In this document: positions 1 to 64,000 of the stretch, piece by piece | How the letters are laid out: each line of letters opens with the position of its first letter | How positions within the stretch are numbered: position 1 is the stretch's first letter | Source of the DNA: Microglena sp. YARC | Lineage: Eukaryota > Chlorophyta > Chlorophyceae > Chlamydomonadales > Chlamydomonadaceae | Assembly (NCBI GenBank): GCA_022414725.1 | Contig: CM039462.1 | Coordinates: forward strand, 8,869,212-8,933,211 | Direction of reading: 5' to 3' | DNA length: 64,000 nucleotides | The notes under the pieces: generated by a model | What the model saw: only the letters and a program-made list of their open reading frames with translations | Told to the model about the DNA's origin: nothing | Database searches by the model: none | Position numbers and translations under genes: made by a program

Positions 1-508
1 TGCCTCGGCTCTGCTCTTCGCATCCTAGCGATACATTTTCGAATTCTGCCCTTGCGATTTGCGATTTTCTGCCCTTGGTGCGATTTTCTGCATTTGGTGC
101 GACTTGCTGCACTTTCATCCTCGTCTCCATTCTCCCATACCTCAAATCTCGACTTCTCCCTAACGCTTCCCCACCTTCTGTGATCCCAGGTTTCGCAGCG
201 CCGGACATCGGCCATGCTGGGAGCCGAAGTGGAGGCCGTCCTGGCCCTAGTCCAGCGGCCGTGGAGATTCTTTGGCATGATTTCTTGGTGGATATTTTTC
301 TCTCTTAGGATCCTTGAGGCCCCTTGGTACGTTCCGTTGTTCGACAAAGGTCGCGTCTTTGTCTTACCGTGCCCCTGGTCCTTCCCCTGGGTGCCCTCTT
401 CAGGTGTATGCCTCAGCTACATGGGTTTGTGTTCAAGTGTTTGAGTTCTGATAGGGCTTTGGATTTTTTAGTTAAGTGGTATCGAGTAATGGTTGATCTC
501 GATTAGTT
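1..508. other. Unassigned sequence before copia fragment
   Basis: No coding region is convincing here. The first 110 bases hold imperfect short repeats around the motif TGCGATTTTCTGC. The reading frames present are short and unlike known families. The copia-type similarity only becomes visible from about 540 onward. Confidence 0.4.
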
Positions 509-823
509 GTGGCAGTGCATGAGTTGTTGATGATGACACTGCTCAGCAGAGTGCTAGTGTGTTATCTTCGCAATCGGCTGTACAACCAGGGAGACAAGAT
601 TCCTTTGGAGCTGTTCTTTGGGGTTGTACCTGATGTGTCGTTGTTGCGTGTGAGTTGCCATTGCTCGTTTGAAGTAAATGGGATATTGCGTAACAAGCTT
701 GATGAAAGGGGATTATTTGGTAGACTGGTTGGGTATTCCCTGGTGAGTAAGGGTTATTATATTTGGGTTCCGATGTTGCCCCAGGTAGTAGTGAGTAGTG
801 ATGTACTCTCTATATCCAGTTAA
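509..823 (+). pseudogene. Ty1/copia integrase C-terminal fragment
   Basis: This 104-codon frame carries the linker that follows the integrase core in Ty1/copia polyproteins. In order it shows YLRNRLYN, IPLELFFG.VPDVSLLRV, RNKLDERG, GRLVGYSLVSKGYYIW and VVVSSDV. These match the family patterns YxxNRxP, PxExxxGxKPDVSxLRVFG, KLDxRxxxGxxVGY, KGYRIW and SxDV. The integrase catalytic core that should precede it and the reverse transcriptase that should follow are absent or unrecognisable, so this is a remnant. The Cys-His replacement in the LRVFGC position also suggests decay. Possible LTR-like sequence shared with 62.88 kb appears near 3.03 kb. Confidence 0.7.
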
Positions 824-1928
824 GTTCTAAACCGTCTTCCTGGGCTCTCCCATTAGTGTGGGTCCCCGTGCCCGCTTGCATCCCTCCTGTCATCAAACGG
901 TGATATGTTACGTGTCGCCGGTAATTCCCTACGCCCTTTAGCAACCCCAATTGTTGATGGCTGTCCTCGCTGGGATGTATTCAGATTGCGTCCCTGACCA
1001 GGGACTGATCATGCTGTATTGCGTGTGAAGGTATAGGGCGGGTGGGAGTTGTATTTCCAAATTTTAATTTACCCGAATCTCAGGGGGTCGCCAGGCCCTC
1101 CTCTGTGCCATGTTTTATCGGTGAAGCTTTAGGATTTGACCGGCCTCAGGTCATAGTGGAGCCTCTGGTAGGTCCACTGTCTAATCGTCGCCACCCCCCG
1201 TCCACCTGTTCGGATGGCTCGCGGGCGATACTGATCCCATCGCCTCCTGTCGTCCCTGGTGGTTTACACCGGACTAGGCATTGCGATGATTTAGCCGTCA
1301 CGGAAAGCGTGAGTGATGATCTTGAACACTGGTCTGGCTCTGATACTGCGTATGGCTGGGGTGTTACAGTCAACCTAGGATTCATTGAATTAGAGGCAAA
1401 GAATGCTGACCCTGTTCAACCAGTCAGTAGTCCTATACTGGGGGTTGTACTACCTGCTACAGCTGATACAAATGTTGCGCACGTGGGGATTAACTGCCTT
1501 TATGTGAGTGCATATATCTCTACTTCCTCTAAGCTGTCAAACTGATGGTGCTGCTGGTTCTCATACGTAGGTTAACATGGCCCTATGTGTGGGTGCCTAT
1601 TCCTCAGCACCTCCTGGACTGTCTTATAGGGTAGTCTAGATTGGTGGAGCGTAACGACGCTTTGTTTAGGCAGCTTCCTTTCAACTGTCTTTCTTGATTT
1701 TGGTGGAAGGTGGTAATTTATTCAGACCACCGTTATAGCGTCTTGATGGTTTCTAACTCTTAGTTCCATAGGTAGATGGTTCATTCGGTGGAGCTCATCA
1801 TAGATTAGCTATTTCTTTTTACTCCACACTGTTTTTAGATCACCAGCCCCTTAAGTGATTAGGACTTTTTGTGGAGTGTAGTAGTTGTTTCCCTTCGGAT
1901 TTTACTGTAAATTGGTGGGCTGGGTAAT

Positions 1929-1990
1929 CTTGCAGTTGTACTTGCAGTTGTACTTGCAGATGTACTTGCAGTTGTACTTGCAGATGTACC
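1929..1990. repeat. 12-bp tandem repeat (TTGCAGTTGTAC)
   Basis: About five consecutive copies of a 12-base unit, alternating TTGCAGTTGTAC and TTGCAGATGTAC. Confidence 0.8.
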
Positions 1991-2499
1991 GCAGCTCACC
2001 TCTTTCTTGTTCTTCCGGGTGTATTTCAAGCTCCCTTTCCATCTATCCTTTGCAGTAAAATTGTTTAAGTCCTTTTTCTGCGTTTACTATTTTCAAGTGG
2101 ACAATAGGTTTTCTGTACTGTGTCTGTACATCTAAACTTCTATTGTTCATTGAACTATGTTTCCTTTGTTGGTTACGAGTTTCTTGAAATTTAACTTCGC
2201 ATCCTTTGGATTTTTTCAGTTGCTGCAGGTTTGGTTTGCTTGTGGTTGGGCGCTTGGTTTGTCTTGCGTGCACAAGTTCTTTGCGGTGCGATACCCACCT
2301 CCTAGAATGTTTTTAGTTAGTGCCGTAGCTGGGGATTTATGATAATTAACTTTCATAAATTTTCTTACTTCCATCTTTGAGTAAGAAACCAGTTCATCAT
2401 GGTTTTTTCATCCCAACCTAGTCATGAATTCTATGCTAAGAATAGTTTTTAAGGTAGTGGATTTTTCCATCGACTTTATTTTCAATAGTGGACTTTAGT

Positions 2500-2547
2500 G
2501 TCCTCTTGTCTGCGTCCTCTTGTCTGCGTACTCTTGTCTGCGTCCTG
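2500..2547. repeat. 15-bp tandem repeat (TCCTCTTGTCTGCG)
   Basis: Three to four consecutive copies of a roughly 15-base unit built on CTCTTGTCTGCGT, with single substitutions. Confidence 0.7.
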
Positions 2548-3059
2548 TAGGCTTTGATTCTCTCGTGTGCTGCTCTCACACGATATTTCAGTCTTCTCTT
2601 TAGGTTAAGTTATCGGTTATTTCAGTCACCGTTGTTCCCCTTCCTTAGGTATTAGGATTGATTTCTGTTTGGCCTCCATGTGATTTTCTGGTTTGGTGCC
2701 TACTATTCTGGATGAATAGTATTTTTGCGCTTACCATGGATGGTTACATTTCCATTTTGTTTTCAGCTCAGCTCGGTATGATCCAAATTTTTTGCTGCTA
2801 CATTTTCGGAGTACTACAGTGGTTTTTGGTTCATCCTTTCTCATCTTTTTATTTTAGTCAAGGCTTTCTTCTGGTTTCCTGATTTTCAGCCGTTCCTTAA
2901 TATTTTTTGTTTGCTACCAGTTTATCGTTCTCTGACCCTGGTTTCATAGGTGGAGAAGTAGTATTGTATGTCACCTGCGTCTTAGGTGGAGTATCAGCAT
3001 CAATTGCGATTCACTCGATCGTTTTATGTCTTGGTGACTACTACTATACTTCCTTAGAA

Positions 3060-3235
3060 CTGTACCCGAATGAAAAAAGTCTCCAGATACCCGAATGAAA
3101 AAAATTACAATTTTTTTGATTGAGGGATTAGCCTGTCAAAACTGTTTGTTTGTGTGTGTGTGTGTGTGTGTTTGTCCGTGTGTCACAACCTACTTTTCAG
3201 GTTTCACTTCAAATCACAAAAAAACGAAACATTAT
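3060..3235. repeat. Dispersed repeat, inverted copy at 46.84-46.98 kb
   Basis: This stretch (ACCCGAATG, then A-rich, AGGGATTA, GT run, TTGTCCGTG, ACCTAC.TTTTCAGGTTTCA, ATTATATAAGAT) matches the reverse complement of about 46838-46975 in the same order. It therefore belongs to a dispersed repeat family. A GT microsatellite has expanded in this copy. No coding potential was seen. Confidence 0.55.
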
Positions 3236-4060
3236 ATAAGATATCCCAATTATAAGACTTATTGATACGGAGATTTTCTGACGAGACCACTTATGAGCAT
3301 CGCAATTCAAGAAAAGGAGCTAAGGTTTGTGCTTTTTGGGCCAAAAGCGACAATTATTGGTTAACATTTGTCATCATTTCAAACTCGTACCATCCAATCA
3401 TGTGCGCATACGTAGGTTTGGGAGTGGAATTGTCGTCCAAAAATCGAGACGAAACATGCAAGCATCACAATGGACGAAACATTCCCTAGGGCACTTGAGC
3501 TATTTTTAGCACGGACTTCAGCCACAGCTCAGCCGCAGGGCCGTGCGTGGGGTGGGACGGGTGCGTGGGGTGGGCCTACGGATATGTACTGTGTACTTCT
3601 AAATCACGTAATGTTCATGTTTCCAGCCTCGCGAGCTTGCACAATGATGAACGATTACATGGGCAACGATAACATATCCAGCTCACACACTTGCGGAGCT
3701 TGGAATTAAGCACCAGCGACTTTCGAGTTGCAAACTATGGAGGTACCATCATTCGCATGGGCCAAGCCGCCCCCACTTGTATTGCCGAGGCGAAATGGAC
3801 CACGCCACCGCGCCATACGTTACCCCTCCCTGGCAGGCGGCCTAGGATCGCCAGGGACCCATTCTTCGCTCGTTTTCCCTTCTCGCCCATTCTCGCAGGC
3901 TTATTCAGTTGAAGTTTCTCAATTATAAGCTTTCGACACGCGCCTAGGACTTGTCTTTGAACCAATTCTTCGCAATTCTTGATCCCCCCTCAGTTCAACT
4001 CTGATAGTCGCCCATCGCCTCATTAAGCGCGCGCGGTTCCCTGCTTCGCATGGAGCTGAG
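3236..4060. other. Unassigned sequence
   Basis: Short frames on both strands, none with recognisable domains. The stretch 3520-3590 is GC-rich with a repeated GTGGGGTGGG. I see no supported gene. Confidence 0.3.
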
Positions 4061-4089
4061 ACAACATGGGAAGGATCATGCTACCACCC

Positions 4090-4345
4090 CTTGCTCTACC
4101 TGCATGGTAAATTTGGTATGGTACTGCATGGTGCAGAATAGCATGACATTGAATGGTTTATACCTACATGCATGGTACAATGGTAGATTAGTATGGTATG
4201 GCCTGGTGCAGCATAGCACTGCATGTTATGGTTTATACCAACATGCATGGTACAATGGTATAATAGTGGGGCATGGCATGGTGTAGCATAGCATTGTATG
4301 ATGTGTACCTACATGCATGGTATATTGGTATAGTATGGAGTGATG
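4090..4345. repeat. ATGGT-rich minisatellite, left flank of pentamer array
   Basis: Imperfect tandem units of about 85-100 bp built from TACCTACATGCATGGTA, ATGGTATGG and GTGCAGCATAGCA. The same family recurs at 9755-10255 in the same orientation, so it brackets the ACACC array on both sides. Confidence 0.75.
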
Positions 4346-4479
4346 GTTGTGAAATAAAATGATTCTAATTGTAGAGTGATGATGATGGTCATGGTGAGAT
4401 TGTTAGTACTGATGGTGTTAATGAGAAGATGATTGTGATCGTGTTATGTGGTGTTGTAGTGCGTGATATTTATTCGTGC

Positions 4480-5075
4480 TTCAGTAGTTGTGTTTGGGTT
4501 GTGCTGCAGTTGGATTGCCAGTTATGTGTGTGTGTTCAAGGTGTGTCTGAGTGTGTTTGTGTGTGTGCATGGGGTAGTGAATGGATAGCCAGTGTGTGTG
4601 AGTGCATGGTGTAGTGCATGGATAGCCAGTGTGTGTGGGTGAGTGCCTGAGTGTGTTGTTTGTGTCAATGGGATTGTCTTTTCGTGCATGGGGATGGCGA
4701 GGTGTGTGTGTACGTAAGTAGGGCGGTGTGGCAGTGCATGCGTAGCCCCTTGTGTGTGCGTGTGTGAGTGTCTGGGTATGTGTGAATGTGTGCATGGGGT
4801 TGTCTTGTAGTGCATGGATGGCCTGGTGTGTGTGTGCGTGAGTGTCTGATTGGGTTGTGTTTGTCCATGGATTGTCTTGTAGTGCATGGATGACCAGGTG
4901 TGTGTATCTGTGTACGGAAACATATCTGTGTGGCAGTGCATGTGTAGCCAGATGTGTGTGCATGTGCCTGGGGTTGTCTTATAGTGCATGGATGGCCAGG
5001 TGTGTGTATATGGGATGAAATGTGCTGTTTGGCAGTGCATGTGCAACCAGTTGTTCGTTTGTGTGTTGGGCCTCA
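4480..5075. repeat. GT-rich minisatellite
   Basis: Tandem units of about 75-100 bp made of TGTGTGTG, GGGTTGTCTTGTAGTGCATGGATGGCC and GTGTGGCAGTGCATG. The His/Thr-rich frames on the minus strand are artefacts of this composition. It ends abruptly where the plus strand switches from GT-rich to CA-rich. Confidence 0.75.
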
Positions 5076-5079
5076 CAAA

Positions 5080-8000
5080 TCACCACACCATACCACACCA
5101 CACCACACCACACCACGACATAACACGCCACAAAAGGACACAAAATGACACGACACGACACAACACAACACAACACAACACAACACAACACAAAACAACA
5201 CAACTCACCACAACTCACCACAACTCACTACGACTCATCTCAAATCACTAAAAATCACCACACCACACGACACCACACCACAAAATAAACGCCACAAAAG
5301 GACACAAAAGGACACAAAAGGACACGAAGGACACAAAACGACACGACACAGCACAATACAACTCACCACAACTCACCACACCACACCACACCACACCACA
5401 CCACACCACACCACACAACACAACACCACACAACACCACACAACACACAACACAACACCACACCACACCACACCATACCACGACACAAAACGACACAAAT
5501 CGAAACAAATCGACACAAAACAACACAACATGATACGCCACGCAACACCACACCACACCACACCACACCACACCACACCACACCACACCACACCACACCA
5601 CACCACACAACACACAACACAACACCACACCACACGACACCATACCACGACACAAAACGACACAAATCGACACAAATCGACACAAAACAACACAACATGA
5701 TACGCCACGCAACACCACACCACACCACACCACACCACACCACACCACACCACACCACACCACACCGCACCACACCTCACCACACCACACCGCACCACAC
5801 CACACCACACACCACACCACACCACACCACACAACACCACACCATACCACAGCACACCATACCACAACACAAATCGACACAAATCCACACAAAACAACAC
5901 AACATGATACGCCACGCAACACCACACCACACCACACCACACCACACCACACCACACCACACCACACCACGCCACGCCACGCCACGCCACGCCTCACCAC
6001 ACCACACCACACCACACCACACCACACCACACCACACCACACCACACCACACACCACACCACACCACACACCACACCTCACCACACCATACCACGCCTCA
6101 CCAGACCACACCACACCAGACCACACCACACCACACCACACCACACCACACCACACCACACCACACCACACCACACCACACCACACCACACCACACCTTA
6201 CCACACCACACAGCCTACACCTCGCCACACCACGCCTCACCACACCACACCACACCACACCACACCACACCACACCACACCACACCACACTGCACCGCAC
6301 CATACCATGCCTCACCACGCCACGCCACGCCACACCACACCACACCACACCACACCACACCACACCACGCCACGCCTCACCACACCACACCACACCACAC
6401 CACACCACACACCACACCACACACCACACCACACACCACACCACACACCACACCTCACCACACCATACCACGCCTCACCAGACCACACCACACCACACCA
6501 CACCACACCACACCACACCACACCACACCACACCACACCACACCTTACCACACCACACAGCCTACACCTCGCCACACCACGCCTCACCACACCACACCAC
6601 ACCACACCACACTGCACTGCACCGCACCATACCATGCCTCACCACACCACACCACACCACACCACACCACACCACACCACACCACACCACACCACACCTC
6701 ACCATACCATACCACACCACACCACACCACACCACACCTCACCACACACCTCACCACAACACCACACAACACAACACCACACCACACACCACACCACACA
6801 TCACCAGACCACACCATACTACGACACAAAACGACACAAATCGACACAAAACAACACGACATGATTCGCCACGCAACACCACACCACACCAAACCACACC
6901 ACACCACACCACACTTCACCATACCACGCCACACCACACCACACCAAACAACACCACACACCACACGACACAACACCGCACCACACCACACCATACCACG
7001 ACACAAAACGACACAAATCGACACAAATCTACACAACATGATACGCCACACGACACCACACCACACCACACCACACCACACCACACCACACCACACCACA
7101 CCACACCACACCACACCACTTCACGCCTCACCACACCACACCACACCACACCACACACCACACCACACACCCCACACCACACCACACCTCACCACACCAT
7201 ACCACGCCTTACCACACCACACCACACCACACCACACCACACCACACCACACCACACCACACCACACAGCCTACACCTCGCCACACCACGCCTAACCACA
7301 CCACACCACACCACGCCTCACCACACCACACAACACCACACACCACACACCACACCACACCACACCTCACCACACCATACCACGCCTCACCAGACCACAC
7401 CACACCACACCTTACCACACCACACCACGCCTCACCACACCACACCACACCACACCACACCACACCACACCACACCACACCACACCACACCACACCACAC
7501 CACATCAAACCACACCACATCAAACCACACCACACCACACCACACTGCACCGCACCATACCATGCCTCACCACACCACACCACACCACACCACACCACAC
7601 CACACCACACCACACCACACCACACCACACCACACCTCACCACACCACACCACACCTCACCACACACCTCAACACAACACAACACAACACAACACAACAC
7701 AACACAACACAACACAACACAACACAACACCACACACCACACCACACCTCACCAGACCACACCATACTACGACACAAAATGACACAAATCGACACAAAAC
7801 AACACAACATGATACGCCACGCAACACCACACCATACCAAACCACACCACACCACACCACACTGCACCATACCACGCCACACCACACCACACCAAACAAC
7901 ACCACACACCACACGACACCACACCGCACCACACCACACCATACCACGACACAAAACGACACAAATCGACACAAATCCACACAACATGATACGCCACACC

Positions 8001-9745
8001 ACACCACACCACACCACACCACACCACACCACACCACACCACACCACTTCACGCCTCACCACACCACACCACACACCACACCCCCGACCACACAACACCT
8101 CACCACACCATACCACGCCTCACCACACCACACCACACCACACCTTACCACACTACACAGCCTACACCTCGCCACACCACGCCTCAACACACCACACCAC
8201 ACCACACCACACCACACACCACACTGCACCGCACCATACCATGCCTCACCACACCACACCACACCACACCACACCACACCACACCACACCACACCACACC
8301 ACACCTCACCACACCACACCACACCACACCACACCACACCACACTGCACCATACCACGCCACACCACACCACACCACACCACACTACACCACACCACACC
8401 ACACCACACCACACTGCACCGCACCACACCACGCCTCACCACACCATACCACACCACACCACACCACACCACACCACACCTTACCACACCACAGAGCCTA
8501 CACCTCGCCACACCAAGCCTCACCACACCACACCACATCACACCACACCACACCACACTGCACCACGCCATACCACGCCTCACCACACCACACCACACCA
8601 CACCACACCACACCACACCACACCACACCACACCACACCTCATTACACCACACCACACACCTAACCACAACACAACACAACACAACACAACACAACACAA
8701 CACAACACAACACAACACAACACCACACACCACACCGCACCACACCACACCACACCATACAACGACACAAAACAACACAAATCGACACAAAACAACACGG
8801 CATGATACGCCACGCAACACCACACCACACCACACCACACCACACCATACCATACCACACCACACCAAACCTCACCACACCACACCACACCACACCACAC
8901 CTTACCACACCACACAGCCTACACCTCGCCACACCACGCCTCACCACACCCCATTACACCACACCACACCACATCACATCACACCACACTACACCACACT
9001 GCACCACACCATACCACGCCTCACAACACCACACCACAACACAACACAACACACTACAACACAACACAACACAACACAACACACCAAACCTCACCACACC
9101 ACAACACACACCTCACCACAACACAACCCAATAGAAAAGAACACCACACACCACACCGCACCACACCACACCATACCACGACACAAAACAACACAAATCG
9201 ACACAAAACAACATTACATGATACGCAACGCAACACCACACCACACCACACCACACCACACCACACCACACCACACACCACAATGCACCACACCTCACCA
9301 CACCACATAACACCACACATCACACCACACCACTCACCACACCACACCACAACGCACCACGCCACACCATACTACTACATAAAACCACACATATCGACAC
9401 AAAAGAACATGACATGACACGCCACACCACACCACACCACACCACACCACACACCACACCACACCACACCACATCGCACCACACCATACCACAACACAAA
9501 GGGACACAAAACAACACGACATGATAAGCCACTCCACACTACACTACACTACACTACACCACACCACACCTCACCTCACCACACCACACCACATGACACG
9601 ACACAAATCGACATGCCACAACACAACACACAACACAAATCACCACACCACAACGCAACCCACCACAACACAGCACAACACAACACAACGCACCAAAACA
9701 CACCAAATCACACCAAAACACACCTCAACCTACCACATCACACCA
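5080..9745. repeat. ACACC-type pentanucleotide array (4.7 kb)
   Basis: About 4.7 kb of ACACC (TGTGG on the minus strand) with variant pentamers ACAAC, ACGCC and ACTGC. Longer blocks recur inside it. One contains ACGACACAAA and CATGATACGCCACGCAAC and occurs about ten times; another reads CAGCCTACACCTCGCC and occurs about six times. A higher-order structure is therefore superimposed on the pentamer. Frames of 400-580 codons (His-Thr-Pro on plus, Val-Trp-Cys-Gly on minus) simply reflect the 5-bp period, which is open in all frames, and I do not call them genes. Confidence 0.95.
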
Positions 9746-9754
9746 CACATAATG

Positions 9755-10260
9755 GTGTCATATGGTATGGGGTACAATAGCATGGTATGATTTGTACCTA
9801 CATCCATGGTTTATTGATATGGTATGACATGGTGCAGCGTAGCATGGCATGTTATGGTTTGTACCTGCATGCATGGTAACTTGGTAGTATGTTGTCGTAT
9901 AACATGGTGTGGCATAGCATGGTATATTGGTATGGTCTCTCATGGTGCAGCATAGCATGGCATGTTATGGGTTATACCAACATGCATGATACAAAGGTAT
10001 ATTGGTGTGGTATGGCATGGTGTAGCATGGCATGGTATGGTTTAAACCTACATGCATGTTAGCATGGTAGTAGGGTGTGCTATGGCATGGTGTAGTATAG
10101 CATGGCATGGTATGGTGTATTCCAGCATGCATGATACAATGTCTAATGGTGTGGTATTGCATGGTGTAGCATAGCATGGTATGGTTTGTACCTACCTGCA
10201 TAGTATATTGGTATGGCATGGCATGGTGCACCATAGCATGGCATGTCATGGTTTATATAT
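9755..10260. repeat. ATGGT-rich minisatellite, right flank of pentamer array
   Basis: Tandem units of about 90 bp sharing ACATGCATG, TATGGTATGG and GTGCAGCATAGCATGGCATG with 4090-4345, in the same orientation. Confidence 0.75.
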
Positions 10261-11285
10261 ATCATATATGTAGTATGTATGCTTTAGGCCTCTGATGACC
10301 CCCCTAGGTTCCACGTGTCTCATTGTACATTAGTTTGTCTCTCTCCATCTGTGCTGCTGATCCCAGCAAACTCTGCACCCAAACAGTTGGCTCGTAGTTG
10401 GAGTGCGCATGACTAGAGATATCAGCATTGCAGCTGTCATGATCCTTCTCAAAAGTTTTTAAATGTTGTGTAGCTTATTCTGCTATGAGGACCTACTTAC
10501 TCCACTACTTTTGAAACTCCCAGCCTCCCTCCTCTCACTTTCTCGCATTCTGCATATCAACTATTTCTCGACTATTTGCCCCATGTCCTGCCCGTGACTT
10601 CTAATGTGTTCAGGGTTTAGTTGCTTAGTGGTTTGAATGCCATCGGTTGACCATAATTCAGATGCCACGTGTCCAGGCTGTCGAGACTATGTGTTCAATC
10701 CTACGCACGCCAGGGACACGCCCAGCCGACTCTACAACCTCATTGGCAAAACACGTGTCCGACCGCAAATCACACAATTTATTGATCAAACAATTTAACA
10801 GAATTTGATTAATTCATTTTAATCTTAGTATTCATTAATTAATACAATTTATTTATTTAATCAAACAATTATACAATAATACAATTATACAATTAAAATT
10901 TTAATTAAATACAGATCCTACTCGAATTGATACAATTTGAAGCAATTACATGCATTCAAATCACGTAAATTAAATTAAATGGAAAGGAATAAATCGAATT
11001 ATAATAACACAACATTAAATACAATTTAATTTAATTAATATAATAAATTGAATTAAGGATTCGAATAATTTCATTCGGGACGCGCCTCCAGGCGCCCTTA
11101 ATAGCTGTAGATAGTAATTGCTTTTCTGTACGGTGACAGCTTCCTGTTGGCTGCGTCACTGGTTCCCCTGACACGCGCTGTATTGCCTGCACCAGGCTTA
11201 AGATTCCTGGCTTAGGTTCTAGGCTCAGGTTACAGGCTCCCGCCTCTTCCACCGCTTGTGTCTAATGTGGTTCCCCAGTCACATT
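10261..11285. other. Intergenic, AT-rich tract
   Basis: No supported gene. Bases 10775-11055 are strongly AT-rich (runs of AATTTAATTAAT). CACGTGTC-type motifs occur at about 10309, 10669 and 10752 but nothing ties them to a promoter. Confidence 0.4.
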
Positions 11286-11466
11286 AAATTCTCATCTCCG
11301 TGTATAGATTGGCGCGTTTGACCGTGCAAGCATCTGTCCACTCTTTGAAGTGCTTAGCTGATAATCTTGAACTTAGTTGCATGGCTCTAGCCAGCAATTT
11401 GGCTGCTTGCCGTCTTCGGCAGTGAAATCCAATTGCCAGAAATGTCAATACCATCATGAACAACAA
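11286..11466. repeat. LTR-like and dispersed repeat fragments
   Basis: 11294-11350 resembles 63091-63150 (shared CTCCGTGTATAGATTGG and CTGTCCACTCT), so it may be a solo fragment of the right-end LTR. On the minus strand, GCAAGCAGCCAAATTGCTGGC within 11388-11425 recurs in direct orientation at 11868-11890 and, more diverged, at 12041-12065. A 60-codon minus frame spans the segment but has no recognisable domain. Confidence 0.4.
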
Positions 11467-12082
11467 AATCTAAGCATTATTTTCAAAAAATACTTGATCC
11501 AATCCCATCATACATGCAAGAATATACTGAGGTAACTTCGCACGATTCACTTCTTTTTTGCACATCAAATACCGGTACCGTATTGTACAAGAATCATTTT
11601 TCTCAGTTTTGGAAATTAGGTTCTGATACTTTAAGTATCAGAACCTGATAAGTATCATACTTCATACTTCCTTCTCGTATTCAGCAAGGCTTCGTCAGTA
11701 TATTCGAAAACCACATGATGTTCATCTTTAAAGATTCCTGAACCAGGAAACATAAATCTGATGTGCCTTCCAGAAATTGAAGGTTGAGCGAAGCTGCCTC
11801 TGCTTATCCTTTAACGTTTTTTTATTTTTTTATGAAGAGATGAAAATATGTGTTGCACTACCGAAGACTGCGAGCAGCCAAATTGCTGGCTGAAGCTATA
11901 TAACCAAGTTCAACTTCAAGACGAGATCAAATCGCACTTTTTGGTAGAGAACGCTTTGAGTTTTGATAGTGTTGTTTGTTTCTAAAATACCGGTATGTCA
12001 AATATGTACCGGTACATTTTTCCTGCCGAGGACGGCCGAATTGGCGAGCAACCAAATCGCTGGCTGGAGCCTTGAAACCAAG

Positions 12083-12278
12083 CAGGGTACTTCAAATGGC
12101 CTAATTGGCCAGCGCTTTAGCGCACTTGAACACAAAAAAAACTGCGCTTTTTAGTGCAAAAAGCGCAAAAATTGCTTGCTGCGCCCACAGGTGGTTGCAA
12201 AAAACTGCGCTTAAAGCGCAGAGGGGGTCTAAAAGTCAGCGCCCAAAAGCGCAAAAGCGCGCGCTTTGAATTACCCTG
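12083..12278. mobile_element. hAT-like MITE, copy 1 (196 bp)
   Basis: The element begins CAGGGTACTTCAAA and ends TTTGAATTACCCTG, an imperfect terminal inverted repeat. It is flanked by a perfect 8-bp direct duplication AAACCAAG (12075-12082 and 12279-12286). An 8-bp duplication and CAGGG ends are typical of the hAT superfamily. The interior is rich in GCGC and short palindromes (GCGCTTTAGCGC, GCGCTTAAAGCGC) and encodes no transposase, so it is non-autonomous. The copy at 13346-13539 has related ends, length and interior. Confidence 0.8.
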
Positions 12279-12354
12279 AAACCAAGTGTATTGAAATTGA
12301 AATTGAAATTGTTACATCCGAGAAAAAAAAACAAGAAACCAAGTGTATATAAAT

Positions 12355-12515
12355 AATTAGCATGCCATTTTACGAGGCGTGAGGTTCTGGCCTTCTGGGG
12401 CCCAGCCCGTTTGCTTGCGCTGGGGCCAACCAAGATAGCTGTCTGGTCCGGGTCAGAGACAGTGTAATAGTTAATTAAGTTCAATCTCACCATGACTGAG
12501 GGACGCCTCATCGAG
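12355..12515. repeat. Terminal-repeat fragment left of gypsy pol
   Basis: Bases 12468-12515 (TAGTTAATTA, TCAATCTCACCA, GACTGAGGGAC, CCTCATC) recur in direct orientation at 14562-14613, bracketing the gypsy pol remnant, as degenerate LTRs would. Bases 12355-12420 (ACGAGGCGTGAGG and CCCGTTTGCTTGC) recur at 20701-20760 inside PGK intron 3. Confidence 0.5.
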
Positions 12516-12539
12516 TAAAAAAAATCTATTCAGTAAAGC

Positions 12540-14464
12540 CCAAATCACTACTCCACAGGTGAACAAGAGTTGCTAGGGATCATTCTTGCGTTGACAGAAT
12601 GGAGATGCTATCTTGAAGGCTGCAAAGGCGACCTCACCCTCGTAACTGACCACCACCCCAACATCTTTTTCGAAAATGTTATGCTCTCCCGCAAGCAAGC
12701 CCGTTGGTCTGGCTTTCTCAGTCGTTTTCGGCATAACTGGAAGTTTACCCCCGGCCGCCTCAACATGGCAGATCCACTGAGTCGACATCCATCCCTCTCT
12801 TGCACTGCTGCCTTCTCCCTCTCACGTAACCTTGATATCCCTTCCACAGGCACCCTACGGGAAGACATCAAACAATCATATGCATCAGATCCCTGGTTTG
12901 ACAACCCTCCTCACCCCCTCCAACTTCATGCTTCAGGTCTTTGGGTTGGCACTCAAACCGTTGGTCGAGGGCCACAACCGTCCCAAATCATTGTCCCCAA
13001 TTCCACCCCAATCAAACTACGCATCTTACGTGAGTTACACGATACCCAGTATTCAGCCCATCCAGGTGTGGATCGCACCTTTGTACTAGTCTCTCGTCAG
13101 TTCTGGTGGCCAGGCATGCGCAGAGATGTGACCCAATACGTACAAACTTGCCCCCCCTGCCAACTCAACAAAGCCAAAACAAACATCCCCCACGGCACCT
13201 TGCACCCACTCCAACCCCCCACTGAGTGTTGGCAAAGCATATCAATGGACTTCATCGTTGGCCTTCCCAAAGCCTCTAACAGTCGCTTTGATGCCCTCTT
13301 GGTTGTCGTTGACCGTCTGTCCAAAATGGCCATCTTTATCCCCACCAGGGTACTACTAAGCGCGCGCGGCAGCGCGGTGCCGCGCTGCCTTTTTGAGCCC
13401 CTCTGCGCGTTTCGCGCAGTTTTTCAACCCCCTGTGGGCGCAGCGCGCAGTTTTTACGCTTTTTGCACTGAAAAGCGCTCACCAATTTGACGTTTGTGCG
13501 CTTTAAGCGCACACCAATATGGCAAGAAGTAGTACCCTGATCCCCACCCACACTGATGCAACAGCCAAAAACACTGCCCGCCTTGTCGTTGACCACGTCA
13601 TTAGTCGATTTGGTTTACCCACGTCGAATGTTTCTGCATGTCCACCGCATTCCATCCACAAACTGACGGCCAAACAGAGCGTATGAATCGCGGGTTAGAA
13701 AAAACACTACGTCACTTTGTCAACGCCAAACAAACCAATTGGCACGAGTTATTGACTTATTGCCCATGGCCCAGTTTGCAATCAACAATGCATGGCACAG
13801 TCCAATTCAGACCACACCCTTTTATCTGAATCACGGGCGTCACCCAAGTTTGCCCACGTCACTAATAGAAGAAAGCCGTGTCCCCGCTGCTTGTTTATTC
13901 ACGGATAACATTACGTCGGCTCTCGTTTTGGCTAAACAATTTATTATCCAAGCCCAAGATCGCCAGAAATCCTATGCAGACACTCGTCGCAAACCTGTTC
14001 ACTTTATCGTTGGAGACAAGGTTCTGCTTTCCTCTAAGAACCTCAAGTTCACATCTTGTTGCCCAAGTTTGTGGGACCTTTCCCGGCCACACAGGTTTTT
14101 TCAAAAGGTGTCAATGCAGAAACCATTGCCGTTCGCCTTCAGTTACCGGAAAATTGGAAGGTTCATGACGTTTTTCATGTCTCACTCGTATCGTTATATC
14201 GCTCCGACAGGTCCGATCAACCCCCTCCATCTGGTCCATGGATTGTTGACCAATACTTGTTCTCAGTTGACCGCCTCATTGACCACCATCGAATTAAGAA
14301 TATAATAATATAAGAAAAAATCTTATATATAATAATATAAGAAAAATTCTTACTTCTGCAAGTGGCAAGGCCCCGGAGATACCCACACTTGGGAAGAGGC
14401 TTCCACTCTTGCCAAGCGCGTACCCCACCTCGTTAAAGACCATTGGGACAGTCTTCCCCTTTAA
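12540..14464 (+). pseudogene. Ty3/gypsy chromodomain retroelement pol remnant
   Basis: Domains appear in pol order. The RNase H end shows GEQELLGII, TDHHPN, LSRKQARWSGFL, TPGRLNMADPLSR. The integrase zinc-binding H2C2 shows LRELHDTQYSAHPG, FWWPGM and CPPCQLNK. The integrase core starts at SISMDFIVGLP with the first catalytic Asp. A 202-bp hAT-like insertion plus target duplication interrupts the core at 13346-13547. The frame then runs directly from FGLPTS to STAFHPQTDGQTER, which keeps the catalytic Glu but lacks the block with the second Asp. Frameshifts follow near 13755 and 14060. A chromodomain-like end (YFCKWQGPGDTHTWEEA) leads to the stop at 14462-14464 after a 50-bp AT-rich insertion. 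Gag, protease and most of the reverse transcriptase are missing, so it is inactive. Confidence 0.9.
13346..13539. mobile_element. hAT-like MITE, copy 2 (194 bp), inside gypsy integrase
   Basis: Perfect 12-bp terminal inverted repeats CAGGGTACTACT and AGTAGTACCCTG are flanked by 8-bp direct repeats ATCCCCAC (13338-13345 and 13540-13547). Removing element plus one duplication would rejoin the integrase frame (IFIPT then HTDATAKN) without a gap, confirming the boundaries. GCGC-rich palindromes fill the interior and there is no coding sequence. It is the same family as 12083-12278. Confidence 0.9.
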
Positions 14465-14554
14465 AACAAGGAGACCGGTTTCTTTAGTAGTTAACGCCTA
14501 CTTCTTGACATATAATGTCGAATTCGCTTGTTTCGGTGACGCAAGCTGGATGGG

Positions 14555-14690
14555 TGAGAATGTGGTAGTTAATTACGTTGAATCTCACCACGACCGAGGG
14601 ACACCTCATCAACGATAAGCATTTGGTGTCTTTGCTCCTCGTTCGAGCCCGGTCCCATCCCCGGCATTGGGATACAGGAACCAGTGAGTC
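14555..14690. repeat. Terminal-repeat fragment right of gypsy pol
   Basis: Direct repeat of 12468-12515 (TAGTTAATTACGTTGAATCT, CACCACGACCGAGGGACACC). It continues through GTTCGAGCCC, a B-box-like string; no tRNA fold surrounds it. Confidence 0.45.
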
Positions 14691-14694
14691 GTTT

Positions 14695-14830
14695 TTACCT
14701 TAGGTATCTGAGGAAGCAGTGGCTGAGCTTGCCTGGGAACTGCCAAATCTGATTAGTGTGGGTCTCGTGGGATAACTTGGGGAACTCATACTTGGAAGAC
14801 GGTGAGCAGCCCAGAGTCAGCAACAAAAAG
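14695..14830 (-). pseudogene. Degenerate PGK exon 7-like fragment
   Basis: On the minus strand, about 300 bp beyond the PGK stop codon, the translation contains YEFPKLSHETHTN. This aligns with [15 protein letters not shown] of PGK exon 7, and AACTTGGGGAACTC is shared in nucleotides. It looks like an eroded downstream copy of part of the exon. The similarity is short. Confidence 0.35.
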
Positions 14831-15154
14831 TGACAATACGATTGCAGGCCAGAGCCATGTCGAGGCGGGCAGGGGCATGGTGGCCATGGGATTTGGCAGG
14901 CAACGGACGTCCTTTTACAGTTCGTCAGCACTGAATGCTCAGGCCCAACCTAATTGGTCCCAAACAATGTCAAAAATGGGAGGTGTTTCACAACTCAAGG
15001 AACATTATTAAAGAACTCAAGGAACAATATGTAGATGAAAATAAAAACAGAGCTGGCCATCAAACAAATGGCCAGCTAGCAAGGTCAAGAACAGATGCTA
15101 GCAGTACTTTTCTGTACTTTACTGCACACAGCTGTCCGACTGACAAGGAGAAGT

Positions 15155-18100
15155 TTACTTCTTCTCGTTCAGGGCGTCAACTCCAGGGAGGACCTTACCC
15201 TCGAGCAGCTCCAAAGAAGCTCCGCCTACACAGGTCAAATCAGGTTATAAGCAGGGTTAAATCAGGTTATAATGATACATGTGGGTAGGTTATAAGCAGG
15301 GTTAAATCAGGTTATAATGATAAATGTCGGTAGGTTAAGCAGGGTTAAATCAGGTTGTAATGATACATGTGGGTGCCTATATCAAGGAAAATGTAATAAA
15401 CAGTAGACTGAATTTCCTGTAACAATAGGCTTGTATCTGCGACCTACCTCCGGTGGAGATGTGGCTCATCTTGTCAGCAACACCAGCCTGCTCAACAGCA
15501 GCGACGGAGTCACCACCACCGATGATAGTGATACATCCCTGGGGGGTCAGCTCAGCCAGGGTGTTGGCAATGCCAGTGGTTCCCTGGGAGAACTTGGGGA
15601 ACTCGAACACTCCCATGGGGCCGTTCCAGACAACGGTCTTGGCGTCAGCCAGAGCGTCCTGGAAGATCTTGATGGACTTAGGTCCGATGTCCAGACCCAT
15701 CCAGCCGTCGGGGATGGCGTCGATGTTGACGATCTGGCTGTTGGCATCAGCGTCGAAGTTGTCGGCGATGTTGACGTCAACGGGGAGCAGCAGCTCAACA
15801 CCCTGGAAGAAAATAGGCACGGGAGTCATGAGAGACAGTGGTGAGGGTTACTCCTAGGGAACAGCAATATGATATAATTTCATCATATGATGCCGGAAGT
15901 TTTTACAAGGGTTACCATTTATATACAATACCTTATGATGCAATTTGCATGACATCATACTCGCCTTTGATCAAAATCATGTGATATGCCTGTCCCTAGT
16001 TAAAAGGGACTTGAGGTAAGATGTGGTGGTGTTGAGGGTAGATGTGTTACAAGGGACTTGAGGCATGAGGTGGAGACAAGAAAACGTAGGTGCTTGCAAT
16101 CAAGACACAGCAGCGTAACACCCTGGAAGGCACTAGGCACGGGAGTCAAGAGAGGTAGTGGTCATGGTTTAGGTGTAACGAGGGACTTCCAGCAAGATGT
16201 GGTGGCGGTGGTGGTGAGGGTACAGGTGTTACAAGGGCCGTGAGGGAAGAGGTGGGGACAAGCCGACACAGGTGCTTGCACTCGAGCACTCAGGGCCACC
16301 CCCAGGGGAGGCAGTGTTTTCGTTTTGCGTGAGATAAGACAACACAGGTGATCACAGTTGAGCCATCAGGGGGCATTCAGCTGCATCATGGTATAGTTCA
16401 AGCAGGTCGCGAAGGTTGTCCAAGCAACAAGGGGACCCTGAAAGATGTAATGATCAGAGGATGAGTGTGTGTGTGCATTTGCCTGTGTGCGTGCGTGTGT
16501 GAGTGTGTGCAGGTTGCCAAGGTCGTCCAAGCAACAAGGGGACCCTGAAAGATGTAATGCTCAGAGGATGAGTGTGTGCGTGTGCATTTGCCCGTGTGCA
16601 TGTGTGCGTGCAGGTTGCGAAGGTTGTCCAAGCAACAAGGGGACCCTGAAAGATGTAATGATCAGAGGATGAGTGTGTGCATGTGCATTGGTCTGTATGC
16701 ACGTGGCACCCCCATAAGGCAAGCCCCCAAGGCTGTAACGTGGCACCCCCAAGACACCAAGATGCGCTATGTCGCACTTGTGCTACAAGTAGCACCATGA
16801 ATACAAGTCTGGACTTGTGGTGTTTCCCTAAGGACCCCCTGAATCCCAGGGGGGGGACACTTTTGGGGGACGACATGGGACGATATGGTCCCTAGTTGTT
16901 TTGTGTTGTTGTAGCACAGCCATGGGTTGTGTACGTCTTGTTTTGGTCCCCCTTGTGTGTGTTGGTCCCCCTTGATAAGTCATACATATTGATGTGTAGA
17001 TTGTATGTGTCGTGCAAAAACGTTTTCATACAACTCCAACATCTTCTCTAGGGTAAGAGCCAGCCCTAGCCTGTCATCCTCAACCAGGTAGTATAGATCC
17101 TTTTGTCAGTTTCTGCGTTTTTAATCTCAACTTCTCCTTGGCCATCTTCTCCAGGGTTCGAGCCAGCTCCAGCATCATCCTCACTCAATGACTTCAGATC
17201 CTTTACGTTTACAGGTTTTTATTTATTCTTCTTAAGTTTGCACGTTTATAATCTCACCTTGTCCTTGGCCATCTTCTCCAGGGTAAGGGCCAGCTCCAGC
17301 TTGTCATCCTCAACCAGAGACTTGCCGACGGACAGACCGCGGGCCTTGTAGAAAGTGAAGATCATGCCTCCACCGATGATGACCTTGTCAGCCTTGTCAA
17401 GGAGGGACTCGATGACAGGGATCTTGGTGGACACCTTGGAGCCACCAACAATGGCGACGAAAGGCTTCTTGGGGTCGGTGACGGCTCCTGTGGGGAGCGT
17501 GGGGAGTCGGTGATCAGTGGGGTGTCTATGTATAGAGGGAGTCAGTTTGGTGGTTGTACAGGCGAGACTCGGTGTCGGTGATCTTGGTGTACACCTTCGA
17601 GCCACACAAAATGGCGACAAAGGGCTTCTTGTGGTCGGTGACGGCTCCAATGGGGGGCGTGAGGAGTCGGTGATCAGTGGGGTGTTTATGTATAGAGGGA
17701 GTCAGTGTCTTAAGTTGGGTGTCTATGTATAGAGGAAGTCGGTGTCTCCGCATTAAGGGAGTCGGCAGCTCATGCGGTGAGTCAGAGGGCAGTGGGGTGT
17801 CTATATCGAGGGAGTTGTTGCCTAACCATGTGAAAGGCCTTGAGCTTCTCTTTCACAATAAGCAATGAAATTAAAGCTGCTAGAAGCGACCATGAGTACA
17901 ACTCACTGTCAAGAGAATCATGTATAACCTTGATATAAATATAAATAATTGTCACGATATGTAGAACAATTAAAGCTACTAGAAGCGACCATGAATATAA
18001 ATCACCAAAGCGACCACGAATAGAAAATGTCAAGTTAGTCATATATAAACTAAACATACATACAATTAAATATAAGTGGCCATAAATAGAACTCACCGTC

Positions 18101-21100
18101 AAGGTAGTCATACATAACATATATATAAGCGGCCATAAATAGAACGCACCGTCAAGGTAGTCGAGCTCCTTCTGCATCAGGAATCCGCAGACGGAGATGG
18201 GCAGGAACTTGGTCACACCCTCGGTGGAGGCGTGGGCGCGGTGGGCAGTTCCGAAAGCATCGTTGACGTAGATGTCAGCGTTGGCAGCCATCTGGTACGG
18301 TATGGGTGGTGGAATGTTAGCAGGTAATCAGCCACGCAACTGTGAAAATCAGGCAGACGGGCAGGCAATTGTGGAAATCAGGCAGGCTGCCGAGGAAACT
18401 GAGGAAATCAGGCAGGCATGCAATTGTGGCAAACATGCATGATAACTGAGAAAATATTGATGAACATCACACACTCTTGTATCTAGGGACCGGAAAATCA
18501 TATGTTGACCAGAGGTGGTATGAAATTGTATGATGACATACAAAACTGATCACATGATCTTGTATATTGATGGCTACTGTAGCCTACTGGTACGATATCA
18601 ATATATCAAATGGTATCATATTGCCGTTCCCTACTTATCTTAACTAGCCCTACACATGCACTAAGCTTATACTAACTTATACCAACTAACCCTTCACATG
18701 CACAGGACTACAAGGAAGAAACCAGTACTTCAAAAATACAAAAAAACAAGTAAAAAAACCAAGTACTTCATTCCCAATACAAAAAACCAAGTACTTCATT
18801 CCCAATACAAAAAACCAAGTACTTCATTCCCATTACAAAAAAACAAGTACTTCATTCCCAATACAAAAACCACGAAGCCAAGTTGAGGAAATTACAGCCA
18901 AGTTGAGGAAACACAAGCCAAGTTGAGGAAAATACAAGCCAAAGTTGGCCAAGTTGAGGAAACACAAGCCAAGTTGAGGAAAATACAAGCCAAAGTTGGC
19001 CAAGTTGAGGAAATGACAACCTACTGATATGGGTGGCTGTTCCCCTTCATCCTCAACATTCTATGCTTTCGTGTGGATGCCGTGTGCTGAGAGAAATAAT
19101 GTGTGATGTGGGTGATGGGCGTCCATTCTTGATCTTTTCCTTCTTTTGGTATATATCCAATGTTTCAATTTTTGATTAATTTGCCTTTGCCCCTGCGAGT
19201 GGCCTGAATGGAAATACAAATAATAGATGCAATAATAGCAGATAATCATACAAATAATAAATGTAATGAATAATAATAGATAATCATCAAAATAATAAAT
19301 GTAATCAATGATAACAGATAATAATACAATAAATGTCATCACCTTCTCAGCGAACTCAGTAGACGTTTTTGGTTTCCCCTTCTCGAAGAACTACGGGGCT
19401 AGCCAACGAGGCTGGAAGGGACCTTCAACAATAAAAACATTCACAACCCACCACCACGATACATAAGGTGTAATCACCTTCACAGCAAACTCATAGATAC
19501 GAGGACGCCTCTTCCTTGATGTATGTATATAATGTCATGATGTTTGATCTATCAATCTCTCCCCCTGGCCAGAATGTACTTAAACATAGAATAATGAGTT
19601 GCTAGAAAGAATAATGAGTGGCTAGAATGTACAAAAACATAAAATAATACTAATAAATGTAAACAACACAACAGTAATAACAATATTCACCTTCTCGGCA
19701 AACTCGGAGACATTCTTGGTCTCCTCCTTGTAGAAGCGGACGTTCTCCAACAGGACCAACTGGCCGTTGGACATAGCCTTGACGGCCTCCTCAACGGGGG
19801 CGCCAATGCAGTCATCGACTAGCTTGACCTACAGTTGTTTATGAAAGGAGAGTGTGCTAAGCAGGTGATTTTTGGAAGGGGAGTTATTTTGAGGGTGTGT
19901 GGGCAGGTGGGTAGGGGGCGCCAATTCAATCATCGACCAGCTTGACCTACAGTTTTTGTGAAAGGAGGGTGTGTTCAGCAGGTGATTTTTGAAAGGGGAG
20001 TTATTTTGAGGGTGTCTGGGTGGGTGGGTGGGTAGGGGGCGCCAATGTCATCGTCCAGCTTGACCTACACGTGGAAAGGGGATAAGGATCATGCAACTTC
20101 ATGCAATGTTTATGCGTACGTGTGATTGTGACAAGTGCAGAGTGCGGGAGAGAAGTAGGATGACATCCATGCAACTTCATGCAGTGTGTGTATGTGTGTT
20201 TGTGACAGGGAGTGCCGGAGAGAAGTAGAATCAGAACCATGCATGCAACAGAGGATTGTGGTTCAACAGCATCCATGATGATCCAACGTAAGATCGCGGA
20301 ACGACAGGTGCAGAGCGTTAGATATGAGGATCAGATCCATGATGATTCATGCAACATAGGATTGTGGTATGACAGGTGGAGAGCATGTGACAAGAGGATC
20401 AGATCCAATATGATCCATGCAACATAGAATAGCAATTTCACGCTTAGAGAATCTGGGGGAGGAGGACTGGGTCCATGCATGCACCCATGCAACTTGGAAT
20501 TGTGTCAAAACAGGTGGAAAGGAGGAGGATCCGCTCTGTTCAACTCCATGCACTCTGCACATTCCATACAGCTTCTGCAAGGCTGGGAATACACATGCAA
20601 TGAATTGAATGCAGGCAGCTTGAAGGTTGGCAATCAACAGGACAGAAAACCAATTTGCATGCTTAGGTCATTGATAATGATCGTAAATAACTAACTATAT
20701 AATTAGGCACCTTATTACAAGGCGTGAGGATGAAGGGGCCGGCTCGTTTGCTTGCATCAACCACCAACTGTGTAAATAACTCACCTCCTGGCCGAGGAGC
20801 TCAGACAGGCGGCCAAGGACGGGGGCCAGGGAGAACTTAGCCTTGTCAGCGGCCTTGTCCTCGCACTTTGGGCGGCCCTGCAGGTATGTCAATAAGTGGT
20901 TTGGTGATTAGTAAAGTGGTGATTGGTTAAATGAGTAATGAAGTCACAAAAAACCTGGTTAGTTAGCTACCTAGATAACATGCAGCTAGTTGGCTAGATC
21001 AAATTGTGAGATTCACCGACCCATTCTTCATGGACATTCGTCGATCTCGCCCACCGAGGCATGCAACGACAGCAGACTAGATCTCTCACGCATGCATCGA

Positions 21101-22670
21101 CCGATGATGCTAAATATCATCCTCAGATAATGTTAGCCGCATGGGACAGAAAACGACGTGCACTGACTCTCCCGCCGCTCTCAGGCCAATACGAGACTCA
21201 GACGGAGATGCATAACACCTGTCGCTATCCGACCAAGAAAGGAGACCACCCTTCAAATCCACGAATCCGAGATCAGGAGAATACATCTGGATATCCGGCA
21301 TCACCAAGCGCAAGAGTGCATGTGACGCTTCGGGTTACCCTCGTCTTCCGAAGTCCAAATGCTCGCCTACATGCGAGACGATGCCCGATCAGAAGGGACA
21401 GGGTGCTACACACCAAACACCCGCTCCGAGTTATCACCCCGCCCCGAGTAAAACAAAACGTACACACCATCTAGCAGCAGCATCAGCATTTCATCTATTC
21501 AGTTTCTTTCCACCGCATGCCTATCACAACCCACCCATCCCAAATGCGTCCCATCGGAACCAAACATCACGACGCGCCCCATGCCTACATCCCTACCCCT
21601 CCTACTGCCCATCGGAATCAAACATCAAGAGTCACCCCCCGTATAGTCACCACCCCATCTACCCAACCACCACCCGTCAGAAACATTTTCATCACGACTC
21701 ACCAAGTGAGAGGTCAGGAGAACCTTGGCTCCGTTCTCGAGCAGGTACTTCAGGGTGGGGATGGCAGCCCTGATACGGGTGTCATCGGAGATGGACAGGT
21801 CCTTGCCGAGGGGCACGTTCAGGTCAGCGCGAACCAGGACGCGCTTGCCCTCGAGGTCGGCCTTGGTCAGGTCACCGACGGACTTCTTGGCAGCCTCAAC
21901 GGTTACGTTGTTGCGGCGAGAGACGCGGGAGACCATGGAGGGGGAAGCGAAGCTGGCGGAGCCCACGAAGGCCTGTGTGGGGAGGGGTGAAGAGGGGATG
22001 GGAGTGCACGAGAGGGGTTCAGGACAGGCGCCGAGCCTGGTCTTACAAGGTTGGAAGTCGTTAGAAGGCTGCGTTCGACATCTTCGGACAATAGTAACCC
22101 ATGGCGACGCATAGTGATCATCGGGCATAGTAACCCATAGTGAAGCATATTCCCAGGTGGGGCTGTGCATTGCGGTAGGGGAGGTGTCGAGTTCGAGGTC
22201 TATCTAATCTGATCGTCGGTTGGCAGGTAGCACATGGCCAGGAAAACGCAGTGAGTCAGCAATCAAACGTTTGATAATAGCAGGAAAGATAAGATAGCAG
22301 GAAAGTCCCGTAGCAACGATTTAACCACCGAGACTACGCTAGATCGATGGCATGATCGAGGAGAAGATTAGCTAGATCAAGTAAGATTGGATTTGGGTGG
22401 GGTGGGGTGGGGTGGGGTGGGTGGGGTGGGGGGGCTAACAAGCGGCTCTGAGATACTTCGAGAGCATCCATTAGAAGGCGATAACAGGGACGTTTCAACT
22501 AATGGGCAGATCGCATGGATCATCTGCGGTATCACCTTGCGGAGTGGCATGGCAGCAACGGGGGTGGCACGGGCGGTGCGAATGGAAGCGGTGGGGCGCA
22601 CGGCCACAGCGGAGCGCTTGGAGGCGGTGGCCACAGGGGCGGAGGTGCGCATCTTCATCATAGAGGCCAT
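15155..22670 (-). CDS. PGK1: Plastid phosphoglycerate kinase, eight exons
   Basis: Catalyses 1,3-bisphosphoglycerate + ADP to 3-phosphoglycerate + ATP, run in reverse in the Calvin cycle; acts in the plastid stroma. Exons (minus): 22670-22536, 21972-21703, 20877-20785, 19828-19691, 18291-18150, 17487-17258, 15802-15448 and 15225-15155. All introns are GT-AG and phases match throughout, giving 477 codons ending TAA. Residues 1 to about 69 are a Ser/Ala/Arg-rich transit peptide; the mature part starts near [11 protein letters not shown]. Signatures: VRADLNVPL (92-100), [20 protein letters not shown] (132-139), [13 protein letters not shown] (222-234), [19 protein letters not shown] (hinge), [13 protein letters not shown] (395-407), IIGGGDS and [14 protein letters not shown]. 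The start context is AACAAAATGG. The symbol follows the Chlamydomonas name. Introns 3-6 contain partial copies of adjoining exon edges. Confidence 0.97.
15230..15376. repeat. PGK intron 7 tandem repeat
   Basis: Three copies of a 55-65-bp unit built from AGCAGGGTTAAATCAGGTT, ATAATGATACATGTGGGTAG. It fills most of the 222-bp intron between exons 7 and 8. Confidence 0.8.
16100..16165 (-). pseudogene. Partial copy of PGK exon 7 acceptor junction
   Basis: CAGCAGCGTAACACCCTGGA followed by GCACGGGAGTCAAGAGAG (plus strand) copies 15787-15838, the first codons of exon 7 plus about 35 bp of upstream intron. It lies upstream of exon 7 in transcription order, in intron 6. Confidence 0.7.
16405..16700. 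repeat. PGK intron 6 minisatellite (about 95 bp x 3)
   Basis: Three tandem units sharing AGGTTGTCCAAGCAACAAGG, GGACCCTGAAAGATGTAATG and CAGAGGATGAGTGTGTG, followed by a GT-rich stretch. Frames on both strands across it are artefacts. Confidence 0.8.
17035..17215 (-). pseudogene. Two partial copies of PGK exon 6 donor end
   Basis: 17040-17100 and 17141-17205 (plus strand CATCTTCTC.AGGGT, GAGCCAGC) repeat the last 60 or so bases of exon 6, whose genuine end is at 17258. Both lie downstream of the real donor, within intron 6, and are diverged and unspliceable as complete exons. Confidence 0.75.
17525..17760 (-). pseudogene. Partial copy of PGK exon 6 acceptor end
   Basis: The minus-strand translation reads [19 protein letters not shown], compared with [19 protein letters not shown] in genuine exon 6. 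The preceding intron sequence and acceptor region are copied too. The segment then degenerates into repeats of TGTCTATGTATAGAGG up to 17760. It lies upstream of exon 6, in intron 5. Confidence 0.85.
17880..18125 (-). repeat. Copies of PGK exon 5 donor junction
   Basis: At about 17895-17930, 17990-18040 and 18072-18112 the plus strand repeats GCGACCA.GA.TA, AACTCACCGTCAAGGTAGTC. This is the exon 5 end (DYLDG) plus the start of intron 5. The genuine junction is at 18149/18150. Some copies carry a better donor (GTGAGT) than the real one (GTGCGT). Confidence 0.75.
18735..19020. repeat. PGK intron 4 short tandem repeats
   Basis: Four to five copies of AAGTACTTCATTCCCAATAC plus an A-run (18760-18870), then six copies of AAGCCAAGTTGAGGAAA-type units (18880-19015). 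Confidence 0.85.
19335..19520 (-). pseudogene. Two copies of PGK exon 4 donor end
   Basis: Around 19339-19395 (CACCTTCTCAGCGAACTC) and 19478-19520 (CACCTTCACAGCAAACTC) the end of exon 4 (SEFAEK, then GTGA) is repeated with divergence. Both lie downstream of the genuine junction at 19690/19691, in intron 4. Confidence 0.7.
19905..20080 (-). pseudogene. Two copies of PGK exon 4 acceptor end
   Basis: At 19915-19960 and 20033-20075 the plus strand repeats GGGGGCGCCAAT, ATCGACCAGCTTGACCTAC: the first codons of exon 4 (VKLVDD), the acceptor, and intron. They lie upstream of the genuine start at 19828. Confidence 0.75.
20700..20765. repeat. LTR-like fragment in PGK intron 3
   Basis: Shares TTACAAGGCGTGAGG and GGCTCGTTTGCTTGC with 12365-12420 beside the gypsy remnant, so it is probably a small fragment of that element. 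It sits within about 85 bp of the exon 3 donor. Confidence 0.45.
22387..22435. repeat. GGGGT microsatellite in PGK intron 1
   Basis: Six to seven GGGGT pentamers ending in a G run; the G-rich strand could form G-quadruplex structures. Confidence 0.85.
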
Positions 22671-22859
22671 TTTGTTTGGTTAAAAGGAAAGTGGCTGGAT
22701 GAAGGAAAAGAGTGCAAGCAGACGGAGATTCTCGCCCCAAGTAGGCTGCCTCGGTCCCCACAACAAACCCTCACCACGAACTCGACGAACTCAATCCTGT
22801 CGGCCCTGGTTGGACGCCCGACCCGATAGATCCCACGCCCGCGCCCGGGCCCCATAGAA

Positions 22860-23415
22860 CCCTTCGAATTCCAACTGACGGTTACAGATTAGAAGATACC
22901 AAACCGTACGCATTTGCATGCCCAACAGCTGTATATCTAACCCTCGCAACATCACGGGTACTACTCTCTACCCCTCTTCGTGCTTCGAGCCGGGGTATTT
23001 ACCCTCCGACACTCCGCCTTTGCCCCCATATCAATGCCCTCTGCTGGCCCTTAGTCAGCTAGCACTTGCTACTTAGCCCCACCCTGCCCACCTGGCTCTG
23101 AAGTTTAGACTGTCGATATCATCCATCTACAGTTAGGATAATACAACTAATATAATATACCTTATCCATTAACTTCCGCCAGGGCCCAATGGCAGTAGTC
23201 TAAATAGAACAATATTTGAAGATCCATAGCACATATAGGACCAAGCCAATTGTGCATTTCACCATCTTGGCTGGGACCCATAGCACCTAGAGGACCAAGC
23301 CGATTGCGGATCTTACCAACTTGGCTGGTACTGTTCCTAGCATCGAAAATTACCATCATTGTAGTTCTTGAGCGCTATGTCATTGGAATCATCAGCATTA
23401 GTGTCATAGCATTTC
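22860..23415. other. Intergenic region upstream of PGK
   Basis: Divergent space between PGK (minus) and the hydrolase gene (plus). It contains a duplicated approximately 60-bp unit (CCATAGCAC, AGGACCAAGCC, TTGGCTGG) at 23222-23330. No gene was seen, and no clear TATA box was found for PGK. Confidence 0.4.
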
Positions 23416-23420
23416 CTTTT

Positions 23421-23587
23421 GCTACAAGCAGCAGCTTCTAGGCAGCTCCCGTGTCTTGCTCCCCAGCCAGACCTACAGCAACATAGTGCATCTGGAAGCT
23501 GGAAAGTGCATGTCCAATACTGTTGGAATCTTGGGACTTAGCCCAGTGGCTGGCTCAAGGAGCTGCTTAGAAGCTGCTGCTTGTAGC
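23421..23587. mobile_element. Fold-back/MITE-like element with 29-bp inverted repeats
   Basis: 23421-23449 and 23559-23587 are inverted repeats matching at 28 of 29 positions (GCTACAAGCAGCAGC arm), separated by about 109 bp without coding content. No clear target duplication could be defined, so the superfamily is unknown. Confidence 0.65.
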
Positions 23588-23762
23588 AGAAACGATAAGC
23601 AATTATACGCGTAGTAGCAGCACACAGATGTTGATCACTTTACTGTCATAATTACCTTCACTTACGGGAGCGCTTTAGTGTTCGCGGTCGCCGTCAACCG
23701 CCATGGTAGCACTGTCCAGGTAAAGAAGCAGCCCATTCTCTACCGCCGTAAGACAGGGCTCC

Positions 23763-23769
23763 ATATATA
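23763..23769 (+). promoter_or_regulatory. Putative TATA box of hydrolase gene
   Basis: ATATATA lies about 55 bp upstream of the first in-frame ATG (23821). The position fits a core promoter; there is no experimental support. Confidence 0.35.
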
Positions 23770-23820
23770 CCGCCCCCAACCAGGCGCTATCACTACTTTA
23801 TCATCATTTGAAGTGACAAC

Positions 23821-24208
23821 ATGAGAACAGCTCAAGTGGGTAAACATCACATTCAAGTGGGTGTACATCACATTCAAGTGGGTGTACATCACATTCACGG
23901 GCACCACCAAACGTGGAAGGCTTTCTCCCATGGGCCCCGTACTGCATATACACATGTACTGCCAAGCCGCCGCGCCATAGAGCTGACTGAGATATGCCAG
24001 GCTGCCAGAATGTTCAGAGCCACGAGTCGCCAGGCTTGCAGTGTTCCCACAACTGTGGGAACATCCAACCAAGTGAAGGCAGTACAGGAGGTGCATGATA
24101 CTGAGGCATGTAGCAAGGTACCGGTTGTACTGCTCCCTGGCTTCCTGCAAAGTGCCTCGATGTACACCAAGGTTGCGGAAACCCTAAATCAGATGGGCCA
24201 CCCCACAA
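23821..24208 (+). CDS. Alpha/beta-hydrolase, exon 1
   Basis: The open frame ends in KVPVVLLPGFLQSASMY, followed by VAETLNQMGHPT. It then meets a strong donor (CACAA/GTGAGT) at 24208/24209, phase 1. The pattern PVVLLPGFxxSAxxY...AxxLxxxGHP is the first strand and oxyanion region of plant/algal alpha/beta-hydrolase-fold proteins (lipase- or chlorophyllase-like). Substrate is unknown; the nucleophile elbow exon was not found. Translation may start at 23821, just after the TATA-like motif, through a repeat HIQVGVH. It could also start at 24010 (MFRATSRQACS), which looks like a plastid or mitochondrial presequence. The intron that follows is an array of copies of this donor junction. Confidence 0.6.
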
Positions 24209-24278
24209 GTGAGTTGGCTTGGCATCAAATGAAACCTATGGTGGTGGTGGTGGTGGGAGGGGGGAAGGGGGAGGGGGG

Positions 24279-24313
<35 letters not shown>

Positions 24314-24711
24314 AGGGGTAATCAGATGGGCCACCCCACAAGTGAGTTAAGCATTGACCAGTAGAGTGTACAAATGTGGTATGGAAGGAAGCAAATGTCT
24401 TGGCGTCAAATGAAACCTATGGTTGATGGTGGTGGTGTGTGTGTGTGTGTGTGTGGGATGGTGGGGGGGAGGGGGAGTCGGGGTGGGGAGGTGTGTGGGT
24501 GGGTGGGTGGGTGGGGGGGGGGGGGGTAATCAGATGGGCCACCCCATAAGTGAGTTGAGCATTGACTAGTAGAGTGCACAAATGTGGTATGGAAGGAAGC
24601 AAATGGCTTGGCGTCAAATGAAACCTATGGTTGGTGGGTGGGGGGTGGGGTGGGGGGAGAGAGAGATTGTGCTGGTGGAGGGAGGGGGAGAAGGATGGGG
24701 GTGGGGGTGGG

Positions 24712-24743
<32 letters not shown>

Positions 24744-25985
24744 AGGGAGATGGGGGTGGTGGAGGGAGGGAGGCCGGGGGATGGTGGTGGTGGTGGTGGT
24801 GGGGGGGGTGTAGTCAGTTGGACTCTCCGTAAGTGAATTAAGCATTGACTCAGTAGAGTGCACCAATGTGTTATGGAAGGAAGTAAATGGCTTGGCGTCA
24901 AATGAAACTATGATTGATGGTGGTGTGGGGGGGTGATGGTGGTGATGGAGGGGGGGTCAGATGTGGCCACCCCACAAGTGAGTTGAGCATTGAACAATGC
25001 ACACATGTGTTATGGAAGGAAGCAAATGGCTTGTAGCCAAATGAAACCTATGGTTGATGGGGGTGGTGGGGGTGGGGGTGTGTGGTATGGTAGGGGGGAG
25101 GGGGAGCCGGGGGTGGGGGGCGGGGGGGAGGAATCGAATGGGCCACCCCACAAGTTGAGCATTGACCATCAGAAGTGCACAAATGTCTTGGCGTCGAATG
25201 AAACCTATGATTGATGGTGTGTGTGGGGGTGGGGGGGGGGGGGGATTGTGGTGGTGGAGGGTGGAGGTGGTGGGGGGGGAGGGGGGGGGGGGTCAGATGG
25301 GCCACCCCACAAGTGAGTTGAGTATTGAACTATGCACAATGTTGTCAAGGAAGGAAGCAGATGACTTGGCGTCAAATGAAAACCTATGATTGATGGTGTG
25401 TGTGGGGTGGGGTGGGGTGGGTGGAGGGAGGGGGGGGGGGGGGGGGTCAGATGGGCCATCCCACAAATGAGTTGAGCATTGGACTAGTAGAGTGCACCAA
25501 TGTGTTATGGAAGAAAACAAATGGCTATGGCGTCAAATGAAAGCCTATGATTGATGGTGGTGGAGGGAGGAAGGGGTGGGGGGGGGGGGGGGGGTAATCA
25601 GATGGGCCGCGCCCACACAAGTGGAGTTGTGGAAGGAAGCAAATGGCTTGGCGTCAAATGAAACCTATGATTTGATGGTGTGTGTGTGGGGGGGGTGATG
25701 GTGGGGGGGGAGGGGGGGGGGGGGATAATCAGATGGGCCACCCCACAAGTGAATTGAGGCATTGACTAGTAGAGTAAACAAATGTCAAAATGGTGGTATA
25801 GAAGCAACTGGCATGGTGTCATATGGAACCCTATGGTTGGGTGTGTGTGTGGGGGGGGTTATCAGATGGGGCACCCCACAAATGAATTGAGCATTGAACA
25901 ATAAAGTGCACAAATGTTTTATGGAAGGAAGAAAATGGCTTGGCGTCAAATGAAACCTATGATTGATGGTGGTGGGGGGTAGGGG
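24209..25985 (+). repeat. Donor-junction array of hydrolase exon 1
   Basis: About nine tandem units of 130-220 bp. Each starts with the end of exon 1 plus its donor (ATCAGATGGGCCACCCCACA then AGTGAGTT) and continues with intron sequence (GGAAGCAAATGGCTTGG, CGTCAAATGAAACCTATG). Poly-G/GT stretches of variable length separate the units. Gly/Pro/His frames through it are artefacts. Confidence 0.9.
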
Positions 25986-25994
25986 GTGGTAAGG

Positions 25995-26255
25995 GTCACA
26001 TCACCATCATCACCACCACCATCACCACCATCACCAACACCACCACCACCAACATCAACACCATCATCACCACCAACAACACCATCACCACCAACACCAT
26101 CACACACCACCGCCACCACACACCACCACCACTACCACCATCACCACCACCACCACACACCGCCACCGGCCATAAAGCCGGTCACCACGCCACCGCAGCC
26201 ATCATCACACACCACCACCACTATCCATCATCACGCACCACACCGCCACCACTAG
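25995..26255. repeat. ACC/ATC trinucleotide-rich tract
   Basis: Imperfect CACCAC/CATCAC repeat with no fixed longer unit; the Pro/Thr/His frames are compositional. Confidence 0.8.
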
Positions 26256-27310
26256 GGCGCGCAGAGCTTAGGCCCATGGCGCCACTTTTATGTAAGGGCA
26301 ACGACGCTTTCGGCGAATTTCATCTTCCATACTGCATCATAGCAAGAGTACTTGGGCTTCAACTTTAATTGCGTCTTCTCAGAACACGCTCCATGTCTAA
26401 GGCCAGGCTCGGTGGTGGAGGCGAGATCGGAACTCGGCGTCAGAGCCAGGCTGGTGATCTATTCCCCCCCTGGTGCGCAACGTTCCAAATGGTTAAGTCA
26501 TCGGACCAAGTTTGCAAGCTTTGTCTAGGTAGCCACGAAGCATTACCCCTTGTTGAGGGAGCGGCGCAATCCTCCTTCTTCCTCCTTTCTTCATAGGGGT
26601 ATCTGCCGTACACCTACATGTAATCGTCTCCAGGGAAGGTCTGGCTAGGCCTTCATCTTGCGAGGGATGCCCATGTCACCCATAGCACTCCCCACATGAG
26701 GCAAGCCTTTGTAATGGCTATTTTCTCTTTTGTATCTTACATGTGCGGCGTGCCTAGGTTGGCATCTCTCCTTCCTGCCACGATGAGATATTGGAGATGC
26801 ATGGTGGGGGAAGTGGTCAGGCCTCACCTTCTGCATGTCCCACACTATAGCCAAAGGCCGTTTAATGGGGGGCCTAGTTGTGATGTGCACCTGGGATATA
26901 TCTGTTGGCACACCTGGCACACATGTTGCTCCGATGCAATGCTCACTACCTCCTATGGATGTGTCTATGAGAAGACGGCATGTAAAGTTGTAGCCCCCCA
27001 AACATGCCACATGGGCACCCAACCAGTAGCTCGTGCAACTTGGTCCGTGTCACACAGGCTTGTGCGTTCTTGAAGGTTCCACCCTTGGTTTGTGTGCGTG
27101 TGACGTGAATAGCCTATTTACATCAAATTTGAGGCATGGGAATACAAGAGGCACCCAGCAAAGGGCATGCATGGGCCTCATGTTATTCTGCACCACGATC
27201 AATAATTGGCACTTGTAAAAGGCCCAACTGCAGCCCATACACAATGTATGAATCCATCTTTCACATGAAATGGTATACAAAAATAAACATACATGGGACT
27301 TAGTAAACTT
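26256..27310. other. Hydrolase intron interior, no gene seen
   Basis: Non-repetitive sequence with frames up to 125 codons on both strands that lack recognisable motifs. It most likely lies inside the long intron between hydrolase exons 1 and 2. Confidence 0.35.
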
Positions 27311-27409
27311 TGGGGACCCCGGCCGGTGTACCACCATCACCGTGACCACCACCCATCACCACCACCCACTACCACCACCATCAACCAACACCATCATCAC
27401 CCAACCACA

Positions 27410-28126
27410 TTTCAACATCCAGCGTCTGGCCCTGCACCTTCAGCTATTGCTCCGAATGTACGGCTGATTGGTTACCCACGTTGACTGGCGCCACCTTAAC
27501 CTCCACCTCCACCAACACCAACACCAGCACCCAGCACCACCAACACCATCACAACACCAAACACCAACACCACACACCCAACACCAACACCACCATTCTG
27601 GCCCTTCACCTTCAGCTATTGCTCCGATATGTTCGGCTTATTGGTTACCCCACGGTTGACTGGCGCCACCTTTAACCTCCAACACCACCGTCCACCATCA
27701 CCACCATCACTACCACCACCACCATTCTGGCCCTGCACCTTCAGCTATTGCTCCCGGATATGTACGGCTGATTGGTTACCCCGCACATTGACTAGCGCCA
27801 CTTTCACCACCACCACCACCACATCACCACCACCACCTGACTAACCACCCTCCATCACTACCACCACCCATCACCAACCACTATCACCCACCACTACCAC
27901 CACCATCACTACCACCGCACCATCACCCACCACCACCACCATTCTGGCCCGCTGCACCTTCAGCTATTGCTCCCAATGACTACGGCTGATTGGTTACCCC
28001 ACATTGACTAGCGCCACTTTCAACACACCACCCACCACTGAATACCACCACAACACCACCAAACCAACCACCATCATCACTACCACCAACACCAACACCA
28101 ACACCATGCTTGCCCTGCACCTTCAG
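27410..28126 (+). repeat. Acceptor-side copies of hydrolase exon 2
   Basis: Four tandem copies (starting near 27430, 27605, 27735 and 27950) of GGCCCTGCACCTTCAG followed by CTATTGCTCC, ACGGCTGATTGGTTACCC and TTGACTGGCGCCAC. They are separated by ACC-rich spacers. Each carries an acceptor and the start of exon 2; the last and probably genuine copy begins at 28127. Confidence 0.85.
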
Positions 28127-28216
28127 CTATTGCCCCAATAACTACAGCTGATTGGCTTACCACGTTGACTGGTGCCACTTGACCACAACTACTGGACCGC
28201 ATGCCGCTATGATGAG
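28127..28216 (+). CDS. Alpha/beta-hydrolase, exon 2 (probable)
   Basis: After the acceptor CTTCAG, joining in phase 1 to exon 1 gives GHP-T-IAPITTADWLTTLTGAT. Hydrolase-fold homologues commonly have VxPLxRADWLPTLTGGSF at this point. A one-base deletion near 28180 seems to break the frame; with it corrected the frame would continue as DHNYWTACRYDE to a possible donor at 28216. This is the most 3' of five tandem copies. Later exons were not identified. Confidence 0.5.
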
Positions 28217-28365
28217 GTTCCGTGCAGCGCTGGGCATGTGATGTATGGAGGCCCGCGCAGGGAAGATAGCCGGTGTTGGAGTGTTTTTATAGATACAAAA
28301 ATAAACATTGGAGTTCGTGCAAAGTTCGTTTGGCACTCGAAATATAGCCAACCACATATGCATAT

Positions 28366-28580
28366 ATACACATACATACATACATACATACATACATACA
28401 TACATACATACATACATACATACATACATACATACATACATACATACATACGTACACACATACATACATACATACATACATACATACATACATACATACA
28501 TACATACATACATACATACATACATACATACATACATACATACATACATACATACATACACACATACATGCATACACACA
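28366..28580. repeat. CATA tetranucleotide microsatellite
   Basis: About 50 uninterrupted or nearly uninterrupted CATA units; the Ile-His-Thr-Tyr and Val-Cys-Met frames are artefacts. Confidence 0.97.
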
Positions 28581-29060
28581 GAGACATTACATCACACAAT
28601 ACACACATACATTATGCACAGACATACACACACATACACACACGTACATGCACACAGAGACACACACGCACAGACACACAGACATGCACATACACACACA
28701 TATACGCACACATACACACACATGCACACACATATACACACACATAAACACACAAACACACATACACATACACACACATGCACACACATACACATACATA
28801 CACACACATACACACACATACACATACACATACATATACACACATGCCCACACATACACACACATGCACACACATACACACACATACACATACATACACA
28901 TACACACATGCACACACATGCACACACACACATACACACACATTCACACACATACACATGCATACACATACACACATACACACACATACACACACATACA
29001 CACACATACACACACATGCACACATGCACACACATACACATACATACACACACACACTCA
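28581..29060. repeat. CACACATA-type microsatellite
   Basis: Continuation of the CATA tract as mixed CACACATA, CATACA and CATGCA units over 480 bp. Confidence 0.95.
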
Positions 29061-29289
29061 TCATGTCCAGGTGGCGCTGCCCCCCAAAAACCCCGGGCTC
29101 CAGTGCTTCACCGCTCCGCCATGCAAATCCGCCAGCCATGGCTATGCACCAATCCTACCATGTCACAACCGGTCTTAACAGAATTCTCCTACAGAAATCC
29201 AATTAACAAAACACTCGAATAACCACCACCAACCAACCAACCACTATTCGCCCAGATTGCCAGTACCTGAACTGCATTAACCCACACTG

Positions 29290-30420
29290 GAGTGCAAACA
29301 ACCCTAACCTAAAACCACCCCTGAGTGCAGTACTGGAGACAGAAGCCACACTGAGTGTCAAAAACCCTAAACCCTAAACCCTAACCCTAAATCTCACACC
29401 TGAGTGCAGTAGTGGAACGGATGAACCCTTCCACATAGTCTCACTTTAATTTAATTAACCTCGTGCGCAGGTGGGATTCACGCATCCCCCCGCCACCACA
29501 CCATCACCACCACCATGGCATGCTTAACCTCATGTGCAGGTGGTATTTCCTTAGTGATGGAACCTGATGAACCCTTCCACATCTCACTTTATTTGTTAAC
29601 CTCGTGCGCCCAGGTGGGATTCACCATCTCCACCGGCCACCACGCACCATCACCACACCATTGGCATGTTAACCTCATGCGCACGGTGGTATTCTTAGTG
29701 ATGGAACTAATAAACCCCTTCCATCAATCTCACTTAATTTGTTACACCTCATGCGCATGGTGGGATGTTTTGTGTGCGGGGGGTGGTCCTTAACAGAATT
29801 CTCCTACCAGAAATCTTAATGTACAAAACACTGAACAACCACCACCAACCACCAACCACTATTCCCCAGATTGCAGTACTGGAACTGATGTAACCCACAC
29901 TGAGTGCAAAAACCCTAAACCCTAAACCCACACTGAGTGCAGTACTGGAACTGATGAAAGCCACACTGAGTGCAAAAACCCTAAACCCTAAACCCTAAAC
30001 CCTAAATCCACATCTGATGCAGTAGTGGAACGATTGAATGGGAACCCTTCCACAATCTCACCTTTATTTATTAACCTCCTGTGCGCAGAGTGGGATTCAC
30101 CATCTCCACCGCCACCTCCCATGACCACCATCACCACCACCATGGCATGTTAACCTCATGTGCAGGTGAGTGGTATCTTATGATGGAGACCTGGATATGA
30201 AGTCCTTCCACAGTCTCACAACCCATTTATTGTTAACCTCCCCGTGCGCAGGGTGGGATTTACCATCTCCACAGCACCACACATCACCGACCACATGGCA
30301 TGTTAACCTCTGCGCAGGTGGGTATTCTTTGTGATGGACTACTTAATAAACCCTTCCCCAAATACTCGGACTTTTTTAAATTTTGTTAAACTCACTTCAT
30401 GCGCGCAGGTGGGTGTATGT
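29290..30420 (-). repeat. Tandem repeats with telomere-like motifs; possible channel exon copies
   Basis: Units contain CACACTGAGTGCAGTACTGG, CCCTAAACCCTAAACCC, TTAACCTCGTGCGCAGGTGG and ATCACCACCACCATGGCATG. They recur with about 180-400-bp spacing four times, with many one-base indels. On the minus strand, segments after CTCAG read VAFISSSTAL or GFISSSTAL. These weakly resemble the AFVxFxS segment at the end of the OSCA/TMEM63 cytosolic domain, so they may be exon copies of the large minus-strand gene. The CCCTAAA stretches reach four or five units and are interstitial, not a chromosome end. Confidence 0.5.
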
Positions 30421-31198
30421 TTTATGTGCGGGGGGGTGTGGGGGGGGGGGGGGGGGTGAGTGAGGGGGGGAGGTGGGTGGTAGGGGGGGTTAAAGGTGGA
30501 GGGGGAGGTGGGGCGGTGGGGTGCGTGCGTGATGGGTGGAGGGTGTGCGGGGGGTGGGTGGTGAGAGGTGAGTGGTGACCGCCTTACACGGGTACGATCG
30601 CGGGGCGCCCTAAGGTGACCCGCCACCCGCATGGTGAGGTGGGGGGCGGGTATAAGGTTGTGTTGGGAGTGGGGGTGGGCAGTGCGGGAGGGGTGTTCAT
30701 TTGGAGCGGGGCGGGCAGATCGCGTGGCGGGGTGGGGTCGCCGTATTTGGGGTTCTTGGTTCTGCTGTTCGCGCGACCGTTAGAGGGGAGATGGTGCAGG
30801 TTGGTGGTTTGGGTGGGTGGTTGGGGTGGCACGTTTATTTGTTTATAGGAATGGGTGTTTGCTTTGGCAGGGAGGTTTTTGGGGTGGGGTGGCTTAAAGG
30901 TGGGTTGGGGTGGGGGGTTGGGATGGTTGGTGGTGGTGGTTGAACGCCCGTCTGTTGTTAGGGGGTGACGAGGTTGGGGTGGGGGTTGGGCCCAGAGTCA
31001 CATAAACAACAAACAGGATTGGGGGTGGGGTTAGGTTCCGAGGTATGAGGCTATGGGAGTGGCCGCACTTAGAGAGTGTGTGGGGCGGTGATGCGGTGTT
31101 GACGCTTAGGAAACACGGTCCGAGCTGGAGGACTGTCGGAGTTGGTCGTGTGGGAGTGGATGGGTGCAGGTGGTGGGGTGAGGTGGTTGGGTGGAGCG
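30421..31198. other. G-rich low-complexity sequence before gap
   Basis: GGGGTGGG-type low complexity with no stable repeat unit and no supported gene. Sequence quality next to the assembly gap is doubtful. Confidence 0.5.
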
Positions 31199-32198
31199 NN
31201 NNNNNNNNNNNNNNNNNNNNNNNNNNNNNNNNNNNNNNNNNNNNNNNNNNNNNNNNNNNNNNNNNNNNNNNNNNNNNNNNNNNNNNNNNNNNNNNNNNNN
31301 NNNNNNNNNNNNNNNNNNNNNNNNNNNNNNNNNNNNNNNNNNNNNNNNNNNNNNNNNNNNNNNNNNNNNNNNNNNNNNNNNNNNNNNNNNNNNNNNNNNN
31401 NNNNNNNNNNNNNNNNNNNNNNNNNNNNNNNNNNNNNNNNNNNNNNNNNNNNNNNNNNNNNNNNNNNNNNNNNNNNNNNNNNNNNNNNNNNNNNNNNNNN
31501 NNNNNNNNNNNNNNNNNNNNNNNNNNNNNNNNNNNNNNNNNNNNNNNNNNNNNNNNNNNNNNNNNNNNNNNNNNNNNNNNNNNNNNNNNNNNNNNNNNNN
31601 NNNNNNNNNNNNNNNNNNNNNNNNNNNNNNNNNNNNNNNNNNNNNNNNNNNNNNNNNNNNNNNNNNNNNNNNNNNNNNNNNNNNNNNNNNNNNNNNNNNN
31701 NNNNNNNNNNNNNNNNNNNNNNNNNNNNNNNNNNNNNNNNNNNNNNNNNNNNNNNNNNNNNNNNNNNNNNNNNNNNNNNNNNNNNNNNNNNNNNNNNNNN
31801 NNNNNNNNNNNNNNNNNNNNNNNNNNNNNNNNNNNNNNNNNNNNNNNNNNNNNNNNNNNNNNNNNNNNNNNNNNNNNNNNNNNNNNNNNNNNNNNNNNNN
31901 NNNNNNNNNNNNNNNNNNNNNNNNNNNNNNNNNNNNNNNNNNNNNNNNNNNNNNNNNNNNNNNNNNNNNNNNNNNNNNNNNNNNNNNNNNNNNNNNNNNN
32001 NNNNNNNNNNNNNNNNNNNNNNNNNNNNNNNNNNNNNNNNNNNNNNNNNNNNNNNNNNNNNNNNNNNNNNNNNNNNNNNNNNNNNNNNNNNNNNNNNNNN
32101 NNNNNNNNNNNNNNNNNNNNNNNNNNNNNNNNNNNNNNNNNNNNNNNNNNNNNNNNNNNNNNNNNNNNNNNNNNNNNNNNNNNNNNNNNNNNNNNNNN
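31199..32198. other. Assembly gap (1,000 N)
   Basis: Exactly 1,000 undetermined bases, probably a placeholder of unknown true length. Frames reported across it are meaningless. Confidence 0.99.
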
Positions 32199-35100
32199 AG
32201 AGAATCGTGGTCCGCTGATTTGGAGGTTTCGATTCTAGTATTGTCACCTACGGCAGCTTTGTTGCTAGCACGCAGTCCAGAATTGCTGCCATATGATAGA
32301 TGTGACACCACAAGAAACTCCCCTCATCCCAACAATCACATTCAAGTGTGGGGGATATTAGGGTTTCCAGCTTTTGATGTCTTGTCGTAGCAGCTTGTTA
32401 CTAGCAAGGTCGAGGTATGTGGCCCTATGATGCTGCACACTAACAACACTCTCGTCTCCCATCATCCACGTCCAAGGGTTTGTTTCGGATATTTCAGTTT
32501 GCTTCTTGATATCTGTCGTAAGCACAGTCCGATATGCTCATACTGATTAGACGTGGTACACTAAAACAAATTCTCCTCCTACCATCACCACATTCAAGTG
32601 TTTGTCGTATTCGGGCATTTAGTTGATTTTGTGCTACGCACCAACCCAGGTATGGCTACATGATGCTGCAACTACCAATTCCTCTCAAACATCACCATAT
32701 CAAGCGTGTGGCGGAACATTCAGCGGTCTTCCGTTCTTGATAAAGTGTGATCGACGCAGCTTGTCGCCTACGCACCAACCCAGGTATGCATCCATAGATG
32801 CTGGCGCATTAAACTCGTCTCTCCCAACCCATCATCCCACTTCAAGTTGCGATGGGCACGGGTATTCAGCGTTTCGGATTCTTGATTATCTAGTGCCTAA
32901 GCGCCAGTCCAGGTATGCTAAACCATATGATGCTGCGTTATGTTACTAAAAGAAACTCCCTCCTTCCAACCCATCATCCAACTTCAAGCTGGGCCTGGAT
33001 CTCGACTGTCTTACGCATTCTTGATATCTGGTTGCCTACGCACTTTTCGTCTACGTACCAGGCGAGGTTATGCTACCATACATGCTTGCCAACCTAAACA
33101 ACAGAAAACCCCGTCCTCTCCCAACGCATCACCTACCTTCAAAGCGTGGGAGGGTATTCAAGCTGATCCGTCCGCTCGATTCGTTTAGCGCTTTCTTGAT
33201 ATTTTGTTCCTCCGCACAATCCAGGCTACGCTACCCATAGATATTGCAAACTACGGCAACAACTTCCCTCCTCCCAACCCATCACTACGCAGGACATCAA
33301 GCGTGTGGCCACATTTCAGCATCTTCCGCTTTCTTGATATCTTGTCGCTCATGCAGCTTGTTGGTTGTTTTGCCTACGCACCAGCCGAGGTATGCTACCC
33401 ATGGACATGCTGCTGCACTAAAATAAGTCCCTCCCTCCCAACCCATCACCCACCGTTCAAGCGTGGGCCTGATCTTGAGCGTCATTTCCGCTTCTAGGTT
33501 ATTCTAGGTCACCTACGCAGCTTGTTGCCTACGCACCAGTCCAGATATGCTGCCCCATACTGATAGATGCTGACACTAAAAAAAACTCCCTCACTCCAAC
33601 CCATCACCGTATGGTGTACACCTTCAAGTGTAGGGCGGATATTCAGGGTCTTCAGCTTCTTTTGATTGTCTCGTCGCCTACGCAGCTTGTTTACCTACGC
33701 ACCAGTCGAGGTATGCTGCCCATACTGATTGCTTGCCACACTAAACAACACTCCCTCCTCTCAACCCAGCATCCACCTCCCAAGCGTTGTTCGGATAGTT
33801 CACCGTCTTCGGCTTCTTGATATCTCGTCGCCTAAGCACCAGTCCAGATATGCTACCCATACTGATAGACGCTGTCACACTAAACAAATACTCCCTCCTC
33901 CCACCCATCACCCACATTCTTAAGTGTTGTACGATATTCGGCATCTTCCAAGTCTGATATCTTGTCGCCTACGCACCAACCAGGTTATGCTTACCCATCA
34001 ACATTGCTGCCAAACTAACAAAACTCACCTCCCTCAAACCCATTCACTCACCATCAAGCGTGTGGCGGACATTCAGTTCGTCTTCCGCTTCTTGATAAAG
34101 TGTGATCGACGCAGCTTGTCGCCTACGAACCAAACCCAGGTATTGCTACCCATAGATGCTGCCGCATTAAAAAAAACTCCGTCTCTCCCAACCCATCACC
34201 CACTTCAAGCGTGGCAACGGGTATTCAGCGTCGTCTTCCGATTCTTGATATCTAGTCGCTAAGCGCCAGTCCAGGTATGCTAAACCATACTGATGCTGCC
34301 ACACTAGAAAGAACTCCTCCCTCCAACCATCACACTTCAAGTGTGGGCCGGATCTCGACTGTCTTACGCTTCTTGATATCTGGTTGCTACGCAGCTTTTC
34401 GTCAGGCTGCTACCAGGCGAGGTATGCTACCAGCATACATGGCTTCCAACCTAAACAAAACCCCGTCCCTCCCAACCCATCACCTACCTTCCAATAAGCG
34501 TGGGACGGGTATTCAGCATCTTCCGCTTCTTGATATTTTGATCCCCTACGCACCAATCCAGGTATGCTACCCATAGATATTGCTCAAAGCTACGCAAAAC
34601 TCCTTCTGCCCAACCCATCACTCACCATCAAGCGTGTGGGGGCCACATTCAGCATCTTCGCGTTCTTGATATCTTGTCGCTCATGCAGCTTGTTGCCTAC
34701 GCACCAGCCGAGGTATGCTATCCCATACATGCTGCTAGCACTAAAATAAGTCCCTCCCTCGCCAACCCATTCACCACCTTCAGCGTGGGCCTGATCTTGA
34801 GCGTCTTCCCGTTCTAGGTATCTGAGTCACCTACGCAGCTTGTTGCCTACGCACCAGTCCAGATATTGGATGGGCTGCCCATACTGATAGTCGCTGACAC
34901 ACTAAGAAAAGCTCCCTCCTCCCAAAACCCTATCACCCCACCTTCAAGTGTAGGGCGGATATTCAGGGTCTTCAGCTTCATGAGTGTCTTGTCGCTACGC
35001 AGCTTGTTACCTACGCACCAGTCGAGTATGCTGCATACTGATGCGCTGCCACACTAAACAAACACTCCTCCTCCTCTCAACCCATCATCGCACCACTCCA

Positions 35101-38100
35101 AGCGTTGTTCGGGATATTCACCGTCTTCGGGCTTCTTTGATATCTCGTCGGCCTAAGCACCAGTCAGATATGCTACCATACTGATAGACGCTGTCAACCT
35201 AAACAAAACTCCTCCTCCCAAACCCCATCACGCCACATTCAAGTTGTGACAGATATTCGGCATCTTCCAAGGTCTTGATATCTTGTCGCTACGCACCCAA
35301 CCCAGGTATGCTACCCATACATGCTGCCAAACTACACAAAACTCCCTCCCTCCCAACCATCACTCACCATCAAGCGTGTGGGGCGGACATTCAGCGTCTT
35401 CCGCTTCTGATAAAGTGTGAATCGACGCAGCTTGTCGCCTACGCACCAACCCAGGTATGCTACCATAGATGCTGCCGCATTAAAAAAACTCCGTCTCTCC
35501 CAACCCATCACCATCCTTCAAGCGTGGCACGGTATTCAGCGTCTTTCCGATTCTTGATATCTAGTCGCCTAAGCGCCAGTCCAGGTATGCTAACCATACT
35601 GATGCTGCCGCACTAAAAGAACTCCCTCCCTCACAACCCATCACCCACCTTCAAGTGTGGGCCGGATCTCGACTGTCTTACGCTTCTTGATATCTGGTTG
35701 CCTACGCAGCTTTTCGTCTACGTACCAGGCGAAGGTATGGCTACCCATACATGCTTCCAACCTAAACAAAACCCCGTCCCTGCCAACCCATCACCTACCT
35801 TCAAGCGTGGACGGGGGGTATTCAGCATCTTCCGCTTCTTGATATTTTGTCCCCTACGCACCAATCCAGGTATGGCTACCCATAGATATTGGCCCAAACT
35901 ACGCAAAACTCCCTCCTCCCAACCCATCACTCCACCATCAAGCGTGTGGCGCACAATTCAGCATCTTCCCGCTTCTTGATATCTTGTCGCTCATGCAGCT
36001 TGTTGCCTAACGCACCAGCCGAGGTATGCTACCCATACATGCTGCTGCACTAAAATAAGTCCTCCCTCCCAACCCATCACCCACCGTTCAAGCGTGGGCC
36101 TGATCTTGAGCGTCTTCCGCTTCTAGGTAATCTAGTCACGCTACGCAGCTTGTTGCCTACGCACCAGTCCAGATATGCTGCCCATACTGGATAGATGCTG
36201 ACACCACTAAGAAAACTCCCTCACTCCCAACCCATCACACCCACCTTCAAGTGTAGGGCGGATATTTCAGGGTCTTCAGCTTCTTGATGTCTTGTCGCCT
36301 ACGCAGCTTGTTACCTACGCACCAGTCGAGGTATGCTGCCCATACTGATTGCTGCCGACACTAAACAAACACTCCCTCCTCTCAACCCATCATCCACCGT
36401 CCAAGCGTTGTTCGGATATTCCACCGTCTTCGGCTTCTTGATATTCGTCGCCTAAGCACCCAGTCCAGATATGCTTACCCCATACTGATAGACGCTGTCA
36501 CACTAAACAAAAACTCCTGCCTCCCAACCCATCACCCACATTCAAGTGTTGTACAGATATTCGCGCATCTTCCAAGTCTTGATATCTTGTCGCCTACGCA
36601 CGCAACCAGGTATGCTACCCATACATGCTGCCAAACTACACAAACTCCTCCCTTCCCAACCCATCACTCCACCATTCAAGCGTGTGTGGCGGACATTCAG
36701 CGTCTTCCGCTTCTTGATAAAGTGGTTGATCGACGGCAGCTTGTCGCCTACGCACCAACCAGTATGCTACCCATAGATGCTGCCGCATTAAAAAAACTCC
36801 GTCTCTCCCAACCCATCACCCACCTTCTAAAAGCGTGGCACGGGTATTCAGACGTCGTCCGATTTCTTGATATCTAGTCGCCTAAGCGCCAGTCCAGGTA
36901 TGCTAACCATACTGATGCTGCCGCACTAAAAGAACTGCCCTCCCTCCAACCCATCACCCACCTTCAAGTGTGGGCCGGATCTCGACTGTCTTACGCTTCT
37001 TGATATCTGGTTGCGCTACGCAGCTTTTCGCTCTACGTACCAGGCGACCGGGGTATGCTACCCATACATGCTTCCAACCTAAACAAAACCCCGTCCTGCC
37101 AACCCATCACCTACCTTCAAGCGTGGACGGGTATTGCAGCATCTTCCGCTTCTTGATATTTTGTCCCTACGCACCAATCCAGGTATCGCCTACCCATAGA
37201 TATTGCCAAACTACGCAAAACTGCCCTCCCTCCCAATCCCATCACTCACCAATCAAGCGTGTGGGCGCACATTCAGCATCTTTCCGCTTCTTGATATCTT
37301 GTCGCTCATGCAGCTTGTTGCCTACGCACCAGACCAGAGGGTATGCTACCCATACATGCTGCTGCACTAAAATAAGTCCCTCCCTCCCAACCATCACCCA
37401 CCTTCAAGCGTGGGCCTGATCTTGAGCGTCTTCCGCTTCTAGGTATCTAGTCACCTACGCAGCTTGTTGCCTACGCACCAGTCCAGATATGCTGCCCATA
37501 CTGATAGATGCTGACACACTAAGAAAACTCCCTCACTCCCAACCCATCACCCACTTCAAGTGTAGGGCGGATATTCAGAGGTCTTCAGCTTCTTGATTGT
37601 CTTGTCGCCTACGCAGCTTGTTACCTACGCACCAGTCGAGGTTATGCTGCCCATACTGATGCTGCCACACTAAACAACACTCCCTCCTCTCAACCCATCA
37701 TCCACCTCCAAGCGTTGTTCGGATATTTCACCGTCTTCGGCTTCTTGATATCTCGGTCGCCTAAGCACCAGTCCAGATATGCTACCCATACTGATAGACG
37801 CTGTCACACTAAACAAAACTCCCTCCTGCCCCCAACCATCACCCACATTCAAGTGTTGTACAGATATTCGGCATCTTCCAAGTCTTGATATCTTGTCGCC
37901 TACGCACCAACCCAGGTATGCTACCCATACATGCTGCCAAACTACACAAAACTCCCCTCCCTCCCAACCCATCACTCACCATCAAGCGTGTGGCGGACAT
38001 TCAGCGTCTTCCGCTTCTTGATAAAGTGTGATCGACGCAGCTTGTCGCCTACGCACCAACCCAGGTATGCTACCCATAGATGCTGCCGCATTAAAAAAAC

Positions 38101-41100
38101 TCCGTCTCTCCCAACCCATCACCACCTTCAAGCGTGGCACGGGTATTCAGCGTCTTCCGATTCTTGATATCTAGTCGAGCCTAAGCGCCAGTCCAGGTAT
38201 GCTAACCATACTGATGCTGCCGCACTAAAAGAACTCCCTCCTCCAACCATCACCCACCTTCAAGTGTGGGCCGGATCTCGACTGTCTTACGCTTCTTGAT
38301 ATCTGGTTGCCTACGCAGCTTTTCGTCTACGTACCAGGCGAGGTATGCTACCCATACATGCTTCCAACCTAAACAAAACCCCGTCCCTGCCAACCCATCA
38401 CCTACCTTCAAGCGTGGGACGGGTATTCAGCATCTTCCGCTTCTTGATATTTTGTCCCCTACGCACCAATCCAGGTATGCTACCCATAGATATTGCCAAA
38501 CTACGCAAACTCCCTCCCTCCCAACCCATCACTCACCATCAAGCGTGTGGCGCACATTCAGCATCTTCCGCTTCTTGATATCTTGTCGCTCATGCAGCTT
38601 GTTGCTACGCACCAGCCGAGGTATGCTACCCATACATGCTGCTGCACTAAAATAAGTCCCTCCCTCCCAACCCATCACCCACCTTCAAGCGTGGGCCTGA
38701 TCTTGAGCGTCTTCGCTTCTAGGTATCTAGTCACCTACGCAGCTTGTTGCCTACGCACCAGTCCAGATATGCTGCCCATACTGATAGATGCTGACACACT
38801 AAGAAAACTCCCTCACTCCCAACCCATCACCACCTTCAAGTGTAGGGCGGATATCAGGGTCTTCAGCTTCTTGATGTCTTGTCGCTACGCAGCTTGTTAC
38901 CTACGCACCAGTCGAGGTATGCTGCCCATACTGATGCTGCCACACTAAACAACACTCCCTCCTCTCAACCCATCATCCACCTCCAAGCGTTGTTCGGATA
39001 TTCACCGTCTTCGGCTTCTTGATATCTCGTCGCCTAAGCACCAGTCCAGATATGCTACCCATACTGATAGACGCTGTCACACTAAACAAAACTCCCTCCT
39101 CCCAACCCATCACCCACATTCAAGTGTTGTACAGATATTCGCATCTTCCAAGTCTTGATATCTTGTCGCTACGCACCAACCCAGGTATGCTACCCATACA
39201 TGCTGCCAAACTACACAAAACTCCCTCCTCCCACCCATCACTCACCATCAAGCGTGTGGCGGACATTCAGCGTCTTCCGCTTCTTGATAAAGTGTGATCG
39301 ACGCAGCTTGTCGCCTACGCACCAACCCAGGTATGCTACCCATAGATGCTGCCGCATTAAAAAAAACTCCGTCTCTCCAACCCATCACCCACCTTCAAGC
39401 GTGGCACGGGTATTCAGCGTCTTCCGATTCTTGATATCTAGTCGCCTAAGCGCCAGTCCAGGTATGCTAACCATACTGATGCTGCCGCACTAAAAGAAAC
39501 TCCCTCCCTCCAACCCATCACCCACCTTCAAGTGTGGGCCGGATCTGTCTTACGCTTCTTGATATCTGGTTGCCTACGCAGCTTTTCGTCTACGTACCAG
39601 GCGAGGTATGCTACCCATACATGCTTCCAACCTAAACAAAAACCCCGTCCTGCCAACCCATCACCTACCTTCAAGCGTGGGACGGGTATTCAGCATCTTC
39701 CGCTTCTTGATATTTTGTCCCCTACGCACCAATCAGGTATGCTACCCATAGATATTGCCAAACTACGCAAAACTCCCTCCCCTCCCAACCATCACTCACC
39801 ATCAAGCGTGTGGCGCACATTCAGCATCTGCCGCTTCTTGATATCTTGTCTCATGCAGCTTGTTGCCTACGCACCAGCCGAGGTATGCTACCCATACATG
39901 CTGCTGCACTAAAATAAGTCCCTCCCTCAACCCATCACCCCACCTTCAGCGTGGGCCTGATCTTGAGCGTCTTCCGCTTCTAGGTATCTAGTCACCTACG
40001 CAGCTTGTTGCCTACGCACCAGTCCAGATATGCTGCCCATACTGATAGATGCTGTCACACTAAGAAAACTCCCTCACTCCCAACCCATCACCCACCTTCA
40101 AGTGTAGGGCGGATATCAGGGTCTTCAGCTTCTTGATGTCTTGTCGCCTACGCAGCTTGTTACCTACGCACCAGTCGAGGTATGCTGCCCATACTGATGC
40201 TGCCACACTAAACAACACTCCCTCCTCTCAACCCATCATCCACCTTCAAGCGTTGTTCGGATATTCACCGTCTTCGGCTTCTTGATATCTCGTCGCCTAA
40301 GCACCAGTCCAGATATGCTACCCATACTGATAGACGCTGTCACACTAACAAAACTCCCTCCTCCCAACCCATCACCCACATTCAAGTGTTGTACCAGATA
40401 TTCAGCATCTTCCAAGTCTTGATATCTTGACGCTACGCACCAACCCAGGTATGCTACCCATAGATGCTGCCAAACCTACACAAAACTCCCTCCCTCCCAA
40501 CCCATCACTCACCATTCAAGCGTGTGGCGGACATTCAGCGTCTTCCGCTTCTTGATAAAGTGTGATCGACGCAGCTTGTCGCCTACGCACCAACCCAGGT
40601 ATGCTACCCATAGATGCTGCCGCATTAAAAAAAACTCCGTCTCTCCCCAACCCATCACCCACCCTTCAAGCGTGGCACGGGTATTCAGCGTCTTCCGATT
40701 CTTGATATCTAGTCGCCTAAGCCGCCAGTCCAGGTTTGCTAACCATACTGATGCTGCCGCACTAAAAGAACTGCCCTCCCTCCAACCCATCACCCACTTC
40801 AAGTGTGGGCCGGATCTCGACTGTCTTACGCTTCTTGATATCTGGTTGCTACGCAGCTTTTCGTCTACGTACCAGGCGAGGTATGCTACCCATACATGCT
40901 CCAACCTAAAACCCCGTCCCTCCAACCCTCACCTACCTTCAGCGTGGGACTTCAGCATCTTCCGCTTCTTGATATTTTGTCCCCTACGCACCAAATCAGG
41001 TATGCTACCACTTAGATATTGCCAACTTACGCAAAACTCCCTCCTCCCAACCCATCACTCACCATGTCAGCGTGGGCGCACATCTCAGCATCTTCCGCTT

Positions 41101-44100
41101 CTTGAATATCTTGTCGCTCATGCAGCTTGTTGCCTACGCACCAGCCGAGGTATGCTACCCATACATGCTGCTGCACTAAAATAAGTCCTCCCTCCCAACC
41201 CATCACCCACCTTCAAGCGTGGGCCTTGATCTTGAGCGTCTTCCGCTTCTAGATATCTAGTCACCTACGCAGCTTGTTGCCTACGCACCAGTCCAGAATA
41301 TGCTGCCCATACTGATAGATGCTGCACACTAAGAAAACTCCCTCACCAACCCATCACCCACCTTCAAGTGTAGGGCGGATATTCAGGGTCTTCAGCTTCT
41401 TGATGTCTTGTCGCCTACGCAGCTTGTTACCTACGCACCAGTCGAGGTATGCTGCCCATACTGATGCTGCCACACTAAACAACACTCCCTCCTCTCAACC
41501 CATCATCCACCTTCAAGCGTTGTTCGGATATTCACCGTCTTCGGCTTCTTGATATCTCGTCGCCTAAGCACCAGTCCAGATATGCTACCCATACTGATAG
41601 ACGCTGTCACACTAAACAAAACTCCCTCCTCCCAACCCATCACCCACATTCAAGTGTTGTACAGATATTCAGCATCTTCCAAGTCTTGATATCTTGACGC
41701 CTACGCACCAACCCAGGTATGCTACCCATAGATGCTGCCAAACTACACAAAACTCCCTCCCTCCCAACCCATCACTCACCATCAAGCGTGTGGCGGACAT
41801 TCAGCGTCTTCCGCTTCTTGATAAAGTGTGATCGACGGAGCTTTGTCGCCTACGCACCAACCCAGTATGCTACCCATAGATGCTGCCGCATTAAAAAAAA
41901 ACTCCGTCTCTCCCAACCCATCACCCACCTTCAAGCGTGGCACGGGTATTCAGCGTCTTCCGATTCTCTTGATATCTAGTCGCCTAAGCGCCAGTCCAGG
42001 TATGCTAACCATACTGATGCTGCCGCACTAAAAAAGAACTCCCTCCCTCCAACCCATCGACCCACCTTCAAGTGTGGCCGGAATTTCGACTGTCTTACGC
42101 TTCTTGATATCTGGTTGCTACGCAGCTTTTCGTCTACGTACCAGGCGAGGTATGCTACCCATTACATGCTTCCAACCTAAACAAAACCCCGTCCCTCCCA
42201 ACCCATCACCTACCTATCAAGCGTGGGACGGGTATTCAGGCATCTTCCGCTTCTTGATATTTTGTCCCCTACGCACCAATCCAGGTATGCCTACCCATAG
42301 ATATTGCCAAACTACGCAAAACTCCCTCCCTCCAACCCATCACTCACCATCAAGCGTGTGGCGCACATTCAGCATCTTCCGCTTCTTGATATCTTGTCGC
42401 TCATGCAGCTTGTTGCCTACGCACCAGCCGAGGTATGCTACCCATACATGCTGCTGCACTAAAATAAGTCCCTCCCTCCCAACCCATCACCCACCTTCAA
42501 GCGTGGGCCTGATCTTGAGCGTCTTCCGCTTCTAGGTATCTAGTCACCTACGCAGCTTGTTGCCTACGCACCAGTCCAGATATGCTGCCCATACTGATAG
42601 ATGCTGACACACTAAGAAAACTCCCTCACTCCAACCCATCACCCACCTTCAAGTGTAGGGCGGATATTCAGGGTCTTCAGCTTCTTGATGTCTTGTCGCC
42701 TACGCAGCTTGTTAACCTACGCACCAGTCGAGGTATGCTGCCCATTACTGCTGATGCTGCCTACACTAAACGAAACACTCCCTTCCTCTCAACCATCATC
42801 ACCTTCAAGCGTTGTTCGACATACTTCACCGTCTTCGGCTTCTTGATTATCTCGTCGCCTAAGCCAGTCCGATATGCTACCCATACCTGATAGACGCTGT
42901 CACACTAAACAAAATTCCCTTCCTCCCAACCCATCACACATTCAGCGAGTGTTGTACAGATATTCCAGCATCTTCCAAGTCTTGATATCTCTGAACGCCT
43001 ACGCACCAACCCAGGTATGCTACCGCATACATGCTGCCAAACTACACAAACCTCCCTCCCAACCATCACTCACATCAAGCGTGTGGCGGACATTCAGCGT
43101 CTTTCCGCTTCTTGATAAAGTGTGATCGAGCGCAGCTTGTCGCCTACGCACCAACCCAAGGTATGCTACCCATAGATGCTGGCCGCATTAAAAAAACTCC
43201 GTCTCTCAACCATACCCACTTCAAGCGTGGCACGGGTATTCAGCGTCTTCCGATTCTTGACTATCTAGTCGCACTAAGCCGTCCCAGTCCAGGTATGGCT
43301 AAACCATACTGAATGCTGCCGCAACTAAAAAGAACTTCCTTCCCTACCAAACCATCACCCACCTTCAAGTGTGGGCACGGATCTCGAACTGTCTTACGCT
43401 TCTTGATATACTGGTTGCCTACGCAGCTTTTTCGTCTACGTACCAGGCGAGGTATGCTACCCAACATGCTTCCAACCTAAACAAACCCGTCCCTGCCAAC
43501 CAAACATCAACTACCTTCAAGCGTGGGACGGGTATTCAGCATCTTCCGCTTCTTGATATTTTGTTCCCCTACGCACCAATCCAGGTTATGCTTACCCATA
43601 GATATTGCCAAACTATCGCAAAACTCCCTCCCTTCCAACCCATCACTCACCCATCAAGCGTGTGGCGCACATTCAGCATCTTCGCTTCTTGATATCTTGT
43701 CGTCATGCAGCTTGTTGCCTACGCACCAGCCGAGGTATGCTACCCATACATGCTGCTGCACTAAAATAAGTCCCTCCCTCCCAACCATCACCCACCTTCA
43801 AGCGTGGGCCTGATCTTGAGCGCGTCTTCCGCTTCTAGGTATCTAGTCACCTACGCAGCTTGTTTGCCTACGCACCAGTCCAGATATGCTGCCATACTGA
43901 TAGATGCTGACACACTAAGAAAACTCCTCACTCCCAACCATCCAACCCACCTTCAAGTGTAGGGCGGATATTCAGGTCTTCAGCTTCTTGATGTCTTGTA
44001 GCCTACGCAGCTTGTTGCCATACGCACCAGTCGAGGTATGCTGCCCATACTGATGCTGCCACACTAAACAACAACTCCCTCCTCTTCAACCCATCATCCA

Positions 44101-44498
44101 CCTTCAAAGCGTTGTTCGGATATTCACCGTCTTCGGCTTCTTGATATCTCGTCGCCTAAGCACCAGTCCAGATATGCTACCCATACTGATAGACGCTGTC
44201 ACACTAAACAAAACTCCCTCCTCCCAACCCATCACCCACATTCAAGTGTTGTACAGATATTCAGCATCTTCCAAGTCTTGATATCTTGACGCCTACGCAC
44301 CAACCCAGGTATGCTACCCATAGATGCTGCCGCATTAAAAAAACTCCGTCCCTCCAACCCATCACCATTCAAGCGTGCACGGGTATTTCAGCGTCTTCCG
44401 ATTCTTGATATCTAGTCGCCTAAGCGCCAGTCCAGGTATGCTAACCATACTGATGCTGCCGCACTAAAAGAACTCCCTCCCTCCAACCCATCGCCCAC
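32199..44498 (-). repeat. 12.3-kb higher-order array of an exon-donor junction
   Basis: About 88 monomers of 125-155 bp, arranged as a nine-monomer higher-order unit of about 1.27 kb. The same monomer variant starts near 34140, 35455, 36770, 38064, 39328, 40598, 41864 and 43158. On the minus strand every monomer contains a copy of the end of the exon at 44499-44845: CTGGAC..GTGCGTAGGCG, ACAAGATATCAAGAAGCGG, AAGACG, CTTGAAG. Donor-like GTGGGTGATGGG and about 70 bp of intron (GGGAGGGAGTTTTGTTTAG, GCAGCAT) follow. The array lies directly downstream of that exon in its intron. Bases 38-42 kb are clean; 32.2-38 and 42.7-44 kb carry many single-base indels that look like uncorrected read errors. 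Confidence 0.93.
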
Positions 44499-44845
44499 CT
44501 TCAAGTGTGGGCCGGATCTTGACCGTCTTCCGCTTCTTGATGTCTTGTCGCCTACGCAGCTTGTAGGCGCACCAGTCCAGGTAGTCTTCTAGCTGTGTCC
44601 TGGTGTCAACCAACCTATCCAGCAGAGGCTCCAGACGGGACTGGTCCCACACGGGGTTGACTGCAGCTACGGAGTCATTCCCATAGGAATACTCGAATTC
44701 GGTGCGGATGAAGCCCCTCACCACCAGGGAAGTCTCTTGATGGAGGCCTTCCTGAGCTGCAAAGGCCTCCTCTGCCTGATTCCAAACGTTGAGCTTGGGG
44801 TCGTTCCATTGTTGAACTCTGTTGCCTCCGGCATATAATTTGAAC
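44499..44845 (-). CDS. Channel exon: end of cytosolic loop (347 bp)
   Basis: Acceptor TTCCCCAG, donor CTTGAAG/GTGGGC. Translation includes DPKLNVWNQAEEAFAAQEG, TSLVVRGFIRTEFEYSYG and DQSRLEPLLDRLVDTRTQLE, followed by LRRRQDIKKRK and KIRPTLE. The LxxLVxxRxxLExxL then KRPT pattern is that of the OSCA cytosolic domain. Small insertions near its 5' end (44800-44842) break the frame relative to the upstream duplicated copies, which read in frame as VQIMPEATEFNMDDPKL. It is flanked by acceptor copies upstream and by the 12-kb donor array downstream. Confidence 0.75.
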
Positions 44846-47800
44846 CTGGGGAAATATTGGATTTGTTTGGGTTGGGTTGGGTTGGATTGATTGGATCCTC
44901 TGCCTGCCTCCAAACGTTTAGCTTGGGGTCGTCCATATTGAACTCTGTTGCCTCCGGCATAATTTGAACCTGGGGAATGGATTGGTTTGGATTTGTTTGG
45001 GTTGATTGGATATTTCGCCTGCTTCCATACGTTTAGCTTGGGGTCGTCCATGTTGAAACTCTGTTGCCTCCGAGCATAAATTTGAACCTGGGGGAATGGA
45101 TCGGTTTGGATCGGTTTGGATTGGTTTGGATTGGTTGGATTGGATCCTCTGCCTGCTTCCAAACGTTTAGCTTGGGGTCGTCCATATTGAACTCTGTTGC
45201 CTCCGGCATAATTTAAACCTGAGGGAATTGAATGGATTGGATTATATGGGATTGATTTATCTTATTCCTGCTGCTATACATTGAGCTTGGGGTCGTTCAT
45301 ATTGACCTCTTGCTACCTTTCAGTGTTTTTATTTCAGATTTCTGAAGTGCAGGTTTGAGTAGCTACTTGGGCTACTAAACCCTGATTTCAGGATAGTTGG
45401 CGTAGCCATCGCATGGCGGTGCGCTAAGCCGCGAAGCCTGGGGGGGGTCGGGGGGTCTAGGGGGTGTAGTATTCTACGGAATGGCGACGCGTGGCGAAAA
45501 ATGAAACACTGGTTAGTCCTTCTTACTCCTTAATGGGGCGCTTAACTGCCACGCAGTGACATGGATAAGGTCAACACTACTACACCACACTCCTGAGTTC
45601 AGAATGCATTCACAGGGGGGGGGGAAAACAATACTATTTTACACTTGGAAGTACAGCATGCAATCACACAGATAATGTCAACACTACTACACCACACTCC
45701 TGAGTACAGCGTGCAATCACATGGGTGGCATAAACAGTACTACACTACACGCCTGCATACAGGGGGGGGGGGGGAGTGAATGTTCGTTTGGTCGTGGGTT
45801 GGTATCTCTCACCAACCCTAAGTGTGCCTACTTTGCATATTGTAGGAGTGGCACCACCATTCAAACTAAATCCTCCGTGTCGCTGGTTTGTGTCGGGAGA
45901 CCCACCTCCTGGCGTGAAAGTCCTTTCACAACTAAAGAGGGAAAAAATACAGCATGCAATCACATGAACATTGTCAACACTACTACACCACACTCCTGAG
46001 CACAGCAAGCAGTCACAGGGGTGGGTGTAAACACTACTACACTACACTTCTGCATACAGCATGCAACCACATGGACACTGTCAACACTACTACACCACAC
46101 TCCTGAGCACAGCAAGCAGTCACAGGGGTGGGTGTAAACATTACTACACTACACTCATGTGTACAGAGTGCAATCACACGAGAGTCAATAGTACCTGAGG
46201 GATCTCCTTAAACGGGGCGCCCACTGCCGCTATCATTTGCATGGCCTCCATGCCAGCTAGCTCCAGCTGTGCCTGCATATCATCCATGAAGGTCTCGGGT
46301 TTCCCAGACTTTATCATTCTATGTCCTCTGGGCTGTCAGCGCCTGAGCCAGTCCTGGTTTTTTTGTCCTTGTTCACCTTGCCAGTGCTGGATAGGGTGGT
46401 GGCGTTGGCTGCTGTGGTGGCACTGGGTGCCGTGGTGGCACTGGGTGTGTGTGTGCAGAATGCGGCAGCGAGGTAGGGGCGCCCTTTACGACAGCGGGGT
46501 CGCCAGGCTTTGCATTCGTGACCGACATTTTCCTGCGGGGCAACGACGTTCAAGTTGGATACAAACAAAGTTTATATAAAGAGGTTAAAGCCCTCACGAC
46601 AGTGGGGTCGTTAGGATTTGCAATCGCGGCCGACTTTTTCCTGCGGGGCAACGACGTTCAAGTTGGATACAAACAAAGTTTATATGAAGAAGGTTAAAAG
46701 CCCTCACCGACAGTGGGGTCGTCAAGGATTGCAATCGCGGCCCGACTTTTTCCTGCGGGGCAACGACGTTCGAGTTGGAAACAAACAAGGTTTGTATGAA
46801 AAGGTTAAACCCTTCAGTCCCATGTTATATAAGATACATAATGTTCAAGTTTTTTGCTGTTTTCTCATGAAACCTGAAAATGTAGGTTTTGTGTCCTAAC
46901 AACGGACGGACGGACATGTTTTATTGGGGTAATCCCTTCTTCAATTTTATTTTTCCATTCGGGTACCAGAAGGCACATACTCATACTCATCAGTCCCAGC
47001 ACCACCCAGCACAGGCCTACCCTAGTGTAACTCATATAACCAGAAGGCACATACTCACTCTGTTCCCGCGAGCTTTTTTACATTATCCACTCTCTACATT
47101 GCACACCGCAAACGGTCCCAACCGGCGTGGCCTTCAAAATTAATCAATCAACCAGGGCATGGCCTTTTCAGAACTCACTCTGTGGTCCGCGACCTTTGTC
47201 CATTATCCACTCTCAGTCCTTCGGAGACTGTTCCCAACGGCATGGCCTTCTAACCCCCCCCCCCCCCCCCCCTCCCGCCCTCCCAACCAGGGCATGGCCT
47301 TCTCAGACTCACTCTGTTCCCGCGAGCTTTGTTCCGATTATCCACTCTCTAGATGTCCACCGTGACTGTCCCAACGGCATGGCCCTTCTAGACCCCCCCC
47401 CCCCCCCCCCAACCAGGGCATGGCCTTCAGACTTCACTCTCGTCCCGCCGAGCTTTGTTCCAGTTATCACTCTCAGTCTAGCTAGAGACGGTCCCAACGG
47501 CGTGGGCATCACTCCCCCCCCCCCCCCCCGCCCCCCCCGCCAACCAGGGCATGGACTTCGGGACTAACTATGTCCCCGCTGAGCTTTGTTCTCATTATCC
47601 ACTTTCAATCCACTGGAGAGGGCCCCAACCGGCATGAGCCTTCTATACCAACCAACCAGGGCCATGGCCTTCAGACTCACTCTGTTCCCACGCGAGGCTT
47701 TGTAACATCGTCCACTCTCCATCTCCACTAGAGACGGTCCCAAAATATCCCTCAACCTTGTCCAAAAACCCTTTGCGTTTGCTCTTCGGGAGACAAAGCA

Positions 47801-49018
47801 GGATTGTGTTGCTCAGGACCTGCGTACAGTGTGAGTGTGTCCTCCTTTAGGGATCAGGATTTTTGGTCCTGTTTCCAAAAAACCTTCACGTTTGCTCTTC
47901 GGGAGACGAAGCAAGATTGTGTTGCTCAGGACCTGCGTACAGTGCTGAGTAGGTGCACTGATAAAATGGACCATAACAAGTCCTATGCAGCGTCGCAAGC
48001 GACGCGGAATTGCAGAGGTGTGTTGGCCAACGGAAGAAGGGATCGCAACGATGGAGCTGACCGACAGCGAGTTAGTTACGGCGATCCCGGTTGGATGACG
48101 TGTCGGGCGGGCAAGAAATTTGTTGGTCAGACAAACGGACAAATGGGTAACCCTGGGGGCTCCCGCCCCCTTGAAGAGGGGGCTCCACCAAAAACCAACT
48201 GTTCGAATGCCGTGCTGACCATTGTGCTAACGGTATATGTGTGCGAGCACCCTTGTTGGCCCTTAACGGTTGGTTTACTCTTCCTTGTTCAAGAAAATCC
48301 GGGACGCAAACCGTTGTTGTGCTTGCTGTACTGTAGTGGTGGAGACAAGGCCAGTGATGTGGGGGGCACACACAGTACGACGCTCTTTAGGGAAACGGCT
48401 CTTTACCGCTCTCAATAAACAGACCTCACTGATAACTTGGCCGAAAGTTACAGTGTACAGTTATTGGCTCGCCCCCCCCCACCCCCCACCACCCACCCAC
48501 CCTTCGAGCCCTGCTGCACGAGTCTGCCCCCCCCCTCCTTCTGACCTCACCGATAGCAAGTACCAGCCCACTGTACCACACCCCACTCCTGGGCTAGGCA
48601 TCACAAACACAGTGCGCAAGGGACCCCCTGGGGCTGTTGTCATCTATAGCTTGCAGCACACTGAGCCACACGACGTACGAAGTATATGAATGATAGCCCT
48701 CCTTCCCTCCCCACCCACCATACTCACCGCTCGCAAGTACCGAAAACCAATAGTACATAGCATTCCTGGTATGTCTGTCACCAACACAGTATGGAGAGGG
48801 ACCCCCCTGGGACTGGTTGGCTAGGGAACATAATGCGGATGATGTTGACCTCCTGGTTGTACCTCCAAAGAATCTGAAACGTGGGGGCGGGGGGGGGAGG
48901 AGTAAGTTCTCTATTTGTTTTAAAATGGCTAGGAACGCAGATGAAGCTGACCTCTCCTGGTTTGTACCTCCAAAGAATCTGAAAATGGAAATTCACAGTG
49001 TGTGTGTGTGTGTGGTGT

Positions 49019-49050
<32 letters not shown>

Positions 49051-52000
49051 GTAAGTATTCATATTCACGAAATAAAAAATAAAAAAATAAAGTAGTATTG
49101 TAAGTATTTGGCTAGGAACGTGATGCGGATGATGCTGACTTTCTGGTTGTGCCTCTAAACAATCTAAACTGTAAATTCACGATGGGGGGGAATAAGAGTC
49201 AGTTTTTCTATGCATTCATTAGAAGTTAAATGTTTTATTTATTTGGCTACAAAGATGATGCGGATGATGCCGACCCAACGTGGGGGGCATGAGTAAGTTC
49301 AGTTTGAACTGCAAAATGGGGTCCCATATAGCGATTGCATTATATAACTACCAAGTTACACGCAGCGTCGCAAGCGACGCTACAATTGGCGGAGAGTGCT
49401 CGCAACAGAGCAATAGGTGGCAACGGTAGCGAGCGGAATTACGAGACTGTTGGCTGACGTGTCAGGCTTCGTCTCGGTCAGACGGCCGGACGCATGGACA
49501 ACATGGTGACCCTATAGCTGATTATAGCTGATTGTAGCTGATTGTAGCTGATTATAGCTGATTGTAGCTGATTATAGCTGATTGTAGCTGATTGTAGCTG
49601 ATTGTAGCTGATTGTAGCTGATTATAGCTGATTATAGCTGATTATAGCTGATTTTAGCTGATTATAGCTGATTGTAGCTGATTGTAGCTGATTATAGCTG
49701 ATTATAGCTGATTGTAGCTGATTATAGCTGAGACGAGACTACACGAGCTTCAACGTGCAGGACCAAATGTTAATATACACACATACATAATAGGCTTGGC
49801 GCTCTCCGTCAGTATGACGTATGCCATTACGTGACTACACGAGATTGCAGCTGCCTGCTCTATAGTGTGTGGCAGCTGGAGGCCTGGTGCTTGCAACATG
49901 GCAGTGCTCATGACTTCCACATCTATGTGCAGGACCATATGTTAATATACATACACATATATAATAGGCTTGGCGCTCTCCGTCAGTATGACGTATGCCA
50001 TTACATGACAACACGAGCTTACCTACGCGAGATTGCAGCTGCCTGCTGTATACTCTATGGTAGCTGGAGGCCTGGTGCGGGCAACAAGGCAGTGAACATG
50101 AGTACACACACCAGCTACATGCACATGCAGGACCATACATTTATGTACACATATATAATAGGCTTGGCGCTCTCCGTCAGTATGATGTACACCGTTACGT
50201 GACTACACGAGCTTGCTGCTGCCTGCTGCATACTGTGCAATAGCTGGAGGCCTGGTGCATGCAACACGGCAGTGCACATGAGTATGCACACCAAGTACTG
50301 GCCCCACTGTTATACAGACTACTGTTATACTGTGAAGGACCAAACAAGGCCTGGTGCTCACGGACAGGATGATGTACGTGATAACGTATGCAGTGACAAG
50401 GTGAGCCCAGAACTTGCTGCTGCCTGTTACATACTGTACAGTAGCTGGAGGCCTGCTGCTTGCAACACGGCAGTGCACATGACTACACACATCAACTACA
50501 TGTACAGGACCAAAAAGGCTTCCAGGAATACATCAGCTTGCTGTTTTCTGATATATGCTGTACAGTAGCTGAAGGCCTGCTGCTTGCAACACGGCAGTGC
50601 ACATGACTACACACATCAACTACATGTACGGGACCAAAAAGGCTTCCAGGAATACATCAGCTTGCTGTTTTCTGATATATGCTGTACAGTAGCTGAAGGC
50701 CTGCTGCTTGCAACACGGCAGTGCACATGACTACACACATCAACTACATGTACGGGACCAAAAAGGCTTCCAGGAATACATCAGCTTGCTGTTTTCTGAT
50801 ATATGCTGTACAGTAGCTGGAGGCCTGCTGCTTGCAACACGGCAGTGCACATGACTACGCACATCAAGTACAATGTACAGGACTAAACAAGGCTCCAGGA
50901 AATACATAAGAGCTTGCTGTTTCCGATATATACACTGTACAGTAGCTGGAGGCCTGCTGCTTGCAACACGGCAGTGCACGTGACAACGCACATCAGCTAC
51001 ATGTACCACTGTAATACATACTACTATAATACTGTACAATACCAAACAAGGCTGGGCGCTCACCGACAGGATGATGTACGTGATAACGTATGCAGTGACA
51101 AGGTGAGCCCAGAACTTGCTGCTACCTGTTACATACTGTACAGTAGCTGGAGGCCTGCTGCTTGCAACATGGCAGTGCACATGACTACACACATCAACTA
51201 CATGTACAGGACCAAAAAGGCTGGGCGCTCACCGATAGGATGATGTACGTGATGACGTATGCAGTGACAAACATGAGCCCCAGAACTTGGGGCTGCCGGT
51301 TCCAGTTGGTGAGGCTGAGCTTAGTCAAAGTGTGACAAATCGAACCTGGTACGTTTGGTGGTGTGGTGGGTAAGGTAGGTGGGGGGTGGGGGGGTAAGGT
51401 GATCAGGGGGTAATGTAGGTGGGGATGGCAATTTTTTCAGGCAATTTTTCAGGCTTCCCGGTTCCAGGTTGGTGAGGCTAAGCTTATCAAAGTGTGACAA
51501 ATCGAACCTGGTACGTTGGCATGAAAGGTGGGGGGTAAGGTAGGTGGGTGGGGTGGGGTAAGGTGATTAAGGGGGTAATGTGGGTGGGGGATGGGATGGG
51601 ATTGTTTTGCTTTCAGGCACCTTTTCAGGGCTTTCCCGACTCCAGGTTGGTGAGACTGAGGCTGTCAAAGTGTGAACAAATCGAACCTGGTACGTTGGCA
51701 TGGAAGGTTGGGGTAAGGTAGGGTTGGGGTAAGGTGGGTGGAGGTGATGGTAGGTGGGGGGGTTAGGGTGGGGGGGTTGGGCGGGGGGGGGGGGGGGGGG
51801 GGGGGGGGGTAAGGTGTGGGGGGGGGAGGGGGAGGTAGGTTGGGGGGTAAGTGTGTGTGTGTGGGTAGGGTAGATTGGGGGCGGTAAGGTGTGTGTGGGG
51901 ATCAGGTGTGTGGGGGGGTAAGGAGGTGGTGGTGGTGGTGGTGTGTAAGGTAGGTTGGGGGGTAGTGTGTGTGTGTGGGGGGGGGGGGGGGGGGGATAAG

Positions 52001-55000
52001 GATGGTGGGTGGGTAAGGTGGGTGGGTGGGTGGGAGTTCAGGTGTGTGTGGGGGGGGGGTCAGGTGTGTGTGTTGTGGTAGAATTGGGGGGTAAGTGTGG
52101 GTGGGTGGGTTAAAGGTAATGCTTGCAGAAGCTATGTATATCGCGAGGTTCAAGTAGCCGCTACTCCCCACTCACCCCACCCCACCCCTACCACACACAC
52201 CCTACCCCCCCCACCCCTACCACACACACCCTACCCCACCCCACCCCTACCACACACACCCTAACCCCACCTCACCCCTACCACACACACCCTACCCACC
52301 CACCCCTACCACACACACCCTAGACCCCCCACCCCTACCACACACACCCTACCCCGCCCCACCCCTACCACACACACCCTACCCCCCCCACCCCACACCA
52401 CACCACACACACCTTACTCACCCACCCTCACTGCTGAGTTTGTGAATTGAAAAGGGCTTGGTCGAACACACACACACACTAACATCTCCCTCCACACCAC
52501 TCCACCCCTAACACACTCCTTACCTATAACACCCACGACAAACACACGCACTCCTGAATTTGAATTGAAAGGGGCTTGGTGGAACACACACAGCAGGCAC
52601 ACACACACTAACATCACTTCACACCCCCACACCACTCCAGCCCCCCCCTAAACACACCCACGCCACACTGCACTTGCTGAGTTTGAATTGAAAGGGCTTG
52701 GTCGAAGCACTCGGGGGCTGAAGGCAAATTGCGGTGGACGGGGGGGTTTGGAGGAAACAGCGGGAGCGTGCAACGGGGGAACTCGGAACGCCGGAGGGGG
52801 GGCCCGCGGGGGGGCGGGAAGGGGGCATGAGATGCGGAGGGGGGCTGGGAGGCCACGGGGGGAGGAAGGGAGGAGGCGAGGCATACTTGTTGGGCTTCAA
52901 GATGGAGAGGGTGGAGGGGGTGTTAGGGGGTGGGGTGGGGGTGGGGGTAGGAGGTGTGAGTGTGTTAAGGGTGGAGGTGGGTTGGGGGGTGAGGGGGTGT
53001 TAGGGTGGGGGTCGGAGGGTTTTTAGGGGTGGGGGGGGGAGGAAGGGAGGAGACGAGGCGTACTTGTTGGGCTAGGACAAGATGGAGAGGGTGAAGGGGT
53101 GTTAGGGTGGGGTGTGGGCGTGGAGGGGGTAGGATGTGTGGCGTGTGTATTAGGGGTGGCGTGTGTGTGTTTAGGGGTGGGGGTGGGGTGGCGTAGTGTG
53201 TGGGTGTGCGTGTTGGGTGGGAGGCCCACGGGGGGAGGAAGGGAGGAGGCGAGGCATTATTGTTGGGCGTCAAGAGATGGAGAGGGTGGAGGGGGTGTTC
53301 GGGGTGGTTTTGTGTGAGTTAAGGGTGTGTGGGTGGGTGGTGTTTAGGGGTGGGGAGGCCACGGGGGGAGGAAGGGAGGAGGCGAGGCAAGGCGTGTATG
53401 CTGGGCTACAAGATGGAGAGGGTGGAGAGGGTGTCAGGGGTGGGGGTAGGATGTGTGCGTGTGTGTTTGGGGTGGTGTGTGTGTTAGGGGTCGGAGGCCA
53501 CGGGGGTAGGAAGGGAGGAGCGAGGCATATATATTGGGCTACAAGACGGAGAGGGTGGAGGTGTGTTAGGGGTGGGGGGTGGTGTTTGAGTGTGTTAGGG
53601 TGGAGGTGGGTTGGGGGTGTGGGGGGGTGTCAGGGGTGGGGTAGGAGGGTTTTAAAGGGGGGGGGGGGGGGGAGGGGGTTAGGGGGGGGCTGGGGAGGGA
53701 GGAGACGAGGCGTACTTGTTGGGCTACAAGATGGAGAGGGTGGAGGGGGTGTTAGGGGTGGGGTGGGTGGGGTGGAATGGGTAGGGTTGTGTGTGTGGGG
53801 GGGGTGGGGGGTGGGGGGTGGGGGGGGGTTGTGGGGGGGGGGGGGTAGGGGGTGGGGGTGGGGGGGGTGGGGTGGGGGTGGGTAAGGTTGTTGCTGGTGG
53901 ATGTGGTGTGGTGGTGTGGTGGTGTGGGGGAGGGTTGTGTGGGTGGGTGGGTGGAGTGTTAGGGTGTGGTGATGTGTGTGCGTGTTAGGGCAGGGGGGGG
54001 GGGGGGGGGGGGGGGGAGGGAGTTTAGCCCCTGGTTAAGTTGGGCCCCAAATGTGTTACCACCAAGACCCCGAATCATAAACCCTAAACTCGAAACTTCA
54101 CTCGGGCTAATTCCCCCAGGCTAACAGGATGGACGGGTGAGTACAGCATGTGTTTTGAAAGAACACTGGAATCCCCCCCCCCCCCACACACACACACACA
54201 CAAAACTCACACACACACACACACATCCCACACACACCACCCCATCCCCACACACACCCTCCCCCCCCCCCCCCCCACCCCACACACACACAACCCCCCC
54301 CCCACACACACCCCTCCCCCCACACATGCCTCTCCCATGCAGTCTATTGAACTGCGCACCAAACCCGACATCCTTCCCCAGCAACCTCCTTAGCTAATTG
54401 CCCACCCCACCCCGCACGAACCACTTGAATCACTAAAATAACTTTTTTGACCTAATTGACTACCGAGCTCTAATCCAGTGATTTTTTTTTCAAATCTTGA
54501 AGCGGGATTTCCCTAGCTTTGTGGCTTTAGGCATCCTGCAGGGACAGCGCTTTAGTGCTTTTCATAGTTGTATACATAGCTTTTGTAGCTTTTCAGGGCA
54601 CACAAAAAATGTATACATGGCTTTTGTAGCTTTTTGTAGCTTTTCAGGGCACAACAAAAAGCATTTTTCTTTTTTTATAGCGACAGTGCCGCTGAAACGG
54701 GATCAAAACTAGCGATCGCTATCCATAGAGAGAAAAACAAATCCCCTATATAATCAAATTTCAGGTCGACCTAAAAACTAATATTAGTTTTTGGAAGTGC
54801 CCCAATTCAACCCTAAACCCTTGACCCTCTCCCCCCGCTCAAAATTCATAAATTACAACCTTCGTATTTGAGGGTAGCGTGGAAGTGCCCCAATTCAAAT
54901 GGCCAGCGCACAAGCATGTTGACTTACATCAGACTGCTCCATCAGCCGACTGACCTCGCCTCCCTGCAAAGTTTTTTTGTTGGCCCTAAAAGGCCTTTAA

Positions 55001-58000
55001 TAGCTATAAAAAGCTATAAACAGCAATAAAACGCGAGTGTGCGAGTATGTTGACGTACATCAGACTCCTCCATCAGCCGACTAACCTCGCCTCCCTGCAA
55101 AGTTTGTTTGTTGGCCCTAAAAGGCCTTTAATAGCTATAAAAAGCTATAAGCAGCAATAAAACGCGAGTGTGCGAGTATGTTGACGCACATCAGACTCCT
55201 CCATAAGCTGACTTACCTCGCCTCCCTGCAAAGTTTTTTTGTTGGCCCTAAAAGCCTTTAATAGCTATAAACAGCAATAAAACGCGAGTGTGCGAGTATG
55301 TTGACGTACATCAGACTCCTCCATCAGCCGACTAACCTCGATTGTGCACGATATATCATATGATATCGTTAGGGAACGGCAACTAATAGGAGTGTTTGAA
55401 AAACTAATATTAACTAATTTTATCATAGTTACACAATAACTTTAGTTTTCAAGTAATTTCGAAATTCTGGAGAGACGGCTCGTCCGACTAATATTATATA
55501 ATATGATTTATTAACTCATATTCTATAACATAGCCGACCCCTAGATATCGTCGATATATCTATACGAGACATCGATACGACATCATACATGACAACCCTA
55601 TATGTAAATATTAGAAATGATTGGCTGACGAGTTGACTTACATCAGACTGCTCCATCAGCCGACTAACCTCGCCTCCCTGCATGGTCAGCAGATCAGTCA
55701 GACAGGCATGATGGTCAGACAGGCATGATGATGTGGGTGGGTGAGTTTGTGGGTGTGCGTGCGTGTGTGTGTGTGGGGGGGGGGGGGGGGGGGGGTATGG
55801 GACAGCAGCATGCCTCCCTGCACAGCCAACAGATCAGTCAGACAGGGGGGGGGGGGGGGGGGGTATGTGTGTATGTGTGGGGGGTATGGTTCAGCAGCAT
55901 GCCTCCCTGCACAGCCAACAGATCAGTCAGACAGGGGGGGGGGGGGTATTTTCTGATGGCATGCGTGTGTGAGGGTGTTTGTGGGTGGGGGTGAGGTGGG
56001 GGTGTTTGTGGGTGGGGGTGAGGTGGGGTGGGGTGGGTGGGGTGGGTATGGTTTGCAGCATGCTTGTTTGCAGGCAATGTAAAAAGTCAGACAGGCATGA
56101 TGATGTGGGATGCATGATGGTATGGGATGCATGGTTTGTGTGTGAGTGTGTGTGTGTGAGGGGTGGGGGGGGGTGGGGGGTCAGCAGCACCATTACCACC
56201 ACCACTCATTACCATCACCACCACCGCCACTCCTTACCACCACAACCACAACCATCACTACCACCACCACCACTTCTTACAACCACCACCACCATCACCA
56301 TCACCACCACCACTCCTTACCACCACCACCACCACCACCACTCCTTACCACCACCATTACCATCACCACCACCACTCCTTACCAGCACCACCACCGCCAC
56401 TCCTTACCAGCACCACCACCATTACCATCACCACCAACAACACTGCTTACCAGAAGTACAACCGCCACTCCTTACCACCACCACCACCACCACTCCTTAC
56501 CACCAACACCACCACTCCTTACCAGCACCACTACCACCACCATCACCACCAACACCACCACTCCTTACCAGAACCACAACCGCCACTCCTTACCACTACC
56601 ACCACCACCACCACCACTCCTTACCACCAACACCACCACTCCTTACCAGCACCACTACCACCACCATCACCACCACCACTCCTTACCAGAACCACAACCG
56701 CCACTCCTTACCACTACCACCACCATTACCATCACCACCACCACTCCTTACCAAACCACAACCGCCACTCCTTACCACTACCACCACCATTACCATCACC
56801 ATCACCACCACCACTCCTTACCAGAACCACAACTGCCACTCCTTACCACTACCACCACCATTACCATCACCACCACCACTCCTTACCAGAACCACAACTG
56901 CCACTCCCTACCACCACCACCACCACGACCACTCATTACCAGAACCACAACCGCCACTCCTTCCCACCACCACCACCTTAACCATCACCGCCGCCACCAC
57001 CACTCCTAACCAGCACCAGCACCACCACTCTTTACCACCACCACCACCACCACTCCTTACCAACACCAACACCACTCCTTACCACCAACACAACCACTCC
57101 TGACCACCAACACCACCTTTGCCATCACCACCACCGCCACCCCCACTCCTTACCACCACCACCACCTTTAACATCACCACCACCACCACTACCCCTTACC
57201 ACCACCACCACTACTCCTTACCACCACCAACACCACCACTCCTTACCACCATCACCAACACCTTTACCACCACCTCCACCACCGCCTTTACCACCACCGC
57301 CACTCCTTACCACCACAACCACAACCATCACTACCACCACCACCACTTCTTACAACCACCACCACCTTTACCATCACCACCACCACTCCTTACCACCACC
57401 ACCACCACTCCTTACTGCCACCACCACCACCGCCACTCCTTACCACCACCACCACCACCACCATTACCATCACCACCACCACTCCTTACCAGCACCACCA
57501 CCATTACCATCACCACCAACAACACTGCTTACCAGAAGTACAACCGCCACTCCTTACCACCACCACCACCGCCACTCCTTACCATCACCACCACCATTAC
57601 CATCACCACCACCACTCCTTACCAGCACCACCACCGTCACTCCTTACCATCACCACCACCATTACCATCACCAACACTGCTTACCAGAAGTACAACCGCC
57701 ACTCCTTACCACCACCACCACCACCACTCCTTACCACCAACACCACCACTCCTTACCAGCACCACTACCATTACCATCACCACCACCACCACCACTCCTT
57801 ACCAGAACCACAACCGCCACTCCTAACCACTACCACCACCATTACCTTCACCACCACCACTCCTTACCAGAACCACAACTGCCACTCCCTACCACCACCA
57901 CCACCACCACCACTCATTACCAGAACCACAACCGCCACTCCTTCCCACCACCATAACCATCACCGCCACCACCTTCACCACCACCACCACCACTCCTTAC

Positions 58001-58632
58001 CACCACCACCACCACCACCTTCACCAGCACCAGCACCACTCCTTTCCACCACCACCACCACCACCACCACTCCTTACCACCACCACCACCACCACCTTCA
58101 CCAGCACCACCACCACTCCTTACCACCACCACCTTCACCAGCACCAGCACCAGCACCACTCCTTACCACCACCACCACCACCACCTTCACCACCACCACC
58201 ACCACTCCTTACCACCACCACCTTCACCAGCACCAGCACCACTCCTTACCACCACCACCACCACTCCTTCACCACCACCCACCACCACTCCTTACCACCA
58301 CCACCACCACCTTCACCACCACCACCACCACCACTCCTTACCACCACCACCACCACTCCTTACCACCACCACCACCACCTTCACCAGCACCACTCCTTAC
58401 CACCACCACCACCACCACCTTCACCAGCACCAGCACCACTCCTTACCACCACCACCAATACTCACCGAGAGGTTGATAGGCAAAATGATAATGAGGCACC
58501 ATAGGCTGATGTAAACGAATGTCTCCCAGACTGCATAGAGGAAAGGAGGCCAGAGGGGGTGTATGTTCTGATGTTCTGATGTTGTGTGTGTGTGTGGGGG
58601 GGGGGGGGGGGGGGTGTGTGTGTGTGTGTGGT

Positions 58633-58663
<31 letters not shown>

Positions 58664-59766
58664 GGGGGGGGGGGGAGGTGTGTGTATGTGATTGCGTATG
58701 TGGGTGGCCCTTACATGTCATTAATATGCCTAAAACTATTTGATTGCGTTTTGTTATCAGGATTGTGGTGTAGTAACTCATTAGTCATTTAGCCTGGACA
58801 TGTCATTAATAAGCCTAAAACCATGTGATTGCGTTAAATTATCAGGAGTGTGGTGTAGTAACTCATTAGTCATTTAGCCTGGACATGTCTTGGCCTGGAC
58901 ATGTTATTCATATGCCTAAAGCTATGTGATTGCATTATGTTTTCAGGAGTGTGGTTTAGTCACTCATTAGTCATTTAGCCTGGACGTGACTGACAGAGGC
59001 ATATTAATGACATGTCTTGGCCTGGACATGTTATTAATATGCCTAAAATTATGTGATTGCGTTATGTTATCAAGAGTGTGGTTTAGTAAATCATTAGTCA
59101 CTTAGCCTGGACATGTCATTAATATGCCTAAAACGCTGTGATTGCATTATGTTATCAGGAGCGTGGCTAAGTGGTGTTTATGTTCCCTTTGTTTGCTCTG
59201 CCTGCAGACGGTGGGCATCCTGTCATCTGATAGACCATATAATCAAACCAAGGCAAAGTGAGCAAAAAGTACCAGAAGCCTGCTTGTCAGTTATTTGGTG
59301 TCACATACAGATGAGAGAGATATCTTGGAACATTCATTCGGTTCCGTTCTGCAATTGCTCTGAGATCGAATTGCATCCGAATGCACTTACTGAATAGAAG
59401 AGTGCGGATAAGCATCGCTGAATCGAGCCCCGCGACTGCTATCAAGTCTGACTCGGGGTATCTGGAGACTGACCAGACCCAAGTAAATAACCCTGGCGCT
59501 ATCCGCTTGGGTTTAACGTCTACCGTTTTATCGAACCTGCAGAAGCAGTCCGAGGAAGATTGTCAAAGTCGTGTTTGCAGCAAAACGGTTGATGGTCAAC
59601 CGCCCAGCACTCATTCCACAAACAGATGCCCTTCTTGCCTTTTAGGAGCATAGAAGCGGCGAAGAAATCTAGTAAGTCGCAGCCATGAGAACAGAAGGAT
59701 GCAGAAAAATGCCAAGGCTAGCTGCAATCCGAATGCAAACGCGATGGAGGATCCGTCAGCAGCCAT
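44499..59766 (-). CDS. OSCA/TMEM63/CSC1-type cation channel, N-terminal half (gene span)
   Basis: Minus-strand gene rebuilt from nine exon regions in family order: 59766-59624 (TM0), 58530-58466 (TM1), microexon 55677-55642 and copies, 52894-52674 (Pro-rich), 51345-51233 (TM2), 48873-48728, 47783-47681, 46532-46195 and 44845-44499 (cytosolic domain). Family hallmarks appear in the right order: LLFSWLR..RRFYAPKR, LIIILPINLSG, FDKLSLTNLEPGS, FWAH..TAYVITYIIL, HTVLVTDIPG, KVEGYF and LDRLVDTRTQLEDYL. Most joins are in phase: INLS/GGEVS, EQSD/PNKY, K/FDLSHF, IILS/ILWRY and EIPQ/VQ. These correspond to the RSN1_TM and PHM7_cyt regions; such proteins are osmotically or mechanically gated cation channels. 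The exon between TM0 and TM1 and the C-terminal seven-TM domain were not found. Three exons carry probable one-base errors. Confidence 0.8.
44870..45325 (-). repeat. Acceptor-side copies of the 44.5-44.8 kb exon
   Basis: Four copies (about 44903, 45020, 45150 and 45265) of acceptor CCCCAG plus exon start (PEATEFNMDDPKLNVW) and about 40 bp of TTGGATTGGTTTGG-rich intron. They keep the reading frame better than the exon-proximal copy. Confidence 0.85.
45500..46190 (-). repeat. Intron repeats and an eroded exon-end copy
   Basis: 45505-45555 is a diverged copy of the end of the exon at 46195 (plus strand TCCTTAATGGGGCGC). From 45565 to 46185 a roughly 75-100-bp unit recurs (CACTACTACACCACACTCCT, GAGCACAGCAAGCAGTCACA) with G-runs. 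Confidence 0.7.
46195..46532 (-). CDS. Channel exon: variable part of cytosolic loop (338 bp)
   Basis: Acceptor GCCCCGCAG, donor CCTCAG/GTACTA. One frame gives TLSSTGKVNKDKKTRTGSG then ADSPEDIE. After a one-base slip at GAATG (probably a lost A) it continues IKSGKPETFMDDMQAQLEL, AGMEAMQMIAAVGAPFKEIP. Low-complexity Thr/Ala/Pro in the first half suits a disordered insertion in the loop. Phase with the exon at 47681 is not settled, so the first third of the frame is uncertain. Family assignment rests on position between channel exons. Confidence 0.55.
46595..46815 (-). repeat. Acceptor-side copies of the 46.2-46.5 kb exon
   Basis: Two further copies of TTTCCTGCGGGGCAACGACG (plus strand) with about 50 bp of exon and about 55 bp of intron, at 46597-46700 and 46708-46810. 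Confidence 0.9.
46838..46985. repeat. Dispersed repeat, inverted copy of 3.06-3.23 kb
   Basis: Contains GAAACCTGAAAATGTAGGTT, ACGGACGGACGGACATG, GGGTAATCCCTTCTTCAATT and CCATTCGGGTACCAGAAG. The reverse complement matches 3060-3235 in order. Confidence 0.55.
47040..47670 (-). repeat. Donor-side copies of the 47.7 kb exon
   Basis: Five tandem units of about 105-120 bp with CAACCAGGGCATGGCCTTC, GACTCACTCTGTTCCCGCGA, GCTTTGT..ATTATCCACTCTC and a C-run. Each carries the exon end and donor (GGAACAGA/GTGAGT on the minus strand) downstream of the genuine junction at 47680/47681. Confidence 0.85.
47681..47783 (-). CDS. Channel exon: cytosolic domain (KVEGYF, 103 bp)
   Basis: From acceptor CTCCCGAAG the frame reads SKRKGFLDKVEGYFGTV, then GEWTMLQSLAWEQ, to donor A/GTGAGT (phase 1). 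VExYF follows the TVLVRDIP segment in OSCA proteins, which is its position here. An acceptor-side partial copy lies at about 47865-47905. The acceptor could be shifted by a few bases. Confidence 0.55.
47795..47945 (-). repeat. Acceptor-side copy, about 115-bp tandem duplication
   Basis: GTTTGCTCTTCGGGAGAC, AAGCAGGATTGTGTTGCTCA and GGACCTGCGTACAGTG occur twice (from about 47777 and from about 47890), duplicating the exon start and upstream intron. Confidence 0.85.
47985..48165. repeat. Dispersed element with GCGTCGC hairpin, copy 1
   Basis: Begins with the perfect hairpin GCGTCGC-AA-GCGACGC. After about 110 bp it ends in GACGTGTCGGGC, GGTCAGAC, ACGGAC and GGGTAACCCTGG. The same order is found at 49360-49515, so it is a dispersed repeat with defined ends and no coding sequence. 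Confidence 0.6.
48470..48700 (-). repeat. Donor-side copy of the 48.7-48.9 kb exon
   Basis: The minus strand reads PGGPLRTVFVMPSPGVG, then GTVGWYLLS and a donor GTGAGG. This parallels PLHTVLVTDIPG..RYLRA/GTGAGT of the genuine exon. The copy is long enough that it might serve as an alternative exon end. Confidence 0.65.
48728..48873 (-). CDS. Channel exon: start of cytosolic domain (TVLVTDIPG)
   Basis: Acceptor CGTTTCAG, donor GCGAGCG/GTGAGT. Frame one reads ILWRYNQEVNIIRIMF; after a G-run at about 48805 the frame shifts by one to PLHTVLVTDIPGMLC, ending RYLRA. OSCA proteins show LLWxxYxxVxxLRxxF, then TVLVRDIP, here. The exon is 146 bp; one more G in the homopolymer would give 49 whole codons and fit the phase-0 neighbours, so a sequencing deletion is likely. 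Confidence 0.75.
48950..49290 (-). repeat. Acceptor-side copies of the 48.7-48.9 kb exon
   Basis: Copies at 48935-48990, 49105-49180 and 49240-49290 repeat GGCTAGGAACG, GATGCGGATGATG, TTGTACCTCCAAAGAATCTG (plus strand). This is exon start plus acceptor, upstream of the genuine acceptor; G-runs separate them. Confidence 0.8.
49360..49515. repeat. Dispersed element with GCGTCGC hairpin, copy 2
   Basis: The hairpin GCGTCGCAAGCGACGC is followed by ACAATTGGCGG, TGACGTGTCAGGC, GGTCAGACGGCCGGACG and GGTGACCC, in the same order as 47985-48165. Confidence 0.6.
49513..49732. repeat. 10-bp tandem repeat AGCTGATTRT (about 22 copies)
   Basis: Perfectly phased decamer AGCTGATTGT/AGCTGATTAT; almost all variation is a single A/G position. 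It starts exactly where the hairpin element at 49360 ends. Confidence 0.97.
49740..51225 (-). repeat. Tandem copies of the TM2 exon and donor
   Basis: About nine units of 110-250 bp. On the minus strand several contain a near-complete TM2 coding segment: YVTGSSKFWAH, LVTAYVITYIILS and donor GTGAG, notably about 51130-51060 and 50428-50358. Others keep only GGCCTCCAGCTACTG, TGCAAGCAGCAGG and CATGTGCACTGCCGTG. Acceptor-like CTGTACAG precedes the coding part in several units, so some could be spliced as alternative exons. Confidence 0.8.
51233..51345 (-). CDS. Channel exon: TM2
   Basis: Acceptor GTACCAG, donor CTATCG/GTGAGC. Combining this copy with upstream duplicates, the frame reads FDLSHFDKLSLTNLEPGS, then KFWAH, then TAYVITYIILS. 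It corresponds to the TM2 entry of OSCA/TMEM63, where (S/T)xxNxxxGSxxxWxH precedes the helix. It is 113 bp against 112 expected and has small indels around 51295, so the frame is locally broken. It joins in phase 2 to the Pro-rich exon (AA+G gives Lys). Confidence 0.75.
51380..51720 (-). repeat. Acceptor-side copies of the TM2 exon
   Basis: Copies at about 51455-51520 and 51630-51695 repeat TTCCAGGTTGGTGAGGCT, CAAAGTGTGACAAATCGAAC and CTGGTACGTTGGCATG (plus strand), then GTAAGGTAGGTGGG-rich intron. Confidence 0.9.
51721..52175. repeat. G-rich low-complexity intron sequence
   Basis: GGGGTAAGGTGTGTGG-type repeats and homopolymer G tracts up to about 25 bases. Confidence 0.8.
52176..52425. repeat. 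Approximately 27-bp tandem repeat (CACCCCTACCACACACACCC)
   Basis: About nine units of CACCCCTACCACACACACCC plus a TACCCC spacer, in the intron downstream of the Pro-rich exon. Confidence 0.9.
52426..52620 (-). repeat. Donor-side copies of the Pro-rich exon
   Basis: Two copies (about 52432-52475 and 52553-52590) of CTGAGTTTGAATTGAAA, GGGCTTGGTCGAACAC. They reproduce the last 40 bp of the exon; one ends in a better donor (CTCAGCA/GTGAGG) than the exon itself. Confidence 0.85.
52674..52894 (-). CDS. Channel exon: Pro-rich TM1-TM2 loop (221 bp)
   Basis: Acceptor CATCTTGAAG, donor CAGCAA/GTGCAG (phase 2). The frame reads PNKYASPPPFLPPWPPSPPP, then Pro/Ser/Arg-rich sequence, then STKPFQFKLSK. It joins in phase to the 12-residue microexon upstream and to FDLSHF downstream. 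A long Pro-rich extracellular TM1-TM2 loop is unusual for this family. An alternative frame (ECFDQALSIQTQQ) does not match neighbouring phases. Confidence 0.6.
52895..53790 (-). repeat. Acceptor-side array of the Pro-rich exon
   Basis: Six to seven units of 110-180 bp. Each has GGAGGAAGGGAGGAGGCGAG, GCGTACTTGTTGGGC, ACAAGATGGAGAGGGTGGAG (plus strand), i.e. PNKYASPPP plus acceptor and intron, followed by GTGTTAGGGGTGGGG. Confidence 0.92.
53791..54030. repeat. G-rich low complexity
   Basis: GGGGTGGG and homopolymer G runs; Gly-rich frames are artefacts. Confidence 0.85.
54031..54925. other. Intron interior with C/CA tract and short direct repeats
   Basis: 54165-54325 alternates C-runs and CA repeats. 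54560-54660 has two direct copies of GTATACAT.GCTTTTGTAGC. No exon could be supported here. Confidence 0.4.
54928..54963 (-). CDS. Microexon copy 4 (36 bp)
   Basis: Acceptor TTTGCAG, donor GAT/GTAAGT. Twelve codons reading GGEVSRLMEQSD. Confidence 0.6.
55059..55094 (-). CDS. Microexon copy 3 (36 bp)
   Basis: Acceptor TTTGCAG, donor GAT/GTACGT. Twelve codons, GGEVSRLMEESD, inside a unit of about 131 bp shared with copies 2 and 4. Confidence 0.55.
55190..55225 (-). CDS. Microexon copy 2 (36 bp)
   Basis: Acceptor TTTGCAG, donor GAT/GTGCGT. Twelve codons, GGEVSQLMEESD. An internal GTAAGT arises at the fourth codon. Confidence 0.5.
55310..55340 (-). pseudogene. Truncated microexon copy
   Basis: Retains the last 31 bases and a donor-like GTACGT, but its 5' end and acceptor are replaced from 55341 by foreign sequence (ATTGTGCACGATATATCA), so it cannot be spliced normally. 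Confidence 0.7.
55341..55630. mobile_element. Insertion-like AT-rich segment in microexon array
   Basis: AT-rich sequence with palindromic GATATATCATATGATATC next to TTAGGGAACGGCAA. Related TAGGGAAC.GCAATATGATA strings occur in PGK introns near 15855 and, inverted, near 18630. It interrupts the periodicity of the microexon array. No coding sequence; element class unknown. Confidence 0.4.
55642..55677 (-). CDS. Channel microexon copy 1 (36 bp)
   Basis: Acceptor CCATGCAG, donor GAT/GTAAGT. Encodes GGEVSRLMEQSD in phase 0, joining TM1 exon (..LPINLS) and Pro-rich exon (PNKYA..). In the family TM1 ends LPVNxSG, and here the microexon supplies that Gly. The codons would lie at the extracellular end of TM1. 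Confidence 0.7.
55690..56135 (-). repeat. Acceptor-side copies of the microexon
   Basis: Copies near 55810, 55902 and 56060 repeat GCATGCCTCCCTGCACAGCC, AACAGATCAGTCAGACAGG with only the first six exon bases, separated by G-runs and GGGTGGGGGTGAGGT repeats. Confidence 0.8.
56170..58465 (-). repeat. ACC-rich array downstream of the TM1 exon
   Basis: 2.3 kb of CCACCACCACTCCTTACCA units with variants (AGAACCACAACCGCCACTCC and AGCACCACCACC). On the minus strand the unit contains GGTAAGGAGTGG, so it carries dozens of GTAAGG donor-like sites directly after the genuine TM1 donor. Pro/His/Thr frames are artefacts. Confidence 0.93.
58466..58530 (-). CDS. Channel exon: TM1 (65 bp)
   Basis: Acceptor CTCTATGCAG, donor CTCTCG/GTGAGT. 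After two split bases the frame reads WETFVYISLWCLIIILPINL, then Ser, a hydrophobic helix ending in the family motif LPxNxSG (Gly from the next exon). It requires a preceding exon ending in phase 1 that I did not find; that exon would encode GxDAxxFLRF. Confidence 0.75.
58570..58690. repeat. GT and poly-G tracts
   Basis: Two GT-rich/poly-G blocks; homopolymers exceed 20 bases. Confidence 0.9.
58700..59175. repeat. Approximately 100-bp tandem repeat in channel intron
   Basis: Four to five units with GACATGTCATTAATATGCCT, AAAACTATGTGATTGCGTTA, TCAGGAGTGTGGT and ACTCATTAGTCATTTAGCCT. Confidence 0.9.
59624..59766 (-). CDS. Channel exon 1: N-terminus and TM0
   Basis: ATG at 59766 in a good context (GCGACCATGG). 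Reads MAADGSSIAFAFGLQLALAF, then FCILLFSWLRLTRF, LRRFYAPKRQEGH. A short N-terminus, one helix and LFSxLR..xRxYxPRR is the start of OSCA/TMEM63/CSC1 proteins. The frame stops at 59611. The donor is uncertain; CATCT/GTTTGT at 59623/59624 is one option. Confidence 0.7.
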
Positions 59767-60069
59767 GGTCGCCTATCGTATCGCGCTCAGAGGGTTTACT
59801 CTGCTAGCTCGACTGTAGACTTCTATCGCCCTCGCGTCGAGGGGGAGATGGCAGAAAGCTCCTAGAAAGTACAAGTAAGTAAGATGCAGTACGGTATAGC
59901 TGTCGAGTAGAACAGTCTGAATCGCTGAGTCGCTCGGATACGAGCTGACCCCGAAGCAAGTAGATCAGTGGACAGCCTGCGACAGTTTATGTGGAGCTGC
60001 AGCGCGAGAAGCAACTCGCCTTTCGTGTTTACGCAGCAGTTTGTCACATGGGCACCGCTATACTACGCC

Positions 60070-60076
60070 TTATATA
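60070..60076 (-). promoter_or_regulatory. Putative TATA box of channel gene
   Basis: TATATAA on the minus strand, about 305 bp upstream of the channel ATG; it implies a 5' UTR of about 270 bp. It is a candidate by position only. Confidence 0.3.
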
Positions 60077-60189
60077 ACGTCAGCAAGGCTGGAGGGCGGG
60101 CCAGGGGGGCGGGCCCCATCGGGCACCATGTCCGAAGCTACAGTCTGGGGGGCGTCAAAAACGTTCGACCCCGCTGGTTATAATCTTGA

Positions 60190-60925
60190 CTAGGGCAGTG
60201 AGTCCGAGTGAGCCCGTTCAGCCGACGGCAGGACCCCCTCCCTCGGAACGGGAAGAGTAGGTCGATGGTGGATAATTGGATATGTGTGTTGGGGGGTTAT
60301 ATATGTGTGTGTGTTGGGGGGATGGGGGTGGGGGGGGGGGACTGTTCCTGTACAACGAGAATGCGGTAAAGGAGCTAAAGAAGATGTATGATATATATTA
60401 ATATGTACAGATACTAGGTAGGGGCCAATATTAACTATTTGTTTCATAACATTTTACGGTTAGATTGCTTATGTGAAAGGTATTGATCTCTTTCAAAATA
60501 TGCAATGTAATAGAGTTTCAAACGTACGGTACACGTTTTGTTTATATAGGATTCAAAGTTGGCGTGGACAAAAATGTACCTTTCTTCATGTCTGTAAACA
60601 TCCAAAGCGGCTTCCATCACGATCCGGAGAAAATTTTTCAGGACATATAATTACATTACATTACATTACATGTTAAAGTCTACTTGACACCGCGAGGGTG
60701 TATGAGACTCTGTGCTTTAAACAAAAAGAAAAAGCACCCACATAGCAAAAAACCCCATTACATCAGGGGTGTGTCGAGGACAAACAACCAATAATGCATA
60801 ATATTAGATGCTGTTGACTCTATTTATATTTACATATTGGTGCATTTTAGTACAGGTTACAATATTAGTATATTGTAGTACAGGTTACCGAGATTCGAGA
60901 AGTTGATGGAGAGCCCGTCACCCAC
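60190..60925. other. Intergenic sequence
   Basis: No gene supported. Contains a G-run (60320-60340), four ACATT units (60650-60670) and two copies of TAGTACAGGTTAC (60850-60895). Confidence 0.4.
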
Positions 60926-60930
60926 AAAAA
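60926..60930 (-). terminator. Pol III T-stretch after tRNA
   Basis: Five consecutive T residues on the minus strand directly after the tRNA discriminator base, as expected for RNA polymerase III. Confidence 0.5.
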
Positions 60931-61013
60931 CGCTTCGAACAGGATTCGAAACTGTGAGGGATATAACCCAATTGATTTCTCATCAATCGCCTTAACCACT
61001 CGGCCACCGAAGC
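60931..61013 (-). tRNA. tRNA-Ser(AGA)-like, possibly pseudo
   Basis: An 83-nt class II cloverleaf. Acceptor stem GCTTCGG pairs with TCGAAGC, the D arm is GGCCGAGTGGTTAAGGC, the anticodon stem is ATTGA/TCAAT, and a long variable arm GGGTTATATCCC indicates Ser. The loop reads TGAGAAA, giving anticodon AGA, but position 33 is G instead of the near-universal U. The T arm reads ACAGT-TTCGAAT-CCTGT, so the conserved G53:C61 pair is lost. Either it is a pseudogene or the draft sequence has errors. Confidence 0.6.
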
Positions 61014-61119
61014 TCCTCGGTTAGAATGGGTTTCTCGCATAAGAGCAGTTTGTTGCATCATAAACTGATTCTACATTTATGTATCCTTGTTATAAAATTT
61101 TGGAGGCATCCCTTTAGAC

Positions 61120-62867
61120 GTGGTAGAACAACTGTCATGCCTCACCACTAAGCTGGTGGACCGGGGTCTGGCCGCAGAATCCACGGCCCTCAAACTTCCA
61201 GGTGTTCCATCCGCTCTCCTTCCTGGCTCCCCGAAGCTGAGCGGGTTTGGATGTATTCCTTGGCAACACCACACCACCAGTCGCCATGCAGTTTGGGGAG
61301 TACGACTCTTCCGTGGCCTTGCGAGGGGGATCCATGACCGGTCCCCGCCCTGGCTCATCGTAGCCCATGAGCTTCTCCTCACGCTCATGCCCCCTCATAT
61401 GGCCTCTCAACCCCCAGCGTTAGGATTTCTCCATGCTTGTAGGGACACAACCCGCTTCCAAACCTCAGCCTGTGGCCAAGGCCTCCCCCATGGTCCTCTC
61501 CGCCGCATGGCGCTTGGAATAGCCGCCCTCTCCATTGTTGCTGGGCCATTGCGGGATGTCTCACATCGCCCACTATAACTGGGTCCTTGGTGTCTTGCAT
61601 CACCGCTGTGGGGTAACCCCCTTTTGCCAGCCCCACACCCACCGCCCCAGGATGCTACTCATAATGCCCCTTTGAGTGGTATCCCAGGCACTTTTCTAGA
61701 TGATGTGTTCTATCCTTCGATGCAAATTCCTTCCCTAGTCTGTGTCTCGGATGCCGTCCGCATCTCAACCTCCCTCTCTGCCGCCCTTAGGGTGTGCTCC
61801 CGCCTTGCATGGACTGGTGATGTTCGGCGTAACTTCTGGCACCGCCACGTTTGGCAGCATGAAGTAACCCGCACTGGCCTCATGCACATGCCTCTTACCA
61901 TGTCCACGTTTGTAGAGGACCCCCTCCATGTGCAGGGGCTGCTGAGCTCTTTGCTTGATAGCATCCCCCAAAATTGGCGGTCACCTCCTCCTCCTCACCC
62001 CTCACCCCCTCCTCCTCCTCCCTCCAACCTGACACATGCCCAGCCTGATATCCCGGCCGCTATCAGTGGGCAGTTGCCTTCTCCTCCAGCCCCCCCCCCC
62101 CCCCCCATGTATCCCTCTTGCACCTCCTCAGCCCACGGCTAGGATGGGTCCTTCCCCGCTCGCCCGCCACCCCTCCCCAATCCACAGGGTTCCCGGTCAC
62201 TCTAACCAAACTCAAGGTTAAGCATGGCACCGCCTTGCAGAGTGTAGCAACAAAGGGCCTCCAATCTGAGGCACGGGCTACGTACGTGAGCCTTGCCTTG
62301 GGTCCACCTTACTGCCCACAGATCTCTCTGCCCGTACACGGGCGTTTGCTAGGGTGCTTCCTTCACTCTGGTCCCTTCCTTGGGAAAACAGCCAAAAGGA
62401 CATTTTGTGCCGCCTTCTGGCCGATTGCGTTCCAGGGGCCTCCTCCCGGGTACAGTTGCCCTGATGTGCCTTCTGTCTGCGACCCCCGCCTCCACTGCTT
62501 TTGGACGTGCCCCGTTGCTTTAGCGGTCCGTGAGGCTCTCCAGGTTCCCTTGGCCACCCTTTCTGCCTGCCCCATCCAGAGAGCTAGCCTCTGGGTGGGC
62601 AACCCCCGCCCCTCCTCAGCCATGGATACCGATGTGTGGGGAATTGTTTGCCTTGCGGCCCTGTCAGCTATGGATCATGGCCGCCGGCAATTGTGGAGGG
62701 TGGCCTCCTCTGTCCGTGGTGAGGCCACTTCCGGCCCTCACCAGGCCACTCTGTATGAGTTGTGGGGCCTTCCACCTCCTCAGGTGCCAGCTGTTCGCCT
62801 CCTCTCGGAGCGGGCTGGAGCACTTGCTGTGGCTGATTTCTGGGCTCGCATTTATCAGCATGTATAG
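61120..62867 (+). pseudogene. LINE-type ORF2 C-terminal remnant
   Basis: Three overlapping or adjacent plus-strand frames (61120-61578, 61624-62142 and 62118-62867) read as one interrupted protein. The first has KLSGFGCIPWQHHTTSRHAV then WGVRLFRGLARG, resembling the GGFGL..W...A region after LINE reverse transcriptase. The third has CPDVPSVCDPRLHCFWTCP then ALAVREAL, a C-x6-C-x4-HC-x3-C knuckle like the terminal zinc finger of plant/algal non-LTR elements. Frameshifts and missing reverse transcriptase and endonuclease domains make it inactive. Assignment rests on these motifs only. Confidence 0.5.
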
Positions 62868-62869
62868 CG

Positions 62870-63200
62870 GTGCTCTCACGCGTTTTATGACTTGGTGACT
62901 ACTTATGTACTCCCTTAGAACTATCGGCTCTCCTGAGCCAGCTTCCCGTGGGACTGAGTCATCTTGAGATGACTCAGTGGCAGCTTCCTGTCACCTACGT
63001 CTCCGGTCTGATCTGTACCCTGTTAGGTTCCTGTCTACCGCCTCCTTTCACCACAGGTGCCCCTTTATGGGTCTCCTGTGTCTGTAACGTTATCCTTGTC
63101 TCCGTGTATAGATTGGTGCGTCTGTTCCGCTGCTTTAATCTACTGTCCACTCTACCGGAGTGATTTCAAGCTGATAGGTAATTGGGCTCCTCATCACTAC
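62870..63200 (+). repeat. Putative copia LTR
   Basis: It precedes a Gag-like ORF and shares TTTTATGACTTGGTGACTAC (with changes) with about 3028-3063, and CTCCGTGTATAGATTGG..CTGTCCACTCT with 11294-11350. The boundaries and a primer-binding site could not be fixed. Confidence 0.4.
62953..62978. promoter_or_regulatory. Hairpin with paired TGAGTCA/TGACTCA sites
   Basis: ACTGAGTCATC, loop TTGA, GATGACTCAGT: a perfect 11-bp stem. Both arms contain the consensus half-palindrome bound by GCN4/AP-1-type bZIP factors, a plausible LTR enhancer. Confidence 0.35.
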
Positions 63201-63207
63201 CACTGCT

Positions 63208-64000
63208 TTGATAATGCAACTTCCGCGAGGGCCTCCTGCCGGCTTTGTGAAACTTACCAAACTTAATGGTGTTTCATGGGCTCGTGGGATCCGCAGTGTC
63301 ATTGTGAGCAATGGATGCGACCGAATCCTCCCAACGGGGGTGAAGGTTCCTCTGGATTGGCTAGACGACTGCGCGCCAGCGGCCTCTGCTGCCGGAGAGG
63401 AGGGTCCTTCCGCCATCAAGGAAGTAACCCCCCCCGATCAATCCTCCAACTTTACGGTTCCTTCTCTCAATGTTCGACGCCTGTCCTCTGATGTTGAGGA
63501 TGTCCTGATGAAGCTGTGTTGTGTACAGACACAGATCATCCGTTGTGCATCAGACCCGCAGCCTCATTGCGTCCCCTTCAATTATGATGAAGACTACTCT
63601 ACTACTACTGATGATGAGGAGGACTTGAAGAGTGCTACGAGTGCTGACTTCGGTGGCGTGACTCCATCTGCTGCTGCCACTCGTGTCTTTGAGACTTCCG
63701 CTGTTTCGCCGGTGTATGAGCCTGCTGATCAGCAGATGCCTAATCGAGAGCTTTCGCCTGTGTATCAGCCTCAGCCTTCGTCGGCGCCTCCCTTTGAGCC
63801 TGTTCCCCGGCTTACCCGGAGGTGGCTAAGCCCACTTTCTTGAAGGGCTTTGCTTCTTTTTCCTCTGCATCTGCCCCCATGGAGCGTGGCCTCCCTGGCT
63901 ACCACACTCGCTCTCGCGAGGCTGCTGTTTCCTCTGCACGCACCTCTGCTGCTGGTGCCTCCCTGGAACCCCCTCCGCCTCCGCCGGTGGAGCTGCCTCC
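63208..64000 (+). CDS. Copia Gag-like ORF, running off the window
   Basis: The frame begins near MIMQLPRGPPAGFVKLTK, then LNGVSWARGIRSVIVSNGCD. KLNGxxWxxGxxS resembles the KLxGxNYxxWxxxIxxxL start of copia Gag. An acidic Ser/Pro/Thr-rich region follows, with repeated SPVYEP/SPVYQPQP. The frame stops at 63843, but the +1 frame continues from about 63800 (YPEVAKPTFLKGFASFSSAS, later LEPPPPPPVELP) to the window edge, implying a one-base indel. The position after an LTR-like stretch supports a retroelement; a cellular gene is not excluded. Confidence 0.4.

Follow-up and report, generated by a model that had tools for sequence, protein, structure and literature searches.

The locus raises the question of how introns of three unrelated genes in one alga came to carry tandem copies of their own splice junctions. 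An earlier note on the 64,000 nucleotide stretch of DNA analysed here (the window) had proposed that introns of a PGK gene, an alpha/beta-hydrolase gene and an OSCA-like channel gene are built from such copies. We consider it probable that introns in this genome grow by recurrent random tandem duplication, and that duplications straddling a junction survive if the exon-proximal splice site works.

Genes in the window

The window lies in an assembly of 568 Mb with scaffolds up to 195 Mb. The homology-assembled PGK protein matches PF00162 and is identical to the EukProt model P0001 over 420 residues; with the first exon of P0001 added, every one of the eight exons can be placed in the window (Table 1). 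PGK is nearest to Chlamydomonadales, with 83% to Chlamydomonas euryale and 85-86% to further contigs.

A homologue search with the OSCA-like exon 44.8 found none, searches of solved structures with single frames of this gene gave chance matches only, and a single frame of 32.2-44.5 kb had no match. Elsewhere in the gene, Pfam recognises only the PF13967 (RSN1_TM) part, with E=6e-9 and once more with E=0.001, which is below the curated cut-off. The OSCA assignment leans also on features that we take to be typical of the family. For the hydrolase-like gene no Pfam family was found, using its ORF protein and three frames of 23.0-30.2 kb; the label is that of the earlier note and rests on what is presumably a hydrolase motif. 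An Rfam search gave no match.

Table 1. Native exons and copies of exon edges in the window (positions within the window).
Feature	Position	Strand	Remarks
PGK, 8 coding exons	15155..22670	-	E1 22670-22536, E2 21972-21703, E3 20877-20785, E4 19828-19691, E5 18291-18150, E6 17487-17258, E7 15802-15448, E8 15225-15155; basis PF00162 and P0001 identity
PGK E4 acceptor-edge copies, upstream of E4	19829..20069	-	118-bp unit: 33 nt exon, acceptor, intron
PGK E4 donor-edge copy, downstream of E4	19138..19412	-	46 nt exon, donor, intron
PGK E5 donor-edge copies	17881..18149	-	53-bp unit and one decayed copy
PGK E6 acceptor-edge copy	17488..17706	-	160-bp unit, 94 nt exon
PGK E6 donor-edge copies, two	17040..17194	-	
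PGK E7 acceptor-edge copy	16100..16169	-	about 15 nt exon
Hydrolase-like exon 1 donor-edge copies	24209..25988	+	about 20-22 nt exon and donor, amid G-rich repeats
Hydrolase-like exon 2 acceptor-edge copies, four	27373..28126	+	about 52-66 nt exon; native acceptor 28127
OSCA-like donor-edge satellite	32284..44498	-	86 units including native, mostly 125-150 bp; reaches assembly gap at 32198
OSCA-like exon 44.8, native	44499..44845	-	44.5 kb in the earlier note
Exon 44.8 acceptor-edge copies, three	44846..45305	-	78 nt exon
Exon 48.8 weak donor-edge copy	48551-48636	-	exon-only match
OSCA-like exon 48.8, native	48728..48873	-	48.7 kb in the earlier note
Exon 48.8 acceptor-edge copies	48926-48984, 49108-49198	-	
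Exon 51.3 donor-edge copies	51033-51133, 50331-50431	-	three weaker at 49789-50190
OSCA-like exon 51.3, native	51233..51345	-	51.2 kb in the earlier note
Exon 51.3 acceptor-edge copies	51458-51557, 51636-51730	-	
First two OSCA-like exons and intervening intron	59391..59766	-	RSN1_TM region

Junction-crossing copies lie on the intron side

In the window survey, 26 splice edges were queried with sequence spanning the junction, and 13 of these have junction-crossing copies. Totals were taken from these queries, since nhmmer with long flanks merges tandem matches and undercounts them. The raw totals are 15 acceptor copies upstream and one downstream, and for donors none upstream and 103 downstream. 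Four non-adjacent matches were excluded (PGK_E2 at 25443, PGK_E3 at 18396, and one far match each of HYD_E1 and HYD_E2). All adjacent copies are then intron-side, with acceptor copies upstream (14/14) and donor copies downstream (101/101), exactly the placement first described. Matches more than 13 kb from their own junction number two of 119, both from hydrolase-like edges.

The PGK exon-only queries, with the strongest background score (20) as the cut, gave six matches above background, every one an edge part on the expected side. These are bases 1-33 of E4 twice upstream and 93-138 downstream, and for E6 bases 1-94 upstream and 165-230 and 171-218 downstream. Three further matches (scores 15-17) fall within the background. 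Junction-spanning queries additionally find the E5 donor and E7 acceptor copies, which completes the series of PGK exons 4-7 named in the earlier note. At its duplicated edges the PGK model shows neither an added intron nor an added exon, the copies sit inside existing introns, and no additional whole exon was found in this gene.

The two hydrolase exons singled out earlier are likewise confirmed, by the donor edge of exon 1 (nine matches, one more than 13 kb distant) and the acceptor edge of exon 2 (four copies upstream and one match 29 kb distant). Among the channel exons, those listed at 44.5, 48.7 and 51.2 kb have copies of both edges, the 48.7 kb donor as a weak exon-only match, but at 46.2 kb there was no donor-edge copy above threshold and no acceptor could be placed. 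The positions 47.7, 52.7 and 55.6 kb do have tandem repeats, at what are putative exons. Nine of the 13 exons first named thus stand. No edge copies were found at the first two OSCA-like exons.

Many copies adjoin the native unit, in tandem arrays or as array units, and tandem order is seen where copies are recent enough; in PGK, divergence is too great for such abutment to be seen in the copies of the E4 donor, E6 donor and E7 acceptor. The copies are partial exons in PGK, the other window genes and the chaperonin genes described below, apart from what may be a complete small exon at 55 kb. Exon cores had been described as single, which holds for PGK but not for channel exon 51.3, where the 5' and 3' copies jointly cover the whole exon. 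Introns 'built from' copies is an apt description of the hydrolase intron (65% edge-derived) and the array intron (99%), but overstates the case for four PGK introns (15-52%), all on intervals set by hand.

Mis-assembly could generate false tandem copies; there is a scaffold gap at 31199-32198, and polishing seems to have been incomplete, to judge from frame breaks of one base in OSCA-like and hydrolase-like exons. However, divergence from the native junction is 5-25% in most copies, a level that misplaced reads would not produce, the pattern recurs across several scaffolds and the PGK exons are intact. We regard an assembly artefact as extremely unlikely.

The copies contain splice signals, as they would if placed by reverse splicing, intron transposition or retroposition of pre-mRNA fragments. 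Reverse splicing, which had been suggested earlier, is contradicted by the make-up of the copies as continuous exon and intron DNA; they run unbroken from exon into intron beside the native junction, whereas reverse splicing would place intron sequence alone and at dispersed sites. The copies are also on the same strand only (no antisense matches at the chaperonin loci or in another comparison) and, within the window, private to their own junction. Placement by any of these routes is scarcely credible.

Recurrence in other gene families

Three gene families, chaperonin, dynein and kinesin, were picked blind, and junction-spanning tandem copies occur in all three. The chaperonin loci have 49 edge copies (25 upstream, 24 downstream) and no antisense copies, dynein has 22 (6 upstream, 16 downstream) and kinesin 8 (3 upstream, 5 downstream). 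There are no wrong-side edge copies in these sets. The single exception in a junction-based query is a down-side acceptor copy, L025. The earlier note had suggested that duplications survive only if the surplus is intronic, and this is supported by the geometry in four gene sets with L025 as the one exception. L025 does not fit neatly with the favoured explanation, and neither do 'core' copies, found five times in the window exon-only comparison, four times in chaperonin, once in dynein and twice in another comparison.

Random placement or targeting of junctions

In a growth simulation with random placement, assuming an ancestral intron of 100-400 nt and 17 unit lengths compiled by hand, 6.2-11.3 of 14 PGK edges are expected at full tolerance and 2.1-10.1 at lower tolerance, compared with 6 observed. 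Intron medians of 198-343 nt are given for six related algae in the excerpted text of PMC8226300. Random placement, the model against which the earlier note had wanted the pattern compared, thus reproduces the observed frequency at the PGK edges when the filter for intronic surplus is added to it.

A filter is also how we read the non-uniform relative exon overhang (KS P=0.001), although positional bias could leave much the same picture. Every acceptor unit includes at least 46 nt of intron (17 edges; 4.4 expected below 40 nt; P=0.005, post hoc). The overhang and unit values were entered by hand from the PGK, window and chaperonin comparisons; the test requires an overhang of 20 nt or more and therefore omits the PGK E5 donor (13 nt) and E7 acceptor.

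If instead junctions were duplication hot spots, owing to transcription- or splicing-coupled R-loops, DNA damage or template switching, selection would only trim the result. Of 70 tandem families surrounding chaperonin exons, seven touch the exon match, slightly above the static expectation of 4.2, but the other 63 do not. Repeat coverage stays at 0.16-0.24 throughout the first kilobase and does not peak at the edge, the loci affected are similar in number for acceptors and donors (8 and 6), and the nearest copies have exon overhangs anywhere between 13 and 180 nt, all of which argues against a junction-linked process. In two whole chaperonin genes, selected because copies had already been seen in them, 12 of 24 repeat families are edge-derived (2 of 10 in PGK when counted likewise). 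This exceeds a simple placement expectation, unless the introns were formerly short; untargeted growth from short introns already yields 24-37% edge events at full tolerance.

Tandem repeats make up 29% of the PGK introns, 43% of the hydrolase region and 53% of the OSCA region minus the array, but 2-14% of the window flanks, except for 51% at 28.3-31.2 kb. The gene regions are thus richer than most flanks, and the process may therefore be non-uniform. For the genome as sampled by six pieces of 10 kb, including one contig end, the median is 33%. Taken together, we think targeting of junctions unlikely; tandem duplication, a common event in this genome, most likely strikes them about as often as chance predicts, and neither the splice-site-linked initiation proposed earlier nor any other junction-linked mutator is needed for explaining the data.

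Splice sites in the copies and the donor-edge satellite

The OSCA-like array intron is at least 12.3 kb long and consists of 86 units, one of them native. The array is a nine-unit higher-order repeat, with an identity of 0.93 at lags of 9, 18 and 27 units (0.934 at lag 9) and of 0.76-0.78 at the remaining lags up to 30. Of the copies described here, only this array has the multimeric periodicity of tandem monomers seen in a satellite, and its monomers homogenise in satellite fashion.

Most copies retain GT or AG, in agreement with the splice-site-like sequence first noticed in them. This could mean that the surplus junctions are functional, as alternative or recursive splice sites or as splicing-tuning decoys under selection. 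However, retention is not clearly above that of neighbouring dinucleotides. In junction queries AG is kept in 22/24 and GT in 14/19 (together 36/43), against 0.73 for other dinucleotides, and in the array GT is kept in 76 of 84 aligned surplus regions, the 70th percentile of dinucleotide columns. Some copies have stops or frame breaks in their exon part, and satellite-like homogenisation of the array also speaks against function, which we consider very improbable.

Probable intron growth outward from splice junctions

Under recurrent random duplication, genomic DNA would be duplicated head-to-tail with more or less random endpoints, with slippage or unequal exchange as the probable motor. A junction-straddling duplication would be retained only while splicing keeps to the exon-proximal copy, and the surplus junction would turn into intron. 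On the acceptor side, the unit would have to bring the branch point and pyrimidine tract along. Young arrays may expand by unequal exchange or slippage into satellite-like arrays with higher-order structure. The intact PGK frame implies that exon-proximal sites are probably chosen over similar intron-internal ones. That only exon-proximal sites are used (exon definition) is suggested by reading frames and by a gene model which could be a prediction in its turn, and decoy sites are probably near-neutral.

Intron lengthening is usually ascribed to transposable elements and small insertions. The genome of this alga records a further route, and in the OSCA-like array a protein-coding exon edge has turned into a satellite with higher-order repeats. 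The many surplus splice sites in its introns seem to go unused, and each such intron amounts to an experiment of nature on competition between splice sites. The array is the extreme case and, with GT in most of its aligned surplus donor regions, can show directly whether it is the exon or the intron that governs the choice of site. A Volvox survey (PMC4378016) inferred, in the part available, that Volvox and Chlamydomonas use intron definition for their short introns, from which the alga would need to differ. Gene predictors should be warned that dozens of false exon ends are possible. If junctions were duplication hot spots after all, splicing would drive intron growth and could seed satellite DNA.

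Comparison with known systems

Exon duplication, as in mutually exclusive exons, leaves extra exon sequence inside introns. In the alga, by comparison, the copies are mostly exon edges, some with stops or frame breaks, and not whole, frame-preserving exons. Alpha-satellite-type DNA is a satellite with higher-order repeats; the OSCA-like array resembles it in its head-to-tail 125-150 bp units, nine-unit period and 93% identity between blocks, but its monomer is the 3' end of a coding exon plus donor, and the array lies inside the following intron. Introner elements are likewise repeated sequences that shape introns, but are, in the excerpted account, dispersed families creating new introns (PMC9860276), whereas within the window no element occurs at many unrelated loci and the units are private to their junction.

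Our literature search did not find genome-wide intron growth of the junction-duplication kind. The earlier statement that no such mode has been described is nearly right: junction-crossing tandem duplication in itself is known from one potato gene, with a single such duplication in the available text of PMC4974935. Closest to the alga is intron gain by tandem duplication in ATP2A1 and potato RdRp, as far as the excerpts of PMC3443670 and PMC4974935 describe it. Like the copies at the window edges and chaperonin loci, these arose when a piece of genomic DNA that includes exon sequence was duplicated in tandem, and the potato RdRp duplication extends across an intron-exon boundary and carries over the branch site, the pyrimidine tract and the 3' splice site (PMC4974935). 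In ATP2A1 and potato RdRp a new intron was formed and the copied sites are used (PMC3443670, PMC4974935). PGK lacks the new intron bounded by duplicated sites that the Rogers model calls for; in the alga it is an existing intron that becomes longer, with the copied sites internal to it, and events recur many times in a gene and in several gene families.

Gene content and setting of the window

The window comes from the nuclear genome of a green alga and is located at C1:8869212-8933211 in an assembly of 568 Mb and 2390 contigs. The assembled PGK protein matches EukProt model P0001 across 420/420 residues, and P0001 aside its nearest likeness is to Chlamydomonadales. The OSCA-like gene has PF13967 matches; the gene named an alpha/beta-hydrolase in the earlier note is without a Pfam match. 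Some exons of the hydrolase-like and OSCA-like genes (28127-28240, 48728-48873, 51233-51345 and 59537-59766) have their frame broken by single bases, which may reflect either an unpolished assembly or decaying genes.

Table. Repeats and other features located in the window
Feature	Position	Strand	Remarks
Degenerate CACCA pentamer array	5364-9748		4.4 kb; strong strand asymmetry, GC skew to -0.88
Retroelement pieces	12537-14305	+	Domains in 12537-13490: RNase H, integrase zinc-binding; presumably Ty3 type
Short AAACCCT runs	29362-30006		Inside tandem repeats; AAACCCT is the plant-type telomere motif
Exon-edge array	32284-44575	-	Nine-unit higher-order repeat, within intron
131-bp repeat, 3.3 copies	54916-55340	-	May include a complete 36-nt exon together with its acceptor and donor
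tRNA-Ser (AGA)	60931-61013	-	ARAGORN prediction

Exon-edge copies in the window

An edge copy repeats an exon edge, its splice junction and adjoining intron. For PGK, exon-only queries gave 6 matches above the strongest background score, and 6/6 were exon-edge parts on the intron side. Junction-spanning queries covered 26 edges (14 PGK, 10 OSCA-like and 2 hydrolase-like). Counting all matches, acceptor copies lay 15 upstream and 1 downstream, and donor copies 0 upstream and 103 downstream. With 4 non-adjacent matches removed, every copy was on the expected side (acceptor 14/14, donor 101/101), at 13 of the 26 edges; a copy at the donor edge of OSCA-like exon 48.8 (named by kb position) was added via an exon-only query. 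Exon-only queries with 7 exons gave 11 copies of 5' parts upstream, 89 copies of 3' parts downstream and 5 core matches, that is, to the exon middle. Of 13 exons for which such copies had been claimed earlier, 9 were borne out by edge-copy queries, and those at 46.2, 47.7, 52.7 and 55.6 kb were unconfirmed.

Edge copies in other gene families

The edge-copy pattern is real and was found in every family sampled. To escape the selection behind the earlier note, families were picked blind, with none of their genes yet inspected. For chaperonin PF00118, the best 30 of 64 matches were examined with 1.5-kb flanks at a score cut-off of at least 21. Among these 30, edge copies occur at 11 loci: 25 copies of 5' parts (25/25 upstream), 24 of 3' parts (24/24 downstream), 4 core copies and no antisense copies. 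At least one of the 30 loci, L008, is apparently intronless. Junction-spanning queries placed acceptor copies 23 upstream and 1 downstream, the latter at locus L025 where the edge call is uncertain, and donor copies 19 downstream and 0 upstream. Two whole chaperonin genes, chosen afterwards for having copies and overlapping with the 30 loci, carry them at 8/11 exon matches (25 upstream, 23 downstream, 2 core), with no wrong-side or antisense copies.

Dynein PF12774 and kinesin PF00225 were read from match tables alone, as partial exons next to whole ones. Dynein gave 6 upstream, 16 downstream and 1 core copy among 66 matches, at 11/43 exon matches. Kinesin, with 122 of 325 candidates scored, gave 3 upstream and 5 downstream among 128 matches, at 7/120 exon matches.

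Origin of the copies

Tandem duplication combined with an intact reading frame yields the one-sided geometry. If a segment across a donor were doubled and the first donor still used, the surplus would fall downstream; acceptors would behave mirror-wise. Since the geometry is derivable in this way, it indicates that copying is local, at the DNA level and junction-crossing, and alone is no demonstration of targeting.

Targeting was tested by a growth simulation, by the placement of repeat families and by the profile of repeat coverage. PGK growth was simulated from ancestral introns of 100-400 nt at full and lower tolerance. Full tolerance predicted duplication at 6.2-11.3 of the 14 edges, with 24-37% of events falling on edges, and lower tolerance 2.1-10.1 edges and 6-26%; in PGK we observed 6/14 edges and, by our own tally, 6/17 families at edges. 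Around the 30 chaperonin matches, 7 repeat families touch an exon edge and 63 do not, with 4.2 touching expected at random. Repeat coverage there is 0.16-0.24 in the first kilobase, falling to 0.10 by 1.5 kb, with no peak at the exon edge. That tandem duplication is common beyond the window follows from six 10-kb genome stretches, including one contig end, where tandem repeats cover between 0.04 and 0.82 of the sequence (median 0.33).

Two observations are evidence against uniformity. Tandem repeats of period at least 10 make up 29-53% of the gene regions (15155-59400) versus 2-14% of most flanking stretches (1-15000 and 59800-64000); 28300-31198, unlike most flanks, is 51% tandem repeat. In the two selected chaperonin genes 12/24 families are edge-derived, versus 2/10 in PGK by the same count.

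Splice site choice

Only splicing at the exon-proximal sites leaves the PGK frame intact, and the same goes for how exon matches connect in the other families. Surplus sites nearer the partner exon would therefore have to be skipped. From the sequence, the machinery would pass over up to 84 surplus donor regions in the OSCA-like intron; such skipping is what exon definition would predict.

A donor needs just a few bases, unlike an acceptor with its branch point and pyrimidine tract. At 17 acceptor edges every unit has at least 46 nt of intron. In a test devised post hoc, where some edges share a gene and non-PGK edges were assigned by visual inspection or simple rules, acceptor units with less than 40 nt of intron numbered 0 against 4.4 expected under uniform breakpoints (P=0.005), and donor units (13 edges) 0 against 2.1 (P=0.08). 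The acceptor shortfall fits a surviving acceptor needing its own branch point and pyrimidine tract.

The OSCA-like array and comparison with known systems

The intron downstream of OSCA-like exon 44.8 is a tandem array of 86 units, the native one included, reaching an assembly gap. Most units comprise the last part of the exon, the donor region and the intron start, and a junction-spanning query found 84 copies across the junction. GT is kept in 76/84, which puts it in the 70th percentile among dinucleotide columns and shows neither clear protection nor removal of array donor sites.

The best explanation is random tandem duplication, a splicing filter and later array expansion: segments would be duplicated at random, filtered by splicing and then expanded into arrays. 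Searches of the PMC library listed no account of genome-wide intron growth via junction-spanning tandem copies. Tandem genomic duplication is a known route of intron gain (PMC3443670, PMC4974935), and one such duplication in potato crosses an intron-exon boundary (PMC4974935). Intron growth here is of unusual scale and is directly usable to test splice-site choice.

Array identity is 93% between units nine apart and 76-78% at other lags up to 30, excluding multiples of nine, and the monomer closest to the native one returns at each ninth unit. In this nine-unit period the array resembles the higher-order repeats of centromeric satellites, but it sits in an intron.
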